Shown: positions 1 to 64,000 of the stretch, piece by piece
Numbering within the stretch: the first letter of the stretch is position 1
Layout: each line of letters opens with the position of its first letter
NCBI RefSeq assembly: GCF_021295095.1
Contig: NZ_JAJLQX010000013.1
Location: 30,068 to 94,067, forward strand
DNA length: 64,000 bases
Direction: 5' to 3'
DNA from: Phocaeicola oris
GTDB taxonomy: Bacteria > Bacteroidota > Bacteroidia > Bacteroidales > Bacteroidaceae
The notes under the pieces: model-generated
The model's database searches: none
Seen by the model: the letters and a program-made list of their open reading frames with translations, nothing else
What the model was told of the DNA's origin: nothing
Translations under genes and position numbers: made by a program

Positions 1-206
1 AGAATAGAGGCGCAAGTGCTGATGAGCTCCGTGAGCTGTTAGGAAAAGCAGCATCCAAACGTGGTATTTTTGAAGGTGATACAGAAAATGGAGAATTAGA
101 GATAGGACAAATAGCCTCATCCATCAGAGAGATTAAACCGGTTGCCCAGATTATCAATGAATTAATTGAAGGCTACAACGTTGCGAAAGCAAAGATTTCA
201 GAATAA
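1..206 (+). CDS. C-terminal end of a nitronate monooxygenase / FabK-like flavin oxidoreductase (partial)
   Basis: The reading frame opens before the window and ends with TAA at 204-206, giving the last 67 residues. The segment with KRGIFEGDTENGELEIGQ followed by an amphipathic helix with REIKPVAQII resembles the C-terminus of NAD(P)H-dependent flavin oxidoreductases of the nitronate monooxygenase / enoyl-ACP reductase II (FabK) group. In those proteins the EGELEIGQ-type strand lies near the end of the FMN-binding barrel. The catalytic and FMN residues are outside the window, so nitronate monooxygenase and FabK cannot be told apart. The assignment rests on this short motif only. Confidence 0.55.
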   Translation, partial: NRGASADELRELLGKAASKRGIFEGDTENGELEIGQIASSIREIKPVAQIINELIEGYNVAKAKISE

Positions 207-425
207 TATTCAACTATAAAATAAAAAAGGAACGTATTTCGTATGATTGAAGTTCTACTACTATCATCAAACGATTAGCATATTCTTTGATTTTTATCAT
301 GGGTGTTCTGTACTTGCCTGTCATACATATAACAGTGAAATACATGAGAAAAGTCAAAAAAAGTTTTTCTCTTTCCTATAACTTCCTTACCTTTAACCAA
401 ACTTTTTAATTTAATTATCAACAAT

Positions 426-1676
426 ATGTTAAAACTAAAATCTATTATCACGCTTTCGTTGATTGGTTGCTCTGCTTCTGCTTTTGCCATCAACGCGGAC
501 ATTGCAAGTCAGGACACCACTATCAACGTAACAAAGACATTGCAATTATATGTTGACAATGCCAAACAACCACTTATTTTAGTGGATGATGTAATCACAA
601 AAGATGTCTCCAATTTAGATATGAGCAATATCGCTTCTATCAAGTTGCTCAACAAGGAGACTCCTATTTCCCATTATGGTAAATCGGGGGCCAACGGTGT
701 TCTCTTAATTACTACAAAAGGTTATGCTGCTGAGCAGGCAAAAATAGCACAGACACCTGAAAACCAACTCCTCTGTTTAAAAGGTCAAATGGAAAAAGCT
801 ACTTCCGATAGCCAAAAAGCATCCATTTTGAAAAGCGTCGCGCAGACCGGAACATTCCAATCTTTAATGTATGCCACTCAATATCTTAATGACGCTTCCT
901 TAAAGAATACTGCCGCTGAAGTTGTTAAGGATATTGCTATCAATCATCCGGAATATAATGGCATTAATACACGTTCATACTTAAAGTTAGCTCAAAAGAT
1001 TCTGAATAATAAGATTGCCACAAAAGAAATCAAGGACTATTTGAAAAAAGTCGGTACCAAAGAAAAAGGATTTGTTTCTATTTTCAACGGAAAAGACCTG
1101 ACAGGTTGGAAAGGTTTGGTAGAAGACCCTATCAAACGCGCAAAGATGACTCCTAAGGAATTGGCAGAAAAACAAATTAAAGCCGACGAGAATATGCGTA
1201 AAGATTGGGCTGTTAAAGACGGTGCTGTCACTTATGTTGGCAGTGGATACGATAACCTTTGCACAGTTAAACAATACGGTAACTTTGAGATGTATGTTGA
1301 TTGGATTTTAGACTCAAACGGATCAGATCCTGATGCCGGTATCTATCTCCGTGGTACACCACAAGTACAGATTTGGGATGTTACTCGTGTGAATGTGGGT
1401 GCTCAGGTTGGTTCCGGCGGACTCTATAATAATCAAAAGAATCCTTCTGCTCCATTGAAGGTAGCAGATAATCCTTTGAATCACTGGAACAGCTTCTATA
1501 TAAAGATGGTAGGCGACAAAGTTACTGTCAAGCTGAACGGAGTTACGGTAGTCGACAATGTAACATTAGAAAACTATTGGGATCGTTCACAGCCTATTTT
1601 CCCGAAAGAGCAGATTGAGTTGCAGGCTCATGGTTCTATTTGTTCATTCAAAAACATTTATATCAAAGAGCTATAA
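426..1676 (+). CDS. Secreted DUF1080 (3-keto-disaccharide hydrolase-like) protein with TonB-plug-like N-terminal segment
   Basis: 416 residues. Residues 1-21 are a signal peptide ending SAFA. Residues about 205-416 are a DUF1080 / laminin-G-like jelly roll: FVSIFNGKDLTGWKG, NFEMYVDW, DAGIYLRG, VQIWD and the NHWNSFYIKMVGDKVTVKLNG strand pattern are typical. Family members are periplasmic and several act on 3-keto-glycosides. The odd part is residues about 50-96. There PLILVDDVI, IASIKLLNKE, YGKSGANGVLLITTKG copies the signature of a TonB-dependent receptor plug, although no barrel follows. Residues 100-200 are helical. The gene is monocistronic, with repeat element A starting directly after the stop. 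A weak -7-like TACCTTTA lies about 35 nt upstream. Substrate unknown. Confidence 0.8.
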   Translation: MLKLKSIITLSLIGCSASAFAINADIASQDTTINVTKTLQLYVDNAKQPLILVDDVITKDVSNLDMSNIASIKLLNKETPISHYGKSGANGVLLITTKGYAAEQAKIAQTPENQLLCLKGQMEKATSDSQKASILKSVAQTGTFQSLMYATQYLNDASLKNTAAEVVKDIAINHPEYNGINTRSYLKLAQKILNNKIATKEIKDYLKKVGTKEKGFVSIFNGKDLTGWKGLVEDPIKRAKMTPKELAEKQIKADENMRKDWAVKDGAVTYVGSGYDNLCTVKQYGNFEMYVDWILDSNGSDPDAGIYLRGTPQVQIWDVTRVNVGAQVGSGGLYNNQKNPSAPLKVADNPLNHWNSFYIKMVGDKVTVKLNGVTVVDNVTLENYWDRSQPIFPKEQIELQAHGSICSFKNIYIKEL

Positions 1677-2041
1677 TGTACATGAGTCCGATGAATCTAA
1701 AATAATACGAACTATGTATCTTTACTTCTTAAACGGAGATACTGCTTTTAGAAAATATCAATTATATAAGCTACTGCTCCGATGCGTACGAAGATGAAAA
1801 GTGATACGTATGAGTTGATCGATTCATGCGGATGAGTTGGTTAACTGATGCGGATGAGTTGACAAGTTCATGCGGATGAGTTGACCGATTCATACGGCTC
1901 ACTTTTACCGGTCATCTTGATGATAAATTTAATGAATCTGACGAAAAGGGAAAAACATCGTTTAAACATTCCATAAAGACGTATTCTTCTTTCGTAGGTT
2001 TCTGCATGACCTTTCGGTTATTTCATCGAGCTCTCGTTAAT
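1677..2041 (+). mobile_element. Repeat element copy A: TIR-bounded, no ORF, 22-bp hairpin array inside
   Basis: The left end (about 1679-1697, TGAGTCCGATGAATC) and right end (2020-2040, TTTCATCGAGCTCTCGTTAA) are degenerate inverted copies of the TIR seen best at 38011/38440. The head (1690-1780, AATCTAAAATAATACGAACT then CTTCTTAAA and TATAAGCTACTG) matches copies B and E. The array at 1781-1902 has 22-bp units. The tail (1903-2019, with GGGAAAAACATCGTTTAAAC and GTAGGTTTCTGCATGAC) matches copies B and G. No coding potential seen. It sits between two convergent genes, before a bidirectional terminator. Mobility is inferred from the TIRs and dispersed copies. Confidence 0.7.
1781..1902. repeat. 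22-bp tandem array, five and a half units (in element A)
   Basis: Units start at 1781, 1803, 1825, 1847, 1869 and 1891, all exactly 22 bp apart. The core is CATGCGGATGAGTTG plus about 7 variable bases (GTTAACT, ACAAGTT, ACCGATT). The first unit is the divergent form GATGCGTACGAAGATGAAAAG that also opens the arrays of B and E. The CAT and ATG arms around GCGG form a short dyad in each unit. Confidence 0.9.
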
Positions 2042-2067
2042 ATAAAGCTTAATATCAAAAAATTAAA

Positions 2068-2107
2068 AGGGTTTAGAAAGCTGTTAACTTTCTAAGCCCT
2101 ATTTTTT
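2068..2107. terminator. Bidirectional rho-independent terminator
   Basis: AGGGTTTAGAAAG (2068-2080), a 7-nt loop, then CTTTCTAAGCCCT (2088-2100) form a 13-bp stem with one mismatch. ATTTTTTC follows on the plus strand, and an A-rich run precedes it, giving a U-run on the minus strand. It lies between two convergent genes and suits both. Confidence 0.85.
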
Positions 2108-2140
2108 CACACAAATAACGATAGAATACTATAACTAAAA

Positions 2141-4444
2141 TTATTCTACCATGATCTCATCAACATACATGTGAGCTTCCTTTCCCATACGGGCATGTAA
2201 CTCCGGGCATTTTCCCGAACCTTTAAGAATAATCCGAATATAGCGGGCTGTCCCATTTATAAGAATAGGGAGGTCCTCCACTTCTGTGCCTTCTTTGAAT
2301 ATATCAGCCGTGATATACCGTTGTTCCCCTACTTTCCAATATTGAATGTCATTATCTGACAACAGAATCTTTATAGTTTTTGCCTTATGAACGGCCATAC
2401 CATGATTATTCATCATTCCAATAGTTACTTTGCTCAGCGATTGACGTTTAAGCAAGTCTATTGTTAGACAGACAGAATCGTTCTGTGTCCAACCGGCCCA
2501 CTCTCCATCGGTATACTTTATGCTGCCACGAACCCCATTCAACACATGCTGTTCTAATACGTTACTCCGAAGCAAACGGGTTGCAGTCGCCTTATTATAT
2601 ATAATAGGTATAGTGAGCAATTCTCCCATTCTCTTGTCATTCATAAAGGTAGCAGCCTTTACGGTGGTATTTGCTTTCACCATGATAGGACGATTATACA
2701 AATCGGAATGAGCAGTAGGTTCTTTTCCATCCATAGTATAATGAATTTCCACATCCGGGCGAATACAGCTAAGTTTTACTTGCAACTGCCCATTTCTCGG
2801 AAGCACATCGTGATCTATATTAAACATGGATTTAGCAAAATAGACGCCTTTAACTTTCAGTCGGGTATTAAATACATCCACATTAGTGAGGAAGCTTTTC
2901 CAATTCTTCAGTTCCGGAGCTGTCCAAGCGCTCTCAGCCAAAGCCTCCAAACGAGGAAAAAGCAAATACTCCACATCTTCAGGCTTGTTACAAAACTCTG
3001 TCCATAAAGAGCCTTGAATTCCCAACAGATTCTTTCGAACACTCATCGACCAGCTACGCTCCACCGGTTCATAATCATATACATCCTTCAGCGTATTATT
3101 ATTAGCAAAGTAGGTAATCGGTTCAAACCATTGAGGTCCCTGATAACGGTTGAGACACAGAGCTTCTTCCGGAGTCATGATAAACTTATGCCCCTGTCCT
3201 CCCGCTTGCTCCCCGGCTTTGCCTAACTCTCTCCAACCGAAGATGACTGCTCCTTCAGGTAATGTATTACGTGTAAGTTCATCCCAGCCCATCATCTCTC
3301 GACCTTTACTCCTCAAATATTCATTTACACGACGCATAAAGTAAGTCTGTAAACCGGACACATCATGAATATGTTCTTTCTGCATGCGATCCTGACAAAA
3401 CGGGCACTTTTGCCAATAAGTAGTATTTACCTCATCTCCACCAATATGAATATAATGTGAAGGAAACAAATCTATCACTTCATCCAAAATATCATTAATA
3501 AAAGAAAATACACTGTCATTTCCCGCACAAAAAATAATAGATGTTTGATCACCTCCTAACCCCGGCAATACACCAATGTACTTATCCACAACAGGACAAG
3601 CCAGCATAGGATATGCCGCTAAAGCCGCATTCGAATGAGCCGGCATATCAATTTCCGGAATTACCGTTATCTGCCTTTGTCCGGCATAATTAACAATCTC
3701 CTTAATATCACTCTGCGAATAAAATCCTATTTCTTTTGTCGATTCTCCCTGCCGTGCGTTTCTTCTATCAGGAAAAGGAATTTCTTTACGTTCTACTCTC
3801 CGTGAACCAATTTGCGTCAGTAATGGATACTTTTTTATCTCCAATCTCCAACCGTTACCATCCGTCAGATGCAGATGCAAAGCATTAAGTTTCAAAGAGC
3901 CCATAACGTCAATAATACGAAGCAGCTTTTCCTTTGGAAGAAAGTAACGAGCTACATCTATCATTAGTCCTCGATATTTAAAACGGGGATTATCATTAAT
4001 GATCATGGCCGGTACACTCAATCCTGCTTCTACCTTTCTTGGACTTTCTATTCCGGGAGTCAGCAATTGGCGAATAGTTTGTAATCCATAAAAATACCCT
4101 TTATCTGAAGACGCAGTAATCGTTATCTTTGTCTTTGTAATTTCCAAATTATATGCTTCTTCGGCTAACGATACATCCTTCTTAAATACGACATCCCCTT
4201 TTTGAGTACCAACCTTTATTTTCGGAGTGAAACCGACAGCCTGAGTAAACAAGTTGGTAAATGTTTCAGCAATCTGTTCTTGTCTTTCATTTTCAACTGC
4301 AAAGTCTGTCTTATCTGAGAAAACAAAAAAGCCATCTCCCGGAATAATAATCACCGGCTGTGGAATAATATGCGAAATCGTCTGCGTCCATCCTCCTAAT
4401 GGTAATAAAAATAATGTAATGATCAATAAAAATAACTTATTCAT
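2141..4444 (-). CDS. Beta-N-acetylhexosaminidase, GH20, secreted
   Basis: 767 residues. The first about 20 are a signal peptide (MNKLFLLIITLFLLPLGGWTQ). Domain order: GH20 N-terminal alpha/beta domain (about 25-150), GH20 catalytic barrel (about 155-500) with PRFKYRGLMIDVARYF, HLHLTDGNGWRLEI, VIPEIDMPAHS and the catalytic Asp-Glu pair D337-E338 in HIGGDE. A chitobiase-type C-terminal domain follows (EIHYTMDGKEPT, about 555-610), then a discoidin/CBM32-like beta domain to the end. It releases terminal GlcNAc or GalNAc from glycans or mucin. The gene stands alone with a TATCTTTA -7-like box about 32 nt upstream. Exact linkage cannot be read from sequence. Confidence 0.93.
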   Translation of the reverse strand: MNKLFLLIITLFLLPLGGWTQTISHIIPQPVIIIPGDGFFVFSDKTDFAVENERQEQIAETFTNLFTQAVGFTPKIKVGTQKGDVVFKKDVSLAEEAYNLEITKTKITITASSDKGYFYGLQTIRQLLTPGIESPRKVEAGLSVPAMIINDNPRFKYRGLMIDVARYFLPKEKLLRIIDVMGSLKLNALHLHLTDGNGWRLEIKKYPLLTQIGSRRVERKEIPFPDRRNARQGESTKEIGFYSQSDIKEIVNYAGQRQITVIPEIDMPAHSNAALAAYPMLACPVVDKYIGVLPGLGGDQTSIIFCAGNDSVFSFINDILDEVIDLFPSHYIHIGGDEVNTTYWQKCPFCQDRMQKEHIHDVSGLQTYFMRRVNEYLRSKGREMMGWDELTRNTLPEGAVIFGWRELGKAGEQAGGQGHKFIMTPEEALCLNRYQGPQWFEPITYFANNNTLKDVYDYEPVERSWSMSVRKNLLGIQGSLWTEFCNKPEDVEYLLFPRLEALAESAWTAPELKNWKSFLTNVDVFNTRLKVKGVYFAKSMFNIDHDVLPRNGQLQVKLSCIRPDVEIHYTMDGKEPTAHSDLYNRPIMVKANTTVKAATFMNDKRMGELLTIPIIYNKATATRLLRSNVLEQHVLNGVRGSIKYTDGEWAGWTQNDSVCLTIDLLKRQSLSKVTIGMMNNHGMAVHKAKTIKILLSDNDIQYWKVGEQRYITADIFKEGTEVEDLPILINGTARYIRIILKGSGKCPELHARMGKEAHMYVDEIMVE

Positions 4445-4622
4445 AAATACTTACTTCTTCCTAAATTAAATGTGAAATAAAGATAAAGAGAAAAATGAAT
4501 AGCTCCAAGAGAGCAAATACTTTTTAATGGGATATAGGAGTTTTTGAATAGTTATTAAAATTTATGATAGGATTAAAATAGAAAATGTAGTATCTTTACA
4601 CCCAACTATAAGTAAGTAAAGT

Positions 4623-5267
4623 ATGATATCGTTTAAAGATTTCTTTTCTTTCAAGAACAACCGTTGGTTCTGGATGAATATCATTGGGATGTTAGTCGCA
4701 ATTATCGTGTTGTTTCTTCTTGTTCTTTCCGGACTGAACTTATATACTCACCATGGAGAAGCTGTAGTAGTTCCTGACGTAAAAGGTATGCTGCTCAATG
4801 AAGCTGAACTGAATATCTCAAAAAAAGAATTAAAAACAATTGTTATTGACTCTAACTTCGTCAAAGGTATACCTGTAAATACCATTCTTGAACAAAATCC
4901 GATTGCCGGTCAGAAAGTTAAAAAAGGACGTATGATTTATGTAACAATTTGCACCGATAACGAGCCTTTAGTTACTATCCCCGATATTATTGATAACAGT
5001 TCATACCGCCAAGCAGAAGCACGTCTTAAAGCTCTTGGATTTTTAGTCGATAATCCTAAAATTGTTGCCGGAGAACGAGATTGGGTTTATGGCTTAAAGA
5101 TGGGTGAGAGAACATTAATTGCCGGAGAAAAAATTCCACGCGAATCTCTACTTACGCTCGAAATAGGTAGCGGTTCTAATGACGTTCTTACCGATTCCCT
5201 AACACAGGATTCTATTCGTCCAGTAAAAGAAAAAGAGACTGAAGCTGCTGATGACGCTTGGTTCTAA
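4623..5267 (+). CDS. Membrane-anchored PASTA-domain protein
   Basis: 214 residues: a short cytoplasmic start, one transmembrane helix at about 19-41, then two PASTA domains (about 46-112, opening VVVPDVKGMLLNEAE; and about 115-184, opening VTIPDIIDNSSYRQAEARL), ending in an acidic tail. PASTA domains bind peptidoglycan-like ligands. There is no kinase domain, so this is not a PknB-type receptor; stand-alone versions of this size are familiar in Bacteroidetes. It starts a forward run with rluD (14-bp gap) and ddl, which supports an envelope role. A TATCTTTA -7-like box lies at 4591-4598. Specific function unknown. Confidence 0.85.
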   Translation: MISFKDFFSFKNNRWFWMNIIGMLVAIIVLFLLVLSGLNLYTHHGEAVVVPDVKGMLLNEAELNISKKELKTIVIDSNFVKGIPVNTILEQNPIAGQKVKKGRMIYVTICTDNEPLVTIPDIIDNSSYRQAEARLKALGFLVDNPKIVAGERDWVYGLKMGERTLIAGEKIPRESLLTLEIGSGSNDVLTDSLTQDSIRPVKEKETEAADDAWF

Positions 5268-5281
5268 TCGATAGATGAACT

Positions 5282-6352
5282 ATGGATGAAGAAAGCTTAG
5301 ACATATTAGATGATTCGTTAGATGACATAGAGCCTGTTGGAGAAAAGCCTACAGAACTGTATGAACATTTCCGGGTTGTTGTTGATAAAGGTCAAGCGTC
5401 CATCCGCGTAGATAAGTATCTTGCTGATAAATTTGCCAATATATCAAGAAACCGCATTCAACTGGCTGCTGATGCCGGTATGCTCCGAGCAAATGAAAAA
5501 CCGGTAAAAAGCAGTTATAAAGTGAAAGGTGGTGACATTCTAACCATTATGATGGATCGTCCCCGCTATGATCACGATATCAAACCGGAAAACATTGCTC
5601 TCGATATAGTTTATGAAGATACGGATGTAATTGTTGTCAATAAACCGGCTGGAATGGTAGTCCACCCTGGGTGCGGAAACTATTCCGGAACTATGGTGAA
5701 TGCTATCGCATGGCATTTAAAAGATAATCCGAAATATGATCCTAATGATCCGAGTGTTGGATTAGTTCACCGTATTGATAAAGATACGTCAGGATTATTA
5801 GTGGTTGCTAAAACTCCGGAAGCGAAAACAGATTTAGGGTGGCAATTCTTCAACAAAACCACCAAACGGAAATACATTGCTCTTGTTTGGGGAATCATTG
5901 ATGAGGATGAAGGAACTATTGAAGGTAATATAGGTCGCAACCCTAAAGACCGAATGCAGATGGCTGTACTGAGCGACCCAACCCAAGGCAAGTATGCAGT
6001 CACACATTTTCACGTATTAGAACGCCTTGGATATATAACAAAGGTTGAATGTGTACTCGAAACAGGTAGAACTCACCAGATACGGGTCCACATGAAGCAT
6101 ATCGGACATGTACTATTCAACGACGCCCGCTATGGGGGTGACCAGATTTTAAAAGGAACAAACTTTAGTAAATATAAACAATTTGTAGAAAACTGTTTCA
6201 GAATTTGTCCGCGTCAAGCTCTGCATGCCATGACTCTTGGCTTTACCCATCCACGAACAAAGAAAGAGATGTTTTTTACAGCTCCACTACCTGAAGACAT
6301 ATCTAATCTGATTGATAAATGGAGAAACTATATTAGTAACAGAGAAAAATGA
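5282..6352 (+). CDS. rluD: 23S rRNA pseudouridine synthase, RluD type
   Basis: 356 residues. An acidic N-terminal extension (about 1-30) precedes an S4 RNA-binding domain (about 35-95, IRVDKYLADKF...ISRNRIQ). The RluA-family catalytic domain follows, with the catalytic aspartate D166 in HRIDKDTSGLLVV. It isomerises uridines in helix 69 of 23S rRNA if it is RluD proper; the S4 domain and HRIDKDTSG motif fit RluD/RluC-type enzymes. Its stop overlaps the ddl start (ATGA at 6349-6352), so the two are translationally coupled. The rluD-ddl neighbourhood is common in this order. Confidence 0.9.
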   Translation: MDEESLDILDDSLDDIEPVGEKPTELYEHFRVVVDKGQASIRVDKYLADKFANISRNRIQLAADAGMLRANEKPVKSSYKVKGGDILTIMMDRPRYDHDIKPENIALDIVYEDTDVIVVNKPAGMVVHPGCGNYSGTMVNAIAWHLKDNPKYDPNDPSVGLVHRIDKDTSGLLVVAKTPEAKTDLGWQFFNKTTKRKYIALVWGIIDEDEGTIEGNIGRNPKDRMQMAVLSDPTQGKYAVTHFHVLERLGYITKVECVLETGRTHQIRVHMKHIGHVLFNDARYGGDQILKGTNFSKYKQFVENCFRICPRQALHAMTLGFTHPRTKKEMFFTAPLPEDISNLIDKWRNYISNREK

Positions 6353-7329
6353 AACGAACTATTGCAATAGTTGCCGGAGGTGATTCAAGTGAACTTCCGG
6401 TTTCGCTGCGCAGTGCACAGGGGCTTTACTCTTTCATGGATAAAGAGCGTTATGATTTATATATAGTTGAAATGGAAAGTCATCGTTGGGCTGTCCATTT
6501 AAATGACGGCAACCTTACTCTTATCGATCGTAATGACTTCAGTTTCACAGAAAACGGAAAAAAGAAGCATTTCGACTTCGCATACATCACTATTCATGGT
6601 ACACCGGGTGAGAATGGTCTGTTACAAGGCTATTTTGATATGATGGGTATTCCTTATTCTTCATGTAATGTGTTAGTTTCCGCTATCACATTTAATAAGT
6701 TTTCATGCAACCAATATTTAAAGAGTTTTGGGGTAAAGATCGCAGATTCAATTTTACTCCGCAAAGGTCAACACATCAGTAATGATGAAGTTATCAAACA
6801 GATTGGACTTCCTTGCTTTGTCAAACCAAATGCAGGAGGATCCAGTTATGGAATAACAAAGGTAAAGACCAAAGAAGAAATCCAACCGGCTATTGAGAAA
6901 GCTACTCATGAAAGTGCAGAGGTCATCATTGAAGCTTTTATGAAAGGTATGGAATTGACCTGTGGATGCTACAAAACCCACAAAGTTCAACAAGTGTTTC
7001 CTATTACAGAAGTTGTCTCACATAATGAATTCTTTGATACCGGTGCTAAATATAACGGAGAAGTGGATGAGATTACTCCTGCCCGTATCAGCAATAATTT
7101 GGCTGATCGTATCAGTAAACTCACCTCTTCTATCTATGATATTCTCGGTTGCAACGGTATTATTCGCATTGACTATATAGTAACTGAAGGTGAGGTAATC
7201 AACTTGCTCGAAATCAACACTACTCCGGGCATGACTGCCACCAGTTTTATTCCACAACAGGTCCGTGCTGCCGGTTTAGATATCAAAGATGTACTGACAA
7301 ATATTATTGAAGATAAATTTAACGATTAA
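6349..7329 (+). CDS. ddl: D-alanine--D-alanine ligase
   Basis: 326 residues, ATP-grasp fold. Visible family features: ITIHGTPGENGLLQGYFDMMGIPY in the N-terminal domain (the LHGxxGEDG-like segment), FVKPNAGGSSYGITKVK (ATP grasp), and EINTTPGMTATSFIPQQ (metal-binding ExN...PG). It joins two D-alanines for peptidoglycan precursor synthesis in the cytoplasm. The gene overlaps rluD by four bases and is followed after 3 nt by the acyltransferase gene, consistent with one operon. The N-terminal motif is HGTPGE rather than the classical HGxxGE(D), an ordinary variant. Confidence 0.92.
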   Translation: MKRTIAIVAGGDSSELPVSLRSAQGLYSFMDKERYDLYIVEMESHRWAVHLNDGNLTLIDRNDFSFTENGKKKHFDFAYITIHGTPGENGLLQGYFDMMGIPYSSCNVLVSAITFNKFSCNQYLKSFGVKIADSILLRKGQHISNDEVIKQIGLPCFVKPNAGGSSYGITKVKTKEEIQPAIEKATHESAEVIIEAFMKGMELTCGCYKTHKVQQVFPITEVVSHNEFFDTGAKYNGEVDEITPARISNNLADRISKLTSSIYDILGCNGIIRIDYIVTEGEVINLLEINTTPGMTATSFIPQQVRAAGLDIKDVLTNIIEDKFND

Positions 7330-7332
7330 ATT

Positions 7333-8484
7333 ATGAATATACCAGCAGAATTTGATGAGATTCGCCCGTATGCACCCGAAGAGTTACCTCAAGTATATGA
7401 GGAACTAATCGCCGATCCTGCCTTTCAGAAGGTAGCTACCGGCATCATGCCGGTCCCATTTGAGACTATTGCTCAAGAGATGCGATCTTGTACGTCGAAT
7501 CTGGAGTTTCAAAAGAAATTCTTCTATAACATGATCAAGCAACTGCTGAGTAAACATTCTAAAGGTCTGACAGAAGATTACTCTGCTCTTGATAAGTCTA
7601 TTTGTCATACTTTTATCTCTAACCATCGTGATATTGTAATGGATCCGGGAATTCTTTGTGTCTCTATGATTGACGCGGGGTTTTCGAATACCACAGAAAT
7701 AGCTATCGGTGACAATCTTTTCGCTTATCCTTGGATTAAAAAGTTAGTACGCATAGTTAAAGCTTTTATTGTAAAACGCGGTTTAACAGGTAGAACACAA
7801 TTACAGGCACTGAACACTATGTCGCGTTACATTCACTTTGCTATCACACAAAAACATGAAAATGTATGGATTGCTCAACGTCAGGGAAGAGCTAAAGATT
7901 CTAACGATGCTACACAAGAGAGCATTCTGAAGATGTTAAGTATAGGTGGCGAAGGTTCTATTGTTGAGAAACTATCAGAGATTAACATCGTACCGCTCTC
8001 CCTATCCTATGAATACGACCCATGCGACTATTTGAAAGCTCGTGAATTACAATTACGCAGAGATAATCCGGATTTCCATAAAACTCCGGGAGAAGATGTA
8101 CTAAGCATGCGTACCGGTATCTTCGGCTATAAAGGGCATATCCATTTTCAAGCAGCTCCATGTATTAATAAGGAAATCCAAGAGCTGGCTATACAATATC
8201 CGAAGAAAACAGACTTTTTCCCTGCCCTTGCAAAACTGATGGACAAACATATTTACTCTTGTTACCACATCTTCCCATCGAATTATATCGCACTCGACTG
8301 GATAGAAGGTAGCCAGCACTTTAAAGATAAGTATACGGCCAATGATAAATTAGAATTTGAACAATATATCTACAAGCAATTAACAAAGATTGAGTTGCCA
8401 AACAAAGATGAATCATTCTTACTTGAACTATTACTGAAAATGTACGCCAACCCTCTCATCAATTATCTCTCTGTACAAGAATGA
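7333..8484 (+). CDS. Putative phospholipid/glycerol acyltransferase (LPLAT-like)
   Basis: 383 residues, soluble. The core FISNHRDIVMDPGIL (H98, D100, D104) resembles the acyl acceptor motif of PlsC/GPAT acyltransferases, but the His-to-Asp spacing is HX5D rather than HX4D. A later GEGSIVEKLSEINIVPLSLSYE block resembles the family's second half. The likely substrate is a glycerol-3-phosphate or lysophosphatidate, or another acyl acceptor. It is the fourth gene of the forward run and overlaps the next lipoprotein gene by four bases (ATGA at 8481). Acyl donor and acceptor cannot be deduced. Confidence 0.7.
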   Translation: MNIPAEFDEIRPYAPEELPQVYEELIADPAFQKVATGIMPVPFETIAQEMRSCTSNLEFQKKFFYNMIKQLLSKHSKGLTEDYSALDKSICHTFISNHRDIVMDPGILCVSMIDAGFSNTTEIAIGDNLFAYPWIKKLVRIVKAFIVKRGLTGRTQLQALNTMSRYIHFAITQKHENVWIAQRQGRAKDSNDATQESILKMLSIGGEGSIVEKLSEINIVPLSLSYEYDPCDYLKARELQLRRDNPDFHKTPGEDVLSMRTGIFGYKGHIHFQAAPCINKEIQELAIQYPKKTDFFPALAKLMDKHIYSCYHIFPSNYIALDWIEGSQHFKDKYTANDKLEFEQYIYKQLTKIELPNKDESFLLELLLKMYANPLINYLSVQE

Positions 8485-9134
8485 AACGGCTATTCCTATA
8501 TATTTCCCTATGCACGATGTTAGCTGCATGTAGTCATGAAACCGACTATATCTATCCTAATCTTATTACCGAGATACTGGATATGACTACAGATTCCAAC
8601 GGCACAGCCTCTACATTGATCAAAGACAATGGGACAATCTTCTGTATTAACAACACTATGAAAATTGACGGACTGAGTCCGGATAGTACTTTTCGTATTC
8701 TGGCCAAGTATGCTATCAATGATAATAATGGATGTACAGTCTATTCAACTATCCGGTGCATATCTCCTTATCCCATTCCACGCGAAAAGTTCAAGATGAC
8801 ACCTACCGACCCCGTTACTTTTCAAAGCGGATGGGTTTCCGGCAACTATCTAAATGCCAGTATTGTCGTTCGTATGAAGGAACAACTTCATTCTTATCAC
8901 TTCATTCAAGACAGTATCACCAGTCAGACTGATGGGCATAAATCGCTATACCTCACCTTATTACACTTTAAGAATAATGATGTAGAAGGATATAATAAAA
9001 CTATTTATCTCTCTGTTCCACTATATTATTATAAAAACATACTAAATCAAGGCGACAAAGTTTACTTTTCCGTTAATACCTATAAAAACGGACTCATTCA
9101 AAAAGAATACACCTTTCCTAAGCTATCAGAATAA
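8481..9134 (+). CDS. NigD-like lipoprotein
   Basis: 217 residues with a lipoprotein signal peptide and lipobox LAAC (Cys17). The rest is predicted beta-rich: an OB-like N-terminal part (TLIKDNGTIFCINN, FRILAKYAIN) and a beta-sandwich C-terminal part. This layout and the Cys-anchored start resemble NigD-like proteins of Bacteroidales, but no catalytic motif is present. Translation is coupled to the acyltransferase (ATGA overlap). It ends directly against the convergent ccsA stop with no intergenic space. Function unknown. Confidence 0.6.
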   Translation: MKRLFLYISLCTMLAACSHETDYIYPNLITEILDMTTDSNGTASTLIKDNGTIFCINNTMKIDGLSPDSTFRILAKYAINDNNGCTVYSTIRCISPYPIPREKFKMTPTDPVTFQSGWVSGNYLNASIVVRMKEQLHSYHFIQDSITSQTDGHKSLYLTLLHFKNNDVEGYNKTIYLSVPLYYYKNILNQGDKVYFSVNTYKNGLIQKEYTFPKLSE

Positions 9135-9917
9135 TCAAAGAGTGTAAGTATGCACACTGCCGGCCTGTGCAGATGGCAGATAATTGATGCCCCACCAACA
9201 CATCTGGAGCAAGATAAAACATACAATAAGCAAAATCAAAGCTTGATGGATACCGCGATTCTTATTCAATCTGTAATGTATATAAGCCAAATAGCCAAAC
9301 CAAGTTACAGCTGCCCAAGTCTCCTTCGGATCCCATGACCAGTAATGCCCCCAAGCCTCCTTTGCCCATAACGCGCCGAACAGCATGCCGATAGTAAGAA
9401 AAGAATAACCTACATATACCAAATTATCGGTAATATCCATCTCTTTATCCGTAGTTGTTTTTTTGAAGAAAAGCAGATAAACAGCCATCAGCGTAGCCGC
9501 ACCGAACAAAGCATACGAGAACATATAAACGATGACATGAGGAGCGAACCAAGGACTTTGTAATGCCGGCATAAGTGCCTTACTATGTATCTCAGGTTTA
9601 AACAAATTGATACAAATAAACACAATAGATAAAATAGTACTGAAACTCAACATCCACTTATAATGCCAGCGACTGTAAACAATAAATCCGGCTAATGAAA
9701 GAAATAGACTGTACCACAGGCGTGTCTCACCCATCGTCCGAAGAGGAGGACGCTCCAAGGTAACCCACATAATGATAATGTACAAAGAAAACACTAACAC
9801 ACCTAATAATGTGGCAATATACGCAACCATGCTGTTACCTTTCCAAGCTGCCAACGCGCCTATAATCCAGCAACAAGCAGAAACAAGAGCAAAAATGAAA
9901 AAATAATCCCAAATCAT
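9135..9917 (-). CDS. ccsA: Cytochrome c biogenesis protein CcsA/ResC-like
   Basis: 260 residues from the ATG at 9917, which forms an ATGA overlap with the upstream resB-like stop; a longer upstream frame would overlap resB by about 100 nt and lacks support. About eight transmembrane segments. The tryptophan-rich haem-handling motif WGHYWSWDPKETWAAVTW is intact, flanked by His residues typical of CcsA (for example HVIVYMFSYALFG). With ResB it moves haem across the membrane and attaches it to CxxCH sites. It is the last gene of the nrfH-nrfA-resB-ccsA operon, so its clients are very likely the two multihaem proteins encoded beside it. Confidence 0.93.
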   Translation of the reverse strand: MIWDYFFIFALVSACCWIIGALAAWKGNSMVAYIATLLGVLVFSLYIIIMWVTLERPPLRTMGETRLWYSLFLSLAGFIVYSRWHYKWMLSFSTILSIVFICINLFKPEIHSKALMPALQSPWFAPHVIVYMFSYALFGAATLMAVYLLFFKKTTTDKEMDITDNLVYVGYSFLTIGMLFGALWAKEAWGHYWSWDPKETWAAVTWFGYLAYIHYRLNKNRGIHQALILLIVCFILLQMCWWGINYLPSAQAGSVHTYTL

Positions 9918-10819
9918 AATCTCTTTTTCTTTCTTCGCTGAGCTGTAATAAACAACAGAACAGCCCCTGCAAGCATCATATATATACCAACATAAACCAC
10001 AGGTAACCACGGATCTTTCACCAATTCAAAAATACTATACCGGCTCATAGGGCCTTTCTCTTGATCATAACCATACTGATAAATAGTCCATCCTCCGATA
10101 GTAAAAGGCTTGTTCACTTCAATAGTTGTCTGCACATGTTTACCATCCTTTGTCATAATCTCTACCTCCGAAGCAAAACGTTTCGGCATTTGGTCTCCCT
10201 CATATTGCTCCATAATGAACTTGTCTAACTGAACAGCTATAGGCAATTCTTGTATATTATTCCTATTGTCCAATCCACGCCATTCCGGTTGATTCATTTC
10301 ACAATACATCTTCAACCGTTGCATATCGGCAGATCCTAAAGTACCACACACTAAAATAAGCAAGATGCCTATATGACTTAATAAAGAAGGAACAAAATGC
10401 AGTTTAAAATGTAGCACTTGATGGATAGTCGTCTGTGCAACAATAATAGCAACCCATAAATATACCAGCATAAAAGGCCAATACGAAAGCATCTTTGTCA
10501 GTCCGATAGGATCAACAGGTTCCTGAAATTCACCCACTTGAATAAATAAACCCATAATAACAGTCAACGTCAATGCATAAAGCAAGGCTGCAACAGCAGC
10601 TGATGAAGATGATTGAAAACGGAATGCGTAAATATTATCTCGCAGTCTGTAACCAATGAGCATCAACACGCAAAAGATCGATAAAACTATCACATTAACA
10701 GGCCATGCAAATACATTCCAATTGATGGCACCAACAGTTAGTTGTAACATCTCCCCCGTCAAGAGCAATCCTGCGCCAACTATTAGTCCTTCCTTAATAG
10801 ACCAAGGTTTATTCCACAT
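9914..10819 (-). CDS. resB: Cytochrome c biogenesis protein ResB/Ccs1-like
   Basis: 301 residues, short for ResB. Four membrane segments are visible (three in the first 90 residues, one near the C-terminus, VVYVGIYMMLAGAVLLFITAQ). Between them lies a soluble segment with FTIGGWTIYQYGYD, a ResB hallmark. With CcsA it forms the System II haem lyase. The start codon directly abuts the nrfA stop (shared base 10819) and the stop overlaps ccsA, so all four genes are coupled. Fragments called NrfI in other bacteria are ResB-CcsA fusions; here the two halves are separate genes. Confidence 0.88.
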   Translation of the reverse strand: MWNKPWSIKEGLIVGAGLLLTGEMLQLTVGAINWNVFAWPVNVIVLSIFCVLMLIGYRLRDNIYAFRFQSSSSAAVAALLYALTLTVIMGLFIQVGEFQEPVDPIGLTKMLSYWPFMLVYLWVAIIVAQTTIHQVLHFKLHFVPSLLSHIGILLILVCGTLGSADMQRLKMYCEMNQPEWRGLDNRNNIQELPIAVQLDKFIMEQYEGDQMPKRFASEVEIMTKDGKHVQTTIEVNKPFTIGGWTIYQYGYDQEKGPMSRYSIFELVKDPWLPVVYVGIYMMLAGAVLLFITAQRRKKKRL

Positions 10820-12336
10820 TAGATTTCAATAAACTTACCTTGTTTCTTTGCATCTTCAATCCACTTAGGAACAACGATATTTATAAATTCCTGTTTCTTC
10901 TCTTTCAGATCGTTCATATCCAAGCCTATGTATTCCTGAGCCTTTGCCTTTGTTGATATGTCCGGCAATGGAATCTCACTTGTATATCCGTGCTTAGCAA
11001 CTACGCGAGCAATCTGTAAACGAGCATCCTTGGCATATTCCATAGCGTCAGCTAATAAACGCATAACTTCCTGAGGAGCATGGAATGCCGCGCCATGGCC
11101 GGCTAATGCATAATCCCAACGCCACTGGCTCTTACGGATATCGTTCAAGGCTTTCTCCATTTCAGATTCTGTAGCTCCATTATCCCAAGCAAACTTTGCT
11201 TCGATATGAGCGACAGCCAGCTCATGGTCAACTTTCGCGCTGAAGTCATACACTTTTTTCTCACGCTCTATAACATTCTGTTTCAAAGTCTCTGCACTCT
11301 GACGATGACACGTCTGACAAGTACGGTCAATGTTTGCCAACGGACTCATAATATGATGATCGGTATATTTCACACCACCTTCACTTATGTAAGGCATGTG
11401 ACAATCGGCACAACTTACTCCTCGTTGACCGTGAATTCCCTGCTTGAAAATTTCATATCCCGGATGCTGAGCTTTCAGAATCTTTGCCTTTGACAGCGGA
11501 TGTATATAATCATAAAAACCTAAGCTATCATAATAAATTTCTGCATCTTCACAAGTCAGACCTTTATCTTGAGGGAATTTCAAATACTGGCCGTTCTCTT
11601 TCTCAAAATAGTACTCAGTATGGCACTGTGCACAAACCAATGAACGCATTTCCTGATGCCCCGCTTTTTTCACATCCTGCCCCCTACGGCTCCAAGCCTC
11701 GTATAAGGCAGGACGTGCAGGGCGTAAATCCATATTGCGTGCATCATGGCAATCAGAGCAGCCAATGGTATTCATCACCTCATTTCCCCAATCACTCCAT
11801 TTAGCAGCATAGAAATTATTAATACCTTTCTCGCGCATCAGACGAGGAATGTCTGGGCCTTTACAAGTCCAGCATGTACCCGGTTGAATATCATCATCAC
11901 CACCTATACCAGGGTTACCTGTACGTAATATCTTACGCAAATCTTCTATACAATGCTTGTGTCCACGCGGAGTATTATATCCTCTTGCAAAAGAATATCC
12001 AGCCCAAATCACAACGATATCAGGATGTTCCTCCAATACATCAACTTCATTAGAGCTGTTATAGACACTGACGAAGCTCGTATCCTCCGTCATTGCCCAA
12101 GTTTGATACTCTCGAGGAAAATCTTCCGCGAATTTTTCATTTTGTGCTACAATGGAATCCGTAAACAGATTTCTTCGATTATTAAACACACTGGCCACTT
12201 CAGCCCTACGTTCTAATAAGGAAGAGCAAAGCAATCCAAGAACAAATACAACGGCCATCACAACAAAAAATAACAGCCATCCCTGCCAACGTTTGATTTG
12301 ATTCGCCATATCTTTATTTTTTTTATCTATACTCAT
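10819..12336 (-). CDS. nrfA: Ammonia-forming cytochrome c nitrite reductase, catalytic subunit
   Basis: 505 residues with one N-terminal membrane anchor or signal (about 19-40). Five haem sites are visible: the catalytic CWTCK at 155-159 with lysine as proximal ligand, then CxxCH at 193-197, 235-239, 309-313 and 340-344. Downstream of the third haem are the conserved Tyr pair (242-243) and His302 near the active site. It reduces nitrite with six electrons to ammonium, and also NO and hydroxylamine, at the outer face of the membrane. Electrons come from NrfH, whose gene overlaps by four bases upstream. Haem attachment to CxxCK normally needs a dedicated lyase, which resB/ccsA downstream can supply. 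Confidence 0.97.
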   Translation of the reverse strand: MSIDKKNKDMANQIKRWQGWLLFFVVMAVVFVLGLLCSSLLERRAEVASVFNNRRNLFTDSIVAQNEKFAEDFPREYQTWAMTEDTSFVSVYNSSNEVDVLEEHPDIVVIWAGYSFARGYNTPRGHKHCIEDLRKILRTGNPGIGGDDDIQPGTCWTCKGPDIPRLMREKGINNFYAAKWSDWGNEVMNTIGCSDCHDARNMDLRPARPALYEAWSRRGQDVKKAGHQEMRSLVCAQCHTEYYFEKENGQYLKFPQDKGLTCEDAEIYYDSLGFYDYIHPLSKAKILKAQHPGYEIFKQGIHGQRGVSCADCHMPYISEGGVKYTDHHIMSPLANIDRTCQTCHRQSAETLKQNVIEREKKVYDFSAKVDHELAVAHIEAKFAWDNGATESEMEKALNDIRKSQWRWDYALAGHGAAFHAPQEVMRLLADAMEYAKDARLQIARVVAKHGYTSEIPLPDISTKAKAQEYIGLDMNDLKEKKQEFINIVVPKWIEDAKKQGKFIEI

Positions 12337-12932
12337 TTATTTCTCATTACATTCTGCAACCATTCCGGGACCGGCGATGATGGCAACGGCACCAAGCCTT
12401 CTGCATTCACAGCGCTCGACAATGAATTCATTCCACCATGAGGTACATTACGATGACAGTCCCAACACGCTTTTCCTTCACCTCGCTTAGCCATCATATA
12501 ATCTATTCTTCCAGTCTTCACAAATTCCTGATTCAACTGCGTATGACAACGAATACAATTATCCATAATTACTTCTGCCGAGGGATCTTCTGCCATAATA
12601 GCCTGCCGCTCCGAATGAGTGACAAAATAAGCAACGTGTTTCATACCGTCCTTTCCTTTGAACAGATATTTCATGAATAAATTCTGATGAGGTACATGAC
12701 AATCGTTACAAGTAGCATCGCGACCATGCGAACTGTGCGACCACGTAGCATAGTAAGGAGTCATGATGTGGCAATTGATGCATGCAGCCGGATCATCAGC
12801 TATATAAGTATGTACACGAAGCAAATACATAAACAAGCCAGCCAAACCTACAATAACACCACAAATAATAATCGCGAACACTTTCCATCCACGACTTGGA
12901 AGAATCTTATTTATAATTACGTGTAGTTTCAC
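12333..12932 (-). CDS. nrfH: Cytochrome c nitrite reductase small subunit (menaquinol dehydrogenase)
   Basis: 199 residues: a single N-terminal membrane helix (about 17-38), then four CxxCH haem sites at 51-55, 75-79, 126-130 and 156-160. This is the NapC/NirT-family quinol dehydrogenase that passes electrons from menaquinol to NrfA. It is the first gene of the operon and sits about 20 nt behind a consensus promoter (12951-12981). The HIMTPYYATWSHSSHG segment after haem 1 matches NrfH, in which a Met near haem 1 is an unusual ligand. Confidence 0.95.
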   Translation of the reverse strand: MKLHVIINKILPSRGWKVFAIIICGVIVGLAGLFMYLLRVHTYIADDPAACINCHIMTPYYATWSHSSHGRDATCNDCHVPHQNLFMKYLFKGKDGMKHVAYFVTHSERQAIMAEDPSAEVIMDNCIRCHTQLNQEFVKTGRIDYMMAKRGEGKACWDCHRNVPHGGMNSLSSAVNAEGLVPLPSSPVPEWLQNVMRNK

Positions 12933-12950
12933 GATAATATTGATTTTTTA

Positions 12951-12981
12951 CAAATTTATCTACTGTTTTTATATAAACAAA
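12951..12981 (-). promoter_or_regulatory. Promoter of the nrfHA-resB-ccsA operon
   Basis: On the minus strand TTTG (12978-12981) lies exactly 19 nt before TAAATTTG (12951-12958), a full match to the Bacteroidetes sigma-ABfr consensus. Transcription should start about 10-15 nt before the nrfH ATG at 12932, giving a very short leader. Confidence 0.85.
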
Positions 12982-12994
12982 TTTTTATCGTAAA

Positions 12995-13029
12995 AAATTT
13001 GACCAAGATGCAATAATTGCAACTTGGTC
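12995..13029 (-). terminator. Terminator of hcp
   Basis: GACCAAG...CTTGGTC with an inner TGCAA/TTGCA stem (13001-13029) forms a 12-bp hairpin with one mismatch. Read on the minus strand it is followed by AAATTTTTT. It separates hcp from the nrfH promoter, so the two units are transcribed independently. Confidence 0.85.
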
Positions 13030-13055
13030 ATATCCATTATAAATTATTTACTATT

Positions 13056-14708
13056 TTACTGAATATATTTTTGAATATCTTCTTCAACCGTTGAAATAGT
13101 CCCTAACCCAAAATTCTCAACCAAAATCTTCAATACACCTTCAGAAACAAAACCTGGAAGTGTTGGTCCAATATGGATATTCTTTATACCAAGACTCAGC
13201 AGAGCTAACAATACGATCACTGCCTTTTGCTCGTACCAAGCAATATTAAAGAAAATAGGAAGGTCATTTATATTGTTTGCTCCGAAAATCTCCTTCAACT
13301 TAAGTGCTACCACAGCCCAAGAATATGAATCATTACACTGTCCGGCATCTAATACACGTGGTATTCCATTAATATCACCCAGTTTCAATTTATTATATTT
13401 ATACTTAGCACAACCACTGGTGAGAATCACAACATCGTTTGGAAGAGCCTTAGCAAAATCGGTATAATAGCTACGGCTATTCATACGACCATCACAACCT
13501 CCCATTACAACAAATTTACGAATAGCTCCACTCTTCACCGCTTCCACGATTTTATCAGCCAACGCAAATACTTGTGCATGAGCAAATCCTCCGACAATCT
13601 CACCTGTTTCAATTTCTTGTGGAGCCTGGCATTCCTTTGCCATAGCTATTACTTCTGAAAAATCCTTATGTCCGTTAGCATCAACCTCAAGATGTTTCCA
13701 TCCGGGGAAACCTGTTGAATTAGTAGTAAAGACACGATTCCTATAGTTAGCGTTTGGCAATGGCGGAACAATACAGTTAGTTGTAAACACAATAGGTCCA
13801 TTGAAAGTAGAGAATTCTTCTTTCTGCTTCCACCATGCATTACCATAATTCCCAATAAGATGCTTGTATTTTTTCAGTTGGGGATAATAGTGAGCAGGGA
13901 GCATTTCGCCATGAGTATACACATCAACACCTGTACCTTCTGTTTGTATAAGCAAATCCTCTATATCATGCAAGTCGTGACCACTGACAAGAATACCTGG
14001 ATTTTTCCCGACACCAATATTCACCTTTGTGATTTCAGGATTACCATATACATTTGTATTAGCCTTATCCAAAAGAGCCATCACATCAACACCATATTTT
14101 CCTGTTTCCAAAACAATAGACAACAAACTCTGTATATCAGCCGATGGATTAGAAATAACAGCCAAAGCTTTACACATAAATTTGATAATCTCTTCATTAC
14201 GATGATTAAGACGAGCTGCATGCTCATAATAAGCAGCTATACCTTTCAATCCAAGAACAGTCAGTTCTTTAAGTGAACGAAGATCGGCATCTGTATTTCT
14301 AAGTACAGTTTCCCGCTTACCCTCGGCATCATAATCCGACTTTTCACCACCCCACTTTACTTCCTGATAATCGGGTAATTTCACCTTATTATTATATGCT
14401 GAAATTAGTAATTCTTTCTTTAACACGATACCCTTATCTACTTTCGCCAAAATAGACTGATCATCAAAATTAGCATTAGTAATTGTTGAGAAGAGCGCGT
14501 CAACTATAAAATCGCCTGAAGCAGCATTAGTTTTTACGCCGGCCTCATCCAACACGTGACAGATAGTACCTACGCCGCGTACCACACTAAGGAGAAGATC
14601 CTGCCACCGAGCAGTCTCCGGAAGTTTACCACATACACCACGAACAGTGCAACCTATACCCTTCGCTGTTTCCTGACACTGGAAACAAAACATCTTGTTC
14701 TCTACCAT
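13056..14708 (-). CDS. hcp: Hybrid cluster protein (hydroxylamine/NO reductase)
   Basis: 550 residues. The N-terminal cubane ligands are C8, C11, C20 and C26 (CX2CX8CX5C), the spacing of the anaerobe (class I) form rather than the enterobacterial one. The hybrid-cluster part is present: [23 protein letters not shown]-type segment, [20 protein letters not shown] and [10 protein letters not shown]. It reduces hydroxylamine and, in better studied species, NO to N2O in the cytoplasm. It has its own promoter (TACCTTTG on the minus strand, about 30 nt upstream) and an operator-like dyad behind it. With nrfHA it forms a nitrosative-stress block. Confidence 0.95.
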
Positions 14709-14737
14709 AATCTTGGAGGTTTAAAATTATAGTTACA

Positions 14738-14781
14738 AAGGTAAAGGGAGAAAAACAAGCCAATGGTAACAAATGTGACCA
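14738..14781 (-). promoter_or_regulatory. hcp promoter with upstream dyad operator
   Basis: On the minus strand TACCTTTG, complement of CAAAGGTA at about 14738-14745, is a perfect -7 box. An 18-bp dyad TGGTAACAAATGTGACCA (14764-14781; arms TGGTAAC/GTGACCA with one mismatch, 4-nt centre) overlaps or lies just upstream of the -33 position. Its layout suits a Crp/Fnr-family regulator such as HcpR, but the regulator is inferred, not seen. Confidence 0.55.
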
Positions 14782-14864
14782 AAAGCAGTTAAAGTAATTA
14801 AAAACAAAATATTACATTATCTAATCAAGATATTTTATATAACTAATTCAATATTAATATATAA

Positions 14865-15246
14865 ATAACGTAAATTCGATGAAATAACAGAGAAGTCATA
14901 CAGATTCCCATGAAGGTAGAATATGGTCTTGTAGTATGTTGACAAGGTGTTTTTCCCTTTTTGTTTGGTTCATTAAAATGGTCATAAAGACGCGGAGGAA
15001 AAGTCATGCGGATGAATCAACCAACTCATGCGGATGAATCGTCCAATTCATACGGATGACTTGTCAAACTCATACGCATCAGTTGAGCAACTCATACGCA
15101 TCAGTTGAGCAACTCATACGCATCACTTTTTATCTTCATACGCATCAGGATAATAGCTTATATTGTTGATATTAACGGTGTATCCTTTTAAGAAGAAACA
15201 ATGATACAGAGTTCGTATTATTTTAGATTCGTCGAACTCACCTTAA
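14865..15246 (-). mobile_element. Repeat element copy B: TIRs, conserved head and tail, 22-bp array
   Basis: Head end on the right: GATTCGTCGAACTCACCTTAA at 15226-15246 (shown in plus sense), with AGTTCGTATTATTTTAGATTC beside it. Tail end on the left: ATAACGTAAATTCGATGAAA from 14865. The inverted ends match each other apart from a few bases and match copy G. Interior order in reverse complement: head, 22-bp array, tail (AAAAAGGGAAAAACACC, TTTATGACCATTTTAATGAA). It lies between the argF' stop and the hcp control region. No ORF. Head identity with copy E is high, over about 100 bp. Confidence 0.75.
15003..15156. repeat. 22-bp tandem array, seven units (in element B)
   Basis: Units start every 22 bp from 15003 to 15135. 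In plus sense the core is CTCATACGCATCAGTTGAGCAA, and three middle units are nearly identical. Read across unit borders, CAACTCAT and ATnAGTTG flank a 4-nt centre, giving an 8-bp dyad per unit. AGTTG/CAACT can also pair across the 2-nt border. Confidence 0.92.
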
Positions 15247-15304
15247 ACATATAAAAAACAGACTATTCATATAAATATATCAGATTATATACCGGCTTTA
15301 CATC

Positions 15305-16270
15305 TTATATAATTCCTTCAAGCAAACGTTTTAATACAACGGTAGCTGAAATCTCTCGATTCGCTGCTTCAGGAATTACTAACGACGTTGGCGCTTCAAT
15401 TACATCATCCGTTACAATCATATTCCGGCGTACCGGCAGGCAATGCATAAAATAAGCATTATTAGTCCATGACATGTGTTCGGCATTAACAGTCCAGTTC
15501 ATATCCTTACTCAGAATCTTTCCATAATCAGAAAGATTCGTCACGCCGGGACAAGCCCAATTCTTAGCATAAATAAAATCAGCACCTTCGAAAGCTTTCT
15601 TCTGATCATACTCCACGCAGGCATTACGAACAAATTTAGAGTCCAATTCATATCCATACGGATGAGTAATGACAAACTCTACATCAGCCTCGTTCATCCA
15701 GTCGGCAAAAGAATTGGGTACAGCCTGAGGCAGTGCACGTGGATGCGGAGCCCATGTCAAAACAACCTTCGGATGTTTTTTCTTTTTATATTCCTCTATG
15801 GTGATTAAATCGGCAAAAGCCTGCAATGGATGTCCTGTAGCTGACTCCATATAAAATACCGGACAACCGGAATGCTGAATAAATTGATTTAATATTTTCT
15901 CTGAATAGTCATCCTCCCGATTCTCGAAACGGGCAAACGAACGGACACCAATAATATCAGCATAACATCCCATTACCGGAATAGCTTCAAGCAGATGTTC
16001 ACTTTTATCACCATCCATAATAATACCACGCTCAGTTTCCAACTTCCATGCCCCTTGGTTAACATCAAGGACTATAACATCCATTCCCAAGTTCCGCGCA
16101 GCTTTCTGGGTACTCAAACGAGTACGAAGACTATTATTGAAAAAGATAAGTAGGCATGTTTTATGACGACCCAAATTCTCGTATTTATAATGATTCTGTT
16201 TAATCTCAAAAGCTTCTTTAATCGCTTCATCCAGATTGCCAATGTCTTTTACATTTGTAAAGTATCTCAT
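15305..16270 (-). CDS. argF': N-succinyl/N-acetylornithine carbamoyltransferase
   Basis: 321 residues from the ATG at 16270. The longer upstream Met is rejected because a -7 box (TAACTTTG on the minus strand, 16300-16307) lies between the two. Carbamoyl phosphate motif SLRTR (47-51) and C-terminal HCLPVRR are present, and the long TWAPHPRALPQAVPNSFADWM loop is the mark of the Bacteroidetes transcarbamylase, which in B. fragilis works on N-succinylornithine rather than ornithine. It makes the citrulline derivative for arginine synthesis in the cytoplasm. Succinyl versus acetyl preference depends on one loop residue that I cannot place with certainty. Divergent from the HAD gene, with overlapping promoters. 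Confidence 0.9.
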   Translation of the reverse strand: MRYFTNVKDIGNLDEAIKEAFEIKQNHYKYENLGRHKTCLLIFFNNSLRTRLSTQKAARNLGMDVIVLDVNQGAWKLETERGIIMDGDKSEHLLEAIPVMGCYADIIGVRSFARFENREDDYSEKILNQFIQHSGCPVFYMESATGHPLQAFADLITIEEYKKKKHPKVVLTWAPHPRALPQAVPNSFADWMNEADVEFVITHPYGYELDSKFVRNACVEYDQKKAFEGADFIYAKNWACPGVTNLSDYGKILSKDMNWTVNAEHMSWTNNAYFMHCLPVRRNMIVTDDVIEAPTSLVIPEAANREISATVVLKRLLEGII

Positions 16271-16299
16271 AATATGTTTATTTAGTTGTACAATTACAG

Positions 16300-16330
16300 C
16301 AAAGTTAAGCAAATTCCATATATTTGCAAC
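16300..16330. promoter_or_regulatory. Overlapping divergent promoters of argF' and the HAD gene
   Basis: Minus strand: TAACTTTG (16300-16307), with GTTG (complement of 16327-16330) 19 nt upstream. Plus strand: TATATTTG (16319-16326), only four bases before the HAD ATG at 16331. The two -7 boxes are 11 bp apart, so the polymerases would compete. Confidence 0.65.
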
Positions 16331-17116
16331 ATGAAAACGAAAGCTATATTCTTTGATATTGACGGAACATTAGTTTCTTTCAAAACTCATCGTATTCCCG
16401 ATTCCACCATAGAAGCCCTAACTATACTGCGAAAGAAGGGGATCAAACTGTTCATTGCGACAGGCAGATCGTGGGGACTTATCAACAATTTAGGAAACGT
16501 AAAGTTTGATGGTTTTATAACCGTCAACGGATGCTCCTGCTTCACTTCCGACTTTACACCTATTTATAATAGCAGCATCCCTCATGAAGACATTAACAGA
16601 TTGATTGACTCCGGTCTGACTGAAGAATTTTCTTTTACCTTTACCGATGGGGATGATGAATTTGTGACAAGAATCAACGAAAGAGTACAAGCCATATCTG
16701 ATCTTATTGAACTTCCAAATGCTCGTGTTGCTCCTGTTACTGATGCTCGTGGAAAAGATTTCTATCAGTTGATGGGATACTTCACAAAAGAAGAAGAGCA
16801 GCGATTCAATATCTTCGAAAATATTTTGACACACTGCACGCCTATGCGCTGGCATCCGCTTTTCACAGATATCATAACAACAGGAAACAGCAAGCAGACG
16901 GGGGTGGATAAAGTACTCGATTACTTCCATATTGATTTGTCTGAGAGCATGAGCTTCGGTGATGGAGGGAACGACATTCCCATGCTGCAACATACTGCCA
17001 TAGGAATAGCTATGGGGAATTCCAAAGATGAAGTAAAAACTGCAGCAGATTATGTCACCACCTCCATTGATGATGACGGAATAGTGAATGCGCTAAAACA
17101 CTTCAAACTAATTTAA
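16331..17116 (+). CDS. HAD-superfamily (Cof-type, IIB) sugar-phosphate phosphatase
   Basis: 261 residues from the ATG at 16331 (MKTKAIFFDIDGT). Motif I DxDGT with D9 and D11, motif II TGR at about residue 42, a C2B cap, and motifs III/IV KQTGVDK...FGDGGNDIPML near the C-terminus. This is the Cof/YidA-type arrangement, acting on small sugar phosphates or flavin-related phosphates. The -7 box ends four bases before the start codon, so the mRNA would have almost no leader. Its stop is 7 bp from the convergent acyl-CoA synthetase stop. Substrate unknown. Confidence 0.88.
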   Translation: MKTKAIFFDIDGTLVSFKTHRIPDSTIEALTILRKKGIKLFIATGRSWGLINNLGNVKFDGFITVNGCSCFTSDFTPIYNSSIPHEDINRLIDSGLTEEFSFTFTDGDDEFVTRINERVQAISDLIELPNARVAPVTDARGKDFYQLMGYFTKEEEQRFNIFENILTHCTPMRWHPLFTDIITTGNSKQTGVDKVLDYFHIDLSESMSFGDGGNDIPMLQHTAIGIAMGNSKDEVKTAADYVTTSIDDDGIVNALKHFKLI

Positions 17117-17123
17117 ACAATCA

Positions 17124-18821
17124 CTATAATCTTTTCTTATTATCCCTCTTTTGCTTATGTTCTAAGCGTTCCATATCACGCTCGCGAATCTCCACACGAC
17201 GAATCTTTCCGCTGATTGTCTTGGGCAATTCATCGACAAATTCTATAACACGGGGATACTTGTATGGGGCTGTTATATTCTTAACATGATCCTGAAGTGC
17301 CTCTATCAGTTCAGGCCCCTCTTTTCCTTTATACTCCTTAGAAAGAACAATAGTTGCTTTTACCACCATACCACGGATTTCATCCGGAACACCTGTAATA
17401 GCACATTCTACAACGGCAGGATGGCTCATCAATGCACTCTCTACTTCAAATGGGCCAATGCGATAACCAGAACTTTTTATAACATCATCAGCACGGCCAA
17501 CAAACCAATAATAGCCATCCTGATCACGCCAAGCAACATCACCTGTATAATAAATATTATCATGCCAAACTTCCCTCGTACGCTTCGAATCGCAATAATA
17601 TTCCTTGAACAAACCTAATGGTTTCCCTCTATCTGTTCGAATAACAATCTCTCCTTTCTCTCCATCTTCAGCCCTACGGCCATCCGGCATCAATAAATCT
17701 ATATCATACTGTGGATTTGGTTTTCCCATGCTACCCGGTTTCGGAGTCATCCATGGGAAATTTCCTAAAGTCAGAGTAGTCTCAGTCTGTCCAAAACCTT
17801 CCATCAACTTAATGCCTGTCAATTTAAGAAATGTATTATAAACCGGATAATTCAATGCTTCGCCCGCTGTTGTACAATATTCCAAAGACGAAAGGTCGTA
17901 CTTACTCAAGTCCTCCCTTATAAGAAAGCGATAGATGGTAGGAGGGGCACACAACGAAGTAACGTGATATGTATGAATTTTCATCAATATATCATGCGGA
18001 GTAAATTTCTGATGGTCGTAAACAAAAATATTACAGCCAATTATCATCTGACCATACAACTTTCCCCACACAGCCTTACCCCAACCCGTATCCGCTATAG
18101 TAAGATGCAAACTGTCAGGCTTCAAATTATGCCAGAAATAAGCAGTAACAATATGTCCCAAGGGATAGGTAAAATCATGAGCAACCATCTTCGGTCCACC
18201 GCTTGTTCCAGATGTAAAATACATCAACATAATATCATCATTCGTATTATGACGCTCAGGACGCACAAAAGGAACGGCCTCCTTTATACCTTTTTGAAAA
18301 TCATCAAACCCCTCCGGAACTAATGGCCCAATGCTAATTAAATGCTCCACTGTCGGAGATTCCGGCAAAGCATCCTTTACATGAGATATAATAGGATCAT
18401 CACCTACTACCATAATAGCCTTTACACCGGCTGCATTATTTCGATAAACAACATCATTCTTTGTCAAAAGAAAAGTCGCCGGAATAGCCACAGCTCCTAA
18501 CTTATGCAAAGCAACCATTGCGAACCAAAACTCATAGCGACGTTTCAGAATAATCATTACCTTATCACCAAATCCTATTCCAAGACTCTGAAGATAAGAT
18601 GCAGTCATATCCGTATACCTTTTCAAATCGGAAAATGTAAACTGAATATGTTCTCCTTGATCATTCGTCCACAACAATGCTTTCCTATCGGGTTCTTCCT
18701 TCGCCCATTGATCAACTACGTCATATCCGAAGTTAAAGTTCTCAGGCACCTTTATCTTCAAATGCTCATTGAAATCCTCTTGCGAAGTAAAAGAGACTTG
18801 TTCCAAAAATCTTTCTACCAT
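17124..18821 (-). CDS. AMP-forming acyl-CoA synthetase
   Basis: 565 residues, ANL superfamily. Visible motifs: MLMYFTSGTSGGPKMVAHDF (P-loop-like A3), TTAGEALNYPVYNTF and MEGFGQTETTL (A5), YYTGDVAWRDQDGYYWFVGRADDVIKSSGYRIGPFEVE (A7-A8, hinge) and LPKTISGKIRR with the catalytic lysine (A10). Closest in form to acetyl/medium-chain acyl-CoA synthetases (ACSM type). It activates a carboxylic acid with ATP and CoA. It follows the XRE-cupin gene by 3 nt, so that regulator very probably controls it. Chain length cannot be read here. Confidence 0.9.
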   Translation of the reverse strand: MVERFLEQVSFTSQEDFNEHLKIKVPENFNFGYDVVDQWAKEEPDRKALLWTNDQGEHIQFTFSDLKRYTDMTASYLQSLGIGFGDKVMIILKRRYEFWFAMVALHKLGAVAIPATFLLTKNDVVYRNNAAGVKAIMVVGDDPIISHVKDALPESPTVEHLISIGPLVPEGFDDFQKGIKEAVPFVRPERHNTNDDIMLMYFTSGTSGGPKMVAHDFTYPLGHIVTAYFWHNLKPDSLHLTIADTGWGKAVWGKLYGQMIIGCNIFVYDHQKFTPHDILMKIHTYHVTSLCAPPTIYRFLIREDLSKYDLSSLEYCTTAGEALNYPVYNTFLKLTGIKLMEGFGQTETTLTLGNFPWMTPKPGSMGKPNPQYDIDLLMPDGRRAEDGEKGEIVIRTDRGKPLGLFKEYYCDSKRTREVWHDNIYYTGDVAWRDQDGYYWFVGRADDVIKSSGYRIGPFEVESALMSHPAVVECAITGVPDEIRGMVVKATIVLSKEYKGKEGPELIEALQDHVKNITAPYKYPRVIEFVDELPKTISGKIRRVEIRERDMERLEHKQKRDNKKRL

Positions 18822-18824
18822 ACC

Positions 18825-19376
18825 TTAAATAATAATTGCCAGGAATTTTAAAGTTTTTCTATCCAAAGCCAACATGCCATGAGGTAGATTCGAATCAAAA
18901 TATACGCTGTCACCAGAATTCAGCGTTAATTTCTTACCATTGATATCAAGCAACATTCTACCCTCTATTACCATATTGAACTCCTGACCTTCATGCCTAT
19001 TAAAATAGATATCCTGATTGTCTTTTGGCTCAACGGTTACTATAAACGGATCCATCTTCCTTCCCTGAAATCCGGCAGCCAATGACTGATACTTATATGC
19101 CTTAGTTCGCTCAACAGATATTCCTGCACCCTGACGGGTGATATAATAAGTGTTCATTCGAGGTTCCTCACCAAACATCAGAACATCAAGAGGAATATTA
19201 TATTGCCGCGCAATGGCTTGCAAAACACTGACAGAAATATCACTATCCCCACTTTCCATTTTTAGGTATTGGTTGACTGGAAGATCACAAACTTTAGCAA
19301 CTTCTTCCGGATCCAATTCTAAAACATCGCGTAAACCTTTCAAGCGTTCGGCAATCTGTTTAATCTGGTCATCCAT
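18825..19376 (-). CDS. XRE-family regulator with cupin sensor domain
   Basis: 183 residues. Helix-turn-helix of the Cro/CI type at about 8-62 (IAERLKGLRDVL...VAKVCDLPVNQYLKMESG). A small beta-barrel cupin_2 domain at about 105-183 has HEGQEFNMVIEGRMLLDINGKK and DSVYFDSNLPHGMLAL. Such proteins bind a small ligand in the cupin and act as repressors or activators. It heads a two-gene operon with the acyl-CoA synthetase. A perfect -7 box (TATCTTTG on the minus strand, 19400-19407) lies about 24 nt upstream. The ligand may be the substrate or product of the synthetase (inference). Confidence 0.9.
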   Translation of the reverse strand: MDDQIKQIAERLKGLRDVLELDPEEVAKVCDLPVNQYLKMESGDSDISVSVLQAIARQYNIPLDVLMFGEEPRMNTYYITRQGAGISVERTKAYKYQSLAAGFQGRKMDPFIVTVEPKDNQDIYFNRHEGQEFNMVIEGRMLLDINGKKLTLNSGDSVYFDSNLPHGMLALDRKTLKFLAIII

Positions 19377-19777
19377 ATTCTTTTAGACATTTTATTTTAC
19401 AAAGATAATGGAATTCAGTATTACATAATAACAATTAAAATTATTTTTCAAGAGAAATGAATGATTTATCTGATTATAGGATCCTTTCTTATGAATTCCG
19501 ACTACTATTTCCAAATCTTCCCACGCAATATAGCTTTGAAAACGTGACTTTCTTCTAAAAACTTCTTAATCTTGTTTTTTCCTGTCAAGAATCCGAGCAA
19601 CAACATTTAAATAAATGAGCATCTCTTCAGAAAATCATACGGGTAAGGAAGTACCAGCCCCAAATATTAATCAAGCAAAAGTTTTACCTAACAGCAAAAT
19701 AATATGCTACATGATACCATAAAATAAGCTGCATTATAAGAAACAGATGGTGAAATAACTTGTCTACCTACTTATCT
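19377..19777. other. 400-bp intergenic stretch without recognised gene
   Basis: Apart from the XRE promoter at 19400-19407, I see no conserved ORF, RNA gene, hairpin terminator or repeat here. It is AT-rich and may hold decayed sequence. Confidence 0.6.
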
Positions 19778-19993
19778 TTACTGTTGAACGATATAGAAAA
19801 AGATACCACTTGCGGCGATTAATATCACTCCCATCAGCGCGTATACAAAACGTGCTTTCTGTCTACCGAAACGGGAAACAATATAATGCGCGTTATTAGC
19901 ATCAAAGAACCAGTCCCAGTTAAATAAGGCAGCTAAAATGGCGAGTAGTCCGACAGCTGCAAATATTCCTTGGAGCAAGTAATGCATTCTCAT
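19778..19993 (-). CDS. Small two-helix membrane protein, Imm17-like
   Basis: 71 residues: helix 1 at about 5-25, a polar segment with NWDWFFDANNAHYIVSRFGRQKARFVYA, and helix 2 at about 50-69. The WFF, GR..AR..Y pattern between two helices resembles the immunity-protein-17 family. No toxin gene is near, so in this place it is more likely a general membrane protein than an active immunity factor. The start overlaps the tsaE stop by one base, so it is the last gene of the aroA-to-tsaE run. Confidence 0.55.
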   Translation of the reverse strand: MRMHYLLQGIFAAVGLLAILAALFNWDWFFDANNAHYIVSRFGRQKARFVYALMGVILIAASGIFFYIVQQ

Positions 19994-20418
19994 TAGGCTT
20001 GTATTTCCATCTTAACCAATCGGCTTCCGTCTTCTTGTTCAGATATATCTACACGAACGGCATCTCCCGGCAATAAATCTTCTATTAGTTCTGGCCATTC
20101 TATGAAACAAAGAGCACCACTGTAAAAATAATCCTCATACCCCATGTCATATACCTCTTCTACTTTTTTAATACGGTAGAAATCGAAGTGATAGATCAAT
20201 TCAGCTGTTGCATCTGAACGGTACTCGTTGACAATAGCGAAAGTAGGAGAGTTAATGACATCAGTAACACCAAGTTCCTCGCAAATGGCTTTAATAAATG
20301 TTGTTTTACCGGCTCCCATCTTGCCGTAGAAAGCAAAAACTGTATTGTCACCCATGGATTTGATGAACTGCTTGGCAGCGTCATGGATAATATCCAATGA
20401 TTTAATTTGAATTTCCAT
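19993..20418 (-). CDS. tsaE: tRNA N6-threonylcarbamoyladenosine biosynthesis ATPase TsaE
   Basis: 141 residues. Walker [10 protein letters not shown] (32-40), switch-like [10 protein letters not shown] and Walker B-like ALCFIEWPE segments are all present. TsaE is the ATPase of the TsaBDE complex that makes t6A37 in tRNAs reading ANN codons. Length is normal. It lies between a metal-transport permease gene (10-bp gap) and the small membrane protein, in a reverse-strand run. Confidence 0.94.
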
Positions 20419-20428
20419 ATAATAATGT

Positions 20429-21253
20429 TTATTTCGCTTTGTTGCAAATATAAATGCTTTTCACCATTTTACAAAGCACATAGATTAAAATGGAAAAAAA
20501 GATGATAGTCGCTCCCGAAGGAACTTTCAGATAGTAGGAAATGAACAGACCGCATATACAGTTGATAAGTCCGATGATGATGGAGAGTCCTATAATTGTC
20601 TTAAAGCGATGTGTGAATAAGTTGGATGTAATTTGAGGGATGGTCAGCATGGAGATGGCCAGTACAATTCCGACCATTCGAAGGCAGGCAACAATGGTCA
20701 GCGCAATAAATAACATCAGCAGATATTCGAAAGCAACAACCGGTAGATGCTGAGAAAGAGCAAATTGGCGATCGAAAGCGATAGTAATAATTGGGTGAAG
20801 GAATAATCCGAAGAATATAATAAGTATAATGGATAGAATGGCAAGCATGATGATATCACCTGTCGTGATTGTCAGAATGTTTCCAAAAAGATAAGTAGAC
20901 AAGTCGGGAGTAAATCCCGGAGCCAGATAACTAAATATAATTCCTACCGCCATTCCGAATGCCCAGAAAATGGCAATGGCAGAATCTTCTCGCAAATCTT
21001 GTCGTTTGCTTAGCCACTCAACTCCAAAAGCAGAAAGGATAGAGAAAAGAGCTGCCCCAAGTATAGGAGAAATGCCTGAGTAGAGTCCAATTCCGATTCC
21101 TCCGAAAGAAGCATGAGTGATACCTCCACTGATAAATACCAATCGTCTCGTCACAATGTAGGTGCCGATGATTCCACATGCAATACTTGCTAAAAGACAA
21201 CCAATTAACGCATGTTGAAAGAATGTATAATGCAATAGTTCCAGCAGATTCAT
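20429..21253 (-). CDS. Metal-ion ABC transporter permease (ZnuB/MntB-like)
   Basis: 274 residues with about eight hydrophobic helices, ABC-3 family. [16 protein letters not shown] near residue 40 and [35 protein letters not shown] are family signatures. It forms the membrane channel for Zn2+ or Mn2+/Fe2+ import. No ATPase or binding-protein gene lies beside it, so partners must be elsewhere. The start overlaps the stop of the 150-residue membrane protein (ATGA). Metal specificity is not visible. Confidence 0.88.
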
Positions 21254-21702
21254 TTCCTTACTTGATCGCTTAACAATATGTAAAGTTCATCTTTAATTTG
21301 ATCGGGGACATTTATACCCCGTAGTTCCAAACTACGGTTCCATCCCGGAACATCACTATCTAAACAAGTCTCAAGAATATCCCGAAACTCTTGCGCTTCC
21401 TCTTCCGTGTAATCATCTGAAGGACGTCCCTTATAACGGTCTAATTCCTCATCTTCATAATATTCTATTTCAATCTTTGCTTTTTGAAGTACACAGTCCA
21501 GCTCACAACCTTCTGTTCCCTGAATATGATTGCATGCTTCGCATTCTTCACTTTTTATGACAATATCCGGTTCTTTATCTAATTCTCCGGATGCAATCTT
21601 TTTATTAATTTGTCTATTATGAATATGACCGGCAACCATGGCTATGATGCCTGCAGCTATCAAGAGTAATATCAGTGCAATCATCTTATTAATCCTCCTC
21701 AA
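21250..21702 (-). CDS. Membrane-anchored Cys-containing protein of unknown function
   Basis: 150 residues: one N-terminal helix (about 7-25), then a soluble acidic part. A cluster of four cysteines (EECEACNHIQGTEGCELDC, about 52-70) could bind a metal or form disulphides. The remainder is helical (YTEEEAQEFRDILETCL, PDQIKDELYILLSDQ). I do not recognise the family. It lies 1 bp after aroA and overlaps the metal permease gene, so it may serve that transporter (inference from position). A start at Met7 is also possible. Confidence 0.6.
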   Translation of the reverse strand: MRRINKMIALILLLIAAGIIAMVAGHIHNRQINKKIASGELDKEPDIVIKSEECEACNHIQGTEGCELDCVLQKAKIEIEYYEDEELDRYKGRPSDDYTEEEAQEFRDILETCLDSDVPGWNRSLELRGINVPDQIKDELYILLSDQVRK

Positions 21703-21703
21703 T

Positions 21704-22942
21704 TTATTCGTTTTCTTCGATATTAAATCCTGCTTGTTTCAAATCCTCCCAATAATGTGGATAAGATTTTGATATTACTTCAGGATTATTAATTTGGACA
21801 TCTTTCATAATCAAACCGGCAGGAGCAAATGCCATAGCCATGCGATGATCTTCGTATGTGTTTATTGGAGTCTCAGATGGTTTTATATGGTCACCTTTCC
21901 AAGTAATGACTGATTCTAAATCCTGCACCGCAGATATACCTAATTTTTTTAGCTCGGTAACCAGTGCAGTCAGGCGGTCGGTTTCTTTTATCTTTAAACT
22001 TTGCAGTCCATTGAAATTGAACGGAATATCCATCATCGCGCAAGTCACTGCGAAAGTCTGAGCTAAATCGGGTTGATTGATAAAATTGTATTCAAAGCGC
22101 AGAGGTTTAGTTCCTCCTTTTTTGATAATTACTTCGTCATCAGAAAATTCTGTTTGTACTCCCAGTTGATTGAATATCCAAGCTACTTCGCTATCTCCCT
22201 GACTGCTATTTTTGAACAATCCTTTAAGTTTAATTTCACTGTCGGCTGAACGAGAGAGCGCAATCATTTCGTACCAGTAGGAAGCTGCGCTCCAGTCACT
22301 TTCTATCGTAAATGGAATATCTTTGTATGGTTGCGGTTTGACTGTGAGTAGCGTTTCACCTACCCAATCTGCTTTCCCCCCAAATTGGTTCATCAAATCA
22401 AGTGTCAAATTGATATAAGGTTTGGAGACGATATCACCAAGAAGTTTAATATTCAGTCCCTCTTTCAAATACGGACCAATCATCAGTAAGGCGGAGATAT
22501 ATTGTGAGCTTACATTCCCTGGTAATTCAATCGCACGATTCCATTCATTTCCGTTTCTTCCGGTAATGCGTAAAGGGGGAAAACCTTCCTCACCATTGTA
22601 TTCAATATTTGCTCCTAATGCACGCAAGGTATCAACTAAAACTTTTATCGGACGATGCTTCATTCTTTCCGTTCCTGTAATGATATGTGTTCCAGGAACA
22701 AGAGATAAATAGGCTGTGAGGAATCGCATAGCTGTCCCACTCGCATGAACGTCAATTATTTCGGGCATATCTCTTAGTGCACGAATCATTACTTTCGTAT
22801 CATCACAATCAGACAGATTGGATAGTACGTTCGACCCCTTGCTTAGAGCGTGAATAATCAACGCTCTGTTGCTGATGCTCTTTGATGCCGGGAGTTTTAT
22901 GGATGTACTGATAAGAGCCGGACCAGTAAGTTTATAAACCAT
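21704..22942 (-). CDS. aroA: 3-phosphoshikimate 1-carboxyvinyltransferase (EPSP synthase)
   Basis: 412 residues, the usual length for the Bacteroidetes form. Signatures: LPASKSISNRALI near residue 18, SGTAMRFLTAYLS (shikimate pathway LFLGNAGTAMRPL counterpart), LPGNVSSQYISALLM, and KIKETDRLTALVTELKKLG near the C-terminus. It transfers enolpyruvate from PEP to shikimate-3-phosphate in aromatic amino acid synthesis. It is the first gene of the reverse run with the unknown membrane protein, metal permease and tsaE. TACCTTTA, a -7-like box, lies about 30 nt upstream. Confidence 0.95.
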   Translation of the reverse strand: MVYKLTGPALISTSIKLPASKSISNRALIIHALSKGSNVLSNLSDCDDTKVMIRALRDMPEIIDVHASGTAMRFLTAYLSLVPGTHIITGTERMKHRPIKVLVDTLRALGANIEYNGEEGFPPLRITGRNGNEWNRAIELPGNVSSQYISALLMIGPYLKEGLNIKLLGDIVSKPYINLTLDLMNQFGGKADWVGETLLTVKPQPYKDIPFTIESDWSAASYWYEMIALSRSADSEIKLKGLFKNSSQGDSEVAWIFNQLGVQTEFSDDEVIIKKGGTKPLRFEYNFINQPDLAQTFAVTCAMMDIPFNFNGLQSLKIKETDRLTALVTELKKLGISAVQDLESVITWKGDHIKPSETPINTYEDHRMAMAFAPAGLIMKDVQINNPEVISKSYPHYWEDLKQAGFNIEENE

Positions 22943-23001
22943 ATAACTTTTAATTGGAGCGTAAAGGTACTATATTTTTATGAATTGGACAAAAGAAAAG
23001 A

Positions 23002-24099
23002 TTAATACTCCTTATCTTCAAATTTAAATGAGAGTTGAAGATCCTTCTTTGGCATCTCTTCATCCCATTCTTCTTTAGGATTTGATATGGTTAAACCTAT
23101 CAGACGAATGGGATGATTGGCGTAGTCCACCTGCTTTATAAGTTTTTTTGAGAGGGGAAGAATCTGTGCTTTAGTTTGTAACTCTTCTTGCTGAGTAATA
23201 CTTCGGGTAATTTGTTCAAAGTCGTGGAATTTTATTTTTAACGTGAGCGTATAACCTTTGAACTCATGACTTTTCAAGCGCTCTTCCAGCTCTATCACTA
23301 TATGATATAACTCTATGATAACTGCTGAAGTGTGTGTAATATCTTTTTCCAGTGTCCGTTCTACGCCGATGGATTTGCGGATGTGTATGGTTTCTACTTG
23401 TCGGTCATCTATTCCATGAGCAAAATCATAATAAGTTAATCCCGCTTTACCAAACTCTACAGCTAATAAAGACTTGGAGCATTTTTGCAAATCCTTTCCA
23501 ATATGGATACCCATCAGGTGCATCTTCTCAGCAGTCTTCGGACCTATTCCCCAGAACCGTTCAATACGTAACTTACTGATAAAATCCAACGCTTGCGAAG
23601 GATGGATAGTACATAGTCCGTCCGGCTTTCGGAAATCGGAAGCAATCTTCGCTAAGAACTTATTATATGACACGCCGGCGGAAGCATGCAAATGAAGTTC
23701 GTTCCAGATGGCAGCTTTGATTTCTTTGGCAATATTAACAGCCAATGGTATCTGTTTTTTATTTTGTGTTACATCCAGAAAGGCTTCATCAATAGATATA
23801 GGCTCTATAACATCAGTATAACGCTTGAATATCTCATGTACTTGCATAGACACCTCTTTATATACTTCCATTCGGGGAGGTACAAAAATAATTTGTGGAC
23901 ACATTTTCCTCGCTCTGAGTGAAGGTATGGCCGAATGAACGCCAAACTTTCTTGCTTCGTAGCTGGCTGTAGTAACTATACCGCGTTCTTCTTCTAAACC
24001 TACGGCTATCGGCTTACCTTTAAGCTCAGGGTTGTCACGCTGTTCTACAGAAGCATAAAAAGCGTCCATGTCTATATGTATAATCTTTCGATATTCCAT
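23002..24099 (-). CDS. dinB: DNA polymerase IV (Y family)
   Basis: 365 residues from the ATG at 24099 (MEYRKIIHIDMDAFYASVE). The longer upstream Met is rejected because a perfect -7 box (TATTTTTG on the minus strand, 24108-24115) lies inside it. Catalytic carboxylates sit in IDMDAFYASVE and SIDEAFLDVT. HhH thumb (FWGIGPKTAEKMHLMGI) and little-finger domains follow. The C-terminus LQLSFKFED is close to a beta-clamp-binding motif. It copies past DNA lesions without proofreading. No LexA-type operator was recognised. Confidence 0.94.
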   Translation of the reverse strand: MEYRKIIHIDMDAFYASVEQRDNPELKGKPIAVGLEEERGIVTTASYEARKFGVHSAIPSLRARKMCPQIIFVPPRMEVYKEVSMQVHEIFKRYTDVIEPISIDEAFLDVTQNKKQIPLAVNIAKEIKAAIWNELHLHASAGVSYNKFLAKIASDFRKPDGLCTIHPSQALDFISKLRIERFWGIGPKTAEKMHLMGIHIGKDLQKCSKSLLAVEFGKAGLTYYDFAHGIDDRQVETIHIRKSIGVERTLEKDITHTSAVIIELYHIVIELEERLKSHEFKGYTLTLKIKFHDFEQITRSITQQEELQTKAQILPLSKKLIKQVDYANHPIRLIGLTISNPKEEWDEEMPKKDLQLSFKFEDKEY

Positions 24100-24192
24100 C
24101 TTTTTAACAAAAATATAAAAAAGGTTCTTTCTTTCCAATTTTAGAAGAATTTCTCTAATTTTGTGTATTAATTTTTTCGAGAAAGATTTCCA

Positions 24193-24948
24193 ATGAGTGA
24201 AAAAGATATATTACGCCGTACGGAATTGCTATTGGGCGAGAAGATGATGGAGAAGGTTGCCGGTACCAGAGTGATTATTTTTGGTGTCGGAGGTGTGGGA
24301 AGCTGGTGTGCCGACAGTTTGATACGTTCCGGTGTAGCCCATTTGACTATTGTAGATTCCGATAGTGTTTGTGTCACTAATATTAACAGGCAGATGATGG
24401 CTACAACAAAAACGGTGGGACAGGTGAAAGTGAACGCGCTCCGCGATCGTTTACTCGATATTAATCCTGCTGCCGATGTGTTGGCTATCCAGAAAATCTA
24501 TACAGAAGAAACAATGGATGAGTTTAATTTGGATGGTTATGATTATGTTATTGATGCCATTGACAGCTTGAAAGATAAAGCCTTGCTTATTATGAATGCC
24601 ACGAAGAGTAAGGCGAAGCTATTTGCTTCGATGGGCGCGGCATTGAAAATGGATCCTACTCGTATTCATGTGACGGAGTTTTGGAAAGTACAGGGCGACC
24701 CGTTGGCCGCTGCTTTGCGCAGAAAGTTCAAGCATAATAAAATGTTCCCGAGAAAGAAGTTCCAGTGTGTATATAGCGATGAATTGATGAAGAATCATGG
24801 AGTTGACAAAAGTCGCGAAACTGATACTTGTCTGCTTCCGAAAGCGCAGATTAACGGATCTGTAGTTCATATCACGGCTGTCTTTGGTTTTATGCTGGCA
24901 GGATTAGTTATGAATGATATCTGGAACAAGTATAAGAAAAATATTTAA
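24193..24948 (+). CDS. tcdA: tRNA threonylcarbamoyladenosine dehydratase
   Basis: 251 residues, ThiF/MoeB/E1-like. The nucleotide-binding GVGGVGSWCADSLIRSG (31-47), DSDSVCVTNINRQ and DYVIDAIDSLKDK segments are typical. It cyclises t6A to ct6A in tRNA using ATP. The usual C-terminal region with hydrophobic VHITAVFGFMLAGLVMND is present. A perfect -7 box TAATTTTG lies at 24156-24163, about 30 nt before the ATG. The MINPP gene follows after 13 bp, perhaps by chance. Confidence 0.92.
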   Translation: MSEKDILRRTELLLGEKMMEKVAGTRVIIFGVGGVGSWCADSLIRSGVAHLTIVDSDSVCVTNINRQMMATTKTVGQVKVNALRDRLLDINPAADVLAIQKIYTEETMDEFNLDGYDYVIDAIDSLKDKALLIMNATKSKAKLFASMGAALKMDPTRIHVTEFWKVQGDPLAAALRRKFKHNKMFPRKKFQCVYSDELMKNHGVDKSRETDTCLLPKAQINGSVVHITAVFGFMLAGLVMNDIWNKYKKNI

Positions 24949-24961
24949 TATTATATATATC

Positions 24962-26248
24962 ATGAAGAAAACCTTATTTTTTGTACTGAGCTTAATGATG
25001 ACTTTTACCATACAAGCTCAGAAAGCGTTTGAGGATATAAAGGCCGATCGCCCTTTGTCTGCCAACAATTATCATGCTTATCCTACTCCGACAACTAAGT
25101 TGACTGATGCTCCTGCCGGTTACGAACCATTCTATATCAGTTCATATAATCGACATGGCTCTCGTTATCTTATTGATCCGAACGATTATCTGTTTCCAAA
25201 AAAGACGCTTTCTTTGGCCGACTCTCTTGGTATGTTAACAGAGAAAGGAAAGGAAGTGAAAGATGTTGTATTGAAAATGAGCATGATGGCTGAGAACCGT
25301 TTGGGAGAACTTACTCCTTTGGGTGCTCGTCAACATCGTGGTATAGCTGAACGTATGTACCATAACTTCCCGCAAGTTTTCGAAGGAAATGCTTCGGTCG
25401 ATGCCCGTTCAACCATTATTATTCGTTGTATTCTATCTATGTCGAATGAAATTCTTGCACTCCGTTCCTTGAATCCAAATTTAAAGGTGTCTATGGATGG
25501 AAGTGAAGCTGATATGTTCTATCTGAATCATAGTGGAAAAGCATTTGCCCCGATATACAAAGATAAAGAAATCAATAAAATACGTGAAGAATTTACAAAT
25601 AAACATACTCATCCGGAACGCTTGATGAAGGAACTCTTCAAAGATGACAACTATGTGAAAAACAATGTTAACTCAAAGCGTTTGTTCCAACTCTTGTTCG
25701 ATATTGCATGCAACATGCAGAGTCATGATACGGATATGGAACTTTACTCTTTATTCACCGATCAGGAATGCTATGATTTGTGGCGTTGTCATAATGTCAG
25801 CTGGTTTCTTAGCAACGGGAATTCAGCTTTAACCGATGGTTGGATGCCTTATCGTGAGGCTGAACTGCTTCGTGATGTACTTGATAAGGCCGATAAGTTC
25901 ATGGCAACCGATAAACATGGGGCCGACCTCCGTTTTGGACATGAGTCTTGTCTGCTTCCGTTTGTCTGTCTTCTGGAGTTGGATGACTATGGCAAAGAAT
26001 ATAATGATATGGACGCACTCGATCAGTATTGGCGTTCGTACGAGATTTTCCCAATGGCATGCAATGTTCAGTTCATTTTTTATCGTAAGACGGGCAGTGA
26101 TGATGTTTTGGTTAAGTGTTTATTGAACGAACATGAGGTTCGTTTACCGGTTAGTACCAATCAAGCTCCGTATTATCATTGGACCGATGTAGAAAAGTAC
26201 TATCGCGCAAAGTTGGTCAAATACGATCATAGCCCGTACTGTAAGTAA
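24962..26248 (+). CDS. Multiple inositol polyphosphate phosphatase-like histidine acid phosphatase (phytase)
   Basis: 428 residues from the ATG at 24962, with a signal peptide ending IQAQ (about residue 20). The catalytic RHGSRY is at 64-69, and FGHES near residue 325 is the proton-donor block (MINPP-type HxE instead of HD). YEPFYIS just before RHG is typical of the B. thetaiotaomicron enzyme, which degrades phytate and is exported in vesicles. It should act in the periplasm or vesicles on phytate or other phosphomonoesters. Array C begins about 70 bp downstream, and no terminator was recognised. Confidence 0.9.
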   Translation: MKKTLFFVLSLMMTFTIQAQKAFEDIKADRPLSANNYHAYPTPTTKLTDAPAGYEPFYISSYNRHGSRYLIDPNDYLFPKKTLSLADSLGMLTEKGKEVKDVVLKMSMMAENRLGELTPLGARQHRGIAERMYHNFPQVFEGNASVDARSTIIIRCILSMSNEILALRSLNPNLKVSMDGSEADMFYLNHSGKAFAPIYKDKEINKIREEFTNKHTHPERLMKELFKDDNYVKNNVNSKRLFQLLFDIACNMQSHDTDMELYSLFTDQECYDLWRCHNVSWFLSNGNSALTDGWMPYREAELLRDVLDKADKFMATDKHGADLRFGHESCLLPFVCLLELDDYGKEYNDMDALDQYWRSYEIFPMACNVQFIFYRKTGSDDVLVKCLLNEHEVRLPVSTNQAPYYHWTDVEKYYRAKLVKYDHSPYCK

Positions 26249-26277
26249 ACAACTTAATTTATATTTGTCATTTGACT

Positions 26278-26480
26278 ATCTGATACGTATAAAGATGGGA
26301 AATGATGTTGATAAAACGATCGTTTCACATTAGTGAGACGATTGTTTCACATTAGTGAGACGATTGTTTCACATTAGTGAGACGACTGTTTCACATTAGT
26401 GAGACGACTGTTTCACATCAGTGAGACGATCGGTTCATCAGTATGACATGACAGCATGTTCACCATAACATTAAAAACTG
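26278..26480 (+). repeat. Decayed element copy C with homogeneous 22-bp GTTTCAC array
   Basis: The array runs 26318-26450: five units of the form CGATTGTTTCACATTAGTGAGA and a sixth diverged one (CGATCGGTTCATCAGTATGACA), all 22 bp. Each holds a GTTTCAC-ATTA-GTGAGAC dyad (one G-T mismatch). Units 1-4 differ at only one or two bases, so the expansion is recent or homogenised. The left flank (GATACGTATAAAGATGGGAAATGATG, 26282-26307) copies the first-unit region of A, B and E. The right flank ATTAAAAACTGATCAAAATAAAG weakly recalls the tail. Terminal inverted repeats were not found. Confidence 0.88.
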
Positions 26481-26736
26481 ATCAAAATAAAGAATATAAA
26501 TTACTTTTTGCTTTAAGTTTATGGAAGAAGACTACAATGTAAATTATTAAAGAAGTTATTTCTGCCTGACAATAATATTTCTTCTGTGTAAAAAATGTCA
26601 TTAAAATTTGTACAATATGAAAATTATTTTTTATATTCGAATTTTGAAAATTGTAGGACATATATGTTAACCTATTTGTTGTATAAATTAGTAATCAGCT
26701 GACACGATAGAATCGTTTAACATTAATTATGCATGT

Positions 26737-26771
26737 TTTGCTACATGAGCGTCTAATATGTTATAAATTTG
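26737..26771 (+). promoter_or_regulatory. Promoter of the pruA-hypD run
   Basis: TTTG (26737-26740), 23 nt, TAAATTTG (26764-26771), about 46 nt before the pruA ATG. The preceding 250 bp are very AT-rich and hold no ORF; they probably include regulator sites that I cannot assign. Confidence 0.7.
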
Positions 26772-26817
26772 GACACTTGAAAAATAAAGATGAAAATTTA
26801 TCTAAAATTGAAATAAT

Positions 26818-28443
26818 ATGAGAAATTCAGTAATTACTTTTCCGGTTCCTGAAAACGAACCGGTAAAAACCTATCTTAAAGGTTCTCCTGAAAGAGTGGC
26901 ACTCGAGGCAGAACTTGAACATCAAAGTAACATAGTAGTTGATATTCCAATTATTATCGGCGGCAAAGAAATTCGTACAGGTATAACGGGTAAGGTAACT
27001 TGTCCTCACGATCATAAGCATGTGCTTGCTTCCTATCATAAAGTAACCGAGAAAGAAGTAAAGATGGCCATTGATGCCGCGATGGAAGCTCGTAAGATAT
27101 GGGCAAATACAGACTGGACTGTTCGTGCTGCTATTATGTTGAAGATGGCTGAATTGTTGGCAACTAAATACCGTCCAATTATCAACGCTGCTAATATGTT
27201 GGGGCAGAGTAAAAATATATATCAGGCAGAGATTGATTCTGCTTGTGAGACGGTTGATTTCTTCCGTTACAATGTTCATTATGCTTCTAAATTATATGGC
27301 ATGCAGCCGAAGAATGGTGTCGGTGTTCTTAATCACACAGAGTTCCGCCCTCTTGAAGGCTTTGTTCTTGCGGTAACTCCGTTTAATTTCACGTCTATTG
27401 CTTCTAACCTTTGCATGACTCCGATTTTGATGGGTAATGTCGCAGTCTGGAAGCCATCAACAACAGCTTTGTTGAGTAACTATTATTTGATGAAACTGTA
27501 TAAGGAAGCCGGTCTTCCCGATGGCGTTGTCAACTTCTTGCCGGGCAGCGGCGCGTTAATTGGTAAGATTTGTACAGAATCTCATTATTTTGCGGGTTTC
27601 CATTTCACAGGTTCTACAGCTACATTCAAAACATTATGGCAGGCAGCTTGCGCTAATCTTGATAATTACATCTCCTATCCGCGCATAGTAGGTGAGACAG
27701 GGGGTAAAGATTTTATTTTCGTTCATCCTACGGCTGATACAAAAGCCGTCGCGACAGCAGCTTTCTGTGGCGCATACGAGTATCAGGGACAGAAGTGTTC
27801 TGCCGCGTCGCGTATGTATATTCCGAAGAGTATGTGGCCGGCAGTATTGGAAGATATGAAAGCCATGGCAAAGGAAGTTAAAATGGGTGATGTTAAAGAT
27901 CCTGTTAACTATATCAACGCAGTTATTGATGAGGCTTCATTCGATAAGTGTGCCGAGTACATTAATTACGCAAAGAATTCAAAGGATGCAAAAGTTGTTA
28001 TGGGCGGTAACTGCGATAAATCTGTCGGTTACTTTGTTGAACCTACAGTGATTGAGACATCTGATCCACATTTCAAATCGATGGAAGAAGAAATCTTTGG
28101 CCCAATTCTGACCGTTTATCCATACGATGATGATAAGGTAGAAGAGACGGTTAAGCTTTGTGATGAGACTTCTCCTTATGGCTTGACAGGCTCTGTCTTC
28201 GCGCAGGATCGTTTGGCTGCAGAGCGTATCTCTGAACAGTTGCAGAACGCAGCCGGAAATTTCTATATTAACGATAAACCGACAGGCGCCGTTGTTGGTT
28301 TGCAGCCATTTGGCGGTGCTCGTGCTTCCGGCACAGACGATAAGGCCGGTGGTGAGTTTAACTTGATTCGTTGGGTGACTCCGCGTGTTGTAAAAGAGAC
28401 TCTGGTTTCACCGACAGATTATCGCTATTCATATTTAAAGTAA
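26818..28443 (+). CDS. pruA: L-glutamate gamma-semialdehyde (1-pyrroline-5-carboxylate) dehydrogenase
   Basis: 541 residues, ALDH superfamily. Catalytic Cys327 in YQGQKCSAASR and general base Glu293 in VGETGGKDF. The P5C-dehydrogenase type N-terminus (ENEPVKTYLKGSPERVALEAEL) and C-terminal QPFGGARASGTDDKAGGEFNL match the stand-alone PruA form, without the proline dehydrogenase domain. It oxidises P5C to glutamate with NAD+. It heads a forward run with the lipoprotein, the hydroxyproline dehydratase-like enzyme and its activase. Together these make a route from hydroxyproline to glutamate. Confidence 0.95.
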   Translation: MRNSVITFPVPENEPVKTYLKGSPERVALEAELEHQSNIVVDIPIIIGGKEIRTGITGKVTCPHDHKHVLASYHKVTEKEVKMAIDAAMEARKIWANTDWTVRAAIMLKMAELLATKYRPIINAANMLGQSKNIYQAEIDSACETVDFFRYNVHYASKLYGMQPKNGVGVLNHTEFRPLEGFVLAVTPFNFTSIASNLCMTPILMGNVAVWKPSTTALLSNYYLMKLYKEAGLPDGVVNFLPGSGALIGKICTESHYFAGFHFTGSTATFKTLWQAACANLDNYISYPRIVGETGGKDFIFVHPTADTKAVATAAFCGAYEYQGQKCSAASRMYIPKSMWPAVLEDMKAMAKEVKMGDVKDPVNYINAVIDEASFDKCAEYINYAKNSKDAKVVMGGNCDKSVGYFVEPTVIETSDPHFKSMEEEIFGPILTVYPYDDDKVEETVKLCDETSPYGLTGSVFAQDRLAAERISEQLQNAAGNFYINDKPTGAVVGLQPFGGARASGTDDKAGGEFNLIRWVTPRVVKETLVSPTDYRYSYLK

Positions 28444-28452
28444 TTGCATAAC

Positions 28453-29325
28453 ATGAGACGCATTTTCCTGTTATTATCAATCACACTTGTGCTTGTTTCG
28501 TGTAAACAGGTAAAACAGCCTGCAACAGAGAATCAAGAAGCGGTCGCGGAAGAAGAACGAGTAGATAGCATTGTAGTCCCTGATTTCACTATCACTATAC
28601 CCCCGGATTCATTGAAGCTGGATAAATTCTATACTCGTTATGTAGATGTGAACGGAATCCCTTTAGTCTCGTCATGGCGGGTTCCTGATTCTTGTTACAA
28701 AGCAGCTTTCAAGACGTTGTATTCCATGACCAGCATGTTGAGTCCGAAAGTGTTGGAAGCCATGCATAAAGGGCATGCTCGTGTAGGTATTATGGCTCGT
28801 TATGAAGGAACGACAGACATACCTGAGCATCATTATTTGATTAATGACACTACGTTGAACTGGAATTTGCGTGCTCGTGGTTTGGGTGGAGACTTAAATG
28901 AACCCTTGACTACCTGCGCGGAAGAGAATATTCTGGCTTATCAAATTGATAAATATCATGCAGAAGATATCCTTATTCATGAGTTCTCGCATGCTATACA
29001 TTTGATTGGGGTCATTCAGGTTGATAAAGACATTAATGATACGCTGACAAAGCTATTGAATAATGCTAAGTCAAAAGGTTTATGGGCTAACACATACGCT
29101 GAAACAGACATTGCTGAATATTGGGCTGAAGGAGTACAGGACTGGTTTAACGTAAACGCAGAAGTTGCTCGTCCGGATGGGAAACATAATTGGGTGAACA
29201 CTCGTGAGGAGTTGCAGGAATATGATCCGGACTTATATAATCTCTTAGCTAAATATTTTCCAAAGACCAATCAGCAAATCAGTAAGCATAAGAAGGTTAA
29301 CGAGTTTCATAATCCTTCCAAATAA
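28453..29325 (+). CDS. Zinc-metallopeptidase-like lipoprotein
   Basis: 290 residues from the ATG at 28453 (an upstream TTG is less likely). Lipobox LVSC gives a lipidated Cys17. HEFSHAIH at 176-183 is an HExxH zinc site. The later EYWAEGVQDWFNVNAEV could supply the third ligand (Glu), as in gluzincin-like or lethal-factor-like peptidases. It should sit on the outer or periplasmic face of the membrane. It lies between pruA and the glycyl radical enzyme, which suggests a role in freeing proline- or hydroxyproline-containing peptides (inference). Family not firmly recognised. Confidence 0.7.
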   Translation: MRRIFLLLSITLVLVSCKQVKQPATENQEAVAEEERVDSIVVPDFTITIPPDSLKLDKFYTRYVDVNGIPLVSSWRVPDSCYKAAFKTLYSMTSMLSPKVLEAMHKGHARVGIMARYEGTTDIPEHHYLINDTTLNWNLRARGLGGDLNEPLTTCAEENILAYQIDKYHAEDILIHEFSHAIHLIGVIQVDKDINDTLTKLLNNAKSKGLWANTYAETDIAEYWAEGVQDWFNVNAEVARPDGKHNWVNTREELQEYDPDLYNLLAKYFPKTNQQISKHKKVNEFHNPSK

Positions 29326-29355
29326 AAGAAGAACTAATAATTAATACGTGGAATT

Positions 29356-31755
29356 ATGAATTTTCCAATTAAACATCCGGAAAATGACGGGGGTATGAAC
29401 GATAGAATCAAACGTCTGCATCAACAGAGTTTGGATACCCCTGCTACTCTGACCATTGAGCGTGCGCTCATTGAGACTGAGTTTTACAAGAAATACTATG
29501 GCACCATGCCTATTGCCGAACTTCGTGCAAGAAACTTTTACGAAATCTGCAAAAAGAAGACCATTTATATAGGAGATGACGAACTGATTGTTGGTGAACG
29601 TGGACCGGTTCCTAAAGCTGTTCCTACTTTTCCCGAGCTGACTTGTCACTCTGTGGAGGATCTTCATGTTTTGAACGATCGTGATTTGCAGAGCTATAAA
29701 ATCAGTCAGGAAGATATAGATACATACGAAAAGGTTGTCATTCCTTATTGGGCCGGTAAAACTCAACGTGAACGTATCTTCAATCATGTATCTGAAGCTT
29801 GGAAAGACGCGTATGAAGCCGGTGTATTCACAGAATTCATGGAACAACGTGCTGCCGGTCATACGGCAATGGATGGTAAAATGTATCATGAAGGCTTGCT
29901 GGATATAAAGGAGCATATTGCTCGTAAACTTTCAGAACTTGATTTTATCAATGACCCGGAAGCTACGGATAAGCAGATGGAGTTGAAAGCTATGGACATC
30001 AGTTGCGATGCTGCTATTCTGTTTGCAGAGCGACATGCTAAGTTGGCAGAAGAAATGGCAGCAAAGGAGACTCGTCCACAGCGTAAGGCTGAATTGTTGA
30101 AGATTGCAGAAGTATGTCATTGGGTTCCCGCTCATGCTCCACGTGATTATTGGGAGGCTATTCAAATGTATTGGTTCGTCCATCTGGGTACTGTTACCGA
30201 GTTGAATGGTTGGGATAGTATGAATCCGGGGCATATCGATCAGCATCTTTATCCTTTCTACCGAAAAGGTCTGAAAGAGGGCACGCTGACATACGACAAG
30301 GCAAAGGAATTGCTTTCTTGTTTATGGATTAAGTTTAATAATCAACCGGCCCCTCCAAAGGTAGGTATTACAGCACGTGAGTCGGGTACATATAATGATT
30401 TTACTAATATCAATCTTGGAGGTATGGATCCGGATGGAAATCCGGTGGCCAATGATATTTCATACATGGCTCTTGAGGTGCAAGAAGAACTTCATGAATT
30501 GCAGCCGGGTTTAAATATTCAGTTAACAAAGGATACTCCTGATGAATTCGTGTTAGAAGGTATTCGTGTCATTCGTGAGGGCAACGGCTATCCTTCCATC
30601 TTTAATGCCGATCAGATAGTCAGTGAATTACTCCGTGCAGGAAAAACTCCACAGGATGCTCGAGAAGGAGGATGTTCGGGATGTATTGAGGTAGGCGCAC
30701 TTGGAAAAGAAGCATATCTTTTGACCGGTTATCTGAATACTCCGAAGATTCTGGAGATAACGCTACATAATGGTACCGATCCGGAGACAGGAAAGAAGAT
30801 TGGTTTGGAGACAGGCGATCCTCGTACATTTAAGACTTATGATGAACTTTATAACGCTTGGCATGCACAGATGGTGTATTTCGTTAATATGAAACTGGGC
30901 GTTAATAACTATATTGAACGTATGTTCTCTCTTTATGCACCTGCGACATTTTTGAGCTTGTTCATAGATGATTGTGTAGAGAAGGGCAAGGACTATTATA
31001 GTGGTGGTGCTCGTTATAACACACAGTATATTCAGTGTACAGGTTTGGGAACAATAACCGACTGCCTATGCTCATTGAAGAAGCACGTGTTTGAAGACCA
31101 TAGGTATACGATGGATGAGATTATTAAGGCATGTGATACGAACTTTGAAGAAAATGAGAAGATGCGTCAATATATCCGTAATCATACTCCTTTCTTTGGA
31201 AATGACGATGAGTATGCCGATACCATTGCCGTTAAAGTATATGATGACTTGGTAGAAGCTATTGATGGTCATCCCAATACTCGTGGTGGCAAAACTCATT
31301 TAAATATGTTGAGTACCACCTGCCATAACTACTTTGGTCAGGTTTGTGGCGCTACACCCAATGGTCGTTTTGCTCACTTCGCTATTAGTGATGGTACTTC
31401 TCCGTCACATGGCGCAGATACCCACGGGCCTACTGCCGTTATTAAGTCTTTAGGAAAATTGGATCAGTCGAAGAGTGGCGGTACATTATTGAACATTCGT
31501 TTTATTCCGGCTTTATTAAAAAGAGAGCAGGATATGAAAAAGCTGAGTAGTCTGATTCGTACTTATTTCAAATTTGGCGGCCATCATGTTCAATTCAATA
31601 TTGTTGATACCGCGACATTGCTTGACGCACAAAAGCATCCGGAAGATTATAAGGATTTGTTAGTACGTGTAGCCGGTTACTCTGACTATTTCAATGACAT
31701 GACTTCTCAGCTTCAGAACGAAATTATCGCCCGTACTCAGAACGAAGAATTGTAA
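29356..31755 (+). CDS. hypD: Glycyl radical enzyme, probable trans-4-hydroxy-L-proline dehydratase
   Basis: 799 residues, PFL-like barrel. Thiyl Cys443 and Glu445 lie in GGCSGCIEVG; the glycyl radical is Gly774 in RVAGYSDYF. As I recall the characterised clostridial HypD, its other active-site residues are matched here too: His in AAGHTAM, Asp in GWDSMNPG, Ser and Asp in ESGTYNDF, Tyr in KEAYLLTGY and Thr in STTCHNYFG. HypD removes water from trans-4-hydroxyproline to give P5C. The gene is followed after 5 nt by its activase and preceded by pruA, the enzyme that consumes P5C. Other GRE classes (choline, diol, isethionate) differ at these positions. Oxygen-sensitive, cytoplasmic. Confidence 0.88.
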   Translation: MNFPIKHPENDGGMNDRIKRLHQQSLDTPATLTIERALIETEFYKKYYGTMPIAELRARNFYEICKKKTIYIGDDELIVGERGPVPKAVPTFPELTCHSVEDLHVLNDRDLQSYKISQEDIDTYEKVVIPYWAGKTQRERIFNHVSEAWKDAYEAGVFTEFMEQRAAGHTAMDGKMYHEGLLDIKEHIARKLSELDFINDPEATDKQMELKAMDISCDAAILFAERHAKLAEEMAAKETRPQRKAELLKIAEVCHWVPAHAPRDYWEAIQMYWFVHLGTVTELNGWDSMNPGHIDQHLYPFYRKGLKEGTLTYDKAKELLSCLWIKFNNQPAPPKVGITARESGTYNDFTNINLGGMDPDGNPVANDISYMALEVQEELHELQPGLNIQLTKDTPDEFVLEGIRVIREGNGYPSIFNADQIVSELLRAGKTPQDAREGGCSGCIEVGALGKEAYLLTGYLNTPKILEITLHNGTDPETGKKIGLETGDPRTFKTYDELYNAWHAQMVYFVNMKLGVNNYIERMFSLYAPATFLSLFIDDCVEKGKDYYSGGARYNTQYIQCTGLGTITDCLCSLKKHVFEDHRYTMDEIIKACDTNFEENEKMRQYIRNHTPFFGNDDEYADTIAVKVYDDLVEAIDGHPNTRGGKTHLNMLSTTCHNYFGQVCGATPNGRFAHFAISDGTSPSHGADTHGPTAVIKSLGKLDQSKSGGTLLNIRFIPALLKREQDMKKLSSLIRTYFKFGGHHVQFNIVDTATLLDAQKHPEDYKDLLVRVAGYSDYFNDMTSQLQNEIIARTQNEEL

Positions 31756-31760
31756 TTGAT

Positions 31761-32669
31761 ATGGCTTTAATTTTTGATATTAAGCGATATGCTATCAATG
31801 ATGGTCCTGGAATCAGGACCACCATTTTTATTAAAGGTTGTCCGTTACATTGCATTTGGTGCCATAATCCGGAAAGTTGGAGCAGCAAACGACAGAAGAT
31901 TTATAAGAAAACGAAATGTATAGGTTGCAAGAGTTGTGTGGATGTCTGCCCTATGCATGCCATTGAACTTACTCCGAATGGTATTATGCCGATAGAAGGT
32001 AAATGTATCAGTTGTGGCATGTGTACCGATGTATGTCCTACAACTGCCTTAGAGATGTGCGGCAAAGAGTGGAAGATGGAAGATTTGATGAAAGAAATTG
32101 AGAAAGAACGTGACATAATGCAAGATAGTCATGGAGGTGTAACCCTTTGTGGTGGAGAACCATTGACACATCCCGACTATGCTCTTGAGATTCTAAAAGA
32201 ATTGGGAAAACGCGGATTTCATAGGACAGTTGATACAACTCTTTATACAACGCCGAAAGTAGTACAGAAGGTAATGGAAAACTGTGAACTCTTTCTGGTA
32301 GATTTGAAGTCAATGGATTCTTCAAAGCATAAGTTTTTCACCGGTGTTCCTAATGAACAAATCTTGAATAATATTACGCTATTGGCTGAGATGGGTGGAG
32401 ACTTTTTTATTCGTATTCCTTTAATAAAAGGAGTGAACTCAGACAAAAAGAATATAAAGGAATCGGCTGAATTCCTATCAAGTATTTCTTGGAAACGTAA
32501 AGAAGTAAACCTGTTGCCTTATCATGATATAGGAAAGGAAAAGCATACTCGAATGTGGAATCTCTATAATCCGGAGGGTTATGAGATGTCTACTCCTACA
32601 GAAGCGGAACAACAGCATTGTATCGATATCTTTGCAAGATATGGAATTAAAGCGACTGTTGGTGGATAG
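31761..32669 (+). CDS. Glycyl radical enzyme activase (radical SAM)
   Basis: 302 residues. The radical-SAM cluster is C27, C31 and C34 (CPLHCIWC). An inserted bacterial ferredoxin domain carries two 4Fe-4S sites (C53, C56, C59, C63; C82, C85, C88, C92), as usual for activases of the non-PFL glycyl radical enzymes. GGEPLTHPDY follows (SAM-binding GGE). It creates the Gly774 radical of the preceding enzyme. The terminator at 32694-32729 closes the operon 25 nt later. Confidence 0.95.
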   Translation: MALIFDIKRYAINDGPGIRTTIFIKGCPLHCIWCHNPESWSSKRQKIYKKTKCIGCKSCVDVCPMHAIELTPNGIMPIEGKCISCGMCTDVCPTTALEMCGKEWKMEDLMKEIEKERDIMQDSHGGVTLCGGEPLTHPDYALEILKELGKRGFHRTVDTTLYTTPKVVQKVMENCELFLVDLKSMDSSKHKFFTGVPNEQILNNITLLAEMGGDFFIRIPLIKGVNSDKKNIKESAEFLSSISWKRKEVNLLPYHDIGKEKHTRMWNLYNPEGYEMSTPTEAEQQHCIDIFARYGIKATVGG

Positions 32670-32693
32670 TTAAAATTGAATTGTTTCGCTAAG

Positions 32694-32729
32694 AAAGGAG
32701 GTGGGTCAGATTGATACATCTCCTTTTTT
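32694..32729. terminator. Terminator of the pruA-hypD-activase run
   Basis: AAAGGAGGTG (32694-32703), 13-nt loop, CATCTCCTTT (32717-32726) with a T-run to 32729. The stem has one G-T pair. It also has an A-run on the left and could stop the reverse ORF of copy 1. Confidence 0.85.
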
Positions 32730-32751
32730 CTTCTTCCGGTACTGTTGAAGT

Positions 32752-32874
32752 TTATTCCCTGTAGACGTAGTCGTCATCTATCGGCAGGTCGAACACACTC
32801 ACTGCCTTTTCAAGAATTCCCGTCTTAGCCTTCACCTTTTTCTTTATCATATCAAAAAACTCCTTTTCGTTCAC
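32752..32874 (-). CDS. Small ORF, tandem copy 1 (40 codons, GTG start)
   Basis: Reads VNEKEFFDMIKKKVKAK, then a variable TGI, LEKAVSVFDLP and ends DDDYVYRE. The frame is intact, and against copy 2 the start and seven other residues differ. Because copy 2 uses ATG, the GTG here may mark a weak or decaying start. Likely a small charged amphipathic protein; no family recognised, and no convincing promoter seen. Confidence 0.45.
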   Translation of the reverse strand: MNEKEFFDMIKKKVKAKTGILEKAVSVFDLPIDDDYVYRE

Positions 32875-32890
32875 AATTTTCAACTAAAGA

Positions 32891-32922
32891 TTTGTTTTTA
32901 AATAATTAAAGGCATATCTTTG
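32891..32922 (+). promoter_or_regulatory. Consensus promoter for a short transcript
   Basis: TTTG (32891-32894), 20 nt, TATCTTTG (32915-32922): a full sigma-ABfr consensus in the plus direction. The next structure downstream is the terminator at 32977-33012, with no ORF between them. Confidence 0.75.
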
Positions 32923-32928
32923 TTACAG

Positions 32929-33012
32929 AGGGAGGGCCATAAAAGACGCGATAATTTCAAGTCGGCAACCTCGTAGAAAGGAGGTGGGTCAGATTGATAC
33001 ATCTCCTTTTTT
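32929..33012 (+). ncRNA. Candidate small RNA of about 85 nt
   Basis: Bounded by the promoter at 32891-32922 and the terminator hairpin at 32977-33012. No start codon with a useful frame lies inside. The 5' part carries purine-rich GAGGGAGGGCC, the middle GACGCGATAATTTCAAGTCGG. The 3' end would be the hairpin plus U-run. Transcription is predicted, not shown. It might instead be a leader that is attenuated before the 33221 gene. Confidence 0.5.
32977..33012. terminator. Terminator of the candidate small RNA
   Basis: AAAGGAGGTG (32977-32986), 13-nt loop and CATCTCCTTT (33000-33009) plus T-run, identical to the hairpin at 32694-32729. Confidence 0.8.
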
Positions 33013-33046
33013 CTTCTTCCGGTACTATTGAGGTTTCTCTATACTT

Positions 33047-33169
33047 CTATTCCCTGTAGACGTAGTCGGCATCTTTCGGCAGGTCGAACACACTCACTGC
33101 CTTTTCAAGATTTTCCATCTTAGCTTTCATCTTTTTCTTTATCATATCAAAAAAATCCTTTTCGTTCAT
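33047..33169 (-). CDS. Small ORF, tandem copy 2 (40 codons, ATG start)
   Basis: Reads MNEKDFFDMIKKKMKAK, MENLEKAVSVFDLP and KDADYVYRE before TAG. A lysine-rich amphipathic helix is followed by an acidic, aromatic tail. The substitutions relative to copy 1 keep the frame and length (123 nt each), which favours a real small protein. No family recognised. The divergent neighbour at 33221 starts 51 bp away. Confidence 0.55.
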   Translation of the reverse strand: MNEKDFFDMIKKKMKAKMENLEKAVSVFDLPKDADYVYRE

Positions 33170-33220
33170 ATTTTTGCATTTTAATTTACTATTATCCAAT
33201 TATTAATTTATCTTTACGAC

Positions 33221-33454
33221 ATGGAAACAATTTTTGATCATAACGTAACTGATGAAGAACTTACTCGCTTCAGTGGCAGAGAATCCTTTGAATGGTGCAA
33301 GGAACATAACATTGACCTTTTCGAGAATCCTGATGATGCCAACTATGCGATAGGCTTGTTGTATTCCGGTCGTGGTGATAAGGAGAAGGCTAATTATTAT
33401 TGGTCGAAAATCAAGGATAAGGACGTTCTTGGAGCCCTTGTTCAAGATTTTTAA
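33221..33454 (+). CDS. Small conserved protein of unknown function
   Basis: 77 residues, acidic. NVTDEELTRFSGRESFEWCKEHNID is followed by a TPR-like helix pair (ANYAIGLLYSGRGDKEKANYYWSKI). Similar small METIFD...DEELxRF proteins occur in Bacteroides. TATCTTTA at 33209-33216 is a -7-like box only four bases before the ATG, so the mRNA may be nearly leaderless. A terminator follows at 33476. Function unknown. Confidence 0.7.
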   Translation: METIFDHNVTDEELTRFSGRESFEWCKEHNIDLFENPDDANYAIGLLYSGRGDKEKANYYWSKIKDKDVLGALVQDF

Positions 33455-33475
33455 GGTATCTTTCAAAACAAAAAA

Positions 33476-33501
33476 GGGGATTCGCGAAGAATCTCCTTTT
33501 T
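33476..33501 (+). terminator. Terminator after the 77-residue protein gene
   Basis: GGGGATTC (33476-33483), GCGAA loop, GAATCTCC (33489-33496) with one mismatch, then TTTTT. Confidence 0.75.
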
Positions 33502-33511
33502 ACCATTTCTG

Positions 33512-33584
33512 TGATCCGCTTGGGGCTCGAACCCAAGACCCCAACATTAAAAGTGTTGTGCTCTACCTGCTGAGCTAGCGAATC
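33512..33584 (-). tRNA. tRNA-Lys (anticodon UUU)
   Basis: 73 nt on the minus strand. The acceptor stem GATTCGC/GCGGATC pairs with one G-U. The D-arm has GCTC-AGCAGGTA-GAGC, the anticodon stem CAACA/TGTTG holds loop CTTTTAA (anticodon TTT), and the T-arm is TTGGG-TTCGAGC-CCCAA. Discriminator A; CCA not encoded (CAC follows). Confidence 0.95.
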
Positions 33585-33617
33585 TCCTTATTGCTTTCAA
33601 CTTCTTGGAAAGCGGTG

Positions 33618-33649
33618 CAAAGGTAGTGCTTTCTATTGTATCCTGCAAA
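33618..33649 (-). promoter_or_regulatory. Promoter of tRNA-Lys
   Basis: On the minus strand TTTG (33646-33649), 20 nt, TACCTTTG (33618-33625): full consensus, about 34 nt upstream of the mature 5' end. Confidence 0.75.
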
Positions 33650-33786
33650 TAATAATCCTACTTTTTTTAAATTTATTTTTAAAATGTCACTTATAGAACT
33701 TTATAGTGCATGTTTTTACTTCCATAAGTTTTACGAAATGAATGTAGAGAGCCATACCTGATAGTATTAAATAATTATTTTCAATT

Positions 33787-34917
33787 TTAATTACCTGTTT
33801 CTTTCGTTATGTCTTTCGTTTCTTCTTGCTCTTCTGTATCTACCGTACCATTCTCTTTTATGACATACCTTTTATAATACGAGATAATGAGACTGGTCAG
33901 AGGGAGTGCCAAAATCATTCCGACGATACCCATTAGGGAGCCCCAGATGGAGAGAGAAAGTAAGATGATGGCAGGATTCATTCCCATGGCCTTGCCCATT
34001 ACTTTCGGTGTGATGATCATGTCTTGAATGACTTGCACTACGCAAAATACTATAATGGCAAGAAACAAAATCCACCAAAAGTTCTGACCGGTTGCAGCAG
34101 CTTTCAGTAAGGCCAGAATGACCGTTGGAACCAAAGCGATGAGCTGCAGATACGGAACCATATTCAATATTCCAATGAACAAGCCAAAACCAATAGCCAG
34201 CGGAAAGTCAATGATGAGAAATCCAATGGCGAATAGAATGCCGACGCAGGTTGCTATCAGAGCTTGTCCGCGGAAGTAACGATTCATACCATCCTTTACA
34301 TCACAGAATATCTGATAAGTGATGTTACGTTGCTTCTTAGGAATATATTTCACCCAACCGTTCGAAAGCGTTTCATAGTCAATAAGGATAAAGAACATAT
34401 ATAGCAAAACAATGAAAGAAGCAAAAATACTAATTAAGACACTCATGCTGCCTGCTAAGAAGTTCCATATCTGCGGAACTCCTTCCTTAATTATATTGCT
34501 TATGTTTTCAAAGTTGAGGGCTTCCTGCACTTTCTTCATATCAACATATTCGTTGATAAAGTTCTGCACCAAATCAGGAATGTTAGCATGTTTAGTGCCT
34601 TCTATAAAATACGCGCTTATCAGATCTTTCACTTTTCCGATGTCTTCAAGCAATGGAGGTATCACTCCCCAGATAATCAGTGTAATAATTCCTAAGAACA
34701 GAAGAATGACCGCTATAATGGAAAGTACTCTGCTGCGAAAATGCAATTTATATTGGAAGAACTTGACAAACGGATAAAGTATATAGGCTATAAGCCATGC
34801 CACAAAGAACGGAAGCAGTACACTACTCAATCTATTGATAAGGAGCAATACACATATTACCACAAAGGCTCCCAGCACCATGCGGATAAATGAGTCGAAT
34901 GTAATTTTTTTCTGCAT
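33787..34917 (-). CDS. AI-2E family transporter (PerM/YdiK-like)
   Basis: 376 residues with about eight membrane helices in the family's pattern: paired N-terminal helices (LLPFFVAWLIAYILYPFVKFFQYKL), a long amphipathic periplasmic region (about 95-150), and a C-terminal helix group including GFGLFIGILNMVPYLQLIALVPT and VQDMIITPKVMGKAMGMNPAIILLSLSIWGSLMGIVGMILALP. The last motif is diagnostic. Members export or leak small molecules including autoinducer-2 or ions; substrate here unknown. It lies 35 bp after tdk in the same direction. Confidence 0.9.
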   Translation of the reverse strand: MQKKITFDSFIRMVLGAFVVICVLLLINRLSSVLLPFFVAWLIAYILYPFVKFFQYKLHFRSRVLSIIAVILLFLGIITLIIWGVIPPLLEDIGKVKDLISAYFIEGTKHANIPDLVQNFINEYVDMKKVQEALNFENISNIIKEGVPQIWNFLAGSMSVLISIFASFIVLLYMFFILIDYETLSNGWVKYIPKKQRNITYQIFCDVKDGMNRYFRGQALIATCVGILFAIGFLIIDFPLAIGFGLFIGILNMVPYLQLIALVPTVILALLKAAATGQNFWWILFLAIIVFCVVQVIQDMIITPKVMGKAMGMNPAIILLSLSIWGSLMGIVGMILALPLTSLIISYYKRYVIKENGTVDTEEQEETKDITKETGN

Positions 34918-34952
34918 TATTTATATCAATTAACCTGTAACCTGTCGGGATA

Positions 34953-35564
34953 TCAGTCTTCGGCAGTATTCTCGTTTGCTTCTTCAGCTAATGCTTTCCG
35001 ATAGCAAGAACGGCAGAGCGGTTCGTATTTGTCCTGCTCACCCAACAGAACCCGCTTGTCACTTTTTGAAAGTCGGTGAGATACATAAGCCAGATGGCCG
35101 CATTTAACACAGATAGCATGTACTTTCGTCACTTCGTCAGCAATAGCGCAGAGTGCAGGTATCGGACCAAACGGAATTCCTTTATAATCCATATCCAAAC
35201 CGGCAACTATTACACGTATTCCACTGTCGGCTAATTTGTTGCAGACTTCTATCAGCCCATTGTCAAGGAACTGGGCTTCGTCTATTCCTACCACATCCTT
35301 GTCCGATGAAAGGAGCAGAATGCTGCCCGACGACTCAATTGGAGTGGACGCAATAATATTCGCGTCGTGCGATACTACATCATCATTGGAATAACGCGTA
35401 TCAATGCTTGGTTTGAATATCTCGACATTCTGCCGAGCGAACTTAGCGCGTTTCATACGTCGGATTAGTTCTTCGGTTTTCCCGGAGAACATAGAGCCAC
35501 ATATAACTTCTATACGACCTCTGTGGCGAATTTCATCTATTTGATCTTCTGAATACTCAGACAT
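34953..35564 (-). CDS. tdk: Thymidine kinase (type II)
   Basis: 203 residues. P-loop GSMFSGKT at 23-30, [10 protein letters not shown] lid aspartate, and the structural zinc site from CVKCG and CRSCY near the C-terminus. It phosphorylates thymidine in salvage and is a known counter-selection target in Bacteroides. TATCTTTA, a -7-like box, lies about 25 nt upstream. Confidence 0.96.
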
Positions 35565-35753
35565 ATTTTCGCTTTTCTTATAGGGCTGTAAAGATACAGA
35601 ATTCTGAATTAATTATCCGAAAAAACATCCTTGATTTTACTAATAAAACACTATTACCCCTATTATTTGTACAACTTCTGTTAAAAGATAGGGTCATTTA
35701 TAATTAACATAATTAAAACCCACTATCTTTGTACCAAATTTGATAGAGAAACT

Positions 35754-36434
35754 ATGGGTATGCTTTATGTAGTGCCTACTCCGGTAGGAAATTTGGAAGA
35801 TATGACTTTTCGGGCTGTTCGAGTGCTGAAGGAGGCAAATCTGATATTAGCCGAAGATACCCGCACTTCAAGTGTCCTGCTGAAGCATTACAACATAAAG
35901 AATGCCTTACTCTCTCATCATAAGTTTAATGAACACCAAACGGTAGACAGTATTGTAGGTCGGCTGAAGGCCGGTGAAACAGTAGCTTTGATTTCCGACG
36001 CCGGTACGCCGGGTATATCCGACCCGGGATTTCTGTTGGTAAGGGAATGCGTTCGGAATGAAATAGAAGTTAAATGTCTGCCGGGAGCTACTGCATTCGT
36101 TCCGGCTTTGATAGCATCGGGATTACCCGATGACCGTTTCTGCTTCGAAGGGTTCCTTCCGCAGAAGAAAGGACGCCAGACCCGATTGAATGAACTGAAA
36201 GACGAGGAAAGAACGATGATTTTTTATGAGTCGCCTTTTCGGATCCTTAAAACATTGACGCAATTTGCCGAAGTATTCGGACCTGACCGTAAGGTTTCGG
36301 TATGTCGCGAAATATCGAAAATACACGAGGAGAGTGTCAGGGGAACATTAACCGAAGTAATTGCTCATTTTAATCAGAACGAACCGAGAGGCGAATTTGT
36401 CATTGTCCTCGGTGGTAAAAAAGAAGAAAAGTAA
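35754..36434 (+). CDS. rsmI: 16S rRNA (cytidine1402-2'-O)-methyltransferase
   Basis: 226 residues, tetrapyrrole-methylase fold. VVPTPVGNLEDMTFRAVRVL at the start, LAEDTRTSSVLLKHY, LISDAGTPGISDPGF and FEGFLPQKKGRQTRL are RsmI signatures. It methylates the ribose of C1402 in the ribosomal P site with SAM. A perfect -7 box TATCTTTG is at 35724-35731, 22 nt before the ATG. The lipoprotein gene follows after 23 bp. Confidence 0.95.
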   Translation: MGMLYVVPTPVGNLEDMTFRAVRVLKEANLILAEDTRTSSVLLKHYNIKNALLSHHKFNEHQTVDSIVGRLKAGETVALISDAGTPGISDPGFLLVRECVRNEIEVKCLPGATAFVPALIASGLPDDRFCFEGFLPQKKGRQTRLNELKDEERTMIFYESPFRILKTLTQFAEVFGPDRKVSVCREISKIHEESVRGTLTEVIAHFNQNEPRGEFVIVLGGKKEEK

Positions 36435-36457
36435 AGAAATTAAATTTTAGGTGTAAG

Positions 36458-37300
36458 ATGAAAAAGATTTTATTATTGTCATTTATGACCTTAGCGCTGT
36501 TTAGTTGTAACAATGGCGCAAAACAAGAAGCGATGAAAGCTCAGAATGATTCTTTGATGGTTCAATTGGCTAACAGAAATGCTGAGTTGGACGACATCAT
36601 GGGTGCTTTTAACGAAGTTCAGGAAGGTTTCCGCGAGATTAACGAAGCAGAGAACCGTGTTGATCTGTCAAGCGCAGGAGCCGAGAACAATCCTGATAAA
36701 ATTAAAGAGAATATTCGTTTTATCAGTGAGAAATTGAAAGCTAATCGTGAGCAGATAGTAGAATTGCAAAAGAAATTGCAAGGAAGTACTTATCAGTCAG
36801 CCCAGCTGAAGAAAGCCATCTCTAACCTGACAAAGGAATTGGAGTCGAAAGAACAGCAAATTCAAGACTTGCAGGCAGAGTTGGCCAATAAGAACATCCG
36901 CATCACCGAATTGGATGATGCTGTTGCCATGTTGAACGAGGATGTAACTAATCTGAAAGCCGATAATAAAGAGAAAGAGGCTACCGTAGCAAGTCAGGAT
37001 AAGGCTTTGAATGCAGCGTGGTTTGTATTTGGAACAAAGAGTGAGCTGAAGGAACAAAAGATTTTAGTGGACGGTGACGTACTGAAGAATAAAGACTTCA
37101 ACAAGGATTATTTCACTCAAATTGATATCCGTACGGATAAGGCTATCAAGTTGTATTCAAAGAACGCTACTTTGCTGACTACCCATCCGGCCGGTTCGTA
37201 CAGTCTGGATAAAGATGACAAGGGGCAATTGACTTTGAATATTATCAAGCCAAGCGATTTCTGGAGTGTATCTCGCTATTTGGTAATAAAAGTTAAATAA
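36458..37300 (+). CDS. Coiled-coil lipoprotein of unknown function
   Basis: 280 residues. Lipobox LFSC gives Cys17. Residues about 25-190 form a long heptad-rich coiled coil (for example LKANREQIVELQKKLQG, KELESKEQQIQDLQAELANK). The C-terminal about 90 residues form a compact beta domain (WFVFGTKSELKEQKILV, ...HPAGSYSLDKDDKGQLTL). It should be anchored in a membrane with the coil reaching into the periplasm. Similar proteins are common in Bacteroidales beside rsmI. No enzyme motif. Confidence 0.75.
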   Translation: MKKILLLSFMTLALFSCNNGAKQEAMKAQNDSLMVQLANRNAELDDIMGAFNEVQEGFREINEAENRVDLSSAGAENNPDKIKENIRFISEKLKANREQIVELQKKLQGSTYQSAQLKKAISNLTKELESKEQQIQDLQAELANKNIRITELDDAVAMLNEDVTNLKADNKEKEATVASQDKALNAAWFVFGTKSELKEQKILVDGDVLKNKDFNKDYFTQIDIRTDKAIKLYSKNATLLTTHPAGSYSLDKDDKGQLTLNIIKPSDFWSVSRYLVIKVK

Positions 37301-37305
37301 GGTAC

Positions 37306-37992
37306 GTGTATAAAAGCGTATTCATTGATCTGGATAATACCGTTTGGGCGTTCGATGAGAACTCCCGTGACACCTTTGTGGAGATGTATGAGAAGTATCA
37401 TTTCAATCGATACTTTGATTCTTTCGATCAGTTCTTTCAAATTTACAGTGAGAAGAACGTACAACTTTGGGTAGACTACGGGGCAGGTCGTATAACAAAG
37501 GATGAGCTTAACGGAATTCGTTATGCTTATCCTTTTCGTGTTGTTGGAGCATACGATGAGGCGTTGGTTGACAGATACACCAAAGACTATATGTCGCGCG
37601 TCGCATTAAAGGAAAAGCTGATGCCTCATACCGTCGAAGCGCTCGACTATTTATATAATAGGTATAATCTGTATGTTTTGTCGAACGGTTTTCGTGAGTT
37701 GCAAGTACAAAAATTGCGTTCGAGCGGAGTGGAAAAGTATTTTAAAAAGGTGATACTTTCCGAAGACATCGGCGTTCATAAGCCGGGCTCTCAGATTTAT
37801 AACTTCGCGCTTTCGGCTACTCAATCGGAGCTTCGAACTTCTATCATGATAGGCGATGCTTGGAATACTGACATTCAAGGTGCTATTAATGTTGGGATGG
37901 ATTATATTTTCTTTAATTTGCAAAACAATGTTCCACCGGTTAAACCGATGCATGAAATTCATGATTGGAATGAGATAAAAAACCTTCTCTGA
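37306..37992 (+). CDS. YjjG-like HAD phosphatase / noncanonical pyrimidine nucleotidase
   Basis: 228 residues with a GTG start at 37306 (no in-frame ATG nearby; a short AAGG lies upstream). Motif I FIDLDNTVWAF (D8, D10), motif II LSNGFRELQ, motif III Lys in HKPGSQIY and motif IV MIGDAWNTDIQGA, with a helical C1 cap between I and II. This matches the YjjG group, which dephosphorylates abnormal pyrimidine nucleotides. It follows the lipoprotein gene by 5 bp. Element G starts 18 bp after its stop. Confidence 0.87.
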   Translation: MYKSVFIDLDNTVWAFDENSRDTFVEMYEKYHFNRYFDSFDQFFQIYSEKNVQLWVDYGAGRITKDELNGIRYAYPFRVVGAYDEALVDRYTKDYMSRVALKEKLMPHTVEALDYLYNRYNLYVLSNGFRELQVQKLRSSGVEKYFKKVILSEDIGVHKPGSQIYNFALSATQSELRTSIMIGDAWNTDIQGAINVGMDYIFFNLQNNVPPVKPMHEIHDWNEIKNLL

Positions 37993-38010
37993 TACTATCT
38001 GCTATCTATC

Positions 38011-38440
38011 TTAACGTGAGTTCGACGAATTCAAAATAATGTAAGCCGCGTATCTCCGCAGCTTCTTAAACAGACACGCAAATCTTTGAAGAAATCAATG
38101 GTACACGGCTACTACCCCGATACGTAGGAACAAAGAAAGTGGCCATATATGTTGCCGTATTCATCAAAAGAATTTTTCGTTTCACAGATGTGATACATTC
38201 GTTTCACTGATGTGATACACTTGTTTCACTGATGTGAGTCACTTGTTTCACCTATGTGAAACAAGTAGATTATGCGTATGAGTTGAGTGATTCATACGGT
38301 TCTTTTTTACTAATCTCTTTATGACAATTTTAAAGAACCTGATAAAAAGAGAAAAACATCGTTTTAAACATACTATAAGGTCGTATCCATCTTTGTAGAT
38401 TTCTACATAGGCATCCTGTTATTTCATCGAATTCACGTTA
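38011..38440 (+). mobile_element. Repeat element copy G: best-preserved TIRs, hybrid 22-bp array
   Basis: Left end TAACGTGAGTTCGACGAA (38012-38029) and right end TTCATCGAATTCACGTTA (38423-38440) are inverted copies with 16 of 18 matching. TCT flanks both sides, a possible 3-bp target duplication in this copy only. The head (38030-38143) is diverged but alignable to A and E (ends TACTACCCCGATACGTAGGAA). A 22-bp array follows at 38178-38302. The tail 38303-38421 (GAGAAAAACATCGTTTTAAA, GTAGATTTCTACAT) matches A closely. No ORF. It lies between the YjjG-like gene and the susC promoter. Confidence 0.8.
38178..38302. repeat. Hybrid 22-bp array: four GTTTCAC units plus one ATGCGTATGAGTTG unit
   Basis: Units of 22 bp start at 38178, 38200, 38222 and 38244 (CGTTTCACTGATGTGATACACT type). 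After a 5-nt phase shift a unit of the other type (TATGCGTATGAGTTGAGTGATT) starts at 38271, followed by a half unit. The fourth unit gives a perfect 11-bp inverted repeat ACTTGTTTCAC / GTGAAACAAGT around CTAT. Confidence 0.9.
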
Positions 38441-38508
38441 TCTTATATAGAAAAACATATCAAGTGGTTTGATAATTTCCGAATTTTATGGCCGTCACTT
38501 TTTCTGTT

Positions 38509-38552
38509 CATACGTATGAGTTGGCGAAATGACGCTGATGAGTTGGCCAACT
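38509..38552. repeat. Two isolated 22-bp units (site F)
   Basis: CATACGTATGAGTTGGCGAAAT and GACGCTGATGAGTTGGCCAACT directly follow each other about 70 bp beyond element G. No head, tail or TIR was seen around them. Confidence 0.8.
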
Positions 38553-38846
38553 TGTTTAAGAAGAATTTTGTGCTTGCCGGCATCTTTTATTTAAATCCTT
38601 TTACAGTGTGCCATATCTCAATTGCATAACCTTCCATATTCTTCTTAACGCGGTGTAAATTTTCCTTATCTGCTTCGAATCTTTAAAGTTCATTTCATTA
38701 ATAAATCTTTAATCAAATTCTTTTTTTAAACAATATTTTATGTTATGTAGCATATTATACGGTTAATAAATGCTGCATAAACTCCTGTTTTTTCTTCCAA
38801 AATGTTCAATTTAGCTATTAATTGCTTAAAAAAGAACGATAAAAAG

Positions 38847-38877
38847 ATTGCTTTTAGAAAAATTATTTTTAAATTTG
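38847..38877 (+). promoter_or_regulatory. Promoter of the susC-susD operon
   Basis: ATTG (38847-38850), 19 nt, TAAATTTG (38870-38877), about 57 nt before the susC ATG. It lies downstream of an alternative Met at 38802, which argues against that start. The leader of about 50 nt is AT-rich. Confidence 0.7.
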
Positions 38878-38933
38878 CAAATCAAAATGGAGCAAAATAT
38901 TTTAATTTAAAGTTAAACTTTAAGAGAATTTTT

Positions 38934-41900
38934 ATGAAAAGAAAAGTAGTGATGTTTTTAACCTACCTATTTATAGGTATAGGTTTGGCGTCCGCACAAG
39001 TCAGGACTGTACATGGTAATGTCTCCTCGGCTGAAGACGGATTGCCAGTTGTAGGTGCTTCTGTTGTGGTTGACGGTACAACATTAGGAACAGTTACCGA
39101 TATTGATGGTAATTTCAGTATTTCGAATGTTCCAAGTTCTGCTAAGACATTGACTGTTTCATACATTGGTATGAAATCTCAAACACTTGCCATCAAATCA
39201 AATTTGAAGGTTTCACTGGAACCGGACACAGAACAGTTGGATGAAGTTATGGTTGTTGCTTTCGGTACTGCAAAGAAATCCGCGTTTACCGGATCTGCTG
39301 CTGTTGTTGGTAAGGAAGATATCGCAAAGCACGTTACAACCAATGTGGCCAATACGTTGGCAGGTTCCGTTCCCGGTTTGCAGATTCGTGGTACATCAGG
39401 TCAGCCAGGTTCCGATTCCGGTAAATTTAAAATTCGTGGTATTGCCTCTTTGTATGCAGGTGAGGATCCGTTAGTGATTGTTGATGGCGCTCCTTATACT
39501 GCTTCACTTTCAAACATTAACCCTGACGATATTGAGTCGGTATCTGTATTGAAAGATGCAGCCTCTGCTGCTTTGTATGGTGCCCGTGGCGCTGCCGGTG
39601 TTATACTTATTACTACTAAGAAAGGTAATAACCACGATGCTCAAGTTACACTCAATGCTAAGTGGGGTGTTAACTCTCGCGCCGTTCAGGATTATGATAC
39701 AATTGATGATCCTGCAGAGTACTATGAAGCTTACTATGCTCAGGTATACAACAATTATTTCTATGGTCAGGGTATGAGTGCCGCTGCCGCTAACGTTGCT
39801 GCTAATAAGAAGACTTTGAGTGATTTGGTTTATCAGGCATATACAGTTCCTGAAGGTCAGTATTTGATTGGCATGAATGGTAAGATTAATCCTGCCGCTA
39901 CATTAGGTTATCAGTATACGGGCGCTAATGGTACTACTTACTATGTTACTCCTGATAATTGGAAAGATTTGGCTTATAAAACAGCCTTACGTCAGGAATA
40001 CGATGTTAGTATTAACGGTGGATCCGATCGTTCTTCTTTCTATGCCAGCGCAGGTTATTTGAATGAGGATGGAATCATCGAGTTTTCCGGTTACGAGCGT
40101 TTTAATGCTCGTGTTCGTGCAGAATTGCAGGCAAAGAACTGGCTGAAGATCGGCGCGAATGTGAACTTTGTTCACTCTAACCAAGATTCTAACCCTAATT
40201 TGAGTGGTTCAAGTTTAAATTCAACCAATATTTTGTACTATACTTCGAATATTGCTCCTATTTATCCTGCGTACATCCGTACAGTGCAGAATGGAGTTGT
40301 CGGTATCGCAACCGATATGAATGGCAATCCGTCATACGATTATGGTGTTCCTGCCACTAACTATTACGGTTTGTCCCGTCCGTTCCTGTCGACAGGTAAC
40401 CCGTTGGGATCTAATACCTATAATAAGGTAACATCGAAAGGAAATCAGTTAAACGGTTCTTTCAACGCAGATATTACTATTATGCCGTGGTTGAAGGCAG
40501 CTATTCAGAGTACAGCTATCTTAGGGCAAAGTAATTTTTCTGATTATGAGAACCCGTTCTTCGGGCCGAAAGTGGTGACTAACGGTGAAATTCAGAAGTC
40601 GTCATCGACAACTTTCAGAACGAACCATGTGCAGACATTGACTTTCCTGAAAGATTTCGGAGAGCATAACGTGAAGGTATTGCTTGGTCATGAGTATTAT
40701 AAAACTCGTACCAAGTACTTGTGGGCAAAAGCAACCGGAGGTTTTTCACCGGCTATCAAGGAAATCAACGGATTTGCAACTAAGTCTGATTCCGAATCAT
40801 ACACTAATAAATATAATGTTGAAGGTTACTTCGGCAATGTAGAATATAACTTCGCGGAAAAGTATTTCGCATCTGCTTCTTATCGTCGTGACGCTACTTC
40901 ACGGTTTGCTAAGGATCATCGCTGGGGATCATTCTGGTCGGTAGGCGGCGCATGGATGTTGACAAAAGAGGCCTTTATGAAGAATCTTACTTGGGTTGAT
41001 ATGTTGAAATTGAAAGTTTCTATTGGTCAGCAGGGTAACGATAATATCGGAAATTGGGCATATACCGACATGTATTCTCTTTCTAAGGGCAGTGATACTT
41101 CCATATCTCCTTCTTTCTTCCGTGTAGGTAATCAGGATATTACTTGGGAAACAACAACCAACTTGAATGTTGGCTTGGAATTCAATTTGTTTAAGAACAG
41201 ATTGAACGGTACTGTTGATTTCTATAACAAAAAGACAACCGATTTGCTGTTCTGGCTGTCAATTCCGGAATCAGCCGGTTCACGTGGTTACTATGGTAAT
41301 ATCGGAGATATCCGCAATCGGGGTGTCGAACTCACTTTAACAGGTGTTTTGGTTAGGACAAAAGATATAGATTGGTCGGTAAGCGGCAATATTGCTCACA
41401 ACAGTACCAAGATTTTGAAGTTACCTGAAGCAAAGATTACAGAGAATGGCGGTTTCACAGAGACGAATTTGTGGTATGAAGAAGGCGGTCCGCTTTACAA
41501 TGCGTTCCGTGCCAAATATGCAGGTGTGAATGAGCAGGGCGAGGCTACCTATTGGGTTGATAATTCTTTGAATGGCGCTACCAATAAGCCCGGTAAAAAC
41601 TATGACACAGTAACCACCAACCCTAACAAAGCTTCTAAATACGCGTTAGGTTCATTGCTTCCAAAGGCTTATGGAGGTTTTGGTACTTCATTCCGTTGGA
41701 AAGGTATTGACGCTTCCCTTCAGTTCGATTATCAGCTTGGCGGTAAGATTTATGATAGACGTTACTCCGGTTTAATGTCTCCATGTGAAACTTCTAACAA
41801 TGCGGGTTCCGCGTTCCATAAAGATATTTTAAAATCTTGGTCACCGAATAATGCCAGCAGTAATATTCCACGTTGGCAGTTTGGCGATCAGTATACAGCA

Positions 41901-42146
41901 GCTGCCTCCGACCGTTGGTTGACGAGCGCAAGTTACTTGAACTTCCAATCGTTTACCATAGGTTATACATTACCTAAGCTTACAAAAGAGATCTCTAAGA
42001 TTCGTATCTATGCAGCCGGTGAAAACCTCTGCTTCTGGAGTGCTCGTAAGGGCTTGGATCCACGTTATTCATACTCAACAACTGAAACTATCAATCAGTA
42101 CTCTCCGGTGCGTACTATTTCGGGTGGTATTCAGTTGACATTCTAA
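38934..42146 (+). CDS. SusC/RagA-family TonB-linked outer membrane protein
   Basis: 1070 residues from the ATG at 38934. Signal peptide (ends ASAQ), then a carboxypeptidase-D regulatory-like domain (about 25-105, VHGNVSSAEDGLPVVGASVVV...GTVTDIDGNFSI), plug (FGTAKKSAFTGSAAVVGKEDI... LVIVDGAPY ... SVSVLKDAASAALYGARGAAGVILITTKKG), and a TonB-dependent barrel ending with an aromatic residue (GGIQLTF). With SusD it imports an oligomer across the outer membrane. The ligand is unknown, because no glycosidase, peptidase or regulator is encoded beside it. Confidence 0.95.
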   Translation: MKRKVVMFLTYLFIGIGLASAQVRTVHGNVSSAEDGLPVVGASVVVDGTTLGTVTDIDGNFSISNVPSSAKTLTVSYIGMKSQTLAIKSNLKVSLEPDTEQLDEVMVVAFGTAKKSAFTGSAAVVGKEDIAKHVTTNVANTLAGSVPGLQIRGTSGQPGSDSGKFKIRGIASLYAGEDPLVIVDGAPYTASLSNINPDDIESVSVLKDAASAALYGARGAAGVILITTKKGNNHDAQVTLNAKWGVNSRAVQDYDTIDDPAEYYEAYYAQVYNNYFYGQGMSAAAANVAANKKTLSDLVYQAYTVPEGQYLIGMNGKINPAATLGYQYTGANGTTYYVTPDNWKDLAYKTALRQEYDVSINGGSDRSSFYASAGYLNEDGIIEFSGYERFNARVRAELQAKNWLKIGANVNFVHSNQDSNPNLSGSSLNSTNILYYTSNIAPIYPAYIRTVQNGVVGIATDMNGNPSYDYGVPATNYYGLSRPFLSTGNPLGSNTYNKVTSKGNQLNGSFNADITIMPWLKAAIQSTAILGQSNFSDYENPFFGPKVVTNGEIQKSSSTTFRTNHVQTLTFLKDFGEHNVKVLLGHEYYKTRTKYLWAKATGGFSPAIKEINGFATKSDSESYTNKYNVEGYFGNVEYNFAEKYFASASYRRDATSRFAKDHRWGSFWSVGGAWMLTKEAFMKNLTWVDMLKLKVSIGQQGNDNIGNWAYTDMYSLSKGSDTSISPSFFRVGNQDITWETTTNLNVGLEFNLFKNRLNGTVDFYNKKTTDLLFWLSIPESAGSRGYYGNIGDIRNRGVELTLTGVLVRTKDIDWSVSGNIAHNSTKILKLPEAKITENGGFTETNLWYEEGGPLYNAFRAKYAGVNEQGEATYWVDNSLNGATNKPGKNYDTVTTNPNKASKYALGSLLPKAYGGFGTSFRWKGIDASLQFDYQLGGKIYDRRYSGLMSPCETSNNAGSAFHKDILKSWSPNNASSNIPRWQFGDQYTAAASDRWLTSASYLNFQSFTIGYTLPKLTKEISKIRIYAAGENLCFWSARKGLDPRYSYSTTETINQYSPVRTISGGIQLTF

Positions 42147-42163
42147 AGAAAGGAGATAATTAT

Positions 42164-43849
42164 ATGAAAAAGATAATTTCAATGTTATTCGCTGTTGTAA
42201 TCGCAGGCTCGCTTACAACAAGCTGTATTGAAGAATACGATCCGGAAGGTTATAAAACCGATAGGGGATATATTCTTGCTACAAACGATCAAGCAGCAAA
42301 AGCTCCCGGATCTTTTAACAATTTTGTGAACACTATTACTTCAACCCTTTGCGGTCAGTTCACTTATGGTGGAAGCAGCCATTATCCTTACGATTTCGGT
42401 TATCCTTCATTTTTCCTTATGAGGGATGTGATGGGTAATGATATTGTCGCTCATGGAAACAATAACTGGTATTCCACATGGTATGCATGCGGTACCGGAC
42501 TTGGCCCCCAGTATGCCAGGTGTCAGATTCCTTGGACTTATTATTATGCTTGGATTAAGAGTTGCAACACCGTTCTTGCATTAGCCGGCGAGAATCCTGA
42601 TGAAGAAAAGATGGCAGGTGCAGGTATCGCGCATGCCATGCGTGCCATGTTCTATATGGATTTGGCCCGTATGTTTGCTCAAAAGACTTATGCAGCCGAT
42701 AAGAGCGCAGAAACTGTTCCATTGGTAACCGAAACTACTGCTCTTACAGATTTGCCAAACAATCCTCGTGCCACTAACGAAGTAATGTGGGCGTTCATTC
42801 TTTCCGATTTGGATAAGGCTGAAACAGAATTGGCTAATTACAAACGATTAGATGTTTATACTCCTGATATAACAGTAGTATATGGTTTGAAAGCTCGTGC
42901 ATATCTGACAATGGAAGATTGGGCTAACGCTCAGAAATATGCAAAGATGGCTCAAAACGGTTATTCTTTGTTGACAGACGCTCAGTATAACGATCGAAAG
43001 AAAGGTTTCAACTCACCCAATGAATCTTGGATGTTCGCTTGTTCGTTCAAATCAGATAATCCTAATATTTTAGAGAATGACGCAGACTCTTCTTGGGGAT
43101 CTATTATGATTTCCGAGGTGGCAGCTTCCGGTTGCGGTTACTCTGCAAACTATGGTCAGAATATGTTGATCGACCGTCACTTATATGAGACCATCCCTGC
43201 AACAGACTTCCGTAAGAAAGCATTTATCGATTTTAATATTGACAGTATGGACGAGAAAGGGCAGATTGCGGCTTTGGCTGATTATACCGATGATGCTAAG
43301 GGTATGTATAATACCGGTCAGGGCGCTTCTCCAAAGGGCGTAGGCGGTATCACGGTTAAGTTCCGTCCTAATGGGGGTGAGCATGTCAATCAAGCTCTTG
43401 CTTTTACCGTTGCCGTTCCTTTGATGCGTGTTGAAGAAATGTATCTGATTGAAGCTGAGGCTGCAGGTATGCAGAGTGAGTCGGCAGGTGTAGCTTTATT
43501 GACCACATTTGCGCAGACTCGTGACGCGAAATATGAATATGGTACTCACGGAGCAGAAGCTTATTACAACAATTCAACTTCTAAATTCCAGAACGAAGTT
43601 TGGTGGCAACGTCGTGTTGAGCTTTGGGGCGAAGGTTTTGCCACATTCGATATCAAACGTTTGCAGAAAGGAATTATCCGTAATTATAATGGTACATATC
43701 ATTTGGAATCAAATCGTTGGAATATACAGAGTGTTCCGGAGTGGATGAACTTGTGTATTATTCAAACAGAGACTAACTACAATACGGCTTGTACGAATAA
43801 CCCGACTCCTGTCAAGCCGACCGGTGATTCCGATGAGTATGTATGGTAA
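42164..43849 (+). CDS. SusD/RagB-family surface lipoprotein
   Basis: 561 residues. Lipobox TTSC gives Cys21. The TPR-containing SusD fold is seen in MAGAGIAHAMRAMFYMDLARMFA, VYGLKARAYLTMEDWANAQKYAKMA and the C-terminal RVEEMYLIEAEAAG ... WWQRRVELWGEGFATFDIKR. It forms the lid of the SusC transporter. A strong Shine-Dalgarno AAAGGAG lies about 9 nt before the ATG, unusual for this group, and the gap to susC is 17 bp. Confidence 0.95.
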   Translation: MKKIISMLFAVVIAGSLTTSCIEEYDPEGYKTDRGYILATNDQAAKAPGSFNNFVNTITSTLCGQFTYGGSSHYPYDFGYPSFFLMRDVMGNDIVAHGNNNWYSTWYACGTGLGPQYARCQIPWTYYYAWIKSCNTVLALAGENPDEEKMAGAGIAHAMRAMFYMDLARMFAQKTYAADKSAETVPLVTETTALTDLPNNPRATNEVMWAFILSDLDKAETELANYKRLDVYTPDITVVYGLKARAYLTMEDWANAQKYAKMAQNGYSLLTDAQYNDRKKGFNSPNESWMFACSFKSDNPNILENDADSSWGSIMISEVAASGCGYSANYGQNMLIDRHLYETIPATDFRKKAFIDFNIDSMDEKGQIAALADYTDDAKGMYNTGQGASPKGVGGITVKFRPNGGEHVNQALAFTVAVPLMRVEEMYLIEAEAAGMQSESAGVALLTTFAQTRDAKYEYGTHGAEAYYNNSTSKFQNEVWWQRRVELWGEGFATFDIKRLQKGIIRNYNGTYHLESNRWNIQSVPEWMNLCIIQTETNYNTACTNNPTPVKPTGDSDEYVW

Positions 43850-43878
43850 TTTACAGAACATTAAAAAGAAAAAAGAAT

Positions 43879-44745
43879 ATGAACAAATATATGAACAGAT
43901 TACTCATAGTGTTGCTCGCTGTATTCACTATGAATGCTTGTACAGACGAAGAAGGCACCAATCCGGGCGGGGATGGGAGTCCAAGTGTTATTCTCTATCA
44001 GTATGATGCTGAAAGTCCTAATGATCCTGATACGGACTCTGCTTTGAGAATTGCCGTTAATAATAAAACCGCGGATGTTTATTATTTCGCGGAGCCTACT
44101 TCGAGTGTTTCAGGTCATGGGGCTACGACAGAAGCTTATGCCGACTATGTAGTAGCCAATGGAACAAAGGCTGCAACGACAGCTGATGAGAACAATGGCG
44201 GTTATTACGCAGATGTTGTTGTTACCAATATGAAAGGTGATTATACTATTTCCGCTGTCGCTGTAAGCGGCAACGAGAAAGCTATACAGCAGAAAACTTT
44301 CTTCGGAAAGACATGGGTTGATGTTTCGACCGGTACTTATTACTTCAGTGGAAATATGCAAAAAAGATTGGGTGTTGATAAATCTGTTCCAACTACTCTT
44401 CAGTCTTTGGAATCAGATCCTAACCAGTATCGTTTTAAAAATCTTTATGGCGCAGGTTATTCTTTAATCTTGACCAAGACCGATGTTACCGGTGCTGACG
44501 ATAATGACGCATTGCAGTTCTTCCGTGTAGCTGATCAGGCATTGCCGTTCTCTTCTGCCAAATATGGTACTATAAGTGTACGTGATCTTGGCTACTGGCA
44601 AAATGACGATAGCTTTGCGTACGATCCGGGTTATGGCGTGTTTATGTATACTGACAAATTAAAAGGTAATTTTGTATTAAATTTGCAGTTGCATGTAACA
44701 GCCGGTAGTTTTGGCTTTGATACTGATCAATATGTTCCGAATTGA
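43879..44745 (+). CDS. Third-gene surface lipoprotein of the SusCD operon
   Basis: 288 residues from the ATG at 43879. Lipobox MNAC gives Cys21, then an acidic Gly/Asp linker. The first domain (about 35-130) is fibronectin-III-like (LRIAVNNKTADVYYFAEPT, GDYTISAVAVSGN), as in many Bacteroides surface binding proteins. The second half is beta-rich (TYYFSGNMQ, FRVADQALPF). It probably helps capture the SusCD ligand at the surface. Sequence-based family not recognised. A terminator follows. Confidence 0.75.
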   Translation: MNKYMNRLLIVLLAVFTMNACTDEEGTNPGGDGSPSVILYQYDAESPNDPDTDSALRIAVNNKTADVYYFAEPTSSVSGHGATTEAYADYVVANGTKAATTADENNGGYYADVVVTNMKGDYTISAVAVSGNEKAIQQKTFFGKTWVDVSTGTYYFSGNMQKRLGVDKSVPTTLQSLESDPNQYRFKNLYGAGYSLILTKTDVTGADDNDALQFFRVADQALPFSSAKYGTISVRDLGYWQNDDSFAYDPGYGVFMYTDKLKGNFVLNLQLHVTAGSFGFDTDQYVPN

Positions 44746-44765
44746 TGGAATAATCAATAATATAC

Positions 44766-44799
44766 TAAAAGAGGATGAGCGTCTGTTCATCCTCTTTTT
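44766..44799 (+). terminator. Terminator of the SusCD operon
   Basis: AAAAGAGGATGA (44768-44779 region), short loop, TCATCCTCTTTTT: 11-bp perfect stem with a T-run. Confidence 0.9.
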
Positions 44800-44878
44800 A
44801 TTTGTTTATTTGCTTGCACTTCTTTTATCATTTCGCTACTTTTGCGCAATGAGATTATCGGATAACTCTTTAGATTAA

Positions 44879-46126
44879 ATGAGAGAATTTATTATATCGG
44901 AAGTAAAAGCAGAGACAGCCATTCTTGTCGGACTGATCACTCCTCAGCAGGATGAGCGAAAAACGAAAGAATATATGGATGAATTAGAGTTTTTAGCTCA
45001 TACCGCGGGCGCGCATGTGGTAAAACGTTACACACAACGAGTGGGAGGACCTAACTCGGTGACTTATGTCGGAGTGGGCAAGCTGGAAGAAATTCGCGAA
45101 TATATAAAGGCGGAAGAAGACGCGGAGCGAGAAATAGGTATGGTCATCTTTGATGATGAGCTGTCGGCAAAGCAGATCCGGAATATAGAAAAGGCATTAC
45201 AAGTAAAGATTTTAGATCGCACCTCATTGATTCTTGACATCTTTGCCATGCGTGCTCAGACAGCTAACGCAAAGACGCAAGTAGAATTAGCCCAATATAA
45301 GTATATGTTGCCTCGCTTACAACGACTATGGACACACTTAGAGCGTCAGGGAGGCGGTTCCGGCGCAGGTGGAGGTAAAGGAACGGTAGGTTTGCGTGGC
45401 CCGGGCGAGACCCAGTTGGAAATGGATCGGCGTATTATTCTCAATAGAATGTCTTTGTTGAAAGAACGTTTAAAAGAAATTGATAAACAAAAGGAGACAC
45501 AACGGAAGAACAGAGGTCGATTGATTCGGGTTGCCCTTGTGGGATACACCAATGTAGGCAAGTCTACACTGATGAACCTGTTGGCAAAGTCGGAGGTGTT
45601 CGCGGAAGATAAATTATTTGCCACGCTCGATACTACTGTCCGTAAGGTGGTGATTGAAAATCTGCCTTTTCTGCTTTCCGATACCGTAGGTTTTATTCGA
45701 AAGTTACCCACCGATTTGATAGAGTCTTTTAAATCTACGCTGGATGAGGTACGTGAATCAGACTTACTGATTCATGTAGTGGACATTTCGCATCCCGATT
45801 TTGAAGAGCAAATTGATGTGGTAAATAAAACAGTGGCTGAGATTGGCGCGGGTGGTAAACCGACCATGATGGTGTTTAATAAGGTGGACGCCTATACTTA
45901 TGTTCAGAAAGATGAGGATGATTTGACTCCAAAAGTTAAAGAGAACTATACGCTCGAAGAGTTGGAAAAAAGTTGGATGGCGAAGCTCAACGACAATTGT
46001 ATATTTATCTCTGCCAAAGATGGGATCAATGTCGATGAGCTAAAAGAGCGACTGTACCATAAAGTGAGTGAGCTGCATGTACAGAAGTACCCGTATAACG
46101 ATTTCCTTTATCCAAAGTACGAATAA
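44879..46126 (+). CDS. hflX: Ribosome-associated GTPase HflX
   Basis: 415 residues. N-terminal HflX domain (RVGGPNSVTYVGVGKLEEI), glycine-rich linker (GGGSGAGGGKGTVGLRGPGETQLE), and a TRAFAC GTPase domain with G1 GYTNVGKST at 222-230, G3 DTVGF and G4 NKVD. It splits stalled 70S ribosomes under stress. A perfect -7 box TACTTTTG lies at 44837-44844. Fumarase follows downstream with its own promoter. Confidence 0.96.
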   Translation: MREFIISEVKAETAILVGLITPQQDERKTKEYMDELEFLAHTAGAHVVKRYTQRVGGPNSVTYVGVGKLEEIREYIKAEEDAEREIGMVIFDDELSAKQIRNIEKALQVKILDRTSLILDIFAMRAQTANAKTQVELAQYKYMLPRLQRLWTHLERQGGGSGAGGGKGTVGLRGPGETQLEMDRRIILNRMSLLKERLKEIDKQKETQRKNRGRLIRVALVGYTNVGKSTLMNLLAKSEVFAEDKLFATLDTTVRKVVIENLPFLLSDTVGFIRKLPTDLIESFKSTLDEVRESDLLIHVVDISHPDFEEQIDVVNKTVAEIGAGGKPTMMVFNKVDAYTYVQKDEDDLTPKVKENYTLEELEKSWMAKLNDNCIFISAKDGINVDELKERLYHKVSELHVQKYPYNDFLYPKYE

Positions 46127-46218
46127 ACATAAACTTTATAAAGAAGATGGAGAAATATCAGGATTACTTTCTATCTTTGTATATCGAAGTAAACTAATCA
46201 TTTTAAATATACGTATAT

Positions 46219-47865
46219 ATGGCTAAGACACCGGATTTTAAGTATGCTCCCATGTTCCAGCTTGGTAAGGACGATACGGAATATCGTTTACTTACGAAGG
46301 ACGGAGTATCTGTTAGTGAGTTTGAAGGAAAGAAAATCTTAAAAGTCAGCAAAGAGGCTTTGACACTTCTTGCTCAACAGGGTTTTCATGACGCGGAATT
46401 TATGTTGCGCCGTGCTCATAACGAGCAGGTCGCTCAGATTCTGAAAGACCCCGAGGCATCAGAAAATGATAAATATGTCGCGTTACAGTTCCTCCGTAAT
46501 GCCGAAGTTGCTTGTAAAGGTATTCTTCCTTTCTGTCAGGATACCGGTACAGCTATTATTCACGGAGAGAAAGGACAGCAGGTATGGACCGGCTTCAGCG
46601 ATGAAGAAGCACTTTCTTTAGGAGTTTATAATACATATATTCAGGATAATCTGCGTTACTCACAGAATGCTCCTCTTACCATGTACGATGAGGTGAATAC
46701 CCGTTGCAATCTTCCTGCTCAAATAGATATTGAGGCAACCGAAGGGGCGGAATATCGTTTCGTCATGGTAGCAAAAGGCGGAGGCTCTGCCAACAAGACT
46801 TATTTCTATCCGATGACAAAGGCTACTATTCAGAATGAAGGAACATTGCTCCCATTCTTAGTTGAGAAGATGAAGAGTTTGGGCACCGCTGCTTGTCCTC
46901 CGTATCATATTGCGTTTGTTATTGGCGGTACATCTGCCGAGAAGAACCTGTTGACGGTTAAGTTGGCTTCTATTAAATATTATGATAATCTGCCCACAAC
47001 CGGTGATGAGACCGGTCGTGCGTTCCGTGATGTTGATTTGGAGAACAAACTGTTGCACGAAGCGCATAAGATTGGCTTGGGCGCTCAGTTTGGCGGAAAG
47101 TATTTGGCACACGATATTCGTGTCATCCGTTTGCCTCGTCATGGCGCGTCTTGTCCTATCGGTATGGGTGTCAGCTGTTCTGCCGATCGTAATATCAAAG
47201 CAAAGATTAACGAAAATGGCGTTTGGTTGGAAAAGATGGATGTTAATCCTACCGAATTGATTCCGGAAGCGTATCGCAAGCCGGGGGAAGGCGCTAAGGG
47301 TATTGAGATTGATTTGGATAAGGGTATTGACGCTGTTCGTGCGGAACTCACGAAGTATCCGGTCAGCACACGTGTGTCATTAAACGGTACTATTATTGTT
47401 GCCCGTGACATTGCGCACGCTAAGTTGAAAGCTCGTTTGGATGCCGGTCAGGAGATGCCCGCGTATTTCAAAGATCATCCTATTCTGTATGCCGGTCCGG
47501 CGAAGACTCCGGAGGGTTATCCGTGTGGAGCGATGGGACCGACTACGGCTAACCGCATGGATCCGTATGTGGATGAGTTCCAAGAGCATGGAGCGTCGCT
47601 TGTGATGATAGCTAAAGGCAATCGTACACAGGTTGTAACCGACGCTTGCCATAAGCATGGCGGATTCTATTTGGGAACTATCGGCGGTGTTGCCGCTGTC
47701 CTTTCGCAGAGTAGTATCAAGAGCATAGAGTGTATTGAGTATCCTGAATTAGGAATGGAAGCTATTTATAAGATTGTTGTTAAGGACTTCCCCGCGTTTA
47801 TCCTTGTTGATGATAAAGGTAACGACTTCTTTAAGCAGTTGAAGCCGTGGTCGTGCATTTGTTGA
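46219..47865 (+). CDS. fumA: Fumarate hydratase, class I
   Basis: 548 residues, 4Fe-4S hydro-lyase with fused alpha and beta parts as in FumA/FumB. Cluster cysteines lie in [11 protein letters not shown] (about residue 106), [12 protein letters not shown] (about 225) and [10 protein letters not shown] (about 318). The C-terminal domain carries [15 protein letters not shown]. It interconverts fumarate and malate, key to succinate and propionate formation in Bacteroides. A perfect -7 box TATCTTTG is at 46172-46179. Terminator follows at 47889. Confidence 0.95.
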
Positions 47866-47888
47866 TGTGTTTGTTTTATATATGAATA

Positions 47889-47922
47889 GCGGTGTGTCTA
47901 ACGGGCACACCGTTATTTTTTA
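47889..47922 (+). terminator. Terminator of fumarase
   Basis: GCGGTGTG (47889-47896), 9-nt loop, CACACCGT (47906-47913), then TATTTTTTATT. Confidence 0.85.
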
Positions 47923-47964
47923 TTCGGTTGATTCAACAGCGTCGTCAAGAGAACATTAAAAACT

Positions 47965-48096
47965 GACGCGGATGAACTGCTCAACTCACGCGGATGAGTT
48001 GCTCGGTTCATGCGGACGAGTTGTCCAACTCATGCTGATGAGTTTGCCGATTCATGCGTATGAGTTTATCCGTTTGTACGTATCAGTTGATAAGGA
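47965..48096. repeat. 22-bp tandem array D, six units, no TIRs found
   Basis: Units start at 47965, 47987, 48009, 48031, 48053 and 48075. The cores are GACGCGGATGAACTG, CACGCGGATGAGTTG, CATGCGGACGAGTTG, CATGCTGATGAGTTT, CATGCGTATGAGTTT and TGTACGTATCAGTTG. The 22-bp period is exact although every unit differs. The site lies between the convergent fumarase and M28 peptidase genes. I found neither the head nor the tail of the longer elements around it. The rest of the interval 48097-48216 shows nothing clear. Confidence 0.88.
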
Positions 48097-48216
48097 CTTC
48101 TGATGAACACAGAAACTCAAGCATATCACCTCAATTGTTTAAGCTGTGATACGCTTTTGGGTATAAAGAGTAATGTTTAGTGTGTTATGAATAAGTAATT
48201 TAACCTATTCGTTATG

Positions 48217-49242
48217 CTAATAACTGTTTTCGTTAGCCAGTCGCCAAGTAGCTAAATAAGCAGCCTTGGTAATTTCTACCAATTTATTCCAGTTCAAGCG
48301 GAACGGCTCGTCACTCGGCATGTGATAATCCGGATGACCGTCGGTATGATACCAAATAATGGGAACGTCTTTCTTTGCAAAGCTGCCGTTATCGCTTCCT
48401 CCTACCGGATTATCCCATGCGCGGTAGTCCGGTTCCAACTGCAGATGATAATTCTCTATGTCCGATCTCAACCATTGCTCAAAAGCCGGATATGCCTGCG
48501 TATAGAAATAAACGAAGTGCATGGGACGGTCTTCTTTGTTGTTTCGCCCTATCATATCGAAGTTCATGTAGCTTTTCACCTTGTTCATCCCTTCCCAGTA
48601 TAAGGTGAAGTATTTTGAGCCTAACAATCCCTCTTCTTCACCATCCCAGAAAGCAAAGATAATGGTCCGTTCCGGCTTTTGCCCGGATAATTTAAACGCT
48701 CTTGCCAATTGCAATGCCGCTGATACTCCGGAAGCGTTATCATCCGCTCCGTTATATATTTGATCACCTTCTAATCGAGTATCCATCCCCACATGGTCGT
48801 AATGCGCTCCCACAATCACATACTCATTCGGATTATTTCCTTCAATCATTCCGAAGATATTCCGAAGGTTGATACGCTGATGAGGGATTTCTTTTAACTT
48901 GGCGATGGAATCGAGATTCACTTCAAATCGGTCTTTGTTATGTTGCCGTTCTCTGCGATAAGCCGAGAAGGGCTGTTCGTATGTCTCGAACAGAGGAGCT
49001 ATATCCCATTGTTTCAGCATAGATATGATATAGTCTCCTGCTATTCTTCCAAAGCTTGTTCCTGCCTCACGACCTTTTAGATTATCACCGGCCAAGAAGT
49101 TGATATGTGCTTCTGCCATATTCCGATTGATGGTAGCCAGTCCGACTTCTTTGGTATTAACAATTTGTTTTTTCGGCTTAACTGCATAAGTAGCACTGAA
49201 TGTACAAAGTAATACGAATATAAATAGGAGATTTTTCTTCAT
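48217..49242 (-). CDS. M28-family aminopeptidase, secreted
   Basis: 341 residues with a signal peptide (about 20 residues, ends TYA). Zinc ligands: GAHYDHVGM, YNGADDNASGVSAAL, and FAFWDGEEEGLLGSKYF (catalytic and ligand Glu). The remaining ligands are likely the Asp in NFDMIGR and the His in WYHTDGHPDYHMPSD. It cleaves N-terminal residues from peptides in the periplasm. It lies 89 bp after rsgA in the same direction. Confidence 0.92.
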   Translation of the reverse strand: MKKNLLFIFVLLCTFSATYAVKPKKQIVNTKEVGLATINRNMAEAHINFLAGDNLKGREAGTSFGRIAGDYIISMLKQWDIAPLFETYEQPFSAYRRERQHNKDRFEVNLDSIAKLKEIPHQRINLRNIFGMIEGNNPNEYVIVGAHYDHVGMDTRLEGDQIYNGADDNASGVSAALQLARAFKLSGQKPERTIIFAFWDGEEEGLLGSKYFTLYWEGMNKVKSYMNFDMIGRNNKEDRPMHFVYFYTQAYPAFEQWLRSDIENYHLQLEPDYRAWDNPVGGSDNGSFAKKDVPIIWYHTDGHPDYHMPSDEPFRLNWNKLVEITKAAYLATWRLANENSY

Positions 49243-49331
49243 GATATAATGTTATTTAATGCTTAAATCAAGCGTGCGATGACGCGTTCTCTCGCCTGAA
49301 AGAGCATAAGTTTTAAATTTTCCACAGTAAA

Positions 49332-50264
49332 TTAATAAGCTTCACGATATTTCTTTTCATTTTTATCTTCCAACATACTGAGATAGGATATGTAACGCGA
49401 TTCAGCTATTTCATGTTTCCGAACGGCTTCAAGGACAGCGCAGTCGGGTTCGTGCGTATGGGTGCAATTACCATATTTGCAACCGGACGAGGTTTTAAAA
49501 ATCTCACGGAAGTAATGGCTTACTTCTTCTTCTTCCATATCGAATGTGCCGAATCCTTTAATGCCCGGAGTATCTATGATATAGCCTCCGCCCGGCAATT
49601 CGTACATTTCAGAGAATGTGGTGGTATGTGTTCCTCGGTTACTCGACTCGGAAACCTCGCCGGTTTTGATATTCAAATCGGGCAGAAGCGCATTTATCAG
49701 TGTCGACTTCCCTACTCCCGAGTTTCCGGCAAGAAGGGTTACTTTCCCTTTCAATCCGTTTTTCAACTCCTCCATACCTGTCTGAAGTTTGGCAGAGACT
49801 TTAAAGCACGGGTAATTTATCTTCGTATAGATGTTTATCAGTTCGTCTTGTCTCTGCTGTTCTTCCTTGTCCAATAAGTCTGTCTTGTTGAATACCAAAG
49901 AAACAGGTACACGATACGCTTCCGCCGTAGCTAAGAAGCGGTCGATAAAAATTAGATTTGTTTCGGGATGATTAATAGTAACAATCAACATGCACTGGTC
50001 GAGATTAGCGGCCAGTATATGCGATTGTTTCGATAAGTTTGACGCTTTACGGATAATGTAGTTCTTGCGGTCTTTAATTTCTGTAATAAAGGCGGTACCT
50101 TCTTTATTTTCTACGATGTCCACATAGTCGCCGACGGCTACCGGATTGGTGCTTCTGATTCCTTTGAGCCTGAAATTGCCTTTTATCTTACATTCAACAA
50201 GCCGGTCGTCATCGGTTTTTACCTCATACCAACTGCCCGTGTTCCTAACAACAAGTCCTCGCAC
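49332..50264 (-). CDS. rsgA: Small ribosomal subunit-dependent GTPase RsgA
   Basis: 310 residues: OB fold (about 1-70), circularly permuted GTPase with NKTD at 126-129 preceding the P-loop GNSGVGKST at 180-188, and a zinc finger near the C-terminus ([14 protein letters not shown]). It checks late 30S subunit assembly. It follows frr by 11 bp in a pyrH-frr-rsgA run. Confidence 0.96.
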
Positions 50265-50275
50265 GCTTATCGGTA

Positions 50276-50839
50276 TTAAACGGTCATGATTTCTTTGTTC
50301 TTCTCTGCTAAGATTTCATCAATTAACTTCATGAATTTATCATGAGTTTTTTGTAATTTACCTTCCGAGTCTTTCTGAACATCTTCGGCCATGCCATCGT
50401 TTTTAACTGCTTTCTTCAAGGCTTCAATAGCGTCGCGACGAGCGTTGCGGACACTCATCTTTGCCTCTTCCGCTTCACTTTTGCACTGCTTGCTCAATTG
50501 TTTACGACGTTCCTCTGTTAACGGGGGAATGCCAAGGCGGATAATTTCACCATTGTTTTCCGGCATAATGCCGAGCGATGAGTCGATGATGGCTTTTTCT
50601 ATGGGGCGGAACATATTCTTGTCCCAAGGTTTGATAGCGATGCTGCGCTGATCGGGCGTAGTGATGGCCGCGACATTCGAGATTGCCATCAACGTTCCGT
50701 ATGATTCAACCTTGATGCCATCGAGTAGACGGATATCTGCTTTACCTGCACGGATATGAGCCAATGTATCCTTCAAATGCTCGACTGCATTCGTCATTTT
50801 CTTCTCAGCTTCGTTGAGATAAGTTTTAGCGTCTGCCAT
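50276..50839 (-). CDS. frr: Ribosome recycling factor
   Basis: 187 residues from the ATG at 50839 ([15 protein letters not shown]); a longer upstream Met is not needed by the family. [44 protein letters not shown] and [17 protein letters not shown] are typical. It dissociates post-termination ribosomes with EF-G. It lies 78 bp after pyrH. Confidence 0.96.
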
Positions 50840-50917
50840 AATTATATATTTAAAGTTTGATATTTGAACAAATATAGAGATTCTATTCGGTATTGTCAAT
50901 GTTTCATCGAATAATTT

Positions 50918-51628
50918 TTAGCGATGTACGTAAGTACCGATGTTTTCTCCTTCGACAACTCTCTTCAGATTGCCCGGCTTATCCATATAAAATACGTAGA
51001 TAGGTAAGTTATTATCGCGGCACATCACAATAGCCGACAAGTCCATCACTTTCAGATTACGTTCCAGCACTTCGTCATAACTGATATCATCAAACTTTGT
51101 CGCGGTCGGATCTTTTTCGGGGTCGGCAGTGTAGACGCCATCGACACGGGTACCCTTTAGCATAACATCTGCTTCAATCTCCAATCCTCTTAAAGAAGAG
51201 CCTGTATCGGTGGTGAAATAAGGATTGCCTGTTCCGGCTGCCAGAATAACTACTTCGTTGTTCTCCAAATGACGAATGGCTTTCCATTTATTATAGAACT
51301 CCCCGACAGGTTCCATACGGATGGCGGTCAATACACGGGTAGAGACGCCTATAGCGCCCAACGCGCTGCTTAGCCCCAAACTATTGATGACGGTAGCGCA
51401 CATGCCCATCTGGTCGCCTTTCACACGGTCGAATCCTTTAGCCGCGCCGCTCAGCCCACGGAAAATATTCCCTCCCCCGATGACAATGCCAATCTGAACA
51501 CCCATATCATGGATTTCTTTAATCTGTCGCGCGTACTCGGCAAGATGATTCTCATCAATGCCGTATCCTTTTTCTCCGGCCAAGCTCTCACCGCTCAACT
51601 TCAATAATATACGTTTAAATCTTGTCAT
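50918..51628 (-). CDS. pyrH: Uridylate kinase
   Basis: 236 residues, amino-acid-kinase fold. KRILLKLSGESLAGEKGYGID at the start, GIVIGGGNIFRG, GDQMGMCATVINSL and TGNPYFTTDTGSSLRGLEI are PyrH signatures. It makes UDP from UMP as a hexamer. It lies 23 bp after the C11 peptidase gene and may share its transcript, though frr and rsgA are its natural partners. Confidence 0.96.
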   Translation of the reverse strand: MTRFKRILLKLSGESLAGEKGYGIDENHLAEYARQIKEIHDMGVQIGIVIGGGNIFRGLSGAAKGFDRVKGDQMGMCATVINSLGLSSALGAIGVSTRVLTAIRMEPVGEFYNKWKAIRHLENNEVVILAAGTGNPYFTTDTGSSLRGLEIEADVMLKGTRVDGVYTADPEKDPTATKFDDISYDEVLERNLKVMDLSAIVMCRDNNLPIYVFYMDKPGNLKRVVEGENIGTYVHR

Positions 51629-51651
51629 ATTGTTGTGAATTTATAATCTTG

Positions 51652-52875
51652 TTACCAACCTGTACTGTTCCAGCCTGCCGCTCGGTACCACTCAAGTTTT
51701 TTTAAGTAAGTATTCAGTGATGGTTGACCGCTGTTTGGAAGATAGACAGATAGTCCGCCCGCGTTGTTATCTACTTCTACCACATCAGATTTTGCTGCCG
51801 TATAAATCTTTGGAGTGGCAGCCCAATATATAACCGCTTTATCAAAAGCGCTTTTCCATTCAGCGTACTCCTTTGCGTTTGCTATATGTTGAATGAATTC
51901 TTTCATATCATGATAGTACCTTTTGGCCTGCCGGTTATCGTAGTTGTAAATACCGGAAGCATCAATGGCTTCAGAGTCATGAATATGCGCGGTAATAATG
52001 TTATTCGTGGCAGAAGCAAGCATATCTATGTTCTTTGTTTTAACAGCTTCTATACATACTCCGGCAGTCCAGTTGTTGTTGCTGTTCGGTATGGCGGGAT
52101 TATAGGAGTTGGCATAATGGGTATAATACGCTGAGGCTATTGACAGGCCGACATTATTTGCTTCCGTATCCATGTAATTGAACATAGCGGGAACCACATC
52201 GGGATAATACGCGCCCGGACCGGGAATCTCCGCAGGACAGGCTATGAGATAATCGCAGTAGTCGCGCAGTTCGTAAATCACTTCCGCGCTGCTCATAAAG
52301 CAAGCGTCAAAAAGGATAAAAGAAAAACGCGGCGCGGAAGAAAGAACCGTTTTCAAATCAGGAATATCCATATACGAGTAAAAACCGGCATCCTCTCCCC
52401 ACCAACGGGTAGTACTGCTCGCCACGGTCGCTTTGGCAGAAGGAACCCATCCGTCTGCATGCGACCAGAGAACCAATCCGTAGGATGTTGCGGGATAGGC
52501 GGCTTTCACGTCCGCTATTACCTGACTCATGGTGTTCACCGATACAGAGTTATGTTCCGGATAAGTTTTGACAGTGGTTTCTTGATAAGTCGTGCCGTTG
52601 ATGTCTAATTTAACCAAGCGCGGGTTGCCGGAGTAATTATCGATGTAATATAACAAATTGTCCGTTTTACTGTTGGTCGACAATACTCCTTTTCTCAATT
52701 CTTCTATGTCATCCGATGCCAAATCAAGTTGCCCGAGGGAATTATCGGCAGCCATATAAACTAAGACGGTACGTGTTGTGATTGGTTCCGGAGTAGGATC
52801 ATCTTTTTTATGCCTGCACGCAGTATTTACCAGCACGAGTACCATTAATAAAATGCTATGTGACAGCTTACTCAT
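51652..52875 (-). CDS. Clostripain-like (C11) cysteine peptidase lipoprotein
   Basis: 407 residues. Lipobox NTAC gives Cys20, followed by a short linker. The caspase-like fold shows catalytic His in LVLWSHADGW and catalytic Cys in FILFDACFMSSAEVIYEL. Members cleave after Arg or Lys and often mature by self-cleavage; the surface anchor suggests action on host or dietary protein. The active-site neighbours differ slightly from the common WNHGSGW, but the dyad is intact. Upstream direct repeat at 53022. Confidence 0.88.
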   Translation of the reverse strand: MSKLSHSILLMVLVLVNTACRHKKDDPTPEPITTRTVLVYMAADNSLGQLDLASDDIEELRKGVLSTNSKTDNLLYYIDNYSGNPRLVKLDINGTTYQETTVKTYPEHNSVSVNTMSQVIADVKAAYPATSYGLVLWSHADGWVPSAKATVASSTTRWWGEDAGFYSYMDIPDLKTVLSSAPRFSFILFDACFMSSAEVIYELRDYCDYLIACPAEIPGPGAYYPDVVPAMFNYMDTEANNVGLSIASAYYTHYANSYNPAIPNSNNNWTAGVCIEAVKTKNIDMLASATNNIITAHIHDSEAIDASGIYNYDNRQAKRYYHDMKEFIQHIANAKEYAEWKSAFDKAVIYWAATPKIYTAAKSDVVEVDNNAGGLSVYLPNSGQPSLNTYLKKLEWYRAAGWNSTGW

Positions 52876-53021
52876 AAGTGTTTATTTTATGTTGCGAAAT
52901 AACAAAAAATAATTGATATAATGAAGAATAGGTATTAATAATAGGAAATTATAACTTTTACATTCATCGGGAGCTGTTTGAATAAACGAGGTTGTCAGAA
53001 ACTCGATACCGCGCTCAACAC

Positions 53022-53045
53022 GAAGCGTAGGACGATTATTTTCTC
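53022..53045. repeat. Direct repeat, left copy, flanking the toxin-antitoxin pair
   Basis: GAAGCGTAGGACGATTATTT plus TCTC here matches GAAGCGTGGGACGATTGTTT plus TCAA at 53821-53844 (two differences in the first 22 bases). The copies are 799 bp apart and bracket the PIN toxin-antitoxin genes. Confidence 0.7.
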
Positions 53046-53119
53046 GCTTTCCACTTGCTATTGCGTGTAAAAATAACTATATTCGCACCGTAACAACTAA
53101 ACAATAAGGAGGCAAGGAT

Positions 53120-53374
53120 ATGAATACACTTCAATTAAACGAAGAGCTACAACGACAGTTGAACTATATCTCGAATGATGCCGAATTGATGAAAAAAGCT
53201 ATTAATTACATCAAGAGATTGGGTAGATTGCGTAGCAAGACGTATGAACAGGATGTTCTGAATAAAGATATGGACGAACTGCTGACAGCCTTTCACACAG
53301 ATAACATTGCGCAGGAGGATATCGACCGTGAATGCAAATTGGTTAGAGAAGAGCGTTACAACGGCAAGCAATGA
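53120..53374 (+). CDS. Antitoxin-like partner of the PIN toxin
   Basis: 84 residues, helical and charged (LNEELQRQLNYI, ELMKKAINYIKRL, DMDELLTAF), without a clear DNA-binding motif. It overlaps the PIN gene by four bases (ATGA at 53371), the usual antitoxin-toxin order. A strong Shine-Dalgarno AAGGAGG lies about 8 nt before the ATG, unlike most genes in the window, and hints at acquisition. A weak -7 box TATATTCG is at 53078-53085. Confidence 0.75.
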   Translation: MNTLQLNEELQRQLNYISNDAELMKKAINYIKRLGRLRSKTYEQDVLNKDMDELLTAFHTDNIAQEDIDRECKLVREERYNGKQ

Positions 53375-53769
53375 AAATTGTTATCGACACGAACCTTTGG
53401 ATAAGTTTTCTGATAAAAGGCAATGTAACACTTTCCTTGAAAGAAATCATTGGAAATGGGAAAACGGCTATCGTGATGTCTCAAGAATTGGAAGAGGAAA
53501 TCATGGCGGTGGTTCGCCGTCCCAAGTTCCAAAAGTATTTCAGCGAAACATCCTGCCGATTGCTACTCTCTTTTCTGCGCAAGCGTTGCGAGTATCATTC
53601 GCCGATAGAACCGACACAACATTGCCGTGATCCGAAAGACGATTTTCTGCTTGGGCTATCGCTTGTGTCGGACGCGGATTTCTTGCTGACCGGCGATGAT
53701 GATTTGCTTGCCATGGAAACCGTAGGCAACTGCCGGATTCTTACACTTTCGGCATTTTTGACGCAATAA
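53371..53769 (+). CDS. PIN-domain toxin (putative ribonuclease)
   Basis: 132 residues, COG1569-type PIN domain. Acidic residues: D6 in IDTNLW, a Glu near 39-43 in SQELEEEI, D87/D90/D91 in RDPKDDFLL, and D109-D111 in TGDDDLL. PIN toxins cut RNA with Mg2+ in the cytoplasm and are blocked by the partner encoded just upstream. The terminator begins 30 nt after the stop. Confidence 0.9.
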   Translation: MKIVIDTNLWISFLIKGNVTLSLKEIIGNGKTAIVMSQELEEEIMAVVRRPKFQKYFSETSCRLLLSFLRKRCEYHSPIEPTQHCRDPKDDFLLGLSLVSDADFLLTGDDDLLAMETVGNCRILTLSAFLTQ

Positions 53770-53798
53770 CAACAGTTTTAGTTTTTTCAACCCTTCCT

Positions 53799-53841
53799 CG
53801 TCCCACGTTTCAATCGATGTGAAGCGTGGGACGATTGTTTT
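53799..53841 (+). terminator. Terminator of the toxin-antitoxin operon
   Basis: CGTCCCACGTTTCA (53799-53812), ATCGATG loop, TGAAGCGTGGGACG (53820-53833): 13 of 14 pairs, then ATTGTTTTC. Its right arm is part of the flanking direct repeat. Confidence 0.75.
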
Positions 53842-53844
53842 CAA

Positions 53845-54070
53845 CTGCTCGACAGTGCTTTTACACAAGAAAATGAATCGGCGAGCTGCTCGACAGTGCT
53901 TTTACACAAGAAAATGAATCGGCGAGCTGCTCGACAGTGCTTTTACACAAGAAAATGAATCGGCGAGCTGCTCGACAATGCTTTTACACAAGAAAATGAA
54001 TCGGCGAGCTGCTCGACAGTGCTTTTACACAAGAAAATGAATCGGCGAGCTGCTCGACAGTGCTTTTACG
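53845..54070. repeat. 41-bp minisatellite, five full copies plus a partial one
   Basis: Copies start at 53845, 53886, 53927, 53968, 54009 and 54050, exactly 41 bp apart. The unit begins CTGCTCGACAGTGCTTTTAC and ends AAATGAATCGGCGAG. Only one change is seen (ACAGTG to ACAATG in copy 4). Unit junctions make CGAGCTGCTCG, a perfect 5-1-5 dyad. No coding role: a short frame crosses it but has no family. The stretch 54071-54146 shows nothing. Confidence 0.95.
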
Positions 54071-54146
54071 TGAAAAGAAGGCCTGTCGTCGACAAAAACG
54101 ATATGAAAAATGATACATCGGCTGTGGTGATGGAAATCGCTGCCGG

Positions 54147-55442
54147 TTACGAGATGATTTTTCTGCCTAACCAACCTTGCAAAACACCTCTTAATAGAAG
54201 ATAAACGATAAAGGAGAACCAGAGGGCATGATTCCCCCATATACCACGCAGACTGAAATAAAGTATAAAGAAACTGAGCGTGGCAATGAACATCGATTGA
54301 AGCATCATTTTTGTAGCAGTGGCTCCGGTAAAGATGCCGTCGAAAAGGAATGCCGCGAATCCGCCGTACGGAATGAGCAACACCCAGAAGAAATACTCCT
54401 TAGACGCGGCAATGACCGATTGGTCGTTGGTGAGTATATGCAAGAACGGAATACCGGCAACAGCATATAGTATGGTAAATATGGCAGCCAACCCCGCTCC
54501 CCATATAAATAATCGTTTAATTGTGACGCGTAGCGAATTTTTATCTTCCGCTCCGATAAACCGGCCGGTTAAAGCCTCACCTGCGTATGCAAATCCGTCC
54601 ATGATGTAAGAATCGAGCATAAAAAGCTCCATCAGTAAGGTGTTAACGGCTAATATCACTTCTCCTTGCGCGGAGCCTGCCGATGTAAAATATACGGTAA
54701 CAGCTACCAGACAAATGGTCCGGAAGAAGATGTCGCGGTTCACTTTGAAAAACTTCATCATGGCAGTCCGTTCGAACAGCCCGTCGAAAGAGATATGTGG
54801 TTTAAGATGCCGATAGTTCTTACGCCATAATCCGTAAGCCATAAAGAATCCGGCATATTGCGCGACAACAGTTCCGGTGGCAACTCCTTCTATCTTTAAA
54901 TTCAGTACGTAGACCAAGAGCAGACTGGTGAAGATGTTCACCATGTTTTGAGTAATGGCGATAAACATTGGAATTCGGGTGTTCTGCATGCCGATGAACC
55001 ATCCGTTAAAACTATATAGCCCAAGTACGGCAGGAGCTCCCCAAATGCAAATGCTGAAATAAATTTTAGCGTATTCCCGAACTTCCGGAGACGCTTCTAT
55101 CAAGGCAAACGCAATCAGATTGATGAGTTTTTGAGCCATTACCAGCATCATGGCAATAGAAAAGGCAACCGTAACAGAGCGGAGCAGTAAACGGATAATC
55201 TCCTGTCGATCCCGACGCCCGAAGGCTTGAGCGACCATTCCGCCGGTACCCATCCGGAGGAATCCGAACACCCAATAAATAATATTGAAAAGCATGCCTC
55301 CGACAGCGATGGCTCCGATATACGAAGTCGCGCCCAAATGTCCCGTGATGGCAACATCTATTAGTCCTAACAAGGGAACTGTGATATTCGATACAATGGA
55401 TGGAAGCGCTATTTGAAGAATCTGCCGATTGGTCTTATCCAT
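54147..55442 (-). CDS. MATE-family efflux transporter (DinF-like)
   Basis: 431 residues, twelve membrane helices in two similar halves. N-terminal IALPSIVSNITVPLLGLIDVAITGHLG with GTGGMVAQAFGRRD, second half with FAYAGEALTGRFIGAEDK. DinF-type members export cationic or oxidant compounds using Na+ or H+. It lies 2 bp after birA, in the yraN-birA-MATE run. Substrate unknown. Confidence 0.93.
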   Translation of the reverse strand: MDKTNRQILQIALPSIVSNITVPLLGLIDVAITGHLGATSYIGAIAVGGMLFNIIYWVFGFLRMGTGGMVAQAFGRRDRQEIIRLLLRSVTVAFSIAMMLVMAQKLINLIAFALIEASPEVREYAKIYFSICIWGAPAVLGLYSFNGWFIGMQNTRIPMFIAITQNMVNIFTSLLLVYVLNLKIEGVATGTVVAQYAGFFMAYGLWRKNYRHLKPHISFDGLFERTAMMKFFKVNRDIFFRTICLVAVTVYFTSAGSAQGEVILAVNTLLMELFMLDSYIMDGFAYAGEALTGRFIGAEDKNSLRVTIKRLFIWGAGLAAIFTILYAVAGIPFLHILTNDQSVIAASKEYFFWVLLIPYGGFAAFLFDGIFTGATATKMMLQSMFIATLSFFILYFSLRGIWGNHALWFSFIVYLLLRGVLQGWLGRKIIS

Positions 55443-55444
55443 AA

Positions 55445-56188
55445 TTACAGTATGTATTCTACTTCTTTAAACATGTAGCGTTTCCCGTTGCCCGACTGAT
55501 CTGTCAGCACAATGCGTCCGTTAGGCTCAATATCGGTAATCTTTGCCTTGAATATTCCTATTTTGTCTTTATAGGTGTGGAAACCTTCGCGATGAAACAA
55601 CGAATGGCGGTAAAGTCTGTCTACTTTCCTATTTTCTCCATTGCGAAGCATGTCGTAATATTCCATCAGCTGTTCTATGAACCGGTTCAGAATATCCCTT
55701 GGTTGGTATTCTTTTCCTGTAATCTGTTTTAATGATACAGGATTAGGGGCAGAACTATGGAATGTCTCCTGATTAATGTTAATGCCTATTCCGTTGACGC
55801 TCCAATTGATACACGTATTTGTCAGGTTGTTCTCAATAAGCATTCCGCAGATTTTTTTATCTTTCCAATAGATATCGTTCGGCCACTTGATGGAAATGTC
55901 ATTGGTATAAACCGATAACGTGTCTTTTACAGCGAGAGAGGCTATTTCGGAAAGTAAAAACTGATGATGCACATCTATAAAGTAAGGATGTAGCACATAA
56001 CTGAACGTGAGGTTTCTATGCGGATCCGATTCCCATGAGTTACCTCGTTGTCCGCGTCCTTCCGACTGGAATTCAGAGAGCACGACAGTAAAATCGGCTA
56101 CCTCTTGTTTTTCACAAAGAGCACTCAGGTAACTGTTGGTAGAGTTTATTTCCTCAACGTGTATCAAAGGAAAAGCGGTATTGCTCAT
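55445..56188 (-). CDS. birA: Biotin--[acetyl-CoA-carboxylase] ligase
   Basis: 247 residues, the monofunctional form without an N-terminal helix-turn-helix. The biotinyl-AMP loop GRGQRG lies at 44-49, with KWPNDIYWKDKKICGMLIE and a small C-terminal SH3-like domain (IFKAKITDIEPNGRIVLTD). It attaches biotin to carboxylase carriers and cannot be a repressor of biotin genes. Confidence 0.94.
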   Translation of the reverse strand: MSNTAFPLIHVEEINSTNSYLSALCEKQEVADFTVVLSEFQSEGRGQRGNSWESDPHRNLTFSYVLHPYFIDVHHQFLLSEIASLAVKDTLSVYTNDISIKWPNDIYWKDKKICGMLIENNLTNTCINWSVNGIGININQETFHSSAPNPVSLKQITGKEYQPRDILNRFIEQLMEYYDMLRNGENRKVDRLYRHSLFHREGFHTYKDKIGIFKAKITDIEPNGRIVLTDQSGNGKRYMFKEVEYIL

Positions 56189-56203
56189 GTTAAGTTATTT
56201 TTA

Positions 56204-56569
56204 TTACCAAATGGGTGGGTAGAACGCGTCAGGGAAATGTTCTATATGGAATGGCGGTTCTTTTCCGGTTACAGAGATAATATCAAAACGTATTGGCAAG
56301 TCTATATTATACTTGTTTATATACGCGTCGGTCGACTCAATGATATGCCGGATTTTTTTATTTGTCACAGCGTCTTTCGGTTCTCCATATTCTTCATCGG
56401 CGCGGGTTTTTACTTCGACGATGATTAATTTGCCATCTTTCTCAGCCACGATGTCTAAGTCCCGCTTTTCGTTTTTCCAGTCACGATGCCTAATGACATA
56501 GTCGTTACTTATTAAGTAGCGGGATGCTGCTTCTTCGCCTGCTTTCCCTAATTTATTATGCTCAGCCAT
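56204..56569 (-). CDS. YraN-family (UPF0102) nuclease-like protein
   Basis: 121 residues, restriction-endonuclease-like fold: GKAGEEAASRYLISNDY, RDLDIVAEKDGKLIIVEVKTR carries the D...ExK motif. Its role is not well known; other members are linked to DNA processing. A perfect -7 box (TAATTTTG on the minus strand, 56592-56599) precedes it, so it probably heads the birA-MATE run. Confidence 0.9.
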   Translation of the reverse strand: MAEHNKLGKAGEEAASRYLISNDYVIRHRDWKNEKRDLDIVAEKDGKLIIVEVKTRADEEYGEPKDAVTNKKIRHIIESTDAYINKYNIDLPIRFDIISVTGKEPPFHIEHFPDAFYPPIW

Positions 56570-56656
56570 GGGTCTGTCTATTTTCTGATTGCAAAATTAC
56601 GCAATTTATTGCATTATTGAAGAACGAAAACTAAATTTGTGGAAAATAATGACGAT

Positions 56657-57091
56657 ATGGCAGATGATATCTTTTATATGAAACAGGCCTTACAAGAGGC
56701 TAAGAAAGCTGCTGACGCGGGCGAGGTTCCGGTGGGTGCCGTGGTGATTTGCGGAAATCAAGTAGTTGGTCGGGGGCATAACCTGACAGAAACGCTCCGC
56801 GACGTGACCGCTCATGCCGAGATGCAGGCTATTACTGCCGCGGCAAACACACTTGACGGGAAGTATTTGAATGAATGTACCATTTATGTTACAGTGGAGC
56901 CGTGTGTGATGTGTGCGGGAGCCATCGGTTGGGCACAAATGGGGCGTCTCGTTTATGGCGCTTCGGATGAAAAACGTGGATACCATAAATTCGCTCCCAA
57001 TGCATTACATCCTAAGACTGAAGTTATCAGCGGTGTCATGGCAGAGGAATGTGCCCGCCTTATAACAGACTTCTTTAAAAGTAAAAGATGA
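56657..57091 (+). CDS. tadA: tRNA-specific adenosine deaminase
   Basis: 144 residues from the ATG at 56657. An upstream GTG at 56639 is rejected because a TAAATTTG -7 box (56632-56639, with ATTG 20 nt upstream) runs into it. Zinc site: H53 and proton-shuttle E55 in HAEMQAI, C83 and C86 in PCVMCAGA. It deaminates A34 to inosine in tRNA-Arg(ACG). Confidence 0.95.
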   Translation: MADDIFYMKQALQEAKKAADAGEVPVGAVVICGNQVVGRGHNLTETLRDVTAHAEMQAITAAANTLDGKYLNECTIYVTVEPCVMCAGAIGWAQMGRLVYGASDEKRGYHKFAPNALHPKTEVISGVMAEECARLITDFFKSKR

Positions 57092-57093
57092 AA

Positions 57094-57327
57094 TCAGTCC
57101 TCTTTCTTTTCTTCAAAGTCAATGTATTCCCCTTCATCTTCTTTGAAAATCTTTCCTGTTGAGTGAGCATAATTGGAAAGGTTACGTTCCTCGTCAATCG
57201 GTTGGCGAGGTTGCCGCTTTTTGGTCTTAAACAAATTGGAGAATCCATTCACAGCTTTACTGATGATGTAAAGTCCGATGAAAATGAATATCAGAATAAG
57301 CGATAAAAAGAACAAAAGGATATGCAT
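57094..57327 (-). CDS. DUF4834-family small membrane protein
   Basis: 77 residues: one N-terminal membrane helix (about 3-24), then a basic and an acidic tail (EERNLSNYAHSTGKIFKEDEGEYIDFEEK). This matches the Bacteroidales DUF4834 pattern. It lies 19 bp after pssA and so is part of the phospholipid operon. Function unknown. Confidence 0.8.
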   Translation of the reverse strand: MHILLFFLSLILIFIFIGLYIISKAVNGFSNLFKTKKRQPRQPIDEERNLSNYAHSTGKIFKEDEGEYIDFEEKKED

Positions 57328-57346
57328 AGTTGGAAAAGGCTTTAAA

Positions 57347-58054
57347 TTATACTTTCTTCTTTGTTAGAAACGATAGAAGAATATACCATATAATGATTGC
57401 GGCAATCCCGCTAATTCTCATAAAGACAAGTAAAGGGACGCAGACGATAAGAAAAATGAATCGAATTTTATTATCCTGCCATCTTAAATTATGAAATTTC
57501 AGAGAAAACATCGGAATCTCAGCAACGAGTAGCAGTGAGAAGATGATGACTAAAATAAACAGATATAGCGCGTTGAATGCATCCGATGTGAGCCAAGCGC
57601 GCGCGCCGACTACCAGTGCTCCCCAAAAAAGAGCGTTAGCCGGAGTAGGTAATCCGATAAATGAAGTGCTCTGACGCGGATCAATATTGAATTTTCCCAA
57701 GCGCAGAGCGGAGAATACAGCTATTAAAAACGCAGTATAAGGCATCCAACATGTCCATGATACCATAAATCCGGGATAATGAACTTCTTTAAATAGTGAG
57801 AAAACGATAGCTGCCGGAGCAAATCCAAAAGTGATATCATCGGCTAACGAATCCAATTCCTTTCCCATTGGGGCGGAAACATGTAACAGACGGGCAAACA
57901 TTCCATCGAAAAAATCGAATATCGCGCCAAGAATAATGAATCCGACAGCAGCTTCATAGTTTTGTTGGAAGGCCATAACAGCAGCAATACAACCGGAGAA
58001 CAGATTGCCGCAAGTGACAGCATTGGGAATATTTCGAACGATGCAATTTGCCAT
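57347..58054 (-). CDS. pssA: CDP-diacylglycerol--serine O-phosphatidyltransferase
   Basis: 235 residues, about seven membrane helices. The CDP-alcohol phosphotransferase motif DGMFARLLHVSAPMGKELDSLAD carries DGxxARx8Gx3Dx3D intact. It makes phosphatidylserine, the substrate of the psd product encoded 6 bp upstream. Bacterial type II form. Confidence 0.95.
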   Translation of the reverse strand: MANCIVRNIPNAVTCGNLFSGCIAAVMAFQQNYEAAVGFIILGAIFDFFDGMFARLLHVSAPMGKELDSLADDITFGFAPAAIVFSLFKEVHYPGFMVSWTCWMPYTAFLIAVFSALRLGKFNIDPRQSTSFIGLPTPANALFWGALVVGARAWLTSDAFNALYLFILVIIFSLLLVAEIPMFSLKFHNLRWQDNKIRFIFLIVCVPLLVFMRISGIAAIIIWYILLSFLTKKKV

Positions 58055-58060
58055 AGCAAC

Positions 58061-58747
58061 TTACTTTAGGCGGGCAATGACAGTTTGGTTTCCTGTCGTC
58101 TTTTGTCCCATCTTAACACATACTTCTGTACCGAGTGGCAGGTATACGTCTACACGGGACCCAAACTTAATAAATCCCATGTGTTCGTCGATAAAGCAAT
58201 TTTCACCTTCGCTGGCGTATGTCACAATGCGTCGGGCAATAGCTCCGGCAATCTGACGTATCAGTATTTCCGTTCCTTCAGGAGTTTCTATTATAATAGC
58301 CGAACGTTCGTTCTCTGTGCTGGCTTTGGGAAGGTAAGCTGCTTGAAACCTTCCGTCTTGATGATAGACCTTTTTAACAATTCCATCCACAGGGTACCAG
58401 TTGGCATGTACATTAGTCAGGCTCATGAAAATGGAAATCATGATACAGCGTTGACGCAGGAATTCCGTTTCCTCTACCTCTTGTGCTACTACAATCTTTC
58501 CATCAGCAGGCGCGACGACTACTTTTTCAGTGTCTTCTTCAAATAGACGAACAGGGCATTGAAAGAAGTTTACCATCAGTCCGTAAACGACGCAACTTAT
58601 AGCTGCAAGAATATAAAAAGGAATCTTACTGCTGAATAAGTAAAATATTGCAGCATTTAGAATGATAAGGGCGACAGCACTGCCAATCAGTATTTCTGTA
58701 CCTTCACGATGAAGTCTTATCTTTTTTAATTTCTTAATTTTGTTCAT
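58061..58747 (-). CDS. psd: Phosphatidylserine decarboxylase, proenzyme
   Basis: 228 residues. Two N-terminal helices (about 20-60), core with [10 protein letters not shown], then [14 protein letters not shown]. Self-cleavage would fall between Gly196 and Ser197 and make the pyruvoyl group. This short archaeal-like form is standard in Bacteroidetes. It makes phosphatidylethanolamine. A strong promoter lies upstream. Confidence 0.94.
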
Positions 58748-58767
58748 CTGAATGACTTAAAACAAGG

Positions 58768-58799
58768 CAAAAATACGTCTATTTTATTCAACCTGCAAA
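58768..58799 (-). promoter_or_regulatory. Promoter of the psd-pssA operon
   Basis: On the minus strand TTTG (58796-58799), 20 nt, TATTTTTG (58768-58775): full consensus, about 20 nt before the psd ATG. Confidence 0.8.
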
Positions 58800-58860
58800 T
58801 AAAAGACCGGCTAATTGGATGGCTATTTGCGTTTTTCTGTTAGCCGTATGGATTGTTAAT

Positions 58861-58909
58861 AACTTCTTTAAGAAGTTTTTGCAAGTAAAAGTTATTAGCG
58901 GTATCTTTG
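58861..58909 (+). promoter_or_regulatory. dnaE promoter with adjoining perfect dyad
   Basis: TTTG (58878-58881), 20 nt, TATCTTTG (58902-58909): full consensus. AACTTCTT-T-AAGAAGTT (58861-58877) is a perfect 8-bp dyad touching the -33 box. Confidence 0.75.
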
Positions 58910-58930
58910 AGTACTTTTGAAAGGATATAT

Positions 58931-61900
58931 ATGGAAGATTTTGTTCATTTACACGTACATACACATTATTCTATACTTGATGGTATGTCACGAATACCCA
59001 AATTGGTCAACAAGGCTATTACTGATGGAATGAAAGGACTTGCCATTACGGATCATGGCAACATGTTCAGTATCAAGGAATTTTTTGATTATTGTAATAA
59101 GATTAATGACGACCGGAAAAAGGAAGGTAAGGAGCTTTTCAAACCTATTTTTGGTTGCGAGATGTACGTTGCTCATCACAATAAGGAAGATAAAGTGAAA
59201 GAGAACGGTGATATAAGCGGTTATCATCTGATTGTTTTGGCTAAAAATAAAAACGGTTATAAGAACCTGATTAAGTTGGTTTCCCGTTCTTGGGTCGATG
59301 GATTTTATCAGCGTCCTCGAACTGACCGAAAAGATCTTGAAAAATATCATGAGGATTTAATTGTTTGTTCTGCTTGTATAGCCGGAGAAGTGCCATCAAA
59401 GATTTTAAAAGGTGATATGAAAGGTGCTCGGGAGGCTATTGAATGGTATCATAATTTGTTCGGTGATGATTATTATCTGGAAATACAGCGTCATGAGGTA
59501 ACAAACCCTAATATTCATGCGAACAGAGATACCTATCCCCTTCAACAAAAAGCAAATAAGGTAATCTTTGAGCTGGCAAAGGAATATGGTATAAAAGTGA
59601 TCTGCACTAACGATTGCCATTTTGTGGATGAGGACGATGCTGAAGCTCACGATATATTGCTTTGTCTTTCGACTGGAAAAGATTTGGATGACCCTACTCG
59701 TATGCTTTATTCTAAACAAGAGTGGTTCAAGACAAAGAAGGAAATGAATGAAATCTTTGCTGATGTTCCTGAGACATTGAGCAATACGCTTGAGATATTA
59801 AATAAGGTAGAGACCTATAGCATAGATATGGATCCTATCATGCCGTTTTTCCCTATTCCGAAGGAATTCGGTACAGAGGAGGATGTGCGTAAGAAGTATA
59901 CCGAGAAACAACTATATGACGAATTCACCAGCGATGAAAACGGAGAAAATCAGCTAAATGAGGAAACAGGAAAGAAGAAAATCGAACACTTAGGTGGATA
60001 CGATAAACTTTACAGAATTAAATTTGAAGCTGAGTATTTAGCAAAGTTGGCTTATGATGGCGCAAAGAAGCGGTATGGTGATCCGATTCCACAAGAAGTG
60101 TTTGACAGGATTAAGTTTGAATTGCATGTCATGAAGACCATGGGATTCCCCGGATACTTTCTTATAGTTCAAGATTTTATCAATGCAGCTCGTAACGAAC
60201 TCGGAGTAATGGTTGGACCAGGTCGTGGCTCAGCCGCGGGATCTGTTGTTGCTTATTGTTTGGGAATCACAAAGATTGACCCGATAAAATACGATTTGCT
60301 GTTTGAGCGTTTCCTGAATCCTGACCGTATTTCATTACCTGATATTGACACTGATTTTGATGATGACGGACGCGGGAAGGTACTCAATTGGGTTGCCGAC
60401 AAGTATGGACATGAGAATTGCGCGCATATCATTACTTATGCAAGTATGGCCACGAAGAATTCTATCAAGGATGTGGCTCGAGTGGAGAAAGTGCCGTTGG
60501 ATACGGCAAACAAACTTTGTAAGGATATCCCGGATCGCTTGCCGGATGGATTGAAAATGAATTTGACAAATGCTATTAAATGTACGCCTTCTCTCCAAGA
60601 AGCAGAAGTTGCTACGGACAAGAATCTTTCGGATACCATAAAATACGCGAAAAAGTTGGAAGGTACTATTCGTGGAACGGGTATTCATGCCTGTGGCTTC
60701 ATTATCTGCCGTGGGCCCATTAGCGATTGGGTTCCTCTCTCAACAGCAGACGACCCTGATTTTCCGGGAAAGAAGACAAATTGTACACAGTATGATGGGC
60801 ATGTCATTGAATCGACCGGATTGATTAAGATGGACTTTTTAGGTCTAAAAACCCTTTCCGAGTTGAAAGAAGCTGTTCAGAATATACATGATACAGTAGG
60901 AGCAGATATTGACTTGGATACGATTCCTATTGATGATGAACTCACATACAAGTTATATCAAGAGGGACGGACAATTGGCACGTTTCAGTTTGAATCTCCG
61001 GGCATGCAGAAGTATCTGCGCGAGTTAAAGCCGACTGTTTTTGAAGATTTGATAGCCATGAATGCCCTTTATCGTCCGGGACCTATGGATTATATCCCTT
61101 CATTCATTGCCCGAAAGAACGGAAAGGAAGAAATAAAATACGATATTCCATGTATGGAGAAATATTTGAAAGATACTTATGGAATCACAGTATATCAAGA
61201 GCAGGTCATGTTGCTCAGTCGTCAGTTAGCTAATTTTACCCGAGGCGAGAGTGATGCTTTGCGAAAGGCGATGGGTAAGAAAAAGAAAGCTATTGTAGAT
61301 GCAATGAAGCCTAAGTTCATTAAACAGGGACAGGAAAATGGATACGATCCAAAAATCCTTGAGAAAATATGGAGCGATTGGGAGAAGTTCGCGTCTTATG
61401 CATTTAATAAGTCGCATGCCACCTGCTATTCTTGGGTAGCCTATCAGACCGCATACCTTAAAGCTCATTATCCGGCAGAGTTTATGGCGGCTATTATGAG
61501 CCGTAGAAAGAATGACATAAAAGAGATAACCAAGCTGATGGCCGAATGCAAATCCTTAGGAATCCCAACGTTGGGACCAGATGTAAATGAGAGTCGTTTG
61601 AAGTTTAGCGCAAATAAAAAAGGTGAGATTCGTTTTGGTATGGGCGCAGTTAAAGGCGTTGGAGAAGCTGCAGTGGAAAGTATCGTTGAAGAGCGTGAAA
61701 AGAATGGCCCGTTTAAAAGTATTTTCGATTTTGTCCAGCGTGTCAATTTGTCTGCATGCAATAAGAAAACAATAGAAAGTCTGGCTTTAGCAGGAGCATT
61801 TGATAATTTTAAAGAGATTCATCGTGAAGATTTCTTTGTTTTGAATTCCAAAGGAGAGATGTTTAGTGATATACTTGTCCGTTATGGAGTAAAATATCAA

Positions 61901-62731
61901 GCAGATCAGCAAAGTTCGGCAAATTCTCTTTTCGGCGATATGGGAGGTATTGAGATTGCAACACCTGAAATTCAACGGGGAGAAGCTTGGTCTGATTTGG
62001 AGCGGCTAAACAAGGAGCGTGATTTGGTTGGCATCTACTTATCGGCTCATCCGTTAGATGAATATGCTGTTATTCTTGAGAATGTATGTAATGTCAGGAT
62101 GACCGATTTGGATGATCTTTCTTCATTATATGATAAAGATATCACTGTGGGAGGTATTGTTACAGAGACAAAGCAAATGACAACAAAGCGTGGGAATCCG
62201 ATGGGCAAAGTGAAAATTGAGGATTATAGCGGAGCGCATGAATTTGTCTTTTTTGATCGAGATTGGTTGGATAAAGAGAAATATTTTGCTCCGGGGATGT
62301 TCCTCTTCATGCGTGGTCGTTGTCAACCGAAAAAATGGAGGCAGGATGAGTATGAGATAGCCATAAACACCATAGAGCTATTGCCTGAAGTGAAAGAGCG
62401 TGCCATTCAAAAACTGATGGTTAAGGTTCCGCTTTCTTGCATCAACGAGGACTTTGTGGCAGAATTCAATGAACAAGTGAAGGATAATCCGGGGAACGCA
62501 GAACTTTGTTTCATGATTTTTGATGATGATCAGGTATCTCAAATTACTATGTCAACTCGTAAGGGAAGTATATCTGTCCATAAAGAATTAATGGATTTTT
62601 TGGATAGTCAGCCTCGTATAGATTATCAGATAAATGATGGTATTACAAAGAGTGATAAACTTCACCGATTGAAAAAGGATGAAGTCGAGGAAGAGGAACT
62701 GCCTGTTATGGAAGAAGTGCTTGATAATTAA
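58931..62731 (+). CDS. dnaE: DNA polymerase III subunit alpha
   Basis: 1266 residues from the ATG at 58931; an upstream ATG lies within the -7 box and is rejected. PHP domain at the N-terminus (VHLHVHTHYSILDG), C-family polymerase with VGPGRGSAAGSVVAY and the catalytic PDIDTDFDDDGRG, HhH and OB fold (ITVGGIVTETKQMTTKRGNPMG). It is the replicative polymerase. Length is normal for DnaE1 of this phylum. Confidence 0.97.
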   Translation: MEDFVHLHVHTHYSILDGMSRIPKLVNKAITDGMKGLAITDHGNMFSIKEFFDYCNKINDDRKKEGKELFKPIFGCEMYVAHHNKEDKVKENGDISGYHLIVLAKNKNGYKNLIKLVSRSWVDGFYQRPRTDRKDLEKYHEDLIVCSACIAGEVPSKILKGDMKGAREAIEWYHNLFGDDYYLEIQRHEVTNPNIHANRDTYPLQQKANKVIFELAKEYGIKVICTNDCHFVDEDDAEAHDILLCLSTGKDLDDPTRMLYSKQEWFKTKKEMNEIFADVPETLSNTLEILNKVETYSIDMDPIMPFFPIPKEFGTEEDVRKKYTEKQLYDEFTSDENGENQLNEETGKKKIEHLGGYDKLYRIKFEAEYLAKLAYDGAKKRYGDPIPQEVFDRIKFELHVMKTMGFPGYFLIVQDFINAARNELGVMVGPGRGSAAGSVVAYCLGITKIDPIKYDLLFERFLNPDRISLPDIDTDFDDDGRGKVLNWVADKYGHENCAHIITYASMATKNSIKDVARVEKVPLDTANKLCKDIPDRLPDGLKMNLTNAIKCTPSLQEAEVATDKNLSDTIKYAKKLEGTIRGTGIHACGFIICRGPISDWVPLSTADDPDFPGKKTNCTQYDGHVIESTGLIKMDFLGLKTLSELKEAVQNIHDTVGADIDLDTIPIDDELTYKLYQEGRTIGTFQFESPGMQKYLRELKPTVFEDLIAMNALYRPGPMDYIPSFIARKNGKEEIKYDIPCMEKYLKDTYGITVYQEQVMLLSRQLANFTRGESDALRKAMGKKKKAIVDAMKPKFIKQGQENGYDPKILEKIWSDWEKFASYAFNKSHATCYSWVAYQTAYLKAHYPAEFMAAIMSRRKNDIKEITKLMAECKSLGIPTLGPDVNESRLKFSANKKGEIRFGMGAVKGVGEAAVESIVEEREKNGPFKSIFDFVQRVNLSACNKKTIESLALAGAFDNFKEIHREDFFVLNSKGEMFSDILVRYGVKYQADQQSSANSLFGDMGGIEIATPEIQRGEAWSDLERLNKERDLVGIYLSAHPLDEYAVILENVCNVRMTDLDDLSSLYDKDITVGGIVTETKQMTTKRGNPMGKVKIEDYSGAHEFVFFDRDWLDKEKYFAPGMFLFMRGRCQPKKWRQDEYEIAINTIELLPEVKERAIQKLMVKVPLSCINEDFVAEFNEQVKDNPGNAELCFMIFDDDQVSQITMSTRKGSISVHKELMDFLDSQPRIDYQINDGITKSDKLHRLKKDEVEEEELPVMEEVLDN

Positions 62732-62804
62732 TTTCTTTTTCGTTTACCCATTATGGTATCAAATTTGTAAGTAAACAAAAGTATAATGATTAAATATTTC
62801 AATT

Positions 62805-63119
62805 ATGGTTTCAAAAATTACAGATCAGAATTCTAAAGAGGTATTAAGCGGTAGTAAGCCGATAGTGATTGATTTTTGGGCTACATGGTGCGGACCATGT
62901 AGAAAGATCGGGCCGGATATTGAAGCTTTGGGTGAACAGTATGCTGACCGGATTACTACAGTGAAATGTGATGTGGATGAGAATAATTATTTAGCTTCTG
63001 AATATGGCATTCGTAACATACCGACAGTTTTGTTCATTAAAAATGGTGAGATTGTAGATAAGATGGTAGGAGCAGCTCCCAAGTCGACTATTGAAGAGAA
63101 ATTCAAGAAATTACTTTAA
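62805..63119 (+). CDS. trxA: Thioredoxin
   Basis: 104 residues, no signal peptide. Active site WCGPC with C29 and C32 in FWATWCGPCRKIGP, cis-Pro in RNIPTVLFI. Cytoplasmic disulphide reductase. It lies 73 bp after dnaE and 10 bp before the next gene. Confidence 0.96.
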   Translation: MVSKITDQNSKEVLSGSKPIVIDFWATWCGPCRKIGPDIEALGEQYADRITTVKCDVDENNYLASEYGIRNIPTVLFIKNGEIVDKMVGAAPKSTIEEKFKKLL

Positions 63120-63129
63120 TATATTTATT

Positions 63130-63453
63130 ATGGCACAAGATGACGATTTCTTAATAGAAGGCGCTGAAGATGATTTGAAAACTATTCAATACATTCGAAA
63201 TTTTCTTCCGCAGGAATTAAAGAATAAGTTTACGGATACTGATTTGTATTATATCGTTGATGTGATTACAGATTATTATACGAATAGTGGTATACTGGAA
63301 CAGAAACCTGATAAAGATGGTTTTATTAATGTTGACCAGGATGTTATTGTAGATTATATTCTAAAGGAAGCGAAGAAAGATGGAATGGGACCGTATGAGG
63401 CAGATGATGTTTTCTTTGTCGTTCAGGGAGAAGCCGAAAGTATAGAAGAATAA
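63130..63453 (+). CDS. Small acidic conserved protein of unknown function
   Basis: 107 residues from the ATG at 63130 (MAQDDDFLIEGAEDD). Strongly acidic with three or four helices (KTIQYIRNFLPQELKNKF, DLYYIVDVITDYYTNSG, IVDYILKEAKKDGMG). It lies 10 bp after trxA, so likely in the same transcript. Similar genes beside trxA are seen in Bacteroidales; role unknown. Confidence 0.75.
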   Translation: MAQDDDFLIEGAEDDLKTIQYIRNFLPQELKNKFTDTDLYYIVDVITDYYTNSGILEQKPDKDGFINVDQDVIVDYILKEAKKDGMGPYEADDVFFVVQGEAESIEE

Positions 63454-63509
63454 AAATCCCATTTAACAATATTGCTGTCTGGTAAGTTTTTTTAGCTACC
63501 TATAAAATT

Positions 63510-63545
63510 AAGGTTGACACTTCTCACGAGGTATCAGCCTTTTTG
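63510..63545 (+). terminator. Terminator after the trxA pair
   Basis: AAGGTTGACAC (63510-63520), 10-nt loop, GTATCAGCCTT (63531-63541), two non-Watson-Crick pairs, then TTTTG. Confidence 0.7.
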
Positions 63546-63652
63546 ATTACCTTTGAGTTGTAAGACAAAAAGCGTATAACCATGCGCAAAGACAGTCGTT
63601 TTACCGAACAGCAATAATAGAAAATACAATAAGTCTTGAAAAATTATCATAA

Positions 63653-63885
63653 GATAACATAAGTTCGACGAATCTAAAATAATACGAACTCTGTATCATT
63701 ATTTCTTCTTAAAAGGATACACCATTAATATCAACAATATAAGCTACTGATTTGATGCGTATGAAGATGAGAAGTGATGCGTATGAGTTGCTCAAGTCAT
63801 CCGCATGAGTTGCTCAAGTCATCCGCATGAGTTGCTCGGTTCATGCGTATGAGTTGGTTGATTCATCCGTATGATGACTTTACCT
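63653..63885 (+). mobile_element. Repeat element copy E: head and array, tail missing
   Basis: The left end ATAACATAAGTTCGACGAAT (63653 on) and head (AATCTAAAATAATACGAACT, CTGTATC, TTCTTCTTAAAAGGATACAC, ATATCAACAATATAAGCTAC) match copy B almost base for base. The array at 63754-63885 has six 22-bp units. The tail seen in A, B and G should begin near 63886 but is absent up to 64000. The copy is truncated or interrupted. Confidence 0.75.
63754..63885. repeat. 22-bp tandem array, five full units plus a diverged sixth (in element E)
   Basis: Units start at 63754, 63776, 63798, 63820, 63842 and 63864. Cores: GATGCGTATGAAGATGAGAAGT (first-unit type), then GATGCGTATGAGTTGCTCAAGT and CATCCGCATGAGTTGCTCAAGT, the last type repeated almost unchanged. 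Confidence 0.92.
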
Positions 63886-64000
63886 GATTTTACTAGACAC
63901 TTTTTTGCTACATTAGCTGAACCGGTAGACACTTTTTTCCTTGCCATACTGATTCCCTATACACCATCGAGCAACCCGTGCTGTTTTGATAGACAGTGCA
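63886..64000. other. Foreign-looking sequence that interrupts element E
   Basis: It holds two direct copies of TAGACACTTTTTT (63894 and 63926, 32 bp apart) and no match to the element tail. Such closely spaced end repeats recall termini of some insertion sequences. A terminal dinucleotide or transposase gene cannot be seen because the window ends. Confidence 0.4.

Follow-up and report, generated by a model that had tools for sequence, protein, structure and literature searches.

Arrays of dyad-symmetric units of ~22 bp in IS982-type miniature elements of Phocaeicola oris and in front of HU-wHTH genes

The closest described relatives in plan of the elements discussed here are the BrickBuilt elements of Porphyromonas gingivalis, which, according to the part of the source available, are confined to P. 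gingivalis and P. gulae (PMC4596501). Like the present elements, they consist of a leader and a tail with short inverted ends around a tandem minisatellite of ~22–23 bp, are intergenic and encode no transposase. One copy of 84 nt is listed between PGN_0871 on the minus strand and a PF00216 DNA-binding gene on the plus strand (PMC4596501, Table 1). Another mobile system of P. gingivalis is MITE239/ISPg3, of which ISPg3 has been filed under IS5 (PMC4596501). An initial annotation of the DNA studied here, made from the letters alone, recognized no described family, which was too strong, as BrickBuilt has the same plan.

The window, i.e., the entire stretch of 64,000 nucleotides of P. oris that was analyzed, contains four copies, A, B (inverted), G and E, at the positions given in the initial annotation, with the start of E refined to 63656. 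Copy G (38013..38439, plus strand) is young, and it alone among the window copies combines perfect ends with a target duplication (ATCTT, at 38008..38012 and 38440..38444). Its head (38013..38130, plus strand) is followed by a class-2 array with TCAC-N4-GTGA every 22 bp (38177..38263) and by a tail (38285..38439, plus strand) that ends in the inverted terminal inverted repeat (TIR). Sister copies at C3:4763-5190, C12:42465-42870 and C33:121855-122304 show 94–97% identity. Copy A (1679..2038, plus strand) consists of a head, a class-1 array of four 22-bp units with the CATNCGNATGA core (1810..1897) and a tail, and copy B (14867..15244, minus strand) has the same layout around a class-1 array at 15004..15128. 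Their ends have decayed, with three and two TIR mismatches in A and one per TIR in B, and target duplications are absent from both. Thus, the inverted ends proposed earlier are perfect in G, and decayed in A and B. Copy E (63656..63880, plus strand) comprises a head and a class-1 array (63772-63874), with no tail seen; this array ends ~125 bp short of the point at which both the contig and the window end. No closed ORF of at least 80 aa was found inside A, B or G, in agreement with the earlier claim that the copies are gene-free. Two further sites consist of an array only, i.e., a class-2 array of 5.5 units of GTTTCAC-N4-GTGA (26316..26437) and a class-1 array (47961..48066) with a leader motif, TTCATCAGAAG, on its right on the complementary strand. 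These two arrays and those of A, B, G and E were delimited with Tandem Repeats Finder.

A genome-wide search for the TIR pattern AACGTGARTTCGAYGAA, allowing at most three mismatches, gave 131 sites vs. 22 for a control pattern, and the tail has at least 40 matches. An identical 17-bp TIR was found at the ends of an IS982-family IS of this genome. This IS of ~1028 bp is mostly taken up by its ends and the gene for a transposase of 301 aa, which matches NCBIfam IS982 (NF033520) at 256 bits; it is present in several copies, which are collapsed at contig ends of the assembly. When the heads of six copies (A, B, G, E and two elsewhere) were aligned, TIR included, with the right end of the IS, all of them scored above each of 1000 shuffles. 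For the head of copy G, whose outer part resembles the IS end, the score was 68, against at most 32 among the shuffles; omission of the TIR lowered it to 28, a value attained by 3 of 1000 shuffles. The tail of copy G is not similar to the left end of the IS outside the TIR, and derivation of the tail from that end, as a general origin, was rejected, since it was not seen in A, B and G and was weak in C3:55134 and C13:45507. Since their ends are those of an IS982-family IS and their head is its right end, the dispersed elements are classified, with good support, as IS982-derived MITEs that have lost the transposase gene, and the mobilizing enzyme is most likely the IS982-family transposase. This bears out the earlier view that the elements resemble MITEs, have TIRs and depend for their movement on an enzyme whose gene lies outside them. 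The suggested relation to RAYT, REP or BIME sequences was not supported: Y1_Tnp (PF01797) had no match in the genome at E 0.001 (assembly 95% complete), whereas 5 of 14 control genomes were positive.

Mobility of the elements is supported by target duplications. Among 26 TIR pairs in the sequence examined, the five with 0–1 mismatches in total, one of which is a MITE/IS chimera, are all flanked by exact 5-bp duplications. None of the other 21, which include some spurious pairings, has a 5-bp duplication, and two have one of 4 bp; flanks of different elements agree over 5 bp in 9 of 650 pairings. Of seven left-end stubs of the IS, four can be paired with a right-end stub by a matching 5-bp flank and three have no 5-bp partner. 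Both TIRs (13 bases, at most two mismatches) were present in 60 of 80 IS982 relatives sampled, and exact 5-bp duplications surrounded only 10 of these 60 complete relatives. The interval of 809 bp that holds the 427-bp copy G in the window corresponds to a gap of 362 bp without the element in one syntenic relative, G026; this shorter gap also supports mobility, but divergence obscures the exact empty target. A literature search for IS982 MITEs brought up, in the records accessible, one paper, on Cardinium.

The conserved core of the array unit is the dyad-symmetric TCAY-N4-RTGA, which recurs every 22 bp. In class 1 (53 arrays, 181 units), within-array variation is 0–4% at the eight dyad-symmetric core positions vs. 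9–32% elsewhere. In class 2, it is 0–2% at the core vs. 5–26% elsewhere, with position 16 departing from the global consensus in 6%. Arrays that lack MITE ends show a very similar constraint. Among the earlier remarks, the one that set the tandem dyad core apart from ordinary MITEs proved to be the productive one. Alternatively, the elements could be functional stem-loops at the RNA or DNA level, REP/BIME-like or acting as terminators or attenuators, and moved by a RAYT. The RNA fold of copy G indeed surpassed those of all 100 shuffles (z −5.5). However, class-1 units showed no compensatory pairs: 853 of 1360 cells were Watson-Crick pairs against a shuffled mean of 936, none of 2000 shuffles was at or below the observed count, and class 2 behaved alike. 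The deficit in class 1 is probably due to mixed unit orientations. Since the variation between units is not compensatory, the hairpins are not the conserved feature of the arrays that they had been taken for. Besides, the sole Rfam match in the window at gathering scores was a tRNA, with none at the elements. Together with the lack of a Y1_Tnp match, this renders a hairpin element very improbable.

Arrays are numerous and intergenic. In a 744-kb sample, composed of the window and 34 stretches of 20 kb placed regardless of arrays, 42 arrays were found, 27 of them of class 1, the commonest type, which corresponds to ~170 per genome of 2.98 Mb. In a 344-kb subset with 21 arrays, a MITE head or tail was detectable in six and none in 15. 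Arrays thus outnumber recognizable MITEs, and the earlier estimate of hundreds per genome fits the former but not the latter. In the own genome, no clear promoter bias was detected (10 arrays between tandem, 7 between convergent and 2 between divergent genes vs. 34, 22 and 14 in the background), and a regulon recognizable by gene orientation was accordingly rejected. In the family as a whole, 70 of the 399 genomes contained a three-unit pattern (the reversed control hit 12 forward places), and 15 of 30 genera share the register. No IS982 TIR was found at 20 array loci sampled from other genomes, from which it follows that another route of spread exists. The exact class-1 double unit had no match among the GTDB representatives, a set which possibly lacks the own genome, and the single locus inspected with a class-1-like word, in G029, carried no 22-bp array. 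A phage origin was also considered and rejected; the scan of a viral collection yielded one contig with an exact four-unit array.

HU-like proteins are numerous in Bacteroidetes, which calls for an explanation. Burroughs et al. 2017 reportedly described an expansion of the HU superfamily in this group, i.e., of the same protein family (Pfam HU-HIG) as considered here; to our knowledge, no cognate DNA arrays were described there. Among the 20 arrays sampled from relatives, six immediately precede an HU-HIG gene. Periodic promoter arrays, of about four units of 21–23 bp, precede 44 of 55 long HU-HIG genes, designated HU-wHTH here, vs. 5 of 31 short HU-HIG genes and 10 of 132 control ORFs, in a survey of 90 of 225 matches in 15 genomes that were chosen as array-positive. 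In the own genome, all four long HU-HIG genes examined bear such an array, and ORF upstream regions in general do so in 22 of 539 cases. In named Bacteroides, Phocaeicola and Parabacteroides records, 11 of 12 promoters had an array vs. 1 of 12 downstream pieces, although this set is partly dependent, since at least arrays L478 and L487 are near copies of L393 and L381 of the first set. Taken singly, only 15 of the 44 promoter arrays had a significant consensus dyad. The HU-wHTH protein contains an HU domain, and a winged-helix Pfam family was assigned to fewer than half of the 55 long proteins, most often HTH_24 (seven proteins). No conserved operon was seen among 48 neighbors scanned; a VapE-like gene (2 of 48) was the sole recurrent neighbor among the 25 commonest Pfam families. 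Our literature search found no account of HU-wHTH arrays among the records accessible.

These promoter arrays bear on the possibility that the element is a MITE of the BrickBuilt type with a neutral minisatellite, trapped by chance, grown by slippage and without a binding partner. Such a constitution has a published precedent, with leader, tail, inverted ends and a 23-bp minisatellite (PMC4596501, in the part available), and the varying number of units among sister copies, the intergenic placement and the lack of promoter bias suit it as well. However, slippage and neutral decay predict uniform variation, at odds with the constrained core, and do not predict a register common to half of the genera or private arrays in front of HU-wHTH genes. 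Even the 84-nt BrickBuilt copy mentioned above lies on the upstream side of its HU-type PF00216 gene (PMC4596501, Table 1). We therefore regard a neutral minisatellite as rather unlikely.

Dispersed arrays resemble the promoter arrays of their own genome. Of 17 dispersed arrays, 14 have their best match in a promoter array of the same genome, two of these matches being modest (G355: 50 vs. 46 and 31). The array of copy G matches that of the HU-wHTH gene G000:C6:45060 with a score of 99, vs. 54 for the best other genome, and this gene also gives the best HU-promoter match of the array-only site at 26316..26437. The class-2 row is closely related to this promoter array, and dispersed and promoter arrays match within the genome for classes 2 and 3. 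Three class-1 arrays, including that of copy A, had no match among five of the eight HU-HIG promoters of the own genome, and a search of the stretches examined for an HU-wHTH gene preceded by class 1, the array type of copies A, B and E, was negative.

The dispersed arrays might be ordinary operators of an HU-wHTH regulon, some of which were taken along by MITEs by chance. The arrays without IS982 TIR in other species would fit, as would the location of the arrays that are not adjacent to HU-HIG genes (14 of the 20 sampled), since 9 of the 11 with both neighbors called lie between co-directional ORFs. In the own genome, however, a promoter bias is absent, and array, leader and ends form a single unit in young MITEs, which are flanked by target duplications; this makes the alternative unlikely. 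IHF and HU act as bending cofactors for other transposons. Correspondingly, the arrays could be accessory sites for transposition of the element itself, at which the MITE recruits HU-wHTH for bending; the HU domain and the presence of the array in young and old copies alike are compatible with such a role. Against it, the IS is so filled by its transposase gene and ends that it has little space for an array, and most arrays in the 344-kb subset lie outside any detectable MITE. We deem it quite unlikely.

Thus, capture and spread by MITEs of an operator array of an HU-wHTH protein is the likely explanation, binding being included only as an inference. It is well supported that the elements are miniature derivatives of the ~1.03-kb IS982-family IS, which have kept its TIRs and right end and lost the transposase gene, and that the complete IS mobilizes them in trans, with duplication of an AT-rich 5-bp target. 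Their core is a row of about four to six dyads, TCAY-N4-RTGA, which are predicted to bind protein and are spaced by 22 bp, i.e., two helical turns. The winged helix of HU-wHTH may read the private array of the protein, its HU domain may bend the DNA, and the protein may regulate the promoter of its own gene, in the manner of initiators bound to iterons. Array classes 1 and 2 were presumably taken up in IS982 MITEs and scattered to the present ~170 arrays per genome; extension of this scheme to class 1 is by analogy with class 2, and element or cell may benefit.

If each long HU-like protein has its own DNA address, its targets can be read from the sequence and tested one by one. Minisatellites inside MITEs such as BrickBuilt would then be operators rather than junk, and transposition would scatter binding sites for a host chromosome protein. 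More speculatively, and with less than even confidence, we propose that Bacteroidales have proliferating self-addressed nucleoid proteins, each HU-wHTH paralogue with a private promoter code of about four phased 21–23-bp dyads, and that mobile elements pick up these addresses and scatter hundreds of them, which would shift the places at which an HU-type protein organizes or silences the chromosome. BrickBuilt and the window arrays would then be two independent captures.

Plasmid iterons are several repeats of 17–22 bp in helical phase adjoining the gene of a winged-helix Rep initiator. HU-wHTH arrays are similar in that helically phased repeats lie beside the gene of a winged-helix protein, but they differ by the HU domain of the protein, the dyad units, the scattering of arrays on the chromosome and the absence of a demonstrated replication role. 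The IS982-family IS has the TIR and the right end in common with the window MITEs, but encodes the transposase that the MITEs lack. The TIR of MITE239, ACGTGAGTTCGATATAAAGGAA, is nearly the same as the IS982-family end found here, AACGTGAGTTCGATATAAGGAA (PMC4596501, Table 2); unlike the window MITEs, MITE239 elements (written “236”) seemingly took in no mini- or microsatellites, as far as the available part of that paper goes. The same part links no DNA-binding protein to the BrickBuilt repeat, which is ~23 bp long vs. 22 bp in the window elements, a comparison of length and not of repeat sequence. The BrickBuilt TIR is of the GAGACCTTTGCA type (GAGACC) and was likened to IS5 elements (PMC4596501), whereas that of the window elements is of the AACGTGAGTTCGA type. 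Judged by their TIRs, the window elements and BrickBuilt are of the same kind, but not of the same family.

We are confident that the dispersed elements are a MITE of IS982 origin. The window corresponds to positions 30068-94067 of contig 4 of the P. oris genome (2.98 Mb, 50 contigs) and ends where this contig ends. The positions that the initial annotation had assigned to copies A (1677-2041), B (14865-15246, inverted), G (38011-38440) and E (from 63653) were borne out, with heads and 22-bp arrays common to all four and tails to A, B and G. In the genome, the pattern of the terminal inverted repeat (TIR) is found at 131 places, as compared with 22 for a control pattern. Many perfect TIRs are located ~109 bp inside contig ends, where they open two sequences: a right end, and one that runs into the beginning of an IS982-type transposase. 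Because such TIR stubs are present at contig ends and the flanks of some left and right stubs pair, this IS is multicopy and was collapsed in the assembly. Flank matching paired four of the seven left-end stubs with a right-end stub as a 5-bp duplication (AAAGT, AAGAT, ATATT, and AAAAT); the remaining three, all with TATTT, have only 4 bases in common with the leftover right ends.

Among the best 80 of 489 confirmed loci of IS relatives from GTDB representatives, the left TIR is present in 75 and both TIRs in 60, most of which are 1026-1030 bp long. An exact 5-bp duplication is present at only 10 of these 60 complete relatives at the boundaries chosen, and the transposase of one relative scored 256 bits against NCBIfam IS982. 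The heads of six MITE copies could be aligned to the right end of the IS with scores beating all 1000 shuffles. When the TIR was left out, this still held for four of the six; the score of B was reached by 5 and that of G by 3 of 1000. The tails of A, B, and G showed no likeness to the left end of the IS beyond the TIR. The copies at position 55134 of contig 3 and 45507 of contig 13 have a weak likeness to this left end (scores reached by 18 and 13 of 1000 shuffles, respectively), and that of the contig-3 copy to a second left-end sequence was reached by 227 shuffles.

Target duplications, for which a search had been proposed, were found. Of 26 TIR pairs in the genome sequence examined, all five that have no more than a single mismatch in total are flanked by an exact 5-bp duplication (ATCTT twice, AAATT, ATTTT, and AATTT), and the flanks of different elements agree in 9 of 650 pairings. 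Among the 21 remaining pairs, including those of A and B, a 5-base duplication is absent; two have one of 4 bases. One of the five duplication-flanked elements is a MITE/IS chimera on contig 1 (positions 1194-1843, locus L032), in which MITE tail and array are joined to the IS982 left end with AATTT on both sides. Its flank is common to the copy at position 42870 of contig 12, with most of the 194 compared flank bases shared. The gene pair flanking copy G is also present in a relative (G026), where the gap is 362 bp vs. 809 bp in the window; without the element (427 bp) and one of its 5-bp repeats, the gap in the window would be 377 bp. With copy G as the query in its own genome and 59 relatives, the element was found in its own genome only, and three relatives matched only in the TIR and the adjoining right end of the IS.

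MITE sequence was detectable at 6 of 21 arrays in 344 kb, and not at the other 15. The 42 arrays in the window and 34 stretches of 20 kb comprise 27 of class 1, 8 of class 2, 5 of class 3, and 2 unassigned ones. Class 1 (CATNCGNATGA) and class 2 (GTTTCAC-N4-GTGAAAC) have a common register, TCAY-N4-RTGA every 22 bp, and arrays of both are found inside MITEs. In the genome sequence examined, the leader motif TTCATCAGAAG occurs at 31 places with class-1 or class-2 array words nearby. Neither head nor tail was found beside the two class-3 arrays read (L194 and L197).

The hairpins described in the initial annotation did not hold up as the conserved feature of these units, as paired positions vary without compensation. 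The deficit of pairs in the units is probably due to the mixing of orientations. As far as the sequences tell, the pattern of constraint points to a dimer site rather than a hairpin. Within class-1 arrays, variation is 0-4% at positions 5, 7, 8, and 10 and at positions 11, 13, 14, and 16, which mirror them, and 9-32% at the others; in class 2, it is 0-2% at ten symmetric positions and 5-26% elsewhere. For arrays without MITE ends, for which fewer units were available, the constraint is largely similar, and in class 1 variation is also low at one flank position (18). After removal of near duplicates, mean identity is 64% in heads and 67% in tails, where 13 of 123 and 16 of 139 columns, respectively, are conserved at a level of at least 0.97.

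Of 399 family genomes, 70 (P. oris included) contain three units of TCAYNNNNRTGA at a distance of 22 bp, with at most one mismatch; they represent 15 of 30 genera. This pattern occurs at 398 places in P. oris and at 1 to 83 in the other matching genomes; the reversed control pattern had 12 forward places by our own count. By eye, the linkers vary from species to species. The 20 arrays fetched from relatives contain 3-5 units, mostly four; none of these loci has an IS982-type TIR at up to 3 mismatches, and an HU-like gene is located downstream of six. The encoded proteins match Pfam HU-HIG (five scanned), in which, according to Pfam, an HU domain is joined to a wHTH, Ig or glycine-rich motif, and remain below the NCBIfam HU_rel cut-off (six). 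In one genome (G029), AACGCATCCGCATGAGTT-like words, perhaps another interspersed repeat, are present at seven places (L216, L224-L229), and L216, the only locus read, lacks a 22-bp array. A single contig of the viral collection has an exact 4-unit TCAY-N4-RTGA array (L346, IMGVR_UViG_3300012992_000316:10702-10779).

The HU-HIG model gave 225 matches in 15 genomes selected as array-positive by the three-unit pattern; since it also matches in 9 of 14 control genomes, ordinary HU may be among them. Examination of 90 loci, mostly higher-scoring, yielded 86 usable promoters. A TCAY-type array of at least 3 units is present in 15 of these, from 13 of the 15 genomes, and only with proteins of at least 185 aa (15/55 long vs. 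0/31 shorter). The same run detected such arrays upstream of 12 of 174 other ORFs, all of which share the HU array of their locus as divergent or overlapping ORFs. In a motif-free test, which scored tandem periodicity beyond 40 shuffles and used non-overlapping control upstreams, periodicity of any length was found for 47/55 long and 12/31 short HU-HIG genes and 17/132 controls, and a period of 21-23 bp for 44/55, 5/31, and 10/132, respectively (Fisher, 9e-23 and 1e-8). Among the 44 promoter arrays, 43 different unit consensuses were counted. In P. oris, all four long HU-HIG genes examined have an array of their own and the short one has none; the background at 21-23 bp in this genome is 23 of 1500 random 300-bp pieces and 22 of 539 ORF upstreams. 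One P. oris promoter array (contig 16, position 22324; L354) has a 23-bp period and, by eye, 13-bp dyads with a 5-nt centre, which sets it apart from the arrays with a 22-bp period.

A second set consisted of all 12 records with a homologue in a plasmid collection, typed as non-mobilizable (five from Bacteroides finegoldii, one from Bacteroides sp. CACC 737, four from Phocaeicola massiliensis, and two from Parabacteroides distasonis). Promoter arrays were found in 11 of 12 vs. 1 of 12 downstream pieces; the set was chosen regardless of arrays, yet at least two of its arrays are nearly identical to arrays of the first set. Five phage records, unverified, contain a homologue, and two of the three read passed the periodicity test. 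Each of the 55 long proteins has an HU-HIG match; a minority of them, and none of the 31 short ones, also match winged-helix families, and the C-terminal part of a long-protein profile weakly matches two solved transcription regulators. The long genes are called HU-wHTH genes here. Some of them, with their array, are divergent from a VapE-like gene (L334, L343, L344, and L485, NZ_OY725911.1), and others from genes of the BT4734/BF3469 family.

Seventeen dispersed arrays, chosen by hand (nine from other species and eight from P. oris), were compared with the promoter arrays, and for 14 the best match was in their own genome, although modestly so for two G355 arrays (50 vs. 46 and 31). The HU-wHTH gene at position 45060 of contig 6 was matched by three class-2 arrays, that of copy G included, and the gene at position 131577 of contig 11 by two class-3 arrays. 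The three class-1 arrays had no match among the promoters seen, which in P. oris are those of five of the eight HU-HIG matches, and an HU gene partner for class 1 was not found in the genome stretches examined. Class-2 arrays are likely private sites of HU-wHTH proteins, and class-1 arrays are putative HU-wHTH sites by their shared register only.

In the literature searched, of partial coverage, no account of HU-wHTH arrays was found. At positions 53845-54069, the window contains 5.5 tandem copies of a 41-bp repeat with 98% matches; 41-nt repeats have been described for the PgRS MITEs of Porphyromonas gingivalis (PMC4596501). The TIR given in that paper for MITE239 of P. gingivalis is almost identical to IS982-family ends found here. 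BrickBuilt, another MITE of this species, is the closest published element. The passages seen contain neither a comment on the position of BrickBuilt_14 next to an HU-type gene nor a statement that it is without leader and tail. According to Table 1 of the paper, BrickBuilt_14 lies between PGN_0871 (-) and PGN_0872 (+), the latter encoding a PF00216 DNA-binding protein; section 5 gives it the smallest total length, 84 nt, and elsewhere in the paper BrickBuilt_9 is named the shortest. BrickBuilt_14 is therefore comparable to an array in size, and the HU-type gene has it on its upstream side.
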